Shown piece by piece: positions 1 to 42,098 of a DNA stretch of 42,098 nt (positions are counted from its first letter, which is position 1; each line of letters opens with the position of its first letter). The notes beneath the pieces were generated by a model that did not search any database, had not been told where the DNA came from, and saw only the letters and a program-made list of their open reading frames with translations. The DNA comes from a virus. Made by a program: the position numbers and the translations under genes. Location: IMG/VR virus record IMGVR_UViG_3300042321_001468, positions 1 through 42,098 of that record; one strand, written 5' to 3'.

Positions 1-91
1 GGTATTTCCATTTAAAGTATTCCAATGTCCGGTAATAGCGCGTATAACTGCTTTCAAATAAAGGGTTTACGCTTTTCTTTCATTTTCCTTG

Positions 92-100
92 TGGTAGAAT
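92..100 (+). promoter_or_regulatory. Extended -10 promoter candidate before the first gene
   Basis: The sequence TGG-TAGAAT (TGnTANAAT form) lies about 28 bases before the start codon at 129. No good -35 box is placed 17 bases upstream, which is normal for extended -10 promoters. It is unlike the CTAAATA/TATAAATA late cores elsewhere in the window, so this gene may be transcribed early by the unmodified host polymerase. The call rests on the motif only. Confidence 0.4.
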
Positions 101-128
101 AGCAACATACCTCTGGAGGATTCCACAC

Positions 129-563
129 ATGGCGTACCTAAAAAACCCCCGTGTCCGCGACTTCATCCGCACCATCCGCTCACAATGCCGCAAGTGCAAT
201 ATTCGTTTTGTAATGAGCAGCGGCTACCAAATTAATTCATTGGACGGCGAACGCTGCCAAGGCATTTTTGAACCGCCTGACCACACTGCAAAGAGTACCT
301 CTGCTGCACGCGGTGCTTTAAAGGTAGCCACAGGCGGTCGCCGTACTAGCGAGTGGCTGTTCTCTCTAGCCCACGAATACGCCCACTTTCTACAGTGGAT
401 GCGTGATGACCCTATTTTCAACGAGAAAGACTACTACACCTTGGAAGAAGCCACCGAGCGGGAAGCACTGGAAATCTGCCGAGAATTCAGGTTGCCCATG
501 CCTCGCCGTGTACTGCTGCGAGAAAAAAAGAATTACCTCAAGAAACTCAAGGCAGGTGTGTAA
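129..563 (+). CDS. Putative HExxH zinc metallopeptidase-like protein
   Basis: A 144-residue protein with a clear zinc-binding signature HEYAH at residues 82-86 (H82, E83, H86). A downstream acidic helix around residues 106-116 (E110/E112) could supply the third ligand, as in ImmA/IrrE-like and other short gluzincin-type phage proteins. The start is supported by a strong ribosome site (CTGGAGGA) eight bases before the ATG. No signal peptide or membrane segment is seen. Family knowledge suggests a small cytoplasmic protease or inactive relative; the substrate cannot be inferred. It sits just upstream of the FmdB-like zinc ribbon and is probably cotranscribed with it (24-base gap). Peptidase activity is inferred from the motif alone. 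Confidence 0.6.
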   Translation: MAYLKNPRVRDFIRTIRSQCRKCNIRFVMSSGYQINSLDGERCQGIFEPPDHTAKSTSAARGALKVATGGRRTSEWLFSLAHEYAHFLQWMRDDPIFNEKDYYTLEEATEREALEICREFRLPMPRRVLLREKKNYLKKLKAGV

Positions 564-587
564 TAGATAGAGCGGAGGATTTACACT

Positions 588-875
588 ATGCCCGTATACG
601 AATACCATTGTGAAAAGTGCAGCGGCGCGTGGGAGACGGTGCTGCCTATCCCAGAACGCGACTCCCCGTGTGCTGCCCCGTGTCCCAAGTGCAAAAAGCG
701 GAAGTGCGTGCGGCGTGGGGTGAGTGTGTGCACGATGGGGGTGGACGCTACCAAGGGGCCGGGGAGCGACTTCAAGGCGTTAATGAATAAAATGAAGCGG
801 GGGCAGCCAAAAAAGGTGCATCAGAATCTAGACCGTGCTGCATCGCTGCGTGGTAAAAAATACGGCGCAATGTAA
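588..875 (+). CDS. FmdB-like zinc-ribbon protein
   Basis: A 95-residue protein opening with MPVYEYHCEKC, the typical start of FmdB-family zinc ribbons. The first CxxC pair is in the opening 12 residues and a second cysteine cluster (CPKCKKRKC) lies near residues 35-43. The remaining half is basic and lacks a recognisable domain. It is preceded by GCGGAGGA, a strong ribosome site, 10 bases before the ATG. FmdB-type proteins are thought to be small zinc-binding regulators, and similar short ribbons occur in tailed phages. The zinc ribbon is well supported; a regulatory role is inference. Confidence 0.65.
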   Translation: MPVYEYHCEKCSGAWETVLPIPERDSPCAAPCPKCKKRKCVRRGVSVCTMGVDATKGPGSDFKALMNKMKRGQPKKVHQNLDRAASLRGKKYGAM

Positions 876-1015
876 AGCCGTATCACACGCTCAACCCTAT
901 TATTTCAGGTATTCCGTAATGTGGGGCAGAGTGGGGCGATGTGGTGCAATATTCTCAAATATTAGACAGAAACGCCCATAGCATTCAGATATAGGGGTTT
1001 CCTACATATTTGCAC

Positions 1016-1429
1016 ATGAAATCGTTTTCTGCACACCTCGCCACCAACACACACAGCCCACGCCCTCGTGGCGAGTACTTTGTTAGTAGATTTACCATTA
1101 CTGGAACCGTGATCTCTGCGGTAGCCGTACACGGGCGGCTAACCAAAAACTACAGAAATAAAAAACTGTTTTGGCGGTGGCGTGTGCGTATACACACATC
1201 CGAAGGGTGGATGCTCATGGGGTATATCGGCACGAGCGAAACACGGGAAGACCTGCCTCCGCTCCGTGTGGGCGACACCGTGGAAGTACGCGACCTTGTG
1301 CTGTCCAGAACCACAGGCGGTGCTTGGGCAGAACGAAACGCAGTAGTGGGCGCACCACTAGACTACCGCTCCAACCTGTTCTCTCGCCAACTACACGGCA
1401 CGATTAAAAGGGGTACAACCACCGTATGA
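1016..1429 (+). CDS. Hypothetical protein, possibly OB-fold-like
   Basis: A 137-residue protein that I do not recognise by family. The ATG at 1016 is preferred over an in-frame TTG six bases earlier because it gives the opening MKSFSAHLA, which resembles the short N-terminal peptides of several neighbours (for example MKRFAAHITEA in the next gene). The ribosome site is weak. The middle holds a beta-rich stretch (residues about 28-110: 'FTITGTV', 'RWRVRIHT', 'VGDTVEVRDL') whose strand pattern could be an OB-fold, but no ssDNA-binding signature is visible. It overlaps the next gene by ATGA, indicating coupled translation. Function unknown. Confidence 0.55.
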   Translation: MKSFSAHLATNTHSPRPRGEYFVSRFTITGTVISAVAVHGRLTKNYRNKKLFWRWRVRIHTSEGWMLMGYIGTSETREDLPPLRVGDTVEVRDLVLSRTTGGAWAERNAVVGAPLDYRSNLFSRQLHGTIKRGTTTV

Positions 1430-1845
1430 AACGCTTTGCCGCCCACATCACCGAAGCCGCCACCGACGCAGCACGCCGTAAAAGCCGTATGGAGTCGTCC
1501 ATGAGTGCGTTCATGGAAAAGGTACGGCACAGTTCGCGTACCCACGCAGTCATTCACGCGTGGATACTAATGGAACCCGAACAGCACAGTGGCAACAGGC
1601 TTACACCTGCTTCCAGTGGCAAAACGCCTGTACACGCATGGGTGGAAGACGCTACCGATTCCCAATATGTGTACCACTACCGTGGGGAGTACTGGTGGAA
1701 TCCGTCTCGTGGTGACTGGTGGATGCGTGGGCGTACCCGTGTACACAAGAGTGACGCACGAGCGGACTGGGACAAATTGGAACGCACCGCTGTGGGCACA
1801 GGCGAGTGGAGTGACGGTGTGCTGACAGTGTTGAGTGTCAAGTAA
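1426..1845 (+). CDS. Hypothetical protein with head-targeting-like N-terminus
   Basis: A 139-residue protein starting MKRFAAHITEA. The N-terminal pattern (basic-aromatic, then ITE|A) resembles T4 internal-protein capsid-targeting sequences, which end at a prohead-protease site of the form (L/I)-x-E. The rest is rich in tryptophan and tyrosine (YVYHYRGEYWWNPSRGDWWMRG, about residues 83-104), looks like a compact domain, and is not recognised. Translation start overlaps the preceding stop (ATGA). The context of other proteins with this N-terminus suggests a virion-internal protein; this is inference. Confidence 0.55.
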   Translation: MKRFAAHITEAATDAARRKSRMESSMSAFMEKVRHSSRTHAVIHAWILMEPEQHSGNRLTPASSGKTPVHAWVEDATDSQYVYHYRGEYWWNPSRGDWWMRGRTRVHKSDARADWDKLERTAVGTGEWSDGVLTVLSVK

Positions 1846-1849
1846 AAGT

Positions 1850-2077
1850 ATGAAATGCCCCCACACATTCTTTGCCGAAGCACGGCTCGCACGCGACTCG
1901 CTTAGTGCTTTGGGTGCGGCAAACACAAACGATTTGCGGGAGTATCCGGGCGCACGGGGTGAGCGTGCCCACAAGCGGTTGCACCGTGAAATTGCTAAAG
2001 TGCTGAAGGGGCGGCTGTCCAAGACTGGAGCCGAACTTGCAGTGGGTATGAACGAAGCGCGGAGCCGTAAACACTAA
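1850..2077 (+). CDS. Small hypothetical basic protein
   Basis: A 75-residue protein (MKCPHTFFAEARLARDS...) with no recognised domain. It is rich in Arg, Ala and Lys and predicted mostly helical. A GTG at 1835 would add five residues and overlap the previous gene; the ATG at 1850 is chosen for lack of a ribosome site before the GTG, though neither start has a strong one. The 'FFAEA' at residues 7-11 could be a short protease-type site like those of its neighbours, but that is weak. Its stop codon lies inside a CTAAATA motif that probably starts transcription of the next gene. Confidence 0.45.
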   Translation: MKCPHTFFAEARLARDSLSALGAANTNDLREYPGARGERAHKRLHREIAKVLKGRLSKTGAELAVGMNEARSRKH

Positions 2078-2080
2078 ATA
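2074..2080 (+). promoter_or_regulatory. Late promoter core CTAAATA
   Basis: CTAAATA overlaps the stop codon of the preceding gene and lies 24 bases before the ATG at 2105, with a ribosome site (CAGGAGA) between. The same core recurs at a similar distance before several other starts, matching the single-element architecture of T4 late promoters (TATAAATA). Confidence 0.5.
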
Positions 2081-2104
2081 ATAAAAACAGGAGAACAACC
2101 CCAC

Positions 2105-3046
2105 ATGAACCCCATCCACAACCCCTTTTCTCGTGACGAACACCCTGATCTGACCGCTGCCATTAACGGCGTGGTGAACGGGCAACCCCGACCTGTAGAG
2201 GAAGACATCCAAACCCCTGCTCGTGAGCGGCAGATGAAGCGCAAGATGAAGGCAGCAGAACACGGCAGCGACGCAGCGTCTAGCCGCTACATTCAGGCAT
2301 GGGACGCAGAAGCCAAGTCTCCTGACACCAACCCCAAGGCAGCAAAGGCACTTCGTGCGGCTGGAGAGCGTTTCAACGCAGCAGTAAAAAAGCGAAATGC
2401 ACTGTACACCACTCAACGCAAGGAAGGCAGCAGCAAAAAGACATACGGTGTGGGCGGCAAGGTGGTGCGTGAATCCGCGTCTCCACAAGGCGGTGACAAA
2501 AAGCCGTTCAACCCATTCAACCCCACGCTGGGCGATCTGCTCCGCTCAAAGCAACAGGACAAAAAAGCACCAAAGGGCAAGCCTGTAAAGGAAGCCGTGA
2601 CACCTGCTCAACAAAAGGTGTTTGCCCGTGAACGGGAGCGGATGCTGAACGCACTCAACAACCCCAAGCAGAAACTCTCACCCACCGAGCGTGAAGCAGT
2701 GCTGGCTCGTGGGGCGCGCAATGCTGCTGCCGAAACCCGCAAAGGTGCGGTGTCACCCACTGGTGAGAAGTCACCCATCCATTCCGCAGCCAAGGCACAC
2801 CACGAGTACGCTCGTCGTGAAAGCAAGAAACTGGATGCAATAGCCAAGCGCAAGGTACAGGAAGGCGCACAACTAGACGAACGCATCATTGACGAAGTGG
2901 ATTTCTTTCAAGCGTCCAAGAATCTGCTTACAGGCAAAGGCTTCAAGACCAACCGTGAGGTGAGTGGCGCACGAGTAAACGCCAACATGGCAGCAATGCA
3001 GCGTCGTAAAGCACGAGCAGCCAAGACAGCCAAGAAAACTAAATAA
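2105..3046 (+). CDS. Lys/Arg-rich head-type protein with QTPxRE/YGxGGK module
   Basis: A 313-residue, strongly basic, low-complexity helical protein. Residues 33-45 (EEDIQTPARERQM) and 114-121 (YGVGGKVV) are shared, with similar spacing, by three other proteins in this window (starting at 3067, 16614 and the leftward gene at 22165). The remainder is Ala/Lys/Arg rich, with a probable internal processing-type sequence near the C-terminus ('RIIDEVDFF', about 260-268). There is no enzymatic signature. A good ribosome site (CAGGAGAAC) and a CTAAATA motif precede it. Composition and neighbours fit a virion core or packaged DNA-associated protein; this is inferred, and I do not recognise the family. 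Confidence 0.6.
   Translation: MNPIHNPFSRDEHPDLTAAINGVVNGQPRPVEEDIQTPARERQMKRKMKAAEHGSDAASSRYIQAWDAEAKSPDTNPKAAKALRAAGERFNAAVKKRNALYTTQRKEGSSKKTYGVGGKVVRESASPQGGDKKPFNPFNPTLGDLLRSKQQDKKAPKGKPVKEAVTPAQQKVFARERERMLNALNNPKQKLSPTEREAVLARGARNAAAETRKGAVSPTGEKSPIHSAAKAHHEYARRESKKLDAIAKRKVQEGAQLDERIIDEVDFFQASKNLLTGKGFKTNREVSGARVNANMAAMQRRKARAAKTAKKTK
3039..3045 (+). promoter_or_regulatory. Late promoter core CTAAATA
   Basis: CTAAATA overlaps the stop codon of the upstream gene. It is followed by a strong ribosome site (CAAGGAGAT) and the ATG at 3067, the same arrangement as at 2074. Confidence 0.5.
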
Positions 3047-3066
3047 CAGCACAAGGAGATACACTA

Positions 3067-3627
3067 ATGGCACGATTCAACACCAACACATTCCGTTCGC
3101 TCAACGAGAGCATTGCACGCATCCAAAACCCAATTGCTGCACTGGACGAGGCTATGGAGTACACCAGTATTCTTGAAGCAGTAATTCTTGACCTTTGCGA
3201 AGCACTAGACCTTGATCCACAGGCACTACTAGAAGACTTGCAGACTCCTGAACGAGATTACGAAATGTACTCAAGCATCCGTAAAAAGAAACAGGCAGCG
3301 GATAAGCATAGACTCAAGGCAAAAGACACATCAACGCCTGCACGCAAGCGAGCAGCGGTTGCACATAAACTCAAGGCAAAAGACGCAGCAGCGGATGCAC
3401 GCAAACTCAAGGCAACAGACGCAGCAGAAAAGGCTGACAAAGAGAATGTGTACGGCACGGGTGGCAAAGTGGTGGATACTCGTACAGCGTACAATCAGCG
3501 AGTAAATCGTAAATGGACTGCCGCAGACAAGAAAGAGTGGGCACGAACTCACTACGGTAATACGGGGCGAGAAATAGAGTACGATGACAGCAGGAGCACC
3601 ATCCCTTACAGGAATTACAAACGGTAA
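3067..3627 (+). CDS. Head-type protein, paralogue of the leftward gene at 22165
   Basis: A 186-residue protein. Residues 7-60 (TNTFRSLNESIARIQNP..., LLEDLQTPER) align almost without gaps to the protein encoded leftward at 22165-21554, so the two are paralogues. The opening TFRSLNES fits a capsid-targeting peptide ending in a prohead-protease-type site (SLNE|S). A charged linker follows with three degenerate repeats (HRLKAKD, HKLKAKD, RKLKATD; residues 81-118), then YGTGGKVV (129-136), part of the module shared with the genes at 2105 and 16614. The C-terminus is basic and Tyr-rich. It is followed by a strong terminator that has the same core as the one after the paralogue. Probably a packaged or core virion protein; function unknown. 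Confidence 0.65.
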   Translation: MARFNTNTFRSLNESIARIQNPIAALDEAMEYTSILEAVILDLCEALDLDPQALLEDLQTPERDYEMYSSIRKKKQAADKHRLKAKDTSTPARKRAAVAHKLKAKDAAADARKLKATDAAEKADKENVYGTGGKVVDTRTAYNQRVNRKWTAADKKEWARTHYGNTGREIEYDDSRSTIPYRNYKR

Positions 3628-3644
3628 ACCCAAAATCAATTTGT

Positions 3645-3679
3645 AAAAAAGAATCCCCCCGCAAGGGGGTTTTTCTTTT
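3645..3679 (+). terminator. Rho-independent terminator
   Basis: CCCCC-GCAA-GGGGG hairpin (3656-3669) followed by TTTTTCTTTT, with an A-run upstream that can extend the stem. It ends the transcript of the gene at 3067. The core sequence is the same as the leftward terminator at 21497-21523. Confidence 0.85.
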
Positions 3680-3681
3680 GC

Positions 3682-3688
3682 CTAAATA
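3682..3688 (+). promoter_or_regulatory. Late promoter core CTAAATA
   Basis: CTAAATA lies in non-coding DNA directly after the terminator and 22 bases before the ATG at 3710, with CGGAG as ribosome site. Because it does not overlap a stop codon or coding sequence, this copy is the best argument that the motif is selected as a promoter. Confidence 0.6.
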
Positions 3689-3709
3689 ATTGCTATAACG
3701 GAGAAGCAC

Positions 3710-4630
3710 ATGCCATCAAACACAGACCTAGCAGATGTGAATGAAATTTATGTTGGTTATTTACTGGCAGGTAGTAAATGGTGGGATGCCGAAGCAAAAA
3801 ATCAATTCAATCGCAAATCCAAGGTGATTGGTGCGTCACGAACTGCTATTCAAATTGAACGGGCAGAACGAATGGTTGAAGAGTTTTTGATATGGGCAAA
3901 AGCACACAAATACTCTGGAAAAGTAAAAAAGGTGTGGTGGACTGCACGACCGGGTGTGCTGTCTCGTGCGGTTGGACGAGAAGTAGACTCACGCAAGAAT
4001 CCCACAGACATTCTTATACAATTCACCAGAGGGCCAGTTGACGGATTCTTGGGTCTGTCCGCAAAATCCACATCAGGTGGGGGTGATATTGGTTTCAAGA
4101 ATCCGGGTATTGGAACCGTGGAAGCCGCACTTGAAGTGGATTTGAGCACTGTGCTCACAGAAGCAGTAACCACTGCTGTAAAAAAATTTAAACTACCAGA
4201 AAACTCAAAAGCACGAAAAGACGCTATTCGTAACAAACCCGGCGTACAAAAACAAACACAAGAGATAGGATCACAAGTGCTTGCCAAGGTGCGAGACATC
4301 ATGTACACCCGCTTGAACGAACTTGATAGTTTAAAGTTGCGTGATTACATATTGAAAAATTGGTTGGATGCCAGTAATGATTTATACCCACCGTATGTTA
4401 AAGTCACGGGCATGGGCGACAAACCGGGAAAGATTACTGCCAAAGTAGACGACCCGCTCAAGAACAAAAAACTTGACGCAATTATGAAGGGTGAAATTTC
4501 AATAGAAAAAGTTGGAAACGAATCAATAGGTGTGAGTGCAAGTGGTAAAAAAATCCTGAAAATGAGAGCCAAGTTTGAATCTGAAAAATTAGCGTCCACC
4601 ATTAAATTTTCGGGTGATCCGTGGAGTTGA
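3710..4630 (+). CDS. Restriction-endonuclease-like (possible PD-(D/E)XK) protein
   Basis: A 306-residue protein. The core around residues 98-135 reads 'PTDILIQF', then 'FLGLSAKS', then 'GFKNPGIGTVE'. An Asp at the end of one strand (D100) followed about 18 residues later by S-A-K (K119) is the layout of PD-(D/E)XK nucleases with a replaced middle acid. The conserved-looking 'NPGIGT' follows. The N-terminus (DVNEIYVGYLLAG) seems to be a helical family signature rather than a targeting peptide. It stands alone between a terminator/late promoter and the gene at 4662. A nuclease role is an inference from motif spacing; an inactive relative or another alpha/beta fold is possible. Start supported by CGGAG and ATG. 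Confidence 0.5.
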   Translation: MPSNTDLADVNEIYVGYLLAGSKWWDAEAKNQFNRKSKVIGASRTAIQIERAERMVEEFLIWAKAHKYSGKVKKVWWTARPGVLSRAVGREVDSRKNPTDILIQFTRGPVDGFLGLSAKSTSGGGDIGFKNPGIGTVEAALEVDLSTVLTEAVTTAVKKFKLPENSKARKDAIRNKPGVQKQTQEIGSQVLAKVRDIMYTRLNELDSLKLRDYILKNWLDASNDLYPPYVKVTGMGDKPGKITAKVDDPLKNKKLDAIMKGEISIEKVGNESIGVSASGKKILKMRAKFESEKLASTIKFSGDPWS

Positions 4631-4661
4631 AACCTGCTCTACATATTCTAAAGGAAAACAC

Positions 4662-5432
4662 ATGAAAGACTATTTCCAATTTATCCGTAATCTACACGAG
4701 CGTCTAGGCATTTACGATAACCCTAATGCTTTTGACCCAGCGAGTGCTGATCCTGAATCTCCTCGTGCTCGTAAACTAACACACGAATTTGATCGCAGGA
4801 TGCGTGCAGCAGGCACAAGCAAGGGGTACAAGCAAGCCCTGTCCGCAGCGTGGGCAGGAATTCGTGCCAAGCGTAAAGCAGCAGCACAAAAGCCGTCTCG
4901 TACTCCGTATCCGTGGGGCAACAAGACCAGCATTGCAGGCTGGTGGAATCCCAAACTGGAAAACTACACATTCTCGCACAGCAACGGCTACCATGTAACA
5001 CAATTGGTAAGAAACCCGTCTCGTTTCGGTATTAGTCAGCAAGAATTGTATGAAGGATTAAAAAAAGAGGGATACTACTATAATCAAAGGGGTTTGGGTT
5101 GGTACGACAAAAACGGAGACGAGCACATGTACACTGCTGAACGAGTCAAAGAGCGAATAGAAAAAGAGGACATGGATTTGGCTTACGAAGTCCAGCGTGT
5201 TGCGTACATAAAGGGTTGGCTCAAAGTGTACAGCGGTGGAGAAAAAACACCGTCTCTTGAAGGCATTGATCGCAGTTCCATTAAAGCCGCACTTCGTGAA
5301 ATACTATCCGTGCGACCAGAAATAATAGATTTGGGCGGCAGCGTAGAAATCTTTGAAGTAGGCTTGGTACGAAACACACAGAAACTCCGCTGGCTGCGTG
5401 GCAAAGAAATACTAGATTACCTGAACTCGTAA
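4662..5432 (+). CDS. Hypothetical protein with head-targeting-like N-terminus
   Basis: A 256-residue protein starting MKDYFQFIRNLHE. The ATG at 4662 is chosen over an upstream in-frame start at 4614 because AAAGGAAAA sits just before it and the upstream start overlaps the previous gene by 17 bases. The first 13 residues resemble a capsid-targeting peptide (aromatic, then hydrophobic-x-E). Residues 20-100 are charged and helical; residues 100-170 are aromatic-rich (GWWNPKLENYTF, EGYYYNQRGLGWYD); the end is helical. No known domain recognised. It overlaps the next gene by TAATG. Likely a packaged virion protein; function unknown. Confidence 0.55.
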   Translation: MKDYFQFIRNLHERLGIYDNPNAFDPASADPESPRARKLTHEFDRRMRAAGTSKGYKQALSAAWAGIRAKRKAAAQKPSRTPYPWGNKTSIAGWWNPKLENYTFSHSNGYHVTQLVRNPSRFGISQQELYEGLKKEGYYYNQRGLGWYDKNGDEHMYTAERVKERIEKEDMDLAYEVQRVAYIKGWLKVYSGGEKTPSLEGIDRSSIKAALREILSVRPEIIDLGGSVEIFEVGLVRNTQKLRWLRGKEILDYLNS

Positions 5433-5917
5433 TGCACCACGATTTCCGCTCATATCTGACTGAACTGTACGACAAGCCGTTTCGGGTTGTGAAAAAGGTG
5501 GAAGCCCCCGATCACGCTGCGTACCACTACACAGACGGTGACGAAGCCGATCCCAAAGCAGACTACTTGGTTATAAACTTTGGGTACATTCAGCCACAAG
5601 ACGAAGGTTGGGACATGGATTTTACACGCGGTGGTTCTACTGCACTCACAGGTGAAGGCAAGGCTACACAGGTGTTTGCAACAGTCATGGACGGGTTCAA
5701 ACGATTTGTTAAACGCTACGCTCCAAAAACGGTTTCATTCACCGCAGCCAAATCAGAAGTAAACGCAAAAACATATTCGTACAGTTCAGGCTCGCGTGTA
5801 AAACTGTACAACTCGCTTATCAAGCGATACGCTGCACAAGCAGGATACCGTCTTGAGTCAACAAAATCCTTGGGCATGGGGCGTGAACTGTTTGTGTTGG
5901 AGCGAATTGCCCAATGA
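5432..5917 (+). CDS. Hypothetical protein with YLTE head-targeting-like N-terminus
   Basis: A 161-residue protein starting MHHDFRSYLTEL, a close match to the next gene's MSRLQFKSYLTEA. Both fit a short targeting peptide ending at a (L/I)xE site. The C-terminal half (VFATVMDGFKRFV..., SRVKLYNSLIKRYAAQAGY) has strand-helix spacing reminiscent of GNAT acetyltransferases, but no acetyl-CoA P-loop (Q/RxxGxG/A) is evident. The same half shares a pattern with the following protein (see findings). Start overlaps the preceding stop (TAATG) and its own stop overlaps the next start (ATGA), so the three genes are translationally coupled. Function unknown; packaging is inferred. Confidence 0.55.
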   Translation: MHHDFRSYLTELYDKPFRVVKKVEAPDHAAYHYTDGDEADPKADYLVINFGYIQPQDEGWDMDFTRGGSTALTGEGKATQVFATVMDGFKRFVKRYAPKTVSFTAAKSEVNAKTYSYSSGSRVKLYNSLIKRYAAQAGYRLESTKSLGMGRELFVLERIAQ

Positions 5918-6864
5918 GCCGTCTACAGTTCAAATCGTATCTGACCGAAGCGTTTACTCGCCCTGCACCGTGGCTAGAACTCACCAAGCCCACAATATGG
6001 GGTCGGGTTGGCAAGTACGAAGACTTGATGCACCACAGGTACTTTGCAGTTAGCCGCAACGAAGGCTTGGACACCGAGATTGGTGTTGACAAGGGAAACG
6101 CAGGCAGAAAATACCACAGCGGCTACGGTGTTCCTGTACAAAGCGGTGAGCAGATGGACAAGTGGGTACAGGAAAAGGTTTCGCCGCTTCTGATTCCCCA
6201 AGGCATGTTATACTTGCCCAGTATTCAAGCCCACATTTTCCGTGTGTCGTTTGGGCACGCATTTGTGTGGGGCGAGAACAAGGGCAGCGAAATTCGTCCA
6301 CTCGTGACAGCAGACGGTAAACGGATATACGAATTGTCTTTTGCCCGTCTAGCGTTTCCTGTCCATTTGGACAAGATAAGCGGACACTACTACTGGTCAG
6401 ACGAACACATTGCGGACTGGAACACTAGTAACGATTTTGTGGACAACGATGTGGGCGACCTGAACCCACGCCAGTCCATCGGGGTGTTTGGCACGGTGAT
6501 AGAGATTGCCAAAGCGTTTACCCGCCGACCTGATTTTGGTGGGCTACTGTTTGGTCGCAAGCAGGACGCTAAATCGTCTCGTGGGCGCATCTACGGTGGG
6601 CTAGCCCAACGGGTGGGTGCGTCTATTGGGCTAAAGTCCTACGAATTCCCACAGGGTGATCGCCATTTCAGCGATATGGGCGGGCCGAGCACAGACACGG
6701 TGCTGGTGGTGAAAAGCAAAAGTATTTACGACGAGTGTGTGGCTATTGCAGACGAAGCGTCCCGAGCACAACGGGGCGTGGACTCTATGGTTGCAGGGCT
6801 ACAAGCGTATGGTGCGTCGCTGAACAAGCCTAAATATAAACCCATACAACAAATCAAATATTAA
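5914..6864 (+). CDS. Hypothetical protein with YLTE head-targeting-like N-terminus
   Basis: A 316-residue protein starting MSRLQFKSYLTEAF. After the targeting-like peptide there is a mixed alpha/beta domain. Around residues 187-235 the pattern 'VFGTVIEIAKAF ... SRGRIYGGLAQRVGASIGL' parallels 'VFATVMDGFKRF ... SRVKLYNSLIKRYAAQAGY' in the preceding protein, suggesting a shared domain after duplication. The final about 60 residues are helical. The first ATG overlaps the previous stop (ATGA). No catalytic motif I can name. It ends the coupled trio that starts at 4662. Confidence 0.55.
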   Translation: MSRLQFKSYLTEAFTRPAPWLELTKPTIWGRVGKYEDLMHHRYFAVSRNEGLDTEIGVDKGNAGRKYHSGYGVPVQSGEQMDKWVQEKVSPLLIPQGMLYLPSIQAHIFRVSFGHAFVWGENKGSEIRPLVTADGKRIYELSFARLAFPVHLDKISGHYYWSDEHIADWNTSNDFVDNDVGDLNPRQSIGVFGTVIEIAKAFTRRPDFGGLLFGRKQDAKSSRGRIYGGLAQRVGASIGLKSYEFPQGDRHFSDMGGPSTDTVLVVKSKSIYDECVAIADEASRAQRGVDSMVAGLQAYGASLNKPKYKPIQQIKY

Positions 6865-6890
6865 ACTCCGTGGGTGACGCTACAGAAATG

Positions 6891-6898
6891 AATAAATA
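6891..6898 (+). promoter_or_regulatory. Late promoter core AATAAATA
   Basis: AATAAATA in a 77-base non-coding gap, 43 bases before the ATG at 6942. It differs from TATAAATA at one base. A ribosome site (AAAGGA) precedes the start codon. Confidence 0.45.
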
Positions 6899-6941
6899 AG
6901 TAGACAAGGCAATTACTCCCCCCAATCGAAAGGACATTCCG

Positions 6942-7751
6942 ATGGCATTTACCGCAGGATCAGTAGAACTAGCACGAGCCAACAAACTAGGCAACATTCT
7001 CGCCCACCTTTTTACCTCTCACGGTGTAAGCGGTGCAATTGGTCGCACAGGCGCACAGATGATTGAAAAAATGGCGAGAAAACTGGGCTTTGGTATTACT
7101 GGTTTGACTACCGGTACTGGATTCCCTCCTTTTGGCACAATCTATCCGGGATTGCTACCTAATACACCAGAATTTGCCACGGAGGCTGAACTACAGAATC
7201 CCCGTGGTAGCACTCTGCCAAATGGAAATATAATTGGAGCAAATGAAGGACAAACTGTTGGTATTTTCCTAAAGAAGTTTGTTCGTAGCGGCGCAGACCA
7301 TAGGGCTGTCATGTATTCCGGCATTTCATTGGGTGGAACACTAAGTCCCGGTGCAACTGGTGCAACTGCTTGGGGAATAGTTGGTGGGGTAACACTAGAC
7401 ACTGGAGACAGAATTAATTTCGGTGGGGCTTTCAGCAATAATGATTTTGCGGTTGTTGGTAGTCCAAGAGGATTCACTTTGGCTTCGGCAGCAACACGAC
7501 AAATTGCTTTTGCATCTCCGTGGGCTGGTGCTACAAAATCCCCAGGAACTCTTTTTACCGTTGAAACAATTGGAGTAAATGCTTTTACAGGTGTTGCTGG
7601 GCCTACAGGTGGTCAGCCTAACAATACTGCTGTAGTGGCAGGAGCAACTTTTGAAAACTTCGCAAGCGGAACACAAGTAAATGCAGGATTTACCGCAATG
7701 ATTTATTTCAATGCTCCTGTTAGTGGTAGCGGTACTTGGAACATAAACTGA
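6942..7751 (+). CDS. Gly/Ala/Thr-rich probable virion protein
   Basis: A 269-residue protein with a helical N-terminus (about 1-60, ARANKLGNILAHLF...) followed by a long Gly-, Ala-, Thr- and Asn-rich beta region (about 75-269) with almost no charged residues. That composition is typical of exposed phage structural proteins such as head decorations or fibres. No targeting-like peptide, signal sequence or catalytic motif is seen, and the family is not recognised. Its own late-type promoter core lies upstream. The structural role is inferred from composition only. Confidence 0.5.
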   Translation: MAFTAGSVELARANKLGNILAHLFTSHGVSGAIGRTGAQMIEKMARKLGFGITGLTTGTGFPPFGTIYPGLLPNTPEFATEAELQNPRGSTLPNGNIIGANEGQTVGIFLKKFVRSGADHRAVMYSGISLGGTLSPGATGATAWGIVGGVTLDTGDRINFGGAFSNNDFAVVGSPRGFTLASAATRQIAFASPWAGATKSPGTLFTVETIGVNAFTGVAGPTGGQPNNTAVVAGATFENFASGTQVNAGFTAMIYFNAPVSGSGTWNIN

Positions 7752-7758
7752 GTGGTAT

Positions 7759-8250
7759 ATGGGTGATACCGAATTTGATTTCGGTTTCACAGCGGTTGAT
7801 GAAGACGAGTTAAAGGTACTTGCCCCTTCACCACCGCAACCACCACCGCAACCGGCGGTGTCAAGTGCTGCCATTTCGGCTATACAGGCTAGACTTGCAG
7901 AAATAGACGCTAAACTTGTGGCTTTCAAGCCAGCGTCTCCTGCACAACTAACCCGTGTGGAAGAAAAGATTGATCGTGTACTAAACATGGAGTTGGGGGA
8001 ACTCAGTGCTTCAGTACACGCTCAAGGCGAAAACTTGAGTGCAGTTTTGGATGAGGTTGAAGAACGATCTAATGCTATGCGTGAGGACTGCAAAACCAAA
8101 CTGTTGGAGTTGGAAGCCATGATACTTCCTCTACTAACTAATTTGATGAAGAACCCACAGAAAGAGTACATTCACTGGCCCAACCGTTCGGAAAAACTAC
8201 AGACTCAAATTGACAGGATCACCAAACTGACACGCAGTTACGGAGCATGA
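7759..8250 (+). CDS. Coiled-coil hypothetical phage protein
   Basis: A 163-residue protein. Residues 1-20 are acidic (MGDTEFDFGFTAVDEDEL), 24-34 are Pro-rich (PSPPQPPPQP), and 37-125 form a predicted long coiled coil. The C-terminus 'LLTNLMKNPQKEYIHWPNR' followed by an amphipathic helix has the look of a conserved tail motif that I recall from T4-like phage hypothetical proteins. It may act as a structural or scaffold adaptor through the coiled coil. It is followed within two bases by the next gene. Function unknown. Confidence 0.5.
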   Translation: MGDTEFDFGFTAVDEDELKVLAPSPPQPPPQPAVSSAAISAIQARLAEIDAKLVAFKPASPAQLTRVEEKIDRVLNMELGELSASVHAQGENLSAVLDEVEERSNAMREDCKTKLLELEAMILPLLTNLMKNPQKEYIHWPNRSEKLQTQIDRITKLTRSYGA

Positions 8251-8251
8251 T

Positions 8252-10111
8252 ATGAGCGACCAATACAAGAGTCTACGCACAGTAATCCTTGAACTTCAAG
8301 CAGCACCCGTAAAAACAGGGCACAAAGAGCGAGAAGTGTGGAAGACCGCTAGTGGTCACTACGGTGCAAAGAATCCATCTGGAACCGTGGACTACTTTGA
8401 TGACGAGCAAAAAGCAAAGGTGTACTCAAAAGGACAGGGACGCGGTGGCAGCGTGGATCACGGCACAGTTGACTCTTCTCGGGAAGTGTCACTAGATCAA
8501 GACGGGTACGCAAAAGACAAGACTGTGGATCAAAAGCAAAAACCACAGGCACAGGCTGCTGAAGCACCTGCTCCCGCTGCTGCATCTCAAGCCAAACCAC
8601 AAGCAGCACCACAACAAGGCAAGCCCGCAGATCAGCCCACCAAAACCGCTAAAGATCAACCACAGCCTGAAGAAGAGCATCCTGATGTAGCCGCAGAAGA
8701 CCCACAAACAGTTTTTGATGCAGCGTTTCGTGAAGACCCTGTGGGCAGCGGAAAACTAAAACCTGATATTCGCAAGGCTAATGTGGTAGCCAATGCTATC
8801 AAAACCGAAACCTTTGCTGGCCCACGAGACGACAGCGAATCCGTATTCGGTGACGCAAACGCAGAAAAACAATTCACCGATGAAATGAACCACGCAGCAC
8901 TTGCTGCTCTGCGTGGGCAAAAAGTGATTGACTTTGAGTTGTGTGACAAGATGTTTTCTCAAGTTGGTTTCTGCTACGACCGCAAGGGTGAAAAGACCAC
9001 AAAGGGTATTGTGCGTAAAGAGATGCCGCAATTCTCTTCACAGGTTGATCCCAAGAAGCCTGATTCGCCTGCATTCAAGGCTCTCATGGCAGGCAAGGGA
9101 TACACTAGTCCTGAACAAGTAACTCCCGAAGACTTGAAACTAGAAGTCAACATGGAGAAGGCGTATCAGGAAGCACTCAAAGACGCAGGCTACGAGATCA
9201 ACGATCAGGAAGTGGATGCCACTTCACTCAAGCCTATTCAGGGTGAACTACTAGGCTCCAAAGTTGCAGCCATGTACGGCACACTCGTAGCCGCACAGCA
9301 AGACCCACAAAACTACGGCAAGGCTGCTGCTCGCCTGCTTGAACCCATCTATGTAAGCGACGGCTATGTGATTGACGGGCATCACCGTTGGGCAGCACAA
9401 TGTGCAGTAGATATTGCAAACGGTCAAGGCACAAATGCCAAGATGAGAACCCGAACCATTACCAAGGGTGGCAAGGCAGTACCTATTGATGAAATTATCC
9501 AGTTCTCAAACAAGTTCCAACAGGATGCAGGACTAATGAGCCAAAGCCGCTCGGGTGCAACTGTGGGTGAGAAGCCAAAGGAAGAAAAGAAGGAGAAGCC
9601 CATGAAAGAAGGATTCGTAGACCCCCGTTCGTCTCGTGAGCGTTTGGTTGAGTCGCTGCTTGAAGCCGTAAAGGTAAAGCGTGATCGCAACCCACAACTA
9701 GGAACCATTGGCTACGGTGTAGACACCGATGACCCTGCACGATTCGTGGGATCAAACAAACCACTCAAGACTCGCAAGACTGATGCAATGGGCAACCTGC
9801 TTCCCAAGCCAAGCGCAAAGGGGTGGAAGGCAAGCGCAGCAGCCACAGGTAATGCCATTGAGATGGCACAGCAACTCATTGCCACCATGAACATCAAGCC
9901 CGCAGGCACAAAGTTTGAAGTGTACGGAGAGAAAAACGGTAAGCCGTATACACTCAAGGTCAAGAAGATCAAGAAGATGGGCATAGATACTTACGAGACT
10001 GCTGGTAGCCGAGAGGTTGAACTCAAAGCAGCAGGCACAGGGCTACAGGTTCTAGACAAGCGTACCCGCAAAATTGTACTAGATCGTGGCAACGACATGT
10101 TGTGGGACTAA
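8252..10111 (+). CDS. Multi-module protein with ParB-like GHHRW domain
   Basis: A 619-residue protein. Residues 25-70 hold a small domain ('VWKTASGHYGAKNPSG'). Residues about 95-150 are a Pro/Gln/Ala linker. Residues about 300-430 contain 'EPIYVSDGYVIDGHHRWAA' with GHHRW at 376-380, the core of ParB/sulfiredoxin-like domains, which in ParB binds CTP and in other members acts on nucleotides or DNA. After a Lys/Glu linker comes 'RERLVESLLEA' (about 465-475), a possible processing site, then a C-terminal domain (about 485-619) ending in beta-rich sequence. The size and linkers suggest a virion polyprotein. ParB-like fold is moderately supported; activity is unknown. Confidence 0.6.
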   Translation: MSDQYKSLRTVILELQAAPVKTGHKEREVWKTASGHYGAKNPSGTVDYFDDEQKAKVYSKGQGRGGSVDHGTVDSSREVSLDQDGYAKDKTVDQKQKPQAQAAEAPAPAAASQAKPQAAPQQGKPADQPTKTAKDQPQPEEEHPDVAAEDPQTVFDAAFREDPVGSGKLKPDIRKANVVANAIKTETFAGPRDDSESVFGDANAEKQFTDEMNHAALAALRGQKVIDFELCDKMFSQVGFCYDRKGEKTTKGIVRKEMPQFSSQVDPKKPDSPAFKALMAGKGYTSPEQVTPEDLKLEVNMEKAYQEALKDAGYEINDQEVDATSLKPIQGELLGSKVAAMYGTLVAAQQDPQNYGKAAARLLEPIYVSDGYVIDGHHRWAAQCAVDIANGQGTNAKMRTRTITKGGKAVPIDEIIQFSNKFQQDAGLMSQSRSGATVGEKPKEEKKEKPMKEGFVDPRSSRERLVESLLEAVKVKRDRNPQLGTIGYGVDTDDPARFVGSNKPLKTRKTDAMGNLLPKPSAKGWKASAAATGNAIEMAQQLIATMNIKPAGTKFEVYGEKNGKPYTLKVKKIKKMGIDTYETAGSREVELKAAGTGLQVLDKRTRKIVLDRGNDMLWD

Positions 10112-10112
10112 A

Positions 10113-10658
10113 ATGAAAGACTTCAAGGACTTACGAGATCACGCATTCAACTCACTTCAGAGATTATTCTTTGAAGAGTTTGATGCTGAACTCACCGAAA
10201 GCAAAATAGTTCTTGATATGCCTAATTTTGATCGTGAAGATGTGATTGCGTATCTTGACGAAGAAGGCATTGAGTGGGAAGAAAAAGACGGCGTGATTGA
10301 GATTCTTGATCCTGTGGAGCAAGCAGATATTGATGTGGAAATTGAAGCCGAAGAAGACGAAGAGATTGAAGAATCGGTTGAAGTGCAAACCGAAATGATT
10401 AACGAGGCTGCTGCTCGTCGCAAGATCGTGGTTCGTAAAGGCAAGAAGCGAATCATTTTCAAGTGCGGACCGGGCATGATGAAAAAGGGCGCAAGAGTGT
10501 GTGTGCGACGACCGGGTTCTCAACTACGCAAACTCAAGATGCGCTCCAAGCGGTCTGCTCGCAAGGCTCGTTCCAAGCGTAATGTGGCTAGAAGACGGCG
10601 TAAAATTTCTATGCGTAAACGGCTCTCGTTCGGCTTGCGTCCACGCAAGCGCAAGTAA
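10113..10658 (+). CDS. Acidic-prodomain / basic-peptide precursor, probable head DNA-binding protein
   Basis: A 181-residue protein split in charge. Residues 1-98 are strongly acidic (a run of Asp/Glu at 70-92) and residues 100-181 are extremely basic (Arg/Lys clusters to the end). The junction is MINEA (95-99), fitting a prohead-protease-type cleavage site; a second candidate is AELTES (25-30). The basic part has two cysteines (C118, C130) around 'GPGMMKKGARVC'. The pattern suggests a scaffold-like propeptide that neutralises a DNA-condensing peptide until capsid maturation. I chose the ATG at 10113; a GTG at 10086 would overlap the preceding gene and has no support. The architecture is seen; the processing is inferred. 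Confidence 0.65.
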   Translation: MKDFKDLRDHAFNSLQRLFFEEFDAELTESKIVLDMPNFDREDVIAYLDEEGIEWEEKDGVIEILDPVEQADIDVEIEAEEDEEIEESVEVQTEMINEAAARRKIVVRKGKKRIIFKCGPGMMKKGARVCVRRPGSQLRKLKMRSKRSARKARSKRNVARRRRKISMRKRLSFGLRPRKRK

Positions 10659-10675
10659 AAACAGGAAACTACACC

Positions 10676-11494
10676 ATGATTCAATGTGACAAGACACCCA
10701 ACGGTGGTCGTATACAGGTTCGCAGCAACGATTCCCAAGCGGATATTGGTTTCGTGCTTTCCGATCAAACTGAAACTCCGCTGACTCTATACATCAACGA
10801 AGAGTACGGCAGCGATCCACGCCTCACACTGGCAGTAATCGACAGTCTTGTGGAGCGTTACGCTTCTCCTGTTGTGTGGTTCCGTACAGGCAACGCAGAG
10901 TTGCGGTATCTGCCGTACATATCAAACACAGTCTACAGGCACTCCACAGTTCACGAACAGTCGCTATTCACTCGCCCGTTCAACGACAGCAAAGCGTTTA
11001 CACGAATCTATTCTCTTGCAGAAGCCATGAGCAATTACGCACTGGTTCGTTCTGTAAACGAAGAACTACAAATATTTGACAGATACGCTGTGCTGTCCAA
11101 GTTTAGGAAAGCGTTAAAACCACTGGAATTCATCACCATGAAAGAAGAGTGTGACTACAATATACAGACCGCGTGTGTGGACGCAACCCGTAACACCATT
11201 CAGCACGGCAAGGAGAACTTGGATGCCACAGGCTCGTACTCGGCGGCTTTTCAAAAAGTGCTACACGAATTGGAAGCGAAACAGGCGAGCGGCTCGTATT
11301 CGTTTGACGCAAAAACCGCGTATCTGCGTGAAGTCGTGGTTGGAGTGTGTCTACCAGCAATCGTCCTGTTTGGTAGCAGCAATCCATTCACACAGGCTGT
11401 GACCGAATCATTTATTCGTGGTGCTGCGGAGTACGCACGAATATCGGAAGAGTTGCTAGAAGGCTACGAAGCCGCACTCAAGTATTCAAACTAG
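10676..11494 (+). CDS. Hypothetical protein
   Basis: A 272-residue soluble protein that I do not recognise. The first 75 residues look beta-rich ('GGRIQVRSND', 'TPLTLYINEEYGSDPRLTLAVIDSL') and the rest is mainly helical. No signal peptide, membrane segment, nucleotide-binding loop or metal motif is evident. A ribosome site (ACAGGAAAC) precedes the ATG, and 18 bases separate it from the basic head-type precursor upstream. Neither the targeting-like peptide nor the QTPxRE module is present, so it may be cytoplasmic. Confidence 0.5.
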   Translation: MIQCDKTPNGGRIQVRSNDSQADIGFVLSDQTETPLTLYINEEYGSDPRLTLAVIDSLVERYASPVVWFRTGNAELRYLPYISNTVYRHSTVHEQSLFTRPFNDSKAFTRIYSLAEAMSNYALVRSVNEELQIFDRYAVLSKFRKALKPLEFITMKEECDYNIQTACVDATRNTIQHGKENLDATGSYSAAFQKVLHELEAKQASGSYSFDAKTAYLREVVVGVCLPAIVLFGSSNPFTQAVTESFIRGAAEYARISEELLEGYEAALKYSN

Positions 11495-11551
11495 ATACTT
11501 TGTTGAATATTTCATAAATTACACACCTAGATACTATTAGGAGATTAAACT

Positions 11552-11719
11552 ATGCCAAACATGAGAGATATGCTGCTATGGATGCAACAGCAACAGAACA
11601 AGCCTGAATTCGCTGCTGCCAAGCGGTGGATGGAACGCAACCAAACTCCACTTCCCCAACAGCCCAAGACTGAACCCGAAGTGGAAGCGGTTGATGAACA
11701 GCCATCTGAAGACGAATAA
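11552..11719 (+). CDS. Small acidic/Gln-rich hypothetical protein
   Basis: A 55-residue open frame (MPNMRDMLLWMQQQQNK..., ending EAVDEQPSEDE). It is supported by a clear ribosome site (TTAGGAGAT, nine bases upstream of the ATG), and its stop lies two bases before the next gene, so it fits the operon spacing. The N-terminal half is a Gln-rich helix; the second half is Pro/Glu-rich and probably disordered. No family recognised. Confidence 0.55.
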   Translation: MPNMRDMLLWMQQQQNKPEFAAAKRWMERNQTPLPQQPKTEPEVEAVDEQPSEDE

Positions 11720-11721
11720 GT

Positions 11722-12387
11722 ATGAAATCTTTTCGTCATGCTTTTGTGAATATTTCGGGGGATATAACAGCCGCAGAGGCAAACGGCTCTCGGCAGTACA
11801 CAACACCCGATGGAGTTTTCCCGTCTGTGACTACTGTTACAGGATGGGCAAAGCGAAAGTTCTTCGCAAAATGGCGACGAGAGAATCCCGAAGAGTCCAA
11901 ACGAATCCTGTCTCGTGGCACTCGGGTTCATGCTCTTATAGAGGACTATTTACAGAACCGTTTTGAGGCTTCGCTGCAAGAAGCCGCAGGCACGGAAGAG
12001 TTGGATATGTTCCACACCATGCAGCCGTATTTGGACTGCATTGACAACATTCGTGCGGTTGAAGTACCCCTGTGGTCAAAGAAAATTGGATTGGCAGGAC
12101 GCACCGACTGTATTGCAGAATACAACGGCAACCTGTCCGTGGTGGACTTCAAGACTTCCAAGAATCCCAAGAGTGAAGACGCAATTGGTGATTATTTTAC
12201 TCAAGGAGCCGCATACGCGCTCATGTGGCAAGACCTGACAGGGCAGCGAGTGGACAATATTACAATCATCATGGGTGTAGCCAGCACAGGCGAGTGCCAA
12301 GTGTTTGAAGCCCACACCCGCGATTGGGTGGAACCCCTCGTGGACGCTATTGCACTATGGAAATCCGAACAGGTTTCTACGGTCTAA
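11722..12387 (+). CDS. RecB-like PD-(D/E)XK exonuclease-family protein
   Basis: A 221-residue protein with the motif set of RecB/Cas4-like PD-(D/E)XK nucleases. H70 lies in 'RGTRVHALIEDY', D129 in 'AGRTDCIAEY', the D-x-K pair (D142, K144) in 'VVDFKTSK', and the downstream QxxxY motif (Q161, Y165) in 'QGAAYALMW'. These residues bind two metals and cleave DNA in the family. The start MKSFRHAFVN shows the K-x-F opening of neighbouring packaged proteins but no obvious xE cleavage site. It could act in DNA end processing or host-DNA degradation. All expected catalytic residues are present, so activity is likely; the role is inferred. Confidence 0.75.
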   Translation: MKSFRHAFVNISGDITAAEANGSRQYTTPDGVFPSVTTVTGWAKRKFFAKWRRENPEESKRILSRGTRVHALIEDYLQNRFEASLQEAAGTEELDMFHTMQPYLDCIDNIRAVEVPLWSKKIGLAGRTDCIAEYNGNLSVVDFKTSKNPKSEDAIGDYFTQGAAYALMWQDLTGQRVDNITIIMGVASTGECQVFEAHTRDWVEPLVDAIALWKSEQVSTV

Positions 12388-12390
12388 ATA
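12384..12390 (+). promoter_or_regulatory. Late promoter core CTAAATA
   Basis: CTAAATA overlaps the preceding stop codon (TAA at 12385-12387) and lies 14 bases before the ATG at 12405, with GGGGTGA as ribosome site. Same layout as at 2074 and 3039. Confidence 0.45.
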
Positions 12391-12404
12391 ATGGGGTGAA
12401 ACCC

Positions 12405-13622
12405 ATGAATTCCTTTATTCCCTTTCTAGCCGAATCCCTGAAAAGCACAGGGGGCAAGAATGTACATTTAGAGCATCTTGAAGACGAAATCTTCAACAGC
12501 GGTTTTGCAGGCTTCTCAAAAGCAATGAACTCTCTGCGTGGTGTGGTGCAGTCTCTACACGGCAATGAAACCGTGCCATACGATATTTCAGTCAAGTGGG
12601 ACGGTGCGCCTGCTGTCATCATGGGCATCAACCCCGAGAACGGCAAGTTTTTTGTGGGCACAAAGAGTGTGTTCAACAAGACACCCAAGATTAACTACAC
12701 CGATGCAGACATTAATGCCAACCATCCTGCTGACGGGCTGAACGCCAAACTCAAACTGGCACTCAAGTATTTCAAGACACTCCGCATCAAAACCATTCTG
12801 CAAGGCGATCTGCTGTTTGACAGCGAGACACGCAAGACTGAAACCATTGACGGCAAGCGGTACATTACATTCCAGCCCAACACCATCAAGTACGCGGTTG
12901 ATCCGCAGTCCCATTTGGGCACACGAATCGGAGGAGCCAAGATTGGTATTGTGTTCCACACCGAATACGGTGGTGACAGCATGGCTGATCTGCGTGTTGT
13001 GCGGTTCAACCCTTCACTTGAAGGACTAGCCAAAAGCAAAACCGTATGGTACGACAACGCCACCTACCGATTCTCTCGTGGTGACGGCTTGTTTACCACC
13101 AAAGATATTGCACACATCAATACCCAAATAGACGATATTATTCGTGAGGGTATTGGGTTGCGAGCAGTAATGAACGGGCTAGCCAAAAACACAGCAGTTG
13201 TAGCCGAGATCAAGATGTATTTCAACAGCATTATCCGTAGCGGCCGCGAACTAGGCGATACCAATGAACTGCTAACATTCCTGTCTGCTAAAGTGGATGC
13301 CAAGCGTAAAGAACGAAAAACCAAAGTTCCTGCCAAAACACCAACCCCAACACTGGATTATGTGCGTAACAACCGCAACCAAATCAATCGGCTGTTCACG
13401 CTACATAATCGTGTAGCACAGATCAAGAAGTATGTGCTAGGCAAATTGGGAACCCTGTCCACAGAGTTTGGAACATTTGTGCAGAAGGGTGACAAGTATG
13501 TGGCAACAGTTCCCGAAGGGTTTGTTGCAATAGATCGTTTGAGTAACGATGCGGTGAAATTAGTTGATCGCATTGAGTTTTCAAAGGCTAACTTCACGAT
13601 TTCCAAATCGTGGAAACAGTAA
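12405..13622 (+). CDS. Putative covalent nucleotidyltransferase (ligase-like) with head-targeting-like N-terminus
   Basis: A 405-residue protein. It starts MNSFIPFLAES, a close match to a T4-type capsid-targeting peptide with an LAE|S cleavage site. Residues 62-70 (SVKWDGAPA) carry KWDG (64-67), the K-x-D-G motif I of DNA/RNA ligases and capping enzymes, in which the Lys is adenylylated. Further candidates are 'ILQGDLLFD' (131-139, motif III-like), 'IGIVFHTEYGG' (180-190), 'PEGFVAI' (370-376, motif IV-like EGxV) and 'AVKLVDR' (383-389, motif V-like). I recall related T4-like phage proteins grouped as a domain of unknown function (DUF6267); the ligase link is my reading. The start at 12405 is chosen over an upstream in-frame codon inside the preceding gene. 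Confidence 0.6.
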   Translation: MNSFIPFLAESLKSTGGKNVHLEHLEDEIFNSGFAGFSKAMNSLRGVVQSLHGNETVPYDISVKWDGAPAVIMGINPENGKFFVGTKSVFNKTPKINYTDADINANHPADGLNAKLKLALKYFKTLRIKTILQGDLLFDSETRKTETIDGKRYITFQPNTIKYAVDPQSHLGTRIGGAKIGIVFHTEYGGDSMADLRVVRFNPSLEGLAKSKTVWYDNATYRFSRGDGLFTTKDIAHINTQIDDIIREGIGLRAVMNGLAKNTAVVAEIKMYFNSIIRSGRELGDTNELLTFLSAKVDAKRKERKTKVPAKTPTPTLDYVRNNRNQINRLFTLHNRVAQIKKYVLGKLGTLSTEFGTFVQKGDKYVATVPEGFVAIDRLSNDAVKLVDRIEFSKANFTISKSWKQ

Positions 13623-13664
13623 AGAGTTGGTGCACCGCAAGTGCATTACGGGAGGTGATCTAAA

Positions 13665-14948
13665 GTGGCTAAATCTATAAAGGATACACGACGAAGCAAA
13701 ACTATTGTAGTTGCTTTCGGTCGTTTTCAGCCACCAACTTCGGGACACCAACTCCTTTTCAACAAGGTGGTAGACACGGCACACAAAATGGGAGCAGATC
13801 ACGCGATTGGGTTTAGTCGCAGTCACGATCCCAAAAAGAATCCGTTGTCGCCATCTCGTAAATATTTTTGGTTGAAACGCCTATTCCCGGGAGTACATTT
13901 TTTAAACTCTGAAAAGATAAAGACCCCATTTGATCTGCTGTACACGCTTGCAGAGATGGGGTACGAGCATGTGGTGTTTGTGGGTGGCGAAGATCGCAGC
14001 GAAGACTACGATGACAAAAACATCCGTAAACTAATGAAGCACTCTGATCCTAAACGCCGACTAAAACTAAAGCGTTACGATTTCGTCATGGCAGGCAAGC
14101 GTGATCCCAAAGCAACAGGTGTGCAGGGCATGAGTGCCAGCAAGATGCGAGCCGCTGCCGAACAAGACAACAAGAAATCGTTTGCACAAGGAATGCCGTC
14201 TGCTGCGAGTCGTGACGATACTGTTCGCCTGTTTGATGAACTACAGCGTGGAATGCGTAAGGGCATGAAAGAAGAGTTTGACTTTACTGAACTGTACCAT
14301 ACCGCTGCTGCCAATATTATTGAAAGCGACAAGAACAAGCGTCGCCCACCCACACCCGGTCAGACAGGTGGATTCTCCAAGCACAACACACAGTTCCCAA
14401 CCCCACCGTGCAAGATTGACGAAGACTTGGGTGATTGGTTCAAGCAGAAGTGGGTAAACATTGGTGGCAAGCGTGATCCAAAAACTGGAGAGTACCCCCC
14501 GTGTGGTCGCAAGAGTGCCAGCGAAGGCGGTTCGTACCCCAAGTGCCGACCTATGCGTAAGGTGGGCAAGACTCCTGAAACTGTGGGCGAGATGTCACCC
14601 AAGGAACGCAAGGCTGCTGTGTCACAAAAGCGACGAGCAGAATCCAAAGCGTCCAAGAGCGGCAAGGGCAACAAGCCTGTAATGACCAGCCACAAGTCTT
14701 TAGAAGAGGACTCGTCGTGCCCACGCACTCCGCAAAACAATGCTGAAAACACATGGGTAGCAGTAAAGGGCGGCAAGGTATATTTTTATATTGGTCGGTG
14801 CAGCCAGCCGTATCAAATATTCGGCAACGACGCAGTTTCAGCCATCCGTTACGGGGAAGAAATCTATGTAACACTCCGTAACGGCAAAACCGCTATTTAC
14901 CGAATAAACAACGGGCGAACGGTTTACGGTCCCGTCCGCATGACCTGA
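13665..14948 (+). CDS. HxGH-type nucleotidyltransferase fused to Cys-containing phage domain
   Basis: A 427-residue protein. Residues 13-28 (TIVVAFGRFQPPTSGH) are the nucleotidyltransferase signature with a TSGH version of (H/T)xGH. 'SASKMR' at 157-162 is the second signature (I-S-x-T/S-x-x-R) that binds the triphosphate in NMNAT and cytidylyltransferase families. Residues about 245-340 hold 'PPCGRKSASEGGSYPKCRP' plus basic sequence, resembling a domain I recall from many phages (DUF5872-like, unconfirmed). Residues 365-427 form a small beta domain. The start is GTG, with a very strong ribosome site (GGGAGGTGA). The substrate could be NMN, a CTP-activated alcohol or another small molecule. 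It sits directly after the ligase-like gene. Confidence 0.7.
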   Translation: MAKSIKDTRRSKTIVVAFGRFQPPTSGHQLLFNKVVDTAHKMGADHAIGFSRSHDPKKNPLSPSRKYFWLKRLFPGVHFLNSEKIKTPFDLLYTLAEMGYEHVVFVGGEDRSEDYDDKNIRKLMKHSDPKRRLKLKRYDFVMAGKRDPKATGVQGMSASKMRAAAEQDNKKSFAQGMPSAASRDDTVRLFDELQRGMRKGMKEEFDFTELYHTAAANIIESDKNKRRPPTPGQTGGFSKHNTQFPTPPCKIDEDLGDWFKQKWVNIGGKRDPKTGEYPPCGRKSASEGGSYPKCRPMRKVGKTPETVGEMSPKERKAAVSQKRRAESKASKSGKGNKPVMTSHKSLEEDSSCPRTPQNNAENTWVAVKGGKVYFYIGRCSQPYQIFGNDAVSAIRYGEEIYVTLRNGKTAIYRINNGRTVYGPVRMT

Positions 14949-14965
14949 CAGGAATATTTCACAGC

Positions 14966-14972
14966 CTAAATA
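14966..14972 (+). promoter_or_regulatory. Late promoter core CTAAATA
   Basis: CTAAATA in the 54-base non-coding gap, 30 bases before the ATG at 15003, followed by AAGGA as ribosome site. It is free of coding overlap. Confidence 0.55.
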
Positions 14973-15002
14973 CTGAAAACACATTTACAAGGAATTCCAC
15001 TC

Positions 15003-16607
15003 ATGGACTCTGCTATCAAATCAAAACTTCAAACCCTGTTGCGCCTTGGTCTAGTGTCACAAAACAATGTGCGTCGTGCTATGACCATGTTCCAAGACCC
15101 AGAGAAGTACAGCAAGAGTCCTGCTTACCGCACTCTCATGCAGGAACTAATGGTGGATGTGGTGGACAAGATTGTGAACAACCGTGCCATGTACACCGCA
15201 CTACGCTCCAGCCTGACCAAAGACAAGGGCGTAAAGGAAGCAGACGAAACCATTGCTGCCACCACACAAAAGATTGGTGAAAGCGTTGAAACAGATCGTA
15301 CCACAACCCTGCTGCGTAGTGGACTGGTTGACAAGACCCAAATCACCGCTGCTCGCAAAGCACTAAAGTCCAAGAGCAATCTCAAGCAAATGAGCATGGG
15401 CAAGGTGTACCGTGAAATGATGATTAATATGCTAGACAGCCTTGTAAAGAAGATTACAGGTAGCCCTGCCCTGTTCAACGCTTTCAAGTTCACTATGGGC
15501 AAGGAAGGCAAGATTGAAGAGGCGTTTGACGGTGGAGACACAGACATTATTGCGCTGTTTGATCTGCACGAAGACGCACAAGAAATCCTTGAAGCCAACA
15601 AGCCCACCAATCCGTCTCTGTGGTCAAAAGCCAAGAGCATGGCAAGAAGCAAGTTTGATGTGTACCCGTCTGCGTATGCCAACGGATGGGCAGTCAAGTG
15701 GTACAACTCCAAGGGTGGCGGTTGGAAGAGCGTGAGCGAAGGCAAGACTTTCTTCCAGTTTGCAAATGATCTTGAAGAAGCCCTGACTCCTGCTCGTAAG
15801 GCAGTGATTGATCGTGAACGCAAGAAGGCTTCCGAAACCATGAATCGTGCTAGCACTCCTACACCTGAACGCAACAAGGCATACGCTCGTGGCTCACGAG
15901 TCAACTACCTTGAACTCAAGGGACTAGCAAACAAGTCTGACAAACAAGGCAGTGATTATCAGATCAACAAGCGTGAACACGCCAAGTGGCGTAAGACTGA
16001 AAAGAGCATGAAAGAAGAAACCCAAAGACTTGATGAGGTATCTCCACCAGACATGGAGCACATGACTGGTTCCAAGAACGCCAAGGCTTCGTTCACCAAG
16101 CAGTACGGCAAGCGTGGCAAGAGCGTGATGTACGCCACTGCATGGAAACTCCACAACAAGAACAAGAAGAAGCGCGAAGTCAAGGAAGAGATTGAACAGA
16201 TTGACGAGTTGAGCAAGGCGACCAAGGACTCGTATGTTGCCAAGCGTGGCTCACAACTCTCGTCCATGATGTACGGTTCTGGAAAGCACTACGCTTCGCT
16301 CACAGGCAGACAGCAAAAGAATGCCGTGAAGGGCATCAAGCGAGCCACAGGTGTCAAGGAAGAAGCCGAGCAGATTGACGAGTTGAGCAAAAAGACCCTT
16401 GCCTCGTATGTGCAAAAGGCACACGATTCCCAATCAGAAAAAGAGTTTCTGAAGGGACACAGCATGGGCAAAAAGTATCAGGCAGCAAGAGAAGCAGAGA
16501 AAAGAGGCGTGTCTACCCCACCAAGCAAAAAGACACCACTAGACAAAAAGTACAAAAATCGTGAGATGGGAATCGGTCGCGCACTAAAGCGTCTCCAAAA
16601 GGACTGA
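15003..16607 (+). CDS. Multi-module virion polyprotein with duplicated N-terminal domain
   Basis: A 534-residue, Lys-rich protein built from modules. Residues about 10-75 and 98-172 are two copies of one helical domain ('LLRLGLVSQNNVRRA' / 'LLRSGLVDKTQITAA' ... 'MYTALRSSLTKDKG' / 'LFNAFKFTMGKEGK'). Residues about 204-240 (SLWSKAKSMARSKFDVYPS..., YANGWAVKWY) are a small module familiar to me from many phage proteins. Residues about 340-380 hold 'DEVSPPDMEHMTGSKNAKAS'. Two modules follow that begin EQIDELSKATKDSYV and EQIDELSKKTLASYV (about 399 and 458). The repeated E-x-I-D-E-L could be prohead-protease sites that release small basic modules. There is no enzyme signature. A packaged polyprotein is inferred. 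Confidence 0.6.
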   Translation: MDSAIKSKLQTLLRLGLVSQNNVRRAMTMFQDPEKYSKSPAYRTLMQELMVDVVDKIVNNRAMYTALRSSLTKDKGVKEADETIAATTQKIGESVETDRTTTLLRSGLVDKTQITAARKALKSKSNLKQMSMGKVYREMMINMLDSLVKKITGSPALFNAFKFTMGKEGKIEEAFDGGDTDIIALFDLHEDAQEILEANKPTNPSLWSKAKSMARSKFDVYPSAYANGWAVKWYNSKGGGWKSVSEGKTFFQFANDLEEALTPARKAVIDRERKKASETMNRASTPTPERNKAYARGSRVNYLELKGLANKSDKQGSDYQINKREHAKWRKTEKSMKEETQRLDEVSPPDMEHMTGSKNAKASFTKQYGKRGKSVMYATAWKLHNKNKKKREVKEEIEQIDELSKATKDSYVAKRGSQLSSMMYGSGKHYASLTGRQQKNAVKGIKRATGVKEEAEQIDELSKKTLASYVQKAHDSQSEKEFLKGHSMGKKYQAAREAEKRGVSTPPSKKTPLDKKYKNREMGIGRALKRLQKD

Positions 16608-16613
16608 ACCCAA

Positions 16614-18278
16614 ATGATTAAGAAGCAAGGCAACAAGTTTGTAGTAACGAACAAGGCAGGCACTAAAGTATTGGGAACACATCCGTCCAAGGAAAAGGCA
16701 CAGAAGCAACTCGCAGCAATTGAAATATCAAAGGCAAAACACATGCACGAAAACAAATCATTCAAGTCGTTCCGTAGCACTCTTAACGAGAGCGAGTACA
16801 GCGAAGTTCTAACAGGTTACGGCAACCGCTCTGCTCACAAGGACGATGCAGGTTTGCACCACCTACAGTCTGCGGGTGCTCTTGCTGGTATTAATGCCAT
16901 GCTTGCCACCATCAGCAAGGGCACTTACCTTGATCCCAACGAAGCGTTCCTCAAGATGAAGGTGCGTCTCAATGTGGTGCAACTAGACTTCCCGTGGAAG
17001 CCCCGTTCATGGGACGGTGGCGTGGGTTCGTTTGATATTCCTGTGGTGCAGTTTGGTCGCGTTGACGGCTACGACGCACAGACAGGACAGATTCGCTTTG
17101 ACGGCAAGGCTAACCCCACAGGCGGCTACACCGAACTAAATCTGCATGTTGAGGTTGGACTAAACGCGGATTCGCTGTACACCGTGAGTGCCAAACTAAC
17201 TCCTGCCGTGCCTGTAGCGGAAGAGGTTGAAGTTGCAGAAGACTACCAGACTCCTGCTCGTGAACGGGAAATGGATCGCAAAATAGCCAAACACGATGAT
17301 GCTGCTGATAGTGCGTACAGAACTAGAATGACCAAATACGGCAAAGTTGCTGATCGTGCCTCTAAATCAGAAGACAAGCACGACAAGGCAATTGCTCGTC
17401 TTCTCAAGCGTTCCCAAAAAGAACAAGAGTCGTCCCGTACTTACGGTCGTAGCGGCAAACTTGTAAAGCGTGGTAGCCGTGCAGAGGTAAAGGAAGAGAT
17501 GGAGCAGATTGACGAAGCAGGCGCAGCCAAACTGGCTCGTATGGGATACGCATACGACCGCGCACGAGTCGGTGCTCGTGGTGTTCTGAATCCCGAGCGC
17601 AAAAAGCAAATGGGTGATGCGTACTACAAGCAGCGTGAAAAGGTAGAAGCCAACAAAGCCAAGCGAGTTGCAGCAGGCAAATTTGACAAGGGGCGTGAAC
17701 TAGAAGCCCTCCACAAGAAGTACGAAATTCGTCGTGCTAAAAATACCGTAAAGGAAGCACTCATTGGCGGTCAGAAGAAACTAGACCTGAACAAGAACAA
17801 GCGTCTTGACTCACAAGACTTTGCCATGCTTCGTGCCAAGAAAAAGTCGGTAAAAGAAGAAGCCCTTGTCGGCGGTCAGAAGAAACTAGACCTGAACAAG
17901 AACAAGCGTCTTGACTCACAAGACTTTGCCATGCTTCGTGCCAAGAAGAAGGCTATGAGCGAAGCCAAGAAGCCCATGATTAAGATTGGTCTAAACCCCA
18001 ACAAGAAAATTGGTTACGAGGTTGCTTCAATCGGAGCAGGTGGCAAGAAGACTGTAGAGAAGTCTGTTGACTACACCATGCCCCATGTGAGGCGCGACAC
18101 CACCAAGAAGGGTGTAAACGAAGCGAAAATGAAAACATGGAGTCCCCGCTTGGACAGACTAATGGCAAATCGTGACGCGATTCGCAGCAGACCCAAGAAG
18201 AGCATCCTGACCCAAAAAGTACAGGACGGCAAGAAGATTGGTGCTGCTCGCCCAATAGCCAAGTACGAGGGCAAGTGA
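16614..18278 (+). CDS. Multi-module virion polyprotein with two EF-hand-like loops
   Basis: A 554-residue protein. Residues 1-40 (KQGNKFVVTNKAGTKVLGTH...) form a small beta-alpha module. Residues 44-60 (MHENKSFKSFRSTLNES) look like an internal head-targeting peptide, so translation from M44 is also possible. Residues 110-200 form a beta domain. QTPARE (212-217) and YGRSGKLV (277-284) are the module shared with the genes at 2105, 3067 and 22165. EMEQIDEA (295-302) is a candidate cleavage site. Residues 385-410 and 420-445 are near-identical repeats containing DLNKNKRLDSQD, an EF-hand/dockerin-like calcium loop. The C-terminus is basic. It overlaps the next gene (GTGA). Probably a packaged polyprotein. 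Confidence 0.6.
   Translation: MIKKQGNKFVVTNKAGTKVLGTHPSKEKAQKQLAAIEISKAKHMHENKSFKSFRSTLNESEYSEVLTGYGNRSAHKDDAGLHHLQSAGALAGINAMLATISKGTYLDPNEAFLKMKVRLNVVQLDFPWKPRSWDGGVGSFDIPVVQFGRVDGYDAQTGQIRFDGKANPTGGYTELNLHVEVGLNADSLYTVSAKLTPAVPVAEEVEVAEDYQTPAREREMDRKIAKHDDAADSAYRTRMTKYGKVADRASKSEDKHDKAIARLLKRSQKEQESSRTYGRSGKLVKRGSRAEVKEEMEQIDEAGAAKLARMGYAYDRARVGARGVLNPERKKQMGDAYYKQREKVEANKAKRVAAGKFDKGRELEALHKKYEIRRAKNTVKEALIGGQKKLDLNKNKRLDSQDFAMLRAKKKSVKEEALVGGQKKLDLNKNKRLDSQDFAMLRAKKKAMSEAKKPMIKIGLNPNKKIGYEVASIGAGGKKTVEKSVDYTMPHVRRDTTKKGVNEAKMKTWSPRLDRLMANRDAIRSRPKKSILTQKVQDGKKIGAARPIAKYEGK
17766..17947 (+). repeat. 77-base perfect direct repeat, two copies 105 bases apart
   Basis: Bases 17766-17842 and 17871-17947 appear identical by eye. 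They encode the two copies of the GGQKKLDLNKNKRLDSQDFA module in frame (35 residues per unit). Perfect identity including third codon positions indicates a recent tandem duplication or ongoing gene conversion. Confidence 0.85.
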
Positions 18279-18457
18279 AAGGTTTTTGGGAATACATCCG
18301 TCTGCGTCCAAACAAACCACTAGTGTTTGAGGACATCTTTATAGATCAGGGAGTTGAACTCCAATCACCTGTGCCCGGTTCAAATGTTTCCGATGTGGAC
18401 TTGACACCCAAAGAAAAGCAGAACAAGTTCAAGAAAAAGCAAGCCCTGAAGAAATAA
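18275..18457 (+). CDS. Small hypothetical protein
   Basis: A 60-residue protein (start MKGFWEYIRLRPNKP) beginning with GTG that overlaps the preceding TGA (GTGA), so translation is probably coupled. The MKGFWEYIR opening resembles the short targeting peptides of neighbours, and 'VFEDIF' could be a cleavage-type site. The C-terminus is a Lys-rich helix (KEKQNKFKKKQALKK). No known family. It is short but well placed. Confidence 0.5.
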   Translation: MKGFWEYIRLRPNKPLVFEDIFIDQGVELQSPVPGSNVSDVDLTPKEKQNKFKKKQALKK

Positions 18458-18475
18458 ACGGTAAACCTATTCGTC

Positions 18476-18859
18476 ATGGATTTCAAGACTCTGAACCGAG
18501 ACAATTTCATGCTTTACGCTATGGGGCAATACACCAACCCCCAGTGTAATGGCATGACTGAATTCACAGAAGACCTGAATCGTATAAAATATGTAAAGCG
18601 TCTTCTTAAAAAATACAACCGCAGCGGCAAGATTCGCCCCATCCTGCTCCTGAATCACTTGACTATTTTAGGAAATGTGTTTGGGCCTCGTGGTGCAGCA
18701 CGAATGCTATTATTTAAATTGGAACCCAATCTGTACCCACCCCTGAAAACCGCACTTCTATATTTAAACTACATAGGAGAGGGCATGGTGCTTGAAAGCA
18801 TACGCTTGGATACCATTCCCGTGGACGGACGGCTTGCAGAGGCTCTACGGAGCCTATAG
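18476..18859 (+). CDS. Conserved T4-like phage hypothetical protein
   Basis: A 127-residue, mainly helical protein (MDFKTLNRDNFMLYAMGQY..., NRIKYVKRLLKKY). The pattern 'FTEDLNRIKYVKRLL', 'ILLLNHLTILGNVFG' and 'LLFKLEPNLYPPLKTALLYLNY' matches my memory of a small protein family common in T4-like marine phages (DUF7207-type, unconfirmed). No enzymatic motif is visible. The ribosome site is weak. It lies between the polyprotein block and the holin-like gene. Confidence 0.6.
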   Translation: MDFKTLNRDNFMLYAMGQYTNPQCNGMTEFTEDLNRIKYVKRLLKKYNRSGKIRPILLLNHLTILGNVFGPRGAARMLLFKLEPNLYPPLKTALLYLNYIGEGMVLESIRLDTIPVDGRLAEALRSL

Positions 18860-18867
18860 GAGCGATT

Positions 18868-19083
18868 ATGAAGCGACTCAAACGGTTTGCACAGTTCATG
18901 GAACAGGACGGTGGCTTGCCCACCTCCGCTCCCACAAATATAACAGGGGCAGATCGTATTGCAGGCACAGGCAGCGATATTCCTCCCGTATCTCCCAAGA
19001 AGCGGTTTAATATTTTAAAGAGGAAGACCGCTAAACTCATAAATAATAAGGTGATTGAAAACACTGATTTAGAAAGGAAGTGA
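18868..19083 (+). CDS. Small hypothetical protein with head-targeting-like N-terminus
   Basis: A 71-residue protein starting MKRLKRFAQFMEQDGG, with aromatic-hydrophobic spacing like other targeting-type peptides (FAQFMEQ). The middle is Pro/Ser/Gly/Thr-rich and probably disordered; the C-terminus is basic. Ribosome site AGGAG is seven bases before the ATG. ATAAATA at 19039-19045 lies within its coding sequence and could promote the next gene. Function unknown. Confidence 0.5.
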   Translation: MKRLKRFAQFMEQDGGLPTSAPTNITGADRIAGTGSDIPPVSPKKRFNILKRKTAKLINNKVIENTDLERK

Positions 19084-19085
19084 AT

Positions 19086-19523
19086 ATGTTTACACCTGAA
19101 CTACTTTCGTTGGTTGGCGGCGGCGCAGCAGGATTCCTGTTTCGCTACATGGCACAAAAGTCGCAAGACCAAAAAGAACTGTTCCAACAGATGATGGCTG
19201 CAAACGCGCAGACCACCAGTAACCAAGATAAAGCCGCAGAGCGTGTTCCCTACGATGTGGGGCGTGGCGTTCGTCAAGTAATCGTGCTGTCCATACTGTT
19301 CGGCACTTTCTTGGCTCCGTTCATCCTGCCGTTCTTTGGTCTGCCCACTTTTGTGGAAGTAGACGCAACCACTCCTGAAGGGCTGTTTGGGCTGATTCCA
19401 CAAAGCACCAAGAAGTTTTTCGTGGAAATCAACGGCTACCTGTTCACCTCTGAAAACCGTCAAATCTTGTTAAGCATCGTAGGATTCTATTTTGGTTCTG
19501 CTGCTGCGTCCAACAAGTCATAA
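19086..19523 (+). CDS. Candidate three-TM holin-like membrane protein
   Basis: A 145-residue protein with three hydrophobic stretches: about 7-21 (LSLVGGGAAGFLFRY), about 64-84 (VIVLSILFGTFLAPFILPFFG) and about 127-140 (LLSIVGFYFGSAAA). Its size, the central charged amphipathic region and the C-terminal GFYFGS resemble the three-TM holin family of gene-transfer agents and phages. It is followed 10 bases later by a lipoprotein gene, as in lysis cassettes, but no endolysin is present in the window. I use the ATG at 19086 because GGAAG has better spacing to it than to the GTG at 19080, which overlaps the previous stop. The holin role is inferred. Confidence 0.5.
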   Translation: MFTPELLSLVGGGAAGFLFRYMAQKSQDQKELFQQMMAANAQTTSNQDKAAERVPYDVGRGVRQVIVLSILFGTFLAPFILPFFGLPTFVEVDATTPEGLFGLIPQSTKKFFVEINGYLFTSENRQILLSIVGFYFGSAAASNKS

Positions 19524-19533
19524 GGAGTACACC

Positions 19534-19821
19534 ATGAAAGCCGTATACACAATTCTGCTTGGACTACTGCTGACTGCCTGCAACACCGTTCCACAAATCG
19601 TTCCTGATTCCAGTGGCGACAGCGTGATTATGAAGCGATTGGATCACGAAATTCAGCGTGGTGACAGCGGAAACTCTTGGGGATGGGTGCTATGGTATTT
19701 GCCCATCGTGCTGATTGCGTTTGCTTGGGCGTGGAAGGAATGGGTTCGCCCGTCCATCAATGCTCTTGAAAACGAAGACATTGACACCATCAAGAAGTAC
19801 GACAACACACCCAAGCCTTAA
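19534..19821 (+). CDS. Small lipoprotein with C-terminal membrane segment (possible spanin-like)
   Basis: A 95-residue protein. Residues 1-16 are a lipoprotein signal peptide ending in the lipobox LLTAC (C16), with Asn at +2 as in outer-membrane lipoproteins. After about 33 mostly polar residues there is a single membrane segment (about 50-69, GWVLWYLPIVLIAFAWAWKEW), then a polar tail. A lipidated N-terminus plus a downstream transmembrane segment is the layout of unimolecular spanins such as T1 gp11, and it follows the holin-like gene. The linker is too short to cross a normal periplasm, which argues against it. Start supported by TAAGGAGTACACC. Its TAA overlaps the stop of the convergent resolvase gene. 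Confidence 0.5.
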   Translation: MKAVYTILLGLLLTACNTVPQIVPDSSGDSVIMKRLDHEIQRGDSGNSWGWVLWYLPIVLIAFAWAWKEWVRPSINALENEDIDTIKKYDNTPKP

Positions 19822-20396
19822 TCCCCATCGGGATTCGCAGCGCGGATGTTTTCGTACATCTTCTTGCAGATATAGTACGAGTCCACAATATCTGAAACGG
19901 GGCTACCAATCTCTTTACGATTGGGTGCTAGTACTGCTTTCAGGTGCATTCCTGTTTCCCACACAAACGCATCGTACATTTGGGTCTTGTCTGCGTTGCC
20001 CTTGCCTGATGCAAATTTCTTAACTTCGGTGGGTGGAATAATCGTGACAGGAACCCCTAGATGGTACAGTTTGTATTTCAGGATGCCTGTGTTTTCTGCA
20101 ATATGAAATACTCGCCCACTTGCAGAATACGCATACCCCTCAAGTGCCACATGGGAGCAACCCATCACAATGTCAATAGCCCAATCTGCAATGCTCTCGT
20201 AGCGTTCCTGATCGGAGTTCCAATCGGACAGCCGCTCGCCGTAAATATTCAGGGTACGAATTTCTGATTGTTTTTTGTTTTCGGTCAGGAAATAGAATGA
20301 ACACTTGGTGTGATCCCACGGCAGCGAATCGTCTGGGTTGTTGTACAAACAGACGGCGGGACCACAAAGAGAATAATCAATTCCTGCTATAACCAT
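19818..20396 (-). CDS. RuvC-like Holliday junction resolvase
   Basis: A 192-residue protein with the RNase H-fold active site of RuvC-type resolvases: D7 in 'VIAGIDYSLCGPA', E86 in 'HVALEGYAY', and the closing acid pair D169/D172 in 'SPVSDIVDSYYIC'. 'IPPTEVKKFASGKGNADKTQM' (residues 120-140) matches the lysine-rich segment between the second and third motifs of the family. It probably resolves branched phage DNA before packaging, the role filled by endonuclease VII in T4. The start is fixed by the position of D7. No ribosome site precedes the ATG, and a CTAAATA sits only five bases upstream, so the message might be nearly leaderless. Confidence 0.75.
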   Translation of the reverse strand: MVIAGIDYSLCGPAVCLYNNPDDSLPWDHTKCSFYFLTENKKQSEIRTLNIYGERLSDWNSDQERYESIADWAIDIVMGCSHVALEGYAYSASGRVFHIAENTGILKYKLYHLGVPVTIIPPTEVKKFASGKGNADKTQMYDAFVWETGMHLKAVLAPNRKEIGSPVSDIVDSYYICKKMYENIRAANPDGD

Positions 20397-20401
20397 AACA
20401 G

Positions 20402-20424
20402 TATTTAGGGAACCTGACTAAATA
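20402..20424. promoter_or_regulatory. Divergent CTAAATA pair between resolvase and coiled-coil gene
   Basis: CTAAATA occurs on the minus strand at 20408-20402 and on the plus strand at 20418-20424, inside a 48-base divergent gap. The plus copy is 20 bases before the ATG at 20445, with AAAGGAGG between. The minus copy ends five bases from the resolvase ATG, too close for a normal leader. Confidence 0.45.
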
Positions 20425-20444
20425 CGGTAAAGGAGGATTCAATA

Positions 20445-20660
20445 ATGATTCCAGAAAACAATGCAGAAAATTACAATGAAACTGTGCTGATCCCTCTGTT
20501 GGAAAAGAAGGTACACGCTCTGACTAGCAGCGTGATTCTAGCCGAAGCCAAACTAGAGATTGCCAACAAGGAAAAGGCTGAACTACAGAAGCAGTTGGAC
20601 GCAGCACAGGCAGCAGCACAGTCTGTGCCTGTGACTGATGTGCTAGACGAAGGGGACTAA
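20445..20660 (+). CDS. Small coiled-coil hypothetical protein
   Basis: A 71-residue protein (MIPENNAENYNETVL..., ending TDVLDEGD). Residues 12-60 form a strong predicted coiled coil (LEKKVHALTSSVILAEAKLE..., EKAELQKQLDAAQAAAQ). Preceded by AAAGGAGG, the best ribosome site in this part of the window, and by CTAAATA. It is a lone rightward gene between two leftward genes and converges with the protease gene 13 bases later. Function unknown; a small structural or assembly protein is possible. Confidence 0.55.
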   Translation: MIPENNAENYNETVLIPLLEKKVHALTSSVILAEAKLEIANKEKAELQKQLDAAQAAAQSVPVTDVLDEGD

Positions 20661-20672
20661 ACCCCATCGCAT

Positions 20673-21437
20673 CTATAACGGGTTTCCTGATAACTCTAGA
20701 ACTACTGCTCGCACCCACTCCGCTACAAGGTCTACCCGAGTAGCGGAGTTTTCATATATGGTAGAGTCTTTGGTGGCTAGTGAGGAAATGATTCCAACCA
20801 GCACGCCCCTGCTGTTCAGGACTGCGCCGCCTGAATCGCCAAAATACAGGGTTCCGTTGATTGGCAGCATTTTGAATACTGTGGGTTCTTCAATCAGGGT
20901 TCCGTAGTACCAAAACACATCAGGATTGCTACGGCGTTTGTAGCCTCCACCAAAACCAATCAGAGTAAGCGACTCGCCTTGAATGTATCGGTTACTTTTG
21001 CCCATGATGGGAACAGGAGTAACAGGGCAGTTACGCTCAAGCAGCCCAACTGCTGCGTCTTGGAACAAGCGATCCCCAATTTTGTATTTGGGGTGCATAC
21101 GGTAGTCCACAATCTTGTACGATTCGCACCCCACCACGAACAGGTCAGCGTCACCGTCTTCCATGCAATGCCCTGCGGTAATGAAAACATTGGGTGCAAT
21201 AAGTACTGCACTACCAATTTCAGAGCCATCGGCTTTGGCAAGCATACCAACTGCCAATTCCTCTGTTTGCTCGTCCAGTAGGGAAAAGCCGCCCATGAAC
21301 CACGGAAGGTGTGTAGCGGGAATCCCTACTGGAGTTTTTTCCTGTGGTGTGTCGTATACCGACACCGATGCCTCGTCACATGCCCCGAAGAGTAGTGAGA
21401 GGGCCAGCAGAAGAGATGGAACATAGCCTCTCTGCAT
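20673..21437 (-). CDS. Trypsin-like (S1) serine protease with lipoprotein signal
   Basis: A 254-residue protein from the ATG at 21437. Residues 1-20 (MQRGYVPSLLLALSLLFGAC) form a signal peptide ending in a lipobox-like FGAC, with Asp at +2, which in enteric bacteria favours retention in the inner membrane. The catalytic triad of the S1 family is complete: H90 in 'FITAGHC', D127 in 'FQDAAVGLL' and S202 in 'FGDSGGAV'. A GTG at 21464 would add nine residues before the signal and is less likely. A secreted trypsin-like protease is unusual in a phage. It could be a lysogenic-type or infection-stage periplasmic enzyme, or acquired from a bacterium. The residues are seen; localisation and role are inferred. 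Confidence 0.8.
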   Translation of the reverse strand: MQRGYVPSLLLALSLLFGACDEASVSVYDTPQEKTPVGIPATHLPWFMGGFSLLDEQTEELAVGMLAKADGSEIGSAVLIAPNVFITAGHCMEDGDADLFVVGCESYKIVDYRMHPKYKIGDRLFQDAAVGLLERNCPVTPVPIMGKSNRYIQGESLTLIGFGGGYKRRSNPDVFWYYGTLIEEPTVFKMLPINGTLYFGDSGGAVLNSRGVLVGIISSLATKDSTIYENSATRVDLVAEWVRAVVLELSGNPL

Positions 21438-21496
21438 ACAAATATCTAGCCCACCCACCAACACAAAAATGTTGGAATTTCTTGAAGGTTTGTGCT

Positions 21497-21523
21497 AAAA
21501 GAAAAACCCCCTTGCGGGGGTTT
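21497..21523 (-). terminator. Rho-independent terminator
   Basis: On the minus strand, AAACCCCC-GCAA-GGGGGTTT followed by TTCTTTT ends the transcript of the gene at 22165-21554. The core is identical to the plus-strand terminator at 3645-3679 that follows the paralogous gene. Confidence 0.85.
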
Positions 21524-21553
21524 GGTGTGTGGGATCGGTTTTCAGCCTTCCAT

Positions 21554-22165
21554 TCAGTCACCGTACTCTGGGCCACGCCCGCCTGTGTAGGGACCACGCC
21601 GATGTGCTGCGTCTTCATAGCCTTGCATCTGTGCGTGATGATCCCGATCTCCTGCCCGACTCCTGTGCCATGCTTCGCTTTCTCTTTTCTGCCGTGCGTG
21701 TCGTTCAGCATCGGCTCGCTTTTTGGCACCCATATCCTGTTTGCGCTTCATGGCTCGCTTGTGGTCTTCTGATCCCTTGCGGACAGGCTTGCCGCCCTTG
21801 CCGTAAACGGTCTTTGACTTTTGTTCCTTGCGATGACGATCCTCCGCTGATTGAAGTTCCGCGTCAGCCTTTACTTGTCTTTCCCTTGCTGCTTTGCCTT
21901 TGGTCTGGTTACGGAGGCGAGTCGCCCAGTCTCCTGCACGGCGCGACAGTTTCCGCAGATTCTTTTCGCTTTCCGCTTCGCGTTCTGGTGTCTGGATGTC
22001 TTCCAGCAGGGCATTAGGATCAAGTTCTAGTTCTTCACATAGAGCCAACAGCACTGTTTCTAGCAGTTCGTTGTACTCCATAGCCTCATCCAAAGCGGCT
22101 TGTGGGTTTTGGATGCGTGCAATGCTCTCGTTGAGCGAACGGAATGTGTTGTGGTTGGTTCTCAT
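21554..22165 (-). CDS. Head-type protein, paralogue of the gene at 3067
   Basis: A 203-residue protein. Residues 6-60 (NTFRSLNESIARIQNP..., LLEDIQTPERE) are nearly the same as in the rightward gene at 3067-3627. It has the same SLNE|S targeting-type site, the QTPERE motif (58-63) and YGKGGKPV (121-128). After the shared parts the sequence diverges: here a charged helical linker and a His/Arg/Gly/Tyr-rich tail (about 145-203). It has its own late-type promoter, a strong ribosome site (AGGAGATTA) and a terminator, so it forms a self-contained unit. It is separated from its paralogue by 18 kb and lies on the opposite strand. A virion-core or packaged role is inferred. Confidence 0.65.
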   Translation of the reverse strand: MRTNHNTFRSLNESIARIQNPQAALDEAMEYNELLETVLLALCEELELDPNALLEDIQTPEREAESEKNLRKLSRRAGDWATRLRNQTKGKAARERQVKADAELQSAEDRHRKEQKSKTVYGKGGKPVRKGSEDHKRAMKRKQDMGAKKRADAERHARQKRESEAWHRSRAGDRDHHAQMQGYEDAAHRRGPYTGGRGPEYGD

Positions 22166-22185
22166 TAGAATAATCTCCTATACTA

Positions 22186-22192
22186 TATTTAG
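22186..22192 (-). promoter_or_regulatory. Late promoter core CTAAATA
   Basis: Minus-strand CTAAATA in non-coding DNA, directly after the terminator of the ribonucleotide reductase gene and 20 bases before the ATG at 22165, with AGGAGATT between. This repeats the terminator-then-CTAAATA layout seen at 3645-3688. Confidence 0.6.
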
Positions 22193-22200
22193 GAAAAGAA

Positions 22201-22224
22201 ACAACCCCCATTTACGGGGGTTGT
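22201..22224 (-). terminator. Rho-independent terminator of the reductase transcript
   Basis: ACAACCCCC and GGGGGTTGT form a perfect 9-bp stem with a six-base loop. On the minus strand it is followed by TTCTTTTCC. It lies 45 bases beyond the stop of the ribonucleotide reductase gene. Confidence 0.8.
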
Positions 22225-22268
22225 CGGGCGGGAGATGCTATCTCCTGCGGGGCACAAGCCTGCGAAGT

Positions 22269-24191
22269 TTATGTGGTCAGGTCAACAATCTCACACTTGT
22301 CGCCAGTGCACGAGAATGTTTGGGTTCCAACAGTCTTGTCTTCCTTCTCGTAGTTCACCATTTCACTCCAGTCCACGCCCTGTGGCATGGCAGCAAGAGC
22401 GGCTTCGTACTGCTCCTTGGTGCAGTCCTGATACGGTGCTTGCTTGTACGAGTGATCGGAATGGGGCAGGAAAGAAATACCGCTGATCTCGTCAAAGTGC
22501 TTATACACCCACGCACCCACCTCCATCCACTCGTGCTCACGCACAGTAACAGTAATACTGGGCTTGTGTTCGCACCAGTGCCGCTGATACGCCAGCCACA
22601 ACTCCAAGTGCTGAATAGCAGTCATGTGGTTGCGGGTCACAGAACCCACAGCCTTCATGGGGAACGAGAACACCATTGTGTGGTCGGGACGCATATTGCA
22701 CACTTCGTGTGGGAAGCCCTTGTCAATCATAAACTGACACAGAGGGTCTTTGCGATCTGCACGAACGGTGCGAATGTAGTACTCGTTGTGACGAGCGTGG
22801 ATGCCGCTTGCAGAATCAGTCAACTGCGATACGGTTCCACTAGGCTTGACACAAGTAATAGCCGCTGCGGGGTTGATGCCAATCCGCTTTGCCCACTCCT
22901 TGTTGGTAGCCACGGCATGGTCACGAAGCGATTCAAGAATGTGCTGCAAGTTTTCGGTGTTGTCACGCATCATGGCGTTGTCAAGAATACCTGTGAGTGA
23001 CACACCAAGCAGTGCTTCCTCTTCACAGTTCTTCTTCCAATCACTAGACAGGTACGGAAAATGGGTAAGACTAGCCTGCCATGTGCCAAGAATGGCAGCA
23101 AGCCGTACCTTACGCTTCAAGGTTTCTTCTGTATCGTCCTTGCGAACAATTACTTCAGACAGATTGCAGAACTGCTTGTCACGCAGAATAATTTCAGAAC
23201 ACGGATTAGTGCCGAACTCGTAGGTGGCATCACGACGCTCACCCAACTTTTCCACAGTCTTCTGTGCAGCCTCACGGTTAAAGATGCCACGCTCACCGCT
23301 CTTGCTGTTGTACAGAGACAGCCACTCTTCCATGAATGTGCCAATCTCGGGCTTCTCCTTGTACGCCACACTGTTGTTAGCCAGTGCACGCTGTGGGTTC
23401 TCGTTCCACCACGCACCGCTCTTGGCATTACGCATACGCTCGTCTGTCAGATTGGACAGAGAGATGAGTGCAGAACGACGCACACCACCCACCACAACCA
23501 CTTCTGCTACCTTGCAAATAATGTCATGGCATTCCATTGAGGTGAGTTTGCGTCCTGCTGCTCGCTTGAAAGTATCAACGGTGAAACCGAACAGTTCTTC
23601 AAGTGGGCGAGGACCGCTTGCACGACCGCCAAATGTTTTTAGTCTTGCACCAGCGGGGCGAATCTTACTGGTGTCCCACGACGGAATCTGCCCACCAATC
23701 AGGAGTGAAACCAGTTCACGATACGCTTTTGCCCATCCTTCTTTGGAGTCCTTCACCACGATAACGGTATCGCTACTGCTGAACTGCTCTGCAATAGTGG
23801 GTAGTTTCTCCACATACTGCCGCTCCACAGAGAAGCCCACGCCTGTGCCGCACATAAGCACATACAGGATTTCATCAAACGCACGCACCTTGTTTACTGC
23901 CACATACGAGCAGTTGTAGCCTGCGGTGTTGTCACGCTTTAGTGCTTCGCCTGCGGTCATTAGCGAACGCATGGACGGCATGATTTCTTGATTCAGGATA
24001 GCGGATTCCAATTCTTCACGAACAGACTTGGGAATCTTTATGCCCTTCTCTTCCCAATGCTCGTCAAAGAAAAGGAAATAACGAGCAACCGTTTCTTCCC
24101 ATGTTTCGCGTCTGCCTTCGCTTTCAATCCACCGCGAGTACCTTGAAAGATGGATGAATTGCTGATAGAAACTGGGAAGAGTCTTGGTCAT
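22269..24191 (-). CDS. nrdJ: Class II (B12-dependent) ribonucleoside-triphosphate reductase
   Basis: A 640-residue monomer-type class II reductase that makes deoxyribonucleotides with adenosylcobalamin. C94 ('GYNCSY') and C342 ('QFCNLSEV') are the redox pair at the active site; N329-C331-E333 ('TNPCSEIIL') hold the radical-forming Cys and the catalytic Glu. The C-terminus 'SCTGDKCEIVD' carries the shuttle cysteines (C628, C633). The Lactobacillus leichmannii-type enzyme is about 740 residues, so this is a shortened phage form. The ATG at 24191 is chosen over one at 24203 because GGAGG is well spaced before it. It supports phage DNA synthesis together with ThyX. It ends at a strong terminator and is not overlapped by neighbours. 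Confidence 0.9.
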   Translation of the reverse strand: MTKTLPSFYQQFIHLSRYSRWIESEGRRETWEETVARYFLFFDEHWEEKGIKIPKSVREELESAILNQEIMPSMRSLMTAGEALKRDNTAGYNCSYVAVNKVRAFDEILYVLMCGTGVGFSVERQYVEKLPTIAEQFSSSDTVIVVKDSKEGWAKAYRELVSLLIGGQIPSWDTSKIRPAGARLKTFGGRASGPRPLEELFGFTVDTFKRAAGRKLTSMECHDIICKVAEVVVVGGVRRSALISLSNLTDERMRNAKSGAWWNENPQRALANNSVAYKEKPEIGTFMEEWLSLYNSKSGERGIFNREAAQKTVEKLGERRDATYEFGTNPCSEIILRDKQFCNLSEVIVRKDDTEETLKRKVRLAAILGTWQASLTHFPYLSSDWKKNCEEEALLGVSLTGILDNAMMRDNTENLQHILESLRDHAVATNKEWAKRIGINPAAAITCVKPSGTVSQLTDSASGIHARHNEYYIRTVRADRKDPLCQFMIDKGFPHEVCNMRPDHTMVFSFPMKAVGSVTRNHMTAIQHLELWLAYQRHWCEHKPSITVTVREHEWMEVGAWVYKHFDEISGISFLPHSDHSYKQAPYQDCTKEQYEAALAAMPQGVDWSEMVNYEKEDKTVGTQTFSCTGDKCEIVDLTT

Positions 24192-24272
24192 TAGTGCCTC
24201 CATTGTTAGGGTTGGTAGAGTATGTAGCCCCTACCACGAGGTTCACAGGCGTTCAAATATAGTTTTGAATTT

Positions 24273-25064
24273 TTAGTTTTCTTCGGGACACCAAACGATT
24301 GCACTATTTGTTTTTCCCCACTCGCCCGTAATCAAATTTGAAATATGAAGAGGGAAACTTCTATTTGTAAGGGAGTTAAGTAGTTGCCATCTTTCTAAAA
24401 TTCCTTCATGCCCACCATACCACCTATCTTTAAATTCTACATCCCGTTCAAAGTAGTAGTTGTAATGAGTGAATCTTGGCGTGAGTAATACCGCTTCTTT
24501 GCCTGCACCTTGAAGCAGAGGAGGTTCGTGGCAAACAAAATCTTGTCCACACCATTTCCACAAGCGAATGTAACCGTATGTGCGGCACTCACCCCAATCA
24601 CCTATTGCTCGTAGGTTCTTTCCAACACGACAGTCAGCAGCGAATGCTCCTGCAATTTCTCCTGAAGCCTCTAATTGGTTTTCTGCTGCGGTCATGGATT
24701 CCGCAGTCCATTGCTCGTCTATGTCTATCTGCCACAGATAGCAGGAGTCTGTGAGTTTACGAACTTCTTCTATTGCACGGTTCACCTGTACATCTTTGGA
24801 ATGCCAAAAGCCGTCAGACTGAACATACACCAAGTTGGGATGGTGCTGTTGCAACTCCAACAAGTATTCATGCGTTCCGTCCACGCTTCTGCCGTTGTCG
24901 TGAAGGTGCGAAGGAAACTCCTTGCACCAACGAGTGCTGCCGTTTGACCGTGCAGCACCTTCCACCACAACCCACCAATCACAGTCACGAAGTATGGATT
25001 CTGCTTGCTCGTTATGCTTCAGGTGATGAAGCCCATTATGAATAATAGTGAACGCTATTCGCAT
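24273..25064 (-). CDS. GT-A-type glycosyltransferase
   Basis: A 263-residue protein opening MRIAFTIIHNGLHHLKHN, typical of a family-2-like glycosyltransferase strand-turn. 'WQIDIDEQW' (residues 111-119; D114, D116) supplies the DxD-type metal and sugar-nucleotide site. 'DGFWHSKDVQVNRAIEEV' (84-101) lies where the donor-binding helix is expected. There is no membrane segment, so it is probably a soluble cytoplasmic enzyme. The start codon overlaps the stop of the upstream small gene (TAATG). Next to a sulfotransferase-glycosyltransferase fusion and fibre genes, it may glycosylate a phage adhesin or alter a host glycan. The donor sugar and acceptor are unknown. Confidence 0.65.
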   Translation of the reverse strand: MRIAFTIIHNGLHHLKHNEQAESILRDCDWWVVVEGAARSNGSTRWCKEFPSHLHDNGRSVDGTHEYLLELQQHHPNLVYVQSDGFWHSKDVQVNRAIEEVRKLTDSCYLWQIDIDEQWTAESMTAAENQLEASGEIAGAFAADCRVGKNLRAIGDWGECRTYGYIRLWKWCGQDFVCHEPPLLQGAGKEAVLLTPRFTHYNYYFERDVEFKDRWYGGHEGILERWQLLNSLTNRSFPLHISNLITGEWGKTNSAIVWCPEEN

Positions 25065-25477
25065 TAAGGATTGTTTGTTATGTAATCGTCTATCTGTTGG
25101 TGAGTGGTAAGAGCAGCCACAACCGCTTTATCGGCTTGCTTGTCGATCATGGCTTGTAGAAAGGCTTGTGTGCTTTCTGCTGGATCGTTTGCTGTGTTCA
25201 CGACATCTGTGAGTTGCTGTTTATACTTTTGATCTACGGCAGAAAGTAGAGGCTGCTTTCGATCTTCCACACTCAAGTCCTTAACATTCCAAAGAATTTC
25301 TACAGGAGTCTTGGTTAAGTCAAACCAATGCCCATCGGTGACTTGTTTTCCTGCAACTAGTTCAGGTTGAACCTCCACCGCATCGCGCCAATCGCCTGTG
25401 TTCATGGCTCCTTCAGGAACCTCGTCTGCATTCATGCACTCAACCACAGAGTTGTTTTCTATTCGTATTTTCTTCAT
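25064..25477 (-). CDS. Small hypothetical protein of the fibre-modification operon
   Basis: A 137-residue protein. The N-terminal half (about 1-60) is beta-rich and contains 'VTDGHWFDLTKTPVEILWNV', which resembles short segments in tail-fibre assembly or adaptor proteins. The C-terminal half is helical (KYKQQLTDVVNTAND..., QAMIDKQADKA). It overlaps the upstream fusion gene by 38 bases and has its own GGAAGGAG ribosome site. It may be an accessory or chaperone protein for the fibre system. The family is not recognised with confidence. Confidence 0.5.
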   Translation of the reverse strand: MKKIRIENNSVVECMNADEVPEGAMNTGDWRDAVEVQPELVAGKQVTDGHWFDLTKTPVEILWNVKDLSVEDRKQPLLSAVDQKYKQQLTDVVNTANDPAESTQAFLQAMIDKQADKAVVAALTTHQQIDDYITNNP

Positions 25478-27233
25478 TTGCTTGTCTCCTTCCGTATGTA
25501 GTTACAAGTTCAGTACCCAACTTTTCTATCGGAGCATTCCAGTCTCCAAATTTTTCTTGACGGAACAACCGCACGGAATCATAGAAGGGAGATGTTTCTC
25601 CTTCAGGACTCCAAATATAATAATTCAGCACAGGTAACACCACCCATGTAGGCACACCCATAGCACCCGAAAGATGGGCAATACTTGTGCAGGACGATAT
25701 TACAAGATCACAGCCTGATATGACTTCCCGTGTTTGTTCCCAATTATTCAAGGCTACCTTACGAATAAAATCAGGGCAGTCTTCCTCACCTTCATCCCGT
25801 TGCAGACACACAAAGTCTGCGTCTATGTCTCGTAGTGCTTCAAAGAACGGCTCCAATGGAAACCTGCGATTCTGCTCGTCTTCAAACTTGGGATTACCTT
25901 GCCAACGCACACCAATCACAGGACGGGGAGCATTGGGCATATGTGTGCGTGGAATGTATGACTTGCCGTTAATATCTGAATACTCGTATCCCAAAGGAGT
26001 GAGAACAGACATGGCAGGAATCCAAAAATCGTGATACACCAATCCTGCGGCACGATGATCAATAATCATTTTCACGCCTGTGCAAGTCTTCACAATGGGA
26101 CACAGTTCAGGTGAACACGCCACTATAACATCACAACCACGGCGATTCAGATCAGAAATGTATTTCAAAGAATGAATCTGATCACCCAAACCGCCTTCAA
26201 GATAATACAAAATAGTTCCCATGCTCTTGCCGTCCCATATGGGTGTAGGCACATCAGGCTTGGGATTTCCAAAAGCGTTTTCGTATCGTCCCCGCGACAT
26301 GAGGTTCATGCCGTCTTGAAGTTTTCCTTCACGCAAGGCAAACCATCCCATGTTGAATGCTATCTTGTTGCACTCAGGGCGTTCTGCCTGTGCTGCTTGG
26401 AGTACACGATACGACTCTTCAAACTGTCCTTGTTTGGAAAGTTCCACGGAGATATCAATTTTCTTCTTTGGTATCTCTGCTTGTGTTTCACCCATCCAGA
26501 ATCGTGGCTTGTGAAACGAGTCCCAATGATACCCAAGAATATCTTTTGCTGTTTTGTTGTGCTGTCTGCCCAAGCGAGGAGCAATGCTGTGCAGATTGGG
26601 AATGCCCCATGCAGCATCATCTCGTTCTGCTACCACTTGGGTATCAATACAGTTAAAGTCAAACTGATGGGGAGGCAACTCCAAGAACTCCAAAACTCGA
26701 TTCATTTGTGTCTGTGGAGATTGCAGCAACTCGTCATAGTCCACAAACAGAAAGCATTCAGGATTGTCTTCGTAACCTTCTTGCAGGGTGGCATACGAAG
26801 ACTTCAGGTGTGAAATGATGTGAGAGCCGTTCAGGAATACTGTGAGATTGTCTGGCTTGATCAGACGCACAAAGGATGCCGCACAATCAGCAGGATGACG
26901 AACCGTAGCAATAATTTTTGGTGGTCTGCCAAGAACTTGGTGCATGGTTTTCATAATGACAGGATTTGCCCACCCTCGGCTCTTGTCTATGATGACTGGT
27001 TTGGGTTCCGTTTCGTATTTTCCGTCAACCACGGAACGAAGCAAACGATGTACTTCTGCTGTGGAAGCATCTCCTTTTGTGGGAGAACCTTCCCATGCTG
27101 CACACACCGCGCCCATAATGTCTATGAGTCCACTTGTGGATGTGGCTTTAATTTGCGGATGCTGATTCAACAGCGCAGCAAGAACCGTGGAACCGCTGCG
27201 AGGAAGACCTGATAGAAAGTGTAGTGATTTCAT
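25440..27233 (-). CDS. Sulfotransferase-TPR-glycosyltransferase fusion protein
   Basis: A 597-residue three-part protein. Residues 1-230 are a sulfotransferase: the PAPS 5'-phosphosulfate loop is 'GLPRSGST' (9-16) and the 3'-phosphate site is 'ATVRHPADCAASF' (109-121; R112, S120). Residues about 265-335 look like one or two TPR-type helical hairpins ('GQFEESYRVLQAAQAERPE', 'FNMGWFALREGKLQDGM'). Residues about 340-590 resemble a GT-B glycosyltransferase of the TPR-linked GT9/GT41-like group: 'IGVRWQGNPKFEDEQNRRFPL' and 'SCTSIAHLSGAMGVPTWVVLP'. The enzyme could add a sugar and a sulfate to one glycan. Domain calls are from motifs; the acceptor is unknown. Ribosome site GGAG lies 10 bases before the ATG. 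Confidence 0.7.
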   Translation of the reverse strand: MKSLHFLSGLPRSGSTVLAALLNQHPQIKATSTSGLIDIMGAVCAAWEGSPTKGDASTAEVHRLLRSVVDGKYETEPKPVIIDKSRGWANPVIMKTMHQVLGRPPKIIATVRHPADCAASFVRLIKPDNLTVFLNGSHIISHLKSSYATLQEGYEDNPECFLFVDYDELLQSPQTQMNRVLEFLELPPHQFDFNCIDTQVVAERDDAAWGIPNLHSIAPRLGRQHNKTAKDILGYHWDSFHKPRFWMGETQAEIPKKKIDISVELSKQGQFEESYRVLQAAQAERPECNKIAFNMGWFALREGKLQDGMNLMSRGRYENAFGNPKPDVPTPIWDGKSMGTILYYLEGGLGDQIHSLKYISDLNRRGCDVIVACSPELCPIVKTCTGVKMIIDHRAAGLVYHDFWIPAMSVLTPLGYEYSDINGKSYIPRTHMPNAPRPVIGVRWQGNPKFEDEQNRRFPLEPFFEALRDIDADFVCLQRDEGEEDCPDFIRKVALNNWEQTREVISGCDLVISSCTSIAHLSGAMGVPTWVVLPVLNYYIWSPEGETSPFYDSVRLFRQEKFGDWNAPIEKLGTELVTTYGRRQANEENTNRKQLCG

Positions 27234-27260
27234 AATATGAACTCCATTGTGTAGACCGAC

Positions 27261-29432
27261 TTATGTAGTAGGATTCTGTGTAGTGAAAATCTTTAATGCT
27301 GCGTTATGTGCCTGTCCACTTGGTGATATTTTCCAGTTTGTTGCTGTTTGTACCTGAACTGGCGATGAAACATTTTGAATAATGAGCACACCACTTTTCC
27401 CTAAGGTTCTCGATCCCCACGACCACAAACTTCCGTCTGTTTTTCTTGCTAATGTAAAGGAACTACTCCCCGCACTTACTGATGACCAATTCGTATCAGT
27501 TCCCACTTGAACAGGAGAAGAACGAGCGGTGGTATCACCAAGACCTAATTGACCGCTGGTGTTGCTCCCCCATGCCCAAAGAGATCCTGTGGTTTTGATG
27601 GCTAGTGTATTCTGACTACCCGCACTTACTGATGACCAATTCGTATCAGTTCCCACTTGAACAGGAGAAGAGCGATTAGTGACATCACCAAGACCCAACC
27701 GACCGTTGGTGATATTGTTCCCCCACGCCCAAAGAGATCCTGGAGACTTGATTGCCATTGCATGGTAACCACCCGCACTTACTGATGACCAGGTCGCATC
27801 AGTTCCTACTTGAACAGGAGAAGAACGATTAGTGACATCACCAAGACCCAACCGACCGTTGGTGTTGCTCCCCCACGCCCACAATGCTCCTGACTTGATG
27901 GCTAGTGTATGGGAACCACCCGCACTTACTGATGACCAATTCGTATCAGTTCCTACTTGAACAGGAGAAGAACGAGCGGTGGTATCACCAAGACCTAATT
28001 GACCGCTGGTGTTGATTCCCCATGCCCAAAGAGATCCTGTGGTTTTGATGACTAGTGTATGGGAACCACCCGCACTTACTGAAGACCAATTCGTATCAGT
28101 TCCCACTTGAACAGGAGAAGAACGAGCGGTGGCATCACCAAGACCCAGTTGACCGCTGCCGTTGTATCCCCATGCCCACAATTGTCCTGACTTGATTGCT
28201 AGTACAAAGGAACTAGAAATAGATGCACTTACTGAAGACCAATTCGTATCAGTTCCCACTTGAACAGGAGAAGAGCGATTAGTGACATCACCAAGACCCA
28301 ATTGACCGCTGGTGTTGGCCCCCCACGCCCACAATGCTCCTGTAGACTTGATTGCCATTGTATGGGAACTACCCGCACTTACTGAAGACCAGGTCGCATC
28401 AGTTCCTACTTGAACAGGAAACTCAGATTGTGAAGGTGAATTTCCAATACCCAAAAGACCGTTGGTGTTGCTCCCCCACGCCCACAATGCTCCTGTAGAC
28501 TTGATTGCCATTGTATGGGAACTACCCGCACTTACTGATGACCAATTCGTATCAGTTCCCACTTGAACAGGAGAAGAGCGATTAGTGGCATCACCAAGAC
28601 CCAAAAGACCGTTGGTGTTGTATCCCCATGCCCACAATTGTCCTGACTTGATTGCTATGGTATGGTAACTACCCGCACTTACTGATGACCAATTCGTATC
28701 AGTTCCTACTTGAACAGGAGAAGAACGAGCGGTGGTATCACCAAGACCCAATCCGCCCGCAAAGTTGGATCCCCATGCCCACAATTGTCCTGACTTGATT
28801 GCTAGTACAGAGGTATTCGCACTTACTGATGACCAATTCGTATCAGTTCCCACTTGAACAGGAGAAGAGCGATTAGTGACATCACCAAGACCCAAACGAC
28901 CGATGGCGTTGGTCCCCCACGCCCAAAGAGATCCTGTAGACTTGATTGCCATTGTATGGGAACTACCCGCACTTACTGATGACCAATTCGTATCAGTTCC
29001 TACTTGAACAGGAGAAGAGCGAGTGGTGGTGTTACCAAGACCCAATTGACCGATGGCGTTGGATCCCCACGCCCACAATGCTCCTGACTTGATGGCTAGT
29101 GTATGGGAACCACCCGCACTTACTGATGACCAATTCGTATCAGTTCCTACTTGAACAGGAGAAGAGCGATTAGTGACATCACCAAGACCCAACCGACCGT
29201 TGGTGTTGCTCCCCCACCCCCACAATCCTCCTGGAGACTTGATGGCTAGTGTATGGGAACCACCCGCACTTACTGATGACCATGCCATTCCCCTATCAAT
29301 CGCAACAGGGTTAGAGCGAGGAATAATATCATTAAGACCCAAACGACCGTCGGAGTTGCTCCCCCACGCCCACAGCGTAGGCACAATTTTCTTTGCGTTT
29401 CGTGCTGAGTTGTTGCCAAGACCACCAAGCAT
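27261..29432 (-). CDS. RCC1-repeat (14-blade) beta-propeller adhesin-type protein
   Basis: A 723-residue protein made almost wholly of 14 RCC1-type repeats of about 47-50 residues. Each has a LWAWGxNxxGxLGLGD core, then RSSPVQVGTDTNWSSVSAG and SHTLAIK. Fourteen repeats fit two seven-bladed propellers. The last repeat is degenerate (LWSWGSRTLGKSG). It follows directly after a fibre gene (TAATG overlap) and has no signal peptide, so it is probably a virion receptor-binding or fibre-tip protein. DNA of the repeats is highly similar (see repeat feature). I chose the ATG at 29432 with GGAGG before it; the longer in-frame start at 29465 lies inside the upstream gene. Confidence 0.8.
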   Translation of the reverse strand: MLGGLGNNSARNAKKIVPTLWAWGSNSDGRLGLNDIIPRSNPVAIDRGMAWSSVSAGGSHTLAIKSPGGLWGWGSNTNGRLGLGDVTNRSSPVQVGTDTNWSSVSAGGSHTLAIKSGALWAWGSNAIGQLGLGNTTTRSSPVQVGTDTNWSSVSAGSSHTMAIKSTGSLWAWGTNAIGRLGLGDVTNRSSPVQVGTDTNWSSVSANTSVLAIKSGQLWAWGSNFAGGLGLGDTTARSSPVQVGTDTNWSSVSAGSYHTIAIKSGQLWAWGYNTNGLLGLGDATNRSSPVQVGTDTNWSSVSAGSSHTMAIKSTGALWAWGSNTNGLLGIGNSPSQSEFPVQVGTDATWSSVSAGSSHTMAIKSTGALWAWGANTSGQLGLGDVTNRSSPVQVGTDTNWSSVSASISSSFVLAIKSGQLWAWGYNGSGQLGLGDATARSSPVQVGTDTNWSSVSAGGSHTLVIKTTGSLWAWGINTSGQLGLGDTTARSSPVQVGTDTNWSSVSAGGSHTLAIKSGALWAWGSNTNGRLGLGDVTNRSSPVQVGTDATWSSVSAGGYHAMAIKSPGSLWAWGNNITNGRLGLGDVTNRSSPVQVGTDTNWSSVSAGSQNTLAIKTTGSLWAWGSNTSGQLGLGDTTARSSPVQVGTDTNWSSVSAGSSSFTLARKTDGSLWSWGSRTLGKSGVLIIQNVSSPVQVQTATNWKISPSGQAHNAALKIFTTQNPTT
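27470..29400 (-). repeat. Near-identical tandem DNA repeats encoding RCC1 blades
   Basis: About 13-14 units of roughly 140-150 bases. A block of about 50 bases (encoding the SSPVQVGTDTNWSSVSAG part) is almost unchanged between units, while the blade-top codons (the 'SNTNG', 'INTSG', 'YNGSG' positions) vary. Direct repeats this similar can recombine to change blade number. They are not CRISPR: the units are in frame and the spacers are coding. Confidence 0.85.
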
Positions 29433-29938
29433 TAGAAATTCAAGCCTCCAATAAATCCAAACCAAGTTGTGCCGTTATCGGGTGACATGAAAGAAAGAAT
29501 GTCTCGTTTGTTGTTAGTGCTTGTGAGAGAAGGCGGGTCGTTGTTTGCCCACTTGACTTCTGCGGGCCATGTTACTGTTCTTGCGGTTCCGTCTGCGGTA
29601 AATATCAGAGTGAATCCTATTGCTCGGTTTGAGGTGGACGGAGTATTAGAAATGGTGAGTGTGGTGATGTTTGCGTTAAGAGAAACATTAAACACCTGTG
29701 CAGAAGAAAGGTCTAGTGTTAGAGTGTTGGTGCTGATGCTTGGGCTGCTTGTGGTTTCGTTGTAGTAACGGAAAGACGGGTCAATCAGAGTGTTGAAGTT
29801 TAAATCCAATCCTGAGAAAAATGAAGAGGTCGCTCCTGTTGCACCAAAACCTGAACCAAAAGTAACTCCGCTTGTGAAGAATGCGGTTGTTGCGGTTAGC
29901 CCTGATACTGCGTTGAATGGAACTATGGTGTCTGGCAT
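29432..29938 (-). CDS. Tail-fibre-type structural protein
   Basis: A 168-residue, Thr/Ser/Asn-rich beta protein. The C-terminal about 100 residues ('LTLDLSSAQVFNVSLNANIT', 'GFTLIFTADGTARTVTWPA', 'DILSFMSPDNGTTWFGFIGG') have the pattern of a small fibre-tip/attachment domain that I recall from many marine phage fibre proteins. The N-terminus (VSGLTATTAFFTSGVTFG) is like the short repeats of neighbouring fibres. It lies between the collagen-like fibre and the RCC1 protein and overlaps the latter by TAATG. Probably exposed on the virion; the receptor is unknown. Confidence 0.6.
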   Translation of the reverse strand: MPDTIVPFNAVSGLTATTAFFTSGVTFGSGFGATGATSSFFSGLDLNFNTLIDPSFRYYNETTSSPSISTNTLTLDLSSAQVFNVSLNANITTLTISNTPSTSNRAIGFTLIFTADGTARTVTWPAEVKWANNDPPSLTSTNNKRDILSFMSPDNGTTWFGFIGGLNF

Positions 29939-29953
29939 TTTATCTCCTAGTCA

Positions 29954-32038
29954 TTACCCGTTTGATTGAGCACGCACGGTGGTTGTGAATGCGGTGCTGT
30001 TGGCGGAAAGAGGAGTGGCACGAATCAACAAGTTTTTATCCAGTGCGCCACTCAAAGTTGTACTGTAAGAAGACACAGGGCCAGTTGCTCCTGTGCGAAT
30101 CAAGCCGTATTGCGTGTTTACGGTATTGGTTCCGTCCTGCACCACCAACATCTTCAACATTTCAGTTTTGTTCAACACGGTATCACGAGCAGAAATTGTG
30201 ACCTCAAACGCAGGATAGTTCATTATAGAGGCAGTACCGTCGTAAACACTCGGTATTGTAGCAATAGTTTGATTGGCTGTGGTAGCCGTTGTGGTGGTTC
30301 TATAAGTTTCAACAAACGAATAGGTGTCGGCAAACGATGGAGCAGTTACTTGATTAAGGAAACCGCCGCTGTTGTTTATTCCGCCCGCACCAGCACTCAG
30401 CACAATAACTCCAGTATTGTCATCAACTGTAATGTGGGTGTTGTTTATTTCTCCAACCGAATCACCAATGGTTGTTATGGTGTTTCCACCACCGTTTCCT
30501 GATGAATCTGAATTAATGTATAGTGGAGTGGTGCTTCCCGCACCTGCATATTGCTGAATAGCCTTTGTGTATACTGTTCCGTTTACGGATGTGTCTGTTC
30601 CAAAGGTTGCACCACCAGACACATACAGAGTGGATGCAGTGATTCCTGCGGTGAAACGGGTCAGAGACGAGAATGTTCCGCCTGCTGAAGAGATGCCTGC
30701 GGTGAAACGGGTCAGAGACGAGAATGTTCCGCCTGCGGCAGAAATTCCTGCGTTGAAAGTGTTTAGAGCGGTGAATGTGTTGGCTCCACCAACGGTGACA
30801 CCCGTGACTGCACCTGTGAGTCCGTTGAAAGAAGTCACAATATTGGGTGCGGAGATGTTTCCGCTAAAGGTTCCGCCTGCGGCACTCAAACCACCATTTG
30901 CTGCCAAAACTCCAGTAACAGTAATTGCATCTGTTACGGCATCACCTAGATTGACATTTCCATTGGCAACAAAGTTTCCATTAACGGTAAGAGTTGAACC
31001 CGAAGGAATTGTTGTGTTTGATGATAAAGTTGCTCCAGAAGCACTAATTCCCTCAGTAAATCTTGTGAGTGCGCTGAAGGTTCCGCCTGCTGAAGAGATA
31101 CCTGCATTGAAAGTGTTTAGAGCGGTGAATGTGTTGGCTCCACCAACGGTGACACCTGTAACTGCGCCAGTGAGTCCGTTGAACGATTGAACTCCGATAT
31201 TGGTAATCGTAACTGCACCAGTTGCTCCGCTAACAGAAATACCAGTTCCTGCTACGGCAGCCGACACACCCTGCACTGCACCTGTGAGTCCATTGAACGA
31301 AACCACATAATCGCCAACGGGACCTGTTGCGCCTGTTGCGCCTTGAACGCCTGTTGCACCTGTAGCACCTGTTGCGCCTGTAGCACCTGTTGCGCCTTGA
31401 ACGCCTGTTGCTCCTGTAGCACCTGTTGCACCTGTTGCTCCTGTAGCACCTGTTGCACCTGTTGCTCCTGTAGCACCTGTTGCACCTGTAGCACCTGTTG
31501 CTCCTGTAGCACCTGTAGCACCTGTAGCACCTGTAGCACCTGTAGCACCTGTTGCGCCTTGAACGCCTGTTGCTCCTGTAGCACCTGTAGCACCTGTAGC
31601 ACCTGTAGCACCTGTAGCACCTGTAGCACCTGTTGCGCCTGTTGCGCCTTGAACGCCTGTTGCTCCTGTAGCACCTGTTGCGCCTTGAACGCCTGTAGCA
31701 CCTGTAGCACCTGTAGCACCTGTTGCGCCTTGAACGCCTGTTGCTCCTGTAGCACCTGTTGCGCCTTGAACGCCTGTTGCACCTGTTGCGCCTATTGTTC
31801 CTATAGAACTAATATAATCTTTAACTGCACCAAGTGTGGGAATCTGATAGGTAAGTCCTGCGGCAATTCCACCTGAAGCACCACACACACCAGCACCGAC
31901 CCACACTGGAGTGGTTGTTCCACCCATACCAACCCACAGGGTACTGTCTGCATAGTTAAAAACCGGCTCTCCTAATGTGAGTCCTGATGAGCCGGTTGGA
32001 GCACTTGTGCTTTTCTTAAGAGATATCTGAATAGGCAT
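29954..32038 (-). CDS. Collagen-like (Gly-Ala-Thr) tail fibre
   Basis: A 694-residue fibre. Residues 1-78 are an N-terminal base domain ([20 protein letters not shown]..., [17 protein letters not shown]) shared with the gene at 36584. Residues about 83-240 are a collagen-like run of Gly-Ala-Thr triplets broken by Gly-Val-Gln. Next come 'SFNGLTGAV' repeats and four repeats of the '[20 protein letters not shown]' type (about 290-460). The C-terminus is beta-rich with a last GATGPVSS segment. Collagen-like phage fibres form trimers. Thr in Gly-x-Thr repeats is glycosylated in bacterial collagen-like proteins, so the nearby glycosyltransferases may act here. A late promoter lies just upstream. 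Confidence 0.75.
31318..31790 (-). repeat. 9-base-period tandem repeat of the collagen-like region
   Basis: Long run of GGTGCTACA / GGCGCAACA-type 9-mers (plus-strand view: gcacctgta, gcacctgtt), punctuated by GGCGTTCAA (Gly-Val-Gln) blocks. The region is prone to slippage in steps of nine bases, which would change fibre length without frameshift. The identical units will also cause assembly errors, so the exact copy number is uncertain. Confidence 0.85.
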
Positions 32039-32053
32039 TAGTTTCCTCTTCTA

Positions 32054-32061
32054 TATTTATA
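32054..32061 (-). promoter_or_regulatory. Consensus T4-type late promoter TATAAATA
   Basis: Minus-strand TATAAATA is an exact match to the T4 late promoter core. It overlaps the stop codon of the upstream small fibre gene and lies 16 bases before the ATG at 32038, with AGAGGAAA as ribosome site. Confidence 0.6.
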
Positions 32062-32356
32062 GAGAGCCACCGTCAAGGTATGTTATTGCTCCAGTTCTAC
32101 CGTCTATACTCTGCACACCAATATTTGTGATTGTAACTGTACCAGTTGCTCCACTAACTATCACACCTGTTCCTGCCACAGCAGCCGATACTCCCTGCAC
32201 CGCACCCGTGACTCCGTTGAACGAAATCACATAGTCTTCGGTGGTTTGTATGGCTCCAACAGTAAAGTCCCATGCAGCACCGTTCCATTTCCATGTGGAA
32301 CCGGAATAAGTGTAGGTTTCGTTCGGGGCGGGAGATGCTGGAAAGTTGATGGGCAT
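32057..32356 (-). CDS. Small fibre-family protein
   Basis: A 99-residue protein. Residues 1-30 (MPINFPASPAPNETYTYSG, then STWKWNGAAWD) form a short motif, also found at the start of the gene at 37289. The rest ([38 protein letters not shown]) is nearly the same as part of the collagen-like fibre at 29954-32038. It looks like a separate fibre base or adaptor module. It starts three bases after the previous stop, without a clear ribosome site, so translation is probably coupled. Function as a structural part is inferred from sharing modules with fibre proteins. Confidence 0.6.
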   Translation of the reverse strand: MPINFPASPAPNETYTYSGSTWKWNGAAWDFTVGAIQTTEDYVISFNGVTGAVQGVSAAVAGTGVIVSGATGTVTITNIGVQSIDGRTGAITYLDGGSL

Positions 32357-32359
32357 GGA

Positions 32360-35254
32360 TTACCAGAACTTTAGAGTTCTCCACATTTCCTGACCTGTAT
32401 GACGCATGATGTACAAATATGTTAAACCATCAACAGTTTTTACAATTTCAAATTTATTGCTGAGAGTTGCTGTGCTATGAGCATATGGAATAGATGCTGC
32501 TGCTTCTACTTGGAATGTAGAAAGGTCTAGTTCATAAATACGGTTTGTAGCATCTTTGGTGAAGTAATACGAATCAACTCCGTCATAGACATACATGGAA
32601 CCTGTAGTCAAAGTTGTTGTTATAGGTGTAATGAATGGTGTAATTTCCCAAGTTGATGTTGGGATATCAAATATATCAAAAATATTTGAGCCACCGCCAC
32701 GGGGAGAAATCAACCATCTTCCTTTCTTTTCTACATCGGAAACACCAAACAACCATTTTATATCAATACCTGTGCTTCTTGCTGGAATTTCATAAATTGC
32801 ATAGAATGTATCTGTGGCATTGGAAGTCAATGCAGGTATAGTAATCACCGTTCCAGTATTTGAAGTTATTGCAACTTCTACGGTTGCTGCACCAGCAGAA
32901 GAAGAAGCGGTTCCCGCAATATAACGAATTCTTTTTCCTGCCAGATAGTTTGTTGGGAAATTTTTATTTGCATCAGTAACAGTGGTTGTTCCTGCACCAG
33001 TAGTTACTATTCCATACGAGTCCATAATCTCATACTTGGAAGTTGCATCTGGTGTTGCAACATTCCAAGAAGCCACGGTTAGAGTTGTTGCAGTATTGGA
33101 AGAGATTACAACATCATTTCCTTCTCCCGTTCCTGAAACAATTCTAACACGGCAGTTTTGATATTGATTGATTCTCCAGTTTTTGGTTGTGTCAACCAGC
33201 GTAGTTGATGTACCAGAAGTTGCCCAACCCAACGGAGATCTTTCTGCCACTTTATCAATGCACATTGCACCGAATGGTCGTGCTTCTTGAATCACATAAC
33301 GAGATGTTCCGTTTGCCATCACTGAAATTACAGACGACAAAGTTAATGTTGTTGCAGTGTTTGCGGTAATGCGTCTGGCACCCGCGTTAGTTGGCGATGT
33401 TCCCGCTGTTTGCACGAATACCACTCTTCCAACATGCTCGTTGGTATTCCAGTTTTGAGCAGCATCCACAAGCAAAGATGTGGTGAGCGTGATACCCGCA
33501 GTTGGGCTTTGTGTTGCGGCAGAATTTGCAGCAATGCTAAATGCGGTTAGAGAGTTTGTTCCTATGACTGCAAATGTATCATTGAAAGTTGTTTCTGTGG
33601 TACAACCAGCAATAATAACAGATTCACCGTGCCTGAAATCGTGATTTACTGCTGAAACTACATTTCCTACTTTTCCAACAGTAAGAGTTATTGTAAGACC
33701 AGAGCCAGAACCACCTGTGGTGTTTGAAGAACCGTTTGCATAACCGCTTCCAGATGCAGCAAGTTGCAAAGATGTTACTGCACCACCACCAGTGACTCCG
33801 GTAACATATACCTGACCGTTTGTTCCTGTGGTGGAACATGTAACTAAATCTCCAACAACATAGTTTGTTCCTGCTGCATTTACTGCAACGCTTAAAATAC
33901 CGCTTGCGCTGTATGTTATGCTTGTTACTCCATATCCTTCATGTGGTGGACCATAAGATAATGTGACACCAGAAGCAGGAGTTGCAGAAATTTGACGAGC
34001 AACACCAGTATCTACTATTGGCGCACTTGCCCACAAATCATGTTCAACCGAATATTGATACAGTGCTGATGAAGCATTTCCAGCAAGCCACATTTTATCG
34101 GTATCTCCGTATATTGCATAACCTGATGTGTTATCTGGCGTAATATCCCATTTCTTTTCAAGATAAAAAGTATCTGCTGAGTTTGCAGTAATTCTTCTTC
34201 GTTGTCCAATTCCTGTACCAGAAACAATTCTCAACTGATAATTTGCATAGCGGTCGTATGCATAAGTTGCTCCGCTTTGAACCAATGTTTTTGCAGCAGC
34301 AGAAGAAGCAGTAACACCACTAAGAAATACTCCACCAGCCTCACCTGTTCTGTCAATTGCAAAATCCGTACCTAAGGCAGCAGCATGATGCATTGGACCG
34401 GAAGGAGTTTTTGTGAACCAAGAATCCAGAAGAATATCATAGTATTGAAACGCAGCAAATGGTGTGGATGCTGCGGCTGTCACCAGCCAAATTCCACCCG
34501 TCATTATTTGGTATATTGAACTTGCATCAGGAGTAACTGTCCAAGCCGAGTCTACAGTCAAGACACTGGATTCAATTACAAAGTGAGTTTGCGAACCAGC
34601 AGATGTTACTGGTACTGCAAAAGGGGTTACGGCAGAAAAACCAGTATTATTAAAAGAATCTACTGCTTGATGGTTGGTATCAGAGAATGTCAGGGTGGTT
34701 GTATCATTGTAAAGAATTCTTCTTACTTGAGACTGACCAGTGCTGAATATCAAACGACAGTTGTAACCGTCCCATTGATTAACTCTCCATTTTTTGGTAG
34801 AGTCACCGATTTGAGTTGCGCTGGCAGTTGTTGCCAAACCATTGTCGTGAATCACTCCATCCGAGCAAGCAGTAATTGTTCTTTCTTGTCCTGCACCAGT
34901 ACCATAAAGAATTCTAATTTTACTTCCTACACAAACATTTCCCAGTCTACCAAGTCCACCAATTGTTATGGTGGTGGAAGTTGCGCTGATTGTATGTCCT
35001 CTGCTTCCAGCGTATGCAGCATATTTTCCGGCAACGGCAGTGGCAGGAGCAATATTTGGTGCAGCACATTCTTGCCACGAATCACTATAGGTATCATATC
35101 GCCACATTGCCTGACCGACAATGTAGTACATATATCGCGCACTTTCATCAGATGACAGCAAAGTAGCAGTGCTACTTGTTGCTGTGGGAGCGAAACGCAT
35201 CCATTCAAATACGGGTTGATCAACTTGTGTCTTTAGTAGATTGGTTACTGCCAT
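32360..35254 (-). CDS. Large beta-repeat tail/fibre structural protein
   Basis: A 964-residue protein with at least six degenerate repeats of about 45 residues: 'RIVSGTGxGQxRxI', then 'SNTATTLTV', then 'W...PDATSxYxI' (clear at about residues 340-385, 705-750 and 755-810). Between them are segments such as 'MWRYDTYSDSWQE', 'YQYSVEHDLWAS', 'FQYYDILLDSWFT' and 'DIFDIPTSTWEI' that resemble kelch/propeller blades. There is no signal peptide. Composition (Thr/Ser/Ala-rich, low Lys) fits an exposed virion protein. It is the longest gene in the window. The structural role is likely; its location in the virion is not determined. Confidence 0.6.
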   Translation of the reverse strand: MAVTNLLKTQVDQPVFEWMRFAPTATSSTATLLSSDESARYMYYIVGQAMWRYDTYSDSWQECAAPNIAPATAVAGKYAAYAGSRGHTISATSTTITIGGLGRLGNVCVGSKIRILYGTGAGQERTITACSDGVIHDNGLATTASATQIGDSTKKWRVNQWDGYNCRLIFSTGQSQVRRILYNDTTTLTFSDTNHQAVDSFNNTGFSAVTPFAVPVTSAGSQTHFVIESSVLTVDSAWTVTPDASSIYQIMTGGIWLVTAAASTPFAAFQYYDILLDSWFTKTPSGPMHHAAALGTDFAIDRTGEAGGVFLSGVTASSAAAKTLVQSGATYAYDRYANYQLRIVSGTGIGQRRRITANSADTFYLEKKWDITPDNTSGYAIYGDTDKMWLAGNASSALYQYSVEHDLWASAPIVDTGVARQISATPASGVTLSYGPPHEGYGVTSITYSASGILSVAVNAAGTNYVVGDLVTCSTTGTNGQVYVTGVTGGGAVTSLQLAASGSGYANGSSNTTGGSGSGLTITLTVGKVGNVVSAVNHDFRHGESVIIAGCTTETTFNDTFAVIGTNSLTAFSIAANSAATQSPTAGITLTTSLLVDAAQNWNTNEHVGRVVFVQTAGTSPTNAGARRITANTATTLTLSSVISVMANGTSRYVIQEARPFGAMCIDKVAERSPLGWATSGTSTTLVDTTKNWRINQYQNCRVRIVSGTGEGNDVVISSNTATTLTVASWNVATPDATSKYEIMDSYGIVTTGAGTTTVTDANKNFPTNYLAGKRIRYIAGTASSSAGAATVEVAITSNTGTVITIPALTSNATDTFYAIYEIPARSTGIDIKWLFGVSDVEKKGRWLISPRGGGSNIFDIFDIPTSTWEITPFITPITTTLTTGSMYVYDGVDSYYFTKDATNRIYELDLSTFQVEAAASIPYAHSTATLSNKFEIVKTVDGLTYLYIMRHTGQEMWRTLKFW

Positions 35255-35266
35255 TGTGTATTCCTA

Positions 35267-35881
35267 TTATGAGAATGTGAGTTTAGAACGAATTGCTTGA
35301 GCGTAGCAGGCTTGAGCGTCATTGGCTACACGCCATAATTGATGAACAGGACCTTCCATGATTAATCCCGTGGCTGAAGATGACAATGAATATGGATTAG
35401 CCGCAGCAATTGGAACAAGTTGACTTGCTGAGTTATTACTGACTGTTGCACTAACTGTTCCCGAAACAGGAATAGTGGTGTTAACTTCAGTTGGTGCTGC
35501 CAAATTGGTTCCGATTGCTTCTATTACGACTTTTTGGCGTAGACGGGAATCAACAACAGCATTGCTTTCTAGCAGTTTGTTCATGCGGCGAAGGAGATCG
35601 TGTAGTGACTCTTCACCTGCAAGGTCAAGGTAGATTTGCAGAACATCTGTGGCACTCATGGATGTGGTGTCGTAGTCTAGAGTCAGCACATTGTTGGCAA
35701 AACTTACTGCTCCTGTGGATGAACTAGCAAAATTGTAAATAATGGTGTTGGCGGTTACATTGGTGATAAGTAAAATATTAGCCAATGTGATCTGCTGAGA
35801 CAGACCCGAAAAGGTGACTGTCTTTGCAGTTGGATTGAAGGCGTATGTTCCTGATGCGTCTTGTCCTAGTAGTTTCTTCAT
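35267..35881 (-). CDS. Structural protein of the fibre operon
   Basis: A 204-residue protein. The N-terminal part (about 1-80) is beta-rich ('AKTVTFSGLSQQITLANILL'). The middle is a helical segment ('ESLHDLLRRMNKLLESNAVVDSR', about 90-115) that may trimerise, and the C-terminus is mixed. It has a consensus late promoter and a strong GGAGGAGA ribosome site. The layout (beta head, short helix, C-terminal domain) suggests a baseplate or fibre connector. No family recognised. Confidence 0.5.
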   Translation of the reverse strand: MKKLLGQDASGTYAFNPTAKTVTFSGLSQQITLANILLITNVTANTIIYNFASSSTGAVSFANNVLTLDYDTTSMSATDVLQIYLDLAGEESLHDLLRRMNKLLESNAVVDSRLRQKVVIEAIGTNLAAPTEVNTTIPVSGTVSATVSNNSASQLVPIAAANPYSLSSSATGLIMEGPVHQLWRVANDAQACYAQAIRSKLTFS

Positions 35882-35894
35882 AGGTTCTCCTCCC

Positions 35895-35902
35895 TATTTA
35901 TA
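35895..35902 (-). promoter_or_regulatory. Consensus T4-type late promoter TATAAATA
   Basis: Minus-strand TATAAATA overlaps the stop of the upstream fibre gene, 14 bases before the ATG at 35881, with GGGAGGAGA between. The arrangement is the same as at 32054. Confidence 0.6.
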
Positions 35903-36584
35903 GGGCTATTGCCATCGCAATCACAAACCCAAGGTCTGCAGCAGAACCAGTTGGCCCTGTGTTTCCTTGAGATCCCGTAGCACCCGTGTTGCCCTGAATG
36001 CCTTGAGGACCAGTTGCTCCTGTTGCTCCCACTGGTCCAGTGGCACCAACTCCGCTCGGAACCGCAGGTTGAATCCACTGCGATGAGTCTCCATCGTATA
36101 CAAACACATACTCCGAACCGCTGTCAGAGTTCAACCATCTGTCTCCGTAGGTTGCCCCTACGGGAGCATTATTTTGATAGTAAAAATCGTTTCCTCCACC
36201 TCCACCACCCGTTCCGATGTAATTGATGGTGAATGTTGTGCCTGAAACTGAAACCGATATATCGGTTCCGCCTGTTATTCCCAAAAAACCTGTTAATCCG
36301 TTAACAGCAGACACATACGCAGAAGTAATCCCAATGAAATTTGAAGACACCGCAGAGAAATAATTTCTAACAGCACTAAGTGTAGGAATTTGAGTAGTGA
36401 TGCCAGCGGCAATTCCTCCAGAAGCACCACAGACACCAGCACCAACCCACACTGGAGACACTCCAGAACCTTTACCAAGCCAAAGTGTATTGTTAGAATA
36501 ATTAAAAGCAGGCTCACCAAGGGTTAATCCGGTGGAGGAAGTGGGGTTTGATGTGCCTTTTGATATGCTTATTTGTACTGACAC
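35898..36584 (-). CDS. Fibre-family protein with short collagen-like tail
   Basis: A 228-residue protein. Residues 1-75 (MSVQISISKGTSNPTSSTGL, ...[18 protein letters not shown]) are a paralogue of the base domain of the 694-residue fibre. Residues about 130-170 ('NDFYYQNNAPVGATYGDRWL', 'SSQWIQPAVPSG') match a segment near the end of the charged collagen-like fibre at 38521-40182. A short [16 protein letters not shown] collagen-like run follows, then a hydrophobic C-terminus. The start is GTG (36584), with AGGGAT before it. It seems to be a mosaic fibre component, possibly a truncated relative of the larger fibre. Confidence 0.6.
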   Translation of the reverse strand: MSVQISISKGTSNPTSSTGLTLGEPAFNYSNNTLWLGKGSGVSPVWVGAGVCGASGGIAAGITTQIPTLSAVRNYFSAVSSNFIGITSAYVSAVNGLTGFLGITGGTDISVSVSGTTFTINYIGTGGGGGGNDFYYQNNAPVGATYGDRWLNSDSGSEYVFVYDGDSSQWIQPAVPSGVGATGPVGATGATGPQGIQGNTGATGSQGNTGPTGSAADLGFVIAMAIAL

Positions 36585-36602
36585 CGAATATCCCTGTTAT
36601 GG

Positions 36603-36609
36603 TATTTAT
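36603..36609 (-). promoter_or_regulatory. Late promoter core ATAAATA
   Basis: Minus-strand (A)ATAAATA overlaps the upstream stop codon and lies about 18 bases before the GTG start at 36584. One base differs from the TATAAATA consensus. Confidence 0.45.
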
Positions 36610-37289
36610 TATAGCGGCATTTCATCGTCGTAAATACCACCATCAATACTTGAAAATACATTGTTAGCAGAAACCAGTTGAGTTACCCCAGTTGAAGTGT
36701 TTTGAACCACAAAGTTGGTGTTGCTTTGGGTGTATGTAGAAGAGGTTGACAAAACCTCTCCTACTTGAGCAGCCTTTGCTAAAATAGTTGAGTACGATAC
36801 TATTTGCATTTGTCCTGTTTCATTGTCCTGAAACAAGAATTTATCAAGATTGGTAGGAGAAGCAATACTGAAAGGTGCACCCGCACCTGTTGCTCCGTAA
36901 TGTATTGCAAACGAGATTCCACCACCCGATGTGGAGAGCGTGAGTCCTGCTCCTGCACGGAATGCTACTGCGCCTGTTAGTCCGTTTGCAGACGACACAC
37001 CTTGAACTGCACCTGTGAGTCCGTTGAATGCAGACACATAATCGGTTATAGAAGTTCCACCACTAGAACCAGTGTAGTTTACTGTTAGTGTTTTTCCTGC
37101 GGATACCACAGAAATACTAGTTCCACCAACCACGGACACATCGCCCGTGATTCCGTTTACTGTTTCAACAAAATCAACGCCGAGATTGTCGTTGTAGGTT
37201 TCCCATGCAGCACCGTTCCACTTCCACGACTTGCCGCCGAGGGAGTAGACTTGATTCAGTACTGGTGTTGATGGGAAGTCGAGGGGCAT
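36609..37289 (-). CDS. Fibre-family protein
   Basis: A 226-residue protein. Residues 1-32 (MPLDFPSTPVLNQVYSLGG, then KSWKWNGAAWE) match the N-terminal motif of the small gene at 32356. '[23 protein letters not shown]' (about 87-110) is the same module as in the collagen-like fibre. The C-terminal part (FLFQDNETGQMQIVSYS) is mixed alpha/beta. The start overlaps the preceding stop (TAATG). Probably an adhesin base or adaptor protein assembled with the other fibre paralogues. Confidence 0.55.
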   Translation of the reverse strand: MPLDFPSTPVLNQVYSLGGKSWKWNGAAWETYNDNLGVDFVETVNGITGDVSVVGGTSISVVSAGKTLTVNYTGSSGGTSITDYVSAFNGLTGAVQGVSSANGLTGAVAFRAGAGLTLSTSGGGISFAIHYGATGAGAPFSIASPTNLDKFLFQDNETGQMQIVSYSTILAKAAQVGEVLSTSSTYTQSNTNFVVQNTSTGVTQLVSANNVFSSIDGGIYDDEMPL

Positions 37290-38520
37290 TATACGATCTC
37301 AAACCAAGAGAAGTCGGCAGAAATTTTTGCACCATTGTTAATAGGAGTCATTGTGAGTACAATCACATCACTAACTCCTGTTTGTGTTCTTCCCAACTGA
37401 AAGTTGAAATCGTTGATATCAGACACGGAAAACGCTCCGCTGCTATTGATGTATCCGCCGATAATGTCTGTTCCGCCAGACACGGCTGTTGCAGTGGTGT
37501 TGTAGTCCACATTTCCGTTGTAGTGCGTAGTCCACGATCCACCTGTCAGGGTAGGATTCAACAGGATTCTGTACTGAACGGTGTCAGCCTTGTTGTTTGT
37601 GCTGTCTTGAACAACAGCACTAATGTTGGACGGAACAATCACACTGTCAAGTCTGTTGGAGTTCAGTTTCAAAGCAACAATCGGATACTGCGTTCCTGCG
37701 GTTGTAAGTCCCATCAGCGTGGCTCCGCTATGCGTCACATTGTATCTGCGGCTAAAGCCTTCGTATCCACCTTCACTGATGACGCTTGAACAGATTTGTG
37801 TGAGTGTGCTGCCTGCGGCTTGTGCGGTCGTATTTTCTATTTCGTATCGTATAGGCAGCACAGCCGTGGTCATGTATGTGGTGGGGTGGACATTATCGTT
37901 GTGGAAAGTATGGGCTACCACAGGCTTTCCGTCCACAAAGAATCCGCAACGCACATCGCCCACGCCCAACCACTCAATATCCGTCCAAAAGATGTTGCCT
38001 TTGGTGACATCAAGCGTTCGGCTTGACGCTCCAGTTCCGTTAAACTTGTCGCCGTTCCACTGTGATTGGTTCACGGTGGTTGTGGTTGCCAATGATGCGC
38101 TTGCCAAGCAAAAGGATAAAGTCAAGCCGTCTTGCTGTAGATACACTCCATTATACGGAGTACCCGCTGTGGCTCCACCTGTTATTCCAAAATATCCGAT
38201 TCGCTGCCGTAACCCCTCCTTTGGGGTGTTCATGGCAAATGTGTTGAGTACAAGCAGCGACTTTCCCGGCTGATACGGAAATACACGCTTGGTTTCGGTT
38301 GTGAGTTTGCTGCCAACGGTTGTGCCCACAGACAGTTTCACCGCACTCTCGGTGATAACATAAGAGGCAGTTCCGCCTGTGACTCCAAAAATGTCCCACT
38401 TGTCGTTTCTTTGGTAGCGTTGTTGGCTGTCAAACAGCGTGAACGGATTGGCAACCTTTAAACGGTTGAAAGCGTCCACTGCATTGTCAACGAAACCAAC
38501 CTTGTTGTTGAACAGGTAAC

Positions 38521-38524
<4 letters not shown>
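37289..38524 (-). CDS. Structural protein of the fibre operon
   Basis: A 411-residue beta-rich protein starting MSYLFNNKVGFVDNAVDAFN. Segments such as 'WDIFGVTGGTASYVITES', 'NIFWTDIEWLGVGDVRCGFF' and 'KPVVAHTFHND' suggest a jelly-roll or lectin-like beta-sandwich. This would fit a carbohydrate-binding virion protein, but no family is certain. The ATG at 38524 overlaps the upstream stop (ATGA) and has GGATGGAG before it; an earlier in-frame ATG at 38536 is less likely. It overlaps the next gene by TAATG. Late structural role inferred from the operon. Confidence 0.55.
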
Positions 38525-40182
<1,658 letters not shown>

Positions 40183-40186
40183 CCTA

Positions 40187-40942
40187 CTATGTAGGGAGTG
40201 TGGTTAGTGCTTTCCAAGAGTGGGGAAACAGGGGAGCAATAATTTGAGAAATTGCTTGGGCGTACTGCTGGACTTCCCATTGTGCGTGTGCGTCAACCCG
40301 TTGTGCGTAGATTCGGGCGTATGCAGACAGCGAACCTGTCCACCACCACTCTGTATAGGTTCCCTGTGGCAGAACCGCTCGTGCCTGTTCAGGAGCAACT
40401 CCGCGAGCCAACAACCGGTTGTATGCGTCAAGTGCTTCCAGTACTACACGATTAAACATCACATCCATTTCATCCACCAACATGGGATCGTCAACAAAAT
40501 CGCTGCTGCCCTGCTTGGCTCCATCGGTGGGTGCTGCTCGCCAATCAGGGGTGTAGAACTGTGGTTCGTCTGTGACATACCGACGAGACACTTCGTTTTC
40601 CACCATGCCTACCTTGTGCTTGAACAGTTGTGTACGCACAAAGACGGGAGCCTTGATCCGCAGCGTGATTTGTGGATGGGCAAAAGGAGTCCAGTGCTTG
40701 TGTTTAGCCAAATACGCAATCAGCCGCTCATCCTTTTGTGGCAACACACGCAGTTCGTTTTCGTCAAATCTAGAACCACTATCGGTTAGTCTCTTTTTTG
40801 CGGCTTCGTCTACTCCCCAATCACTCTCTTTGTTGAAAGACACACGGGCAGCGTTCACAACAGTAAGATCACTACCCATGTGATCCACATATTCCACATG
40901 ACCACAGTTTAGCACAGAGTAAAAGGTTTCACTCGGTTTCAT
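40187..40942 (-). CDS. thyX: FAD-dependent thymidylate synthase
   Basis: A 251-residue ThyX, which methylates dUMP to dTMP using FAD, NADPH and methylene-tetrahydrofolate. The ThyX motif region is 'FKHKVGMVENEVSRRY' (107-122): K-H-K replaces the usual R-H-R and there is one extra residue before N-E, while E117, S119, R121 and Y122 are kept. The C-terminal signature 'LPQGTYTEWWWTGSL' ... 'RVDAHAQWEVQQYA' fits the dUMP-binding part. The ATG at 40942 is chosen (GGAG before it) over a TTG at 40954. It works with the class II reductase in dNTP supply. It overlaps the upstream small gene slightly. Confidence 0.85.
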   Translation of the reverse strand: MKPSETFYSVLNCGHVEYVDHMGSDLTVVNAARVSFNKESDWGVDEAAKKRLTDSGSRFDENELRVLPQKDERLIAYLAKHKHWTPFAHPQITLRIKAPVFVRTQLFKHKVGMVENEVSRRYVTDEPQFYTPDWRAAPTDGAKQGSSDFVDDPMLVDEMDVMFNRVVLEALDAYNRLLARGVAPEQARAVLPQGTYTEWWWTGSLSAYARIYAQRVDAHAQWEVQQYAQAISQIIAPLFPHSWKALTTLPT

Positions 40943-41192
40943 CGGTGTCTCCAAACCAGCCGTCAGTCATGTCTTCGTCGGTGATTTCGTGGTTGTTTTC
41001 GCTGATGTCTTCGCCACCCACTTCTTCCAACTCAAACCCTTCAAGTTCAACACCTGTCAGGTCTTCAGCGTACTCAACCGCTCGCTTGTACAGTTCAGGA
41101 TTGGTGTTCTTCAGGTATTCAACAATTGCAAAAGCGTAAGCCACCACGGGGTGCTTGAAACTGTGACCGTCTTCGTGTTCTTCTTCGCTCAT
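40929..41192 (-). CDS. Small acidic hypothetical protein
   Basis: An 87-residue, highly acidic protein (Glu/Asp throughout, especially 50-87: 'EDISENNHEITDEDMTDG'). A predicted helix lies at 17-45 (VVAYAFAIVEYLKNTNPELYK). No family recognised. It overlaps the upstream gene by ATGA and the downstream thyX by 14 bases, so translation is coupled. Such acidic proteins in phage replication regions sometimes mimic DNA, but that is speculation here. Confidence 0.5.
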   Translation of the reverse strand: MSEEEHEDGHSFKHPVVAYAFAIVEYLKNTNPELYKRAVEYAEDLTGVELEGFELEEVGGEDISENNHEITDEDMTDGWFGDTDETE

Positions 41193-41419
41193 GTGGTGCT
41201 CCTAGACTCTAGTTCTTGAATTTTAGCCTTTAGGGTTTTGATTTCTTCAGCCGCAAGAATCATACACTCTTGCACTTCTCTCCAAAAAGAAAACATCTGA
41301 CACATTGAAACTGCTTCAACTCTTTGGAGAATTGGCATATTTGCTATACGATTTGCTAGCAATTTGCCAACCTCGTCGTTACACCAAGAGTTTATTGGGT
41401 TTATTTCATATTGATTCAT
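41189..41419 (-). CDS. Small helical hypothetical protein
   Basis: A 76-residue protein (MNQYEINPINSWCNDEVGK..., ending EIKTLKAKIQELESRSTT). Mostly helical with a short C-terminal coiled coil. The stop overlaps the next start (ATGA). The preceding primase gene ends two bases before its ATG. No recognised domain. Its position suggests a replication-region gene. Confidence 0.5.
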   Translation of the reverse strand: MNQYEINPINSWCNDEVGKLLANRIANMPILQRVEAVSMCQMFSFWREVQECMILAAEEIKTLKAKIQELESRSTT

Positions 41420-41420
41420 A

Positions 41421-42098
41421 TTAAATCCTTTTCCATTGGCTCCATTTCAGTCGCGCTTCCATACCACTACACGAGTATCTATCAATGTCTGCTTGCAGTT
41501 CTTGTGGAGACTTGCCTGAAAGCACCATGTCATTAATATCTTTTTCTAGTACTCCAGAACCCCACACGCAGACTGTGTAGCCTGCTTCAATGGCTTCTCG
41601 CGTGGCTTGCACAATTTCTCGGTTACGAGGCTCGTTGTCCAAAACAACAACCACATCATTGAAACGCTTAACCACATCTCCCAACTCACTGCCAGCGAAA
41701 GCAATGCCGTTATCCAAAAATACAGAGTCAATCGGGCCTTCAGTAGCGTAAACTCGTTGTGAGTAGTCAACAGTATCGCCTCCGAAAAACATTCTGCCGT
41801 CCTTGACAAATTTCACAGTAATGTACCGTATGGCGTTCTTTGAGCCTCCAACGGCTCGCCCTTGTACTCCCAACAGTTCACCGCTCTTGTTAAAGAACGG
41901 GATGACGATACGCTCGTCATTGGGGACGGTGGTATATGTAGGGTCAATGCCACGCACCCAGTCTCCAAACTCTTCGCAAAAATAGAACCGTTCAGGGCAC
42001 GGTATCTTTCGCCCTTCACAATACACGCGAGCAGCGTGATCGGATGGCAGGTCTGAAATACGCGGAAGTGTAATATTTATTTTGGGCTTGATGATTGC
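41421..42098 (-). CDS. TOPRIM DNA primase (T4 gp61-like), partial
   Basis: The frame stays open to the window edge, so the gene is truncated at its N-terminus. The part before the first internal GTG (42026) continues 'LPRISDLPSDHAARVYCEG', which looks like real protein, not a spurious extension. Within the visible 225 residues 'VYATEGPIDSVFL' is the TOPRIM glutamate motif. 'DVVVVLDNEP' supplies the first acid of the DxD-type motif, followed by 'WGSGVLEKDINDMV'. These residues bind metal in DnaG/gp61-type primases, which make RNA primers for lagging-strand synthesis. The C-terminus ends in 'EARLKWSQWKRI'. A TOPRIM primase is likely; the gp61 assignment is by pattern and context. Confidence 0.75.
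   Translation of the reverse strand, partial: AIIKPKINITLPRISDLPSDHAARVYCEGRKIPCPERFYFCEEFGDWVRGIDPTYTTVPNDERIVIPFFNKSGELLGVQGRAVGGSKNAIRYITVKFVKDGRMFFGGDTVDYSQRVYATEGPIDSVFLDNGIAFAGSELGDVVKRFNDVVVVLDNEPRNREIVQATREAIEAGYTVCVWGSGVLEKDINDMVLSGKSPQELQADIDRYSCSGMEARLKWSQWKRI

Follow-up and report, generated by a model that had tools for sequence, protein, structure and literature searches.

The virus record analyzed here, a 42,098-base stretch of DNA referred to below as the window, encodes a group of proteins that share a short N-terminal peptide. We consider it very probable that this peptide is a capsid-targeting sequence of the T4 type and that the cargo behind it is packed in the head, cut by the gp21 protease and probably delivered with the DNA. 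Packaging in this virus is well supported by inference, there being no virion data for it, and cleavage, injection and a role in host take-over or counter-defence upon first contact are likewise inferred. The inferred cargo of the window comprises at least four proteins, namely the DUF6267 protein, which is ligase-like, a pair of related GNAT-like proteins and a protein of unknown family, and two or three further window proteins bear partial tags.

No close DNA match of the window to any known phage was found. Its DUF6267 protein matches T4-superfamily phages that include Kyanoviridae cyanophages, Pelagibacter phage HTVC008M, Methylophilales phage Melnitz and Stenotrophomonas phage DLP6. Synteny over the cluster extends to G001 (locus L006; a virus record of unstated completeness), a relative of 147 kb whose DUF6267 protein is 81% identical to that of the window. 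Neither gp21 nor any head gene occurs within the window fragment, so that the protease is known only from this relative, where a gp21/Peptidase_S77 prohead protease is encoded (E 5e-42) next to gp22- and gp23-like genes that were assigned from sequence and gene order. Pfam and PHROG profiles gave few matches to proteins of the cluster and left most of them without annotation. Some protein starts may be misplaced because genes were called with a simple purpose-written script, with key starts reset by conservation.

The yardstick for our analysis is the capsid-targeting sequence of T4 IPIII, for which experiments have established that targeting depends on residues 4 and 7 and processing on residues 8 and 10 (PMC9026906). 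The N-termini of T4 IPII and IPIII read MKTYQEFIAE followed by A or S. A strict motif was defined as [FYW]xx[FYH][LI]xE near the N-terminus (an aromatic, two residues, F/Y/H, L/I, any residue and E), and a DNA pattern of the same kind with fixed spacing recovers from T4 exactly gp61.1, IPII and IPIII. The strict motif is not present in T4 IPI (MKTFKEFTSTTT...STITE), which has F4 and F7 with the ITE coming later, and the start of T4 Alt (MELITELFDE) is only a loose fit. In the mechanism that we propose, the aromatics at positions 4 and 7 would draw a tagged protein into the scaffold core as the prohead assembles, and a gp21-family prohead protease would then cut behind (L/I)xE. The basic protein so released would be enclosed with the DNA in the head and would probably enter the host along with it.

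A first-pass annotation had proposed that many proteins of the window share a capsid-targeting-like N-terminus, and all of the peptides that it quoted are indeed present at the genes that it named. Four of these genes, all on the plus strand, carry the strict motif. Gene 1426-1845 (139 aa, no known family) begins with MKRFAAHITE (1426..1455), then A, at the spacing of T4 IPIII, and no homologue of it was found among nine relatives searched. Gene 5432-5917 (161 aa, GNAT acetyltransferase-like fold) begins with MHHDFRSYLTE (5432..5464), then L, and its distant paralogue at 5914-6864 (316 aa) begins with MSRLQFKSYLTE (5914..5949), then A. The ligase-like DUF6267 protein of gene 12405-13622 (405 aa) begins with MNSFIPFLAE (12405..12434), then S. 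Positions 4, 7, 8 and 10 of the T4 sequence are matched exactly in 1426 and 12405 and are shifted by one to two residues in 5432 and 5914.

The other listed genes fared less well. Degraded tags, in which the targeting half is retained and the cleavage half changed, an arrangement shared with T4 IPI, are found on the plus strand in gene 4662-5432 (256 aa; MKDYFQFIRNLHE, 4662..4700) and gene 18868-19083 (71 aa; MKRLKRFAQFMEQ, 18868..18906). These two satisfy the T4 residue criteria only via their orthologues, which are canonical (MKDIFAFLKE, then A, for 4662 in G001 and FSKFISE, then E, for 18868 in locus L007); across the 18868 family F-x-x-F is retained in 6/6 relatives found, with E at P1 in some only. 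The remaining three genes do not satisfy the criteria. Two of them, 3067-3627 on the plus strand and 21554-22165 on the minus strand, are paralogues of each other with a weak variant, FRSLNE within TFRSLNE (3091..3108 and 22127..22144, respectively), that lacks the second aromatic. The third, plus-strand gene 16614-18278, has the variant FRSTLNE internally at residues 53-59 (16770..16790) and not at its N-terminus; its orthologue in locus L003 begins right at the variant peptide (MKENKAFKDFRKALNES). TFRSLNE was rejected as a second class of tag, there being no enrichment (one match in the related loci, one in G001 and none in cyanophage S-CREM2). S-SCSM1_89, a protein annotated as a virion protein, begins with the TFRSLNE-like TFNSLSEA.

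Several other features of the window were noted. A peptide with the targeting half only, MKSFSAHLAT (1016..1045, plus strand), begins gene 1016-1429 (137 aa); it was missed by the first-pass annotation, resembles the degraded tags of 4662 and 18868, and has a homologue in G001 that begins MKGFSNYLTE. A 619-aa protein (8252..10111, plus strand; phrog_2859), in which a DGHHRW ParB-like motif was recognized by eye, has a conserved aliphatic variant, LRTVILE, that is a relaxed match only. The NMNAT/cytidylyltransferase-like protein (13665..14948, plus strand; phrog_3041, E 8e-41) is untagged while the neighbouring DUF6267 protein is tagged, and a tag is carried by its virion-associated homologues in S-CREM2, S-SZBM1 and S-SCSM1. 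An either-or sharing of one tag between DUF6267 and NMNAT proteins is contradicted by locus L018, in which both are tagged. Internal KEExEQIDEL repeats in 15003 and 16614 were considered as added protease sites; the motif is missing from the scanned proteins of S-CREM2, S-SZBM1 and S-SCSM1 and the matter is unresolved.

The published virions of related phages provide independent support for packaging. Mass spectrometry of S-CREM2 virions identified 52 proteins (PMC10665884), among which the strict motif occurs on the gp6 SAM hydrolase (SAM lyase), the gp12 "Cas9", the gp14 kinase and the gp154 cytidylyltransferase. These four constitute all of the detected non-structural enzymes with the exception of two large "endolysins" encoded among baseplate genes. 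The strict motif is thus present in 4/52 detected versus 1/164 undetected S-CREM2 proteins, the latter being a weak case (p=0.013), and a relaxed motif in 7/52 versus 4/164 (p=0.005). The virion-detected NMNATs of S-SZBM1 (MRFRQFIIEA) and S-SCSM1 (MKSFLQFLKEA) are also tagged, as is a kinase of S-CRM01 (MISFDQFLSE) that is cited as a virion component in PMC10665884. The DUF6267 protein of S-SZBM1 is both untagged and undetected. When the three complete genomes of S-CREM2, S-SZBM1 and S-SCSM1 are pooled, the anchored motif is present in 5/127 detected and 4/593 undetected proteins (p 0.011), with three of the undetected ones contributed by S-SZBM1, whose virion list contains only 30 proteins. 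This whole-genome value supersedes an early Fisher p of 1e-4 obtained with parts of two genomes, because tagged undetected genes fell outside the parts first used. T4 and the window served to set the motif before any of these proteomes was consulted, and the exact anchoring length was fixed afterwards. No report of a cleaved N-terminus for any of these tagged proteins was found in the literature examined.

The tagged proteins that were not detected in virions are small, including S-SZBM1_191, S-SZBM1_192 and S-SCSM1_30, and they allow for a reading in which the peptide docks core or assembly factors on the scaffold or capsid that are later degraded or lost and are not host cargo. There is precedent in the T4 core proteins gp22, gp67 and gp68, which are cut by gp21 and mostly lost. 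However, the tagged SAM lyase, kinase and NMNAT persist in the mature virions of relatives and have no obvious use in assembly, and we consider this explanation unlikely. The authors of the S-CREM2 study also noted that contamination of CsCl-purified virions is possible (PMC10665884), as such preparations can contain abundant infection proteins. Together with the modelling of the tag region as a short helix, this leaves some room for an amphipathic helix that directs proteins elsewhere, for example to a replication compartment, a membrane or the tail, with the virion detections reflecting contamination. Such a docking helix would have no need for the fixed Glu, the small residue that follows it and the exact T4 spacing, all of which predict protease processing, and the S-CREM2 virion list lacks the replication proteins expected from contamination. 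This second alternative thus appears quite improbable.

That the tag behaves as a module separate from the protein behind it is indicated by alignment of N-termini across homologues, a check that the first-pass annotation had proposed. In 56 DUF6267 proteins, the only fixed positions within the first 11 columns are 4 (F/Y/L), 7 (Y/F/H), 8 (L/I) and 10 (E in 54/54), plus S/A/G after the Glu (column 11, 52/54). A gappy linker separates the tag from the body, which hardly varies from K18/N19 onward; residues 1-23 of the 12405 model have a pLDDT below 50 and are predicted to be disordered. Similarly, in the GNAT-like family A3 (28% identity) tag residues F5, L9 and E11 account for three of the eight invariant columns. 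Once stripped of the tag, 139 tagged proteins fall into 25 unrelated body clusters that include S-AdoMet lyase (PF23780), protein kinase, NMNAT with a zeta/AAA_33 kinase domain, HAD/PNK-like phosphatase, GNAT-like and ligase-like proteins, and an S-CRM01 gene beginning MKTFDEFLTE carries an acetyltransferase annotation. The bodies of T4 IPII and IPIII are singletons in this clustering, with no homology to the cargo (IPI, which is without the strict motif, was left out). Tagged bodies have a median pI of 9.5 versus 6.2 for untagged ones (p = 2e-5 using one protein per cluster). Common ancestry alone, with duplicates of one family having kept an ancestral start, would account for part of the likeness, as 5432, 5914 and two G001 genes form one cluster that is similar beyond the tag, and 3067 and 21554 are paralogues. 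As a general explanation it is highly improbable, since distinct folds already largely stand behind the same tag and only isolated positions, not a whole ancestral stretch, are conserved.

The frequency of the motif is also far beyond expectation. Within the first 22 residues, three called genes of the window match the strict motif versus 0.19 expected, and the true count is four because the gene caller placed the 12405 start too early. G001 N-termini yield seven matches versus 0.46 expected, and six consecutive genes at 108-112 kb in G001 all match if one position is relaxed. Across 80 related loci, 124/989 called proteins match versus 5.8 expected (roughly 20-fold), and 104 of these have residue 3 or 4 as the start of the motif. 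The DNA pattern at a fixed distance from ATG occurs 43 times among 31 related records versus two in a reversed control and none in the non-T4 phages SPO1, phiKZ and N4. Staphylococcus phage G1 has three matches to the DNA pattern, one of which contains an in-frame stop. While LxE by itself is common and was rejected as a virion predictor (14/52 detected versus 29/164 undetected S-CREM2 proteins, not significant), chance matching to a loose motif has a negligible claim given the 20-fold excess of the full motif, being contradicted for the four strict cases and still possible for 3067, 22165 and 16614. The T4-like packaging originally suggested for this locus is thus supported by the IPIII spacing, by gp21 in a relative, by the 25 bodies and by tagged enzymes in the virions of relatives, although not for every protein listed. 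The accompanying suggestion of an unusually rich cargo holds in so far as the window and G001 exceed the three pattern matches of T4, but similarly rich clusters exist elsewhere, such as locus L048 with five DNA-pattern matches inside 8.9 kb.

Regarding the cargo itself, 12405 belongs to DUF6267 (PF19782, E 5e-100) and fits the earlier description of a ligase-like protein among the cargo. This putative assignment rests on ligase-type motifs that are invariant in 56 DUF6267 sequences (K64-W-D-G67, Q133-G-D135, E371-G-F-V374 and K385-L386). Structural support is weak, with DNA ligases ranking first and second in a fold search (E 0.05, TM 0.20), and no relative of DUF6267 was found among PDB sequences. 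For 5432 the best PDB match is SpeG (probability 1.00, TM 0.47).

The targeting mechanism is already known from T4, and the system described here resembles that of IPI, IPII and IPIII in the residues and spacing at 4, 7, 8 and 10, in the small residue after the Glu, in having unrelated basic proteins behind one tag and in a gp21-family protease, in this case in G001. It differs in that the cargo bodies are unrelated to IPII and IPIII and include enzymes, in the six consecutive tagged genes of G001, and in that packaging has been demonstrated in T4 while being inferred here. T4 Alt, an injected ADP-ribosyltransferase, is likewise an enzyme packaged via an N-terminal propeptide that gp21 removes; unlike in T4, no ADP-ribosyltransferase family occurs among the proteins scanned. 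In SPN3US and phiKZ-type phages many head proteins are processed by the prohead protease and then ejected, but their propeptides differ from the T4-type tag, and phiKZ has no match to the tag pattern. The NMNAT, kinases and SAM hydrolase in virions of S-CREM2, S-SZBM1, S-SCSM1 and S-CRM01 have the same tag, and the NMNAT is homologous to window protein 13665, in contrast to which it is tagged; the authors of those studies gave no packaging mechanism and left contamination possible. We found no link between T4 targeting and such Kyanoviridae/cyanophage-type virion enzymes in the open-access papers searched, subscription papers being outside our scope.

T4 Ip1, Ip2 and Ip3 each inhibit certain Type IV restriction enzymes (PMC12373910), and since they use the same route, a role of the cargo at first contact is a reasonable guess. 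As the tagged enzymes of related phages include ones detected in virions, the window virus and these relatives probably bring a set of enzymes into the host along with their DNA. We more tentatively suggest, as a possibility that falls somewhat short of even, that the tag serves the Kyanoviridae-like T4 relatives of marine and fresh waters as a general loading device. The kit of enzymes so packed would comprise ligase-like DUF6267, SAM lyase, HAD phosphatase, protein kinases, acetyltransferases and an NMNAT that has a P-loop kinase domain, and it would act in the host before phage gene expression, for example in nucleic-acid end repair and in blunting restriction. For the puzzle of NMNAT, kinases and SAM hydrolase in cyanophage virions, the tag offers a rule at the sequence level with which genomes can be screened. 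N-termini alone would predict head-carried proteins among the unknowns of abundant aquatic T4-like viruses, and proteins bearing the tag become candidates for a first response that could be tested against host defence.

The capsid-targeting tag, the short N-terminal peptide that the gp21 protease is predicted to cut after Glu, has counterparts in T4 itself. The pattern of the tags is matched by FGSFLTEA, with the reported cut between Glu and Ala, at residues 59-66 of the T4 gene 23 product (L095, a T4 record, 25945-27510), and this stretch of the major capsid protein surrounds residue 65, the reported end of the propeptide. From sequence alone, this agreement hints that the recognition site of gp21 may extend beyond LxE. 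In addition, the N-terminus of T4 gp61.1 reads MKTFKEFIKED, with the predicted cleavage point before the Asp, and copies the tag of the internal proteins IPII and IPIII near-perfectly. This 54-residue protein (NC_000866, 18966-19130; L092, T4) is of unknown function and becomes a candidate for a further T4 internal protein.

Within the window, a short module consisting of QTPxRE and a later YGxxGKxV stretch is repeated across otherwise dissimilar basic proteins of the cluster (2105-3046, 3067-3627, 16614-18278 and 21554-22165). Repeated segments of the KEExEQIDELSK type occur in the products of 15003-16607 and 16614-18278 and are compatible with LxE-type protease sites, so that multiple cuts could be made there, a prediction resting on motifs only. 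The product of 10113-10658, which relatives keep, is acidic throughout its N-terminal half, ends in an extremely basic stretch rich in Arg and Lys, and is possibly a DNA-binding head protein. Adjoining the cluster is a serine-protease-like protein (20673-21464, minus strand) with GDSGG and a signal- or lipobox-like start, predicted to be secreted. The tail-fibre side carries, both on the minus strand, a sulfotransferase-like N-terminus fused to a glycosyltransferase-like region (25440-27233) and a protein built from RCC1-looking repeats (27261-29465).

The Cas9 annotation of gp12 from cyanophage S-CREM2 (L099, 7704-10313) is doubtful; no Pfam match to this protein was found, and an HNH-like stretch was seen by eye.

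In many loci (L031, L039, L042, L049, L050, L057 and other related loci) a tagged HAD/polynucleotide-kinase-like phosphatase gene lies just downstream of the tagged DUF6267 gene, whose product is ligase-like. This adjacency suggests that the phosphatase and DUF6267 constitute an end-repair pair.
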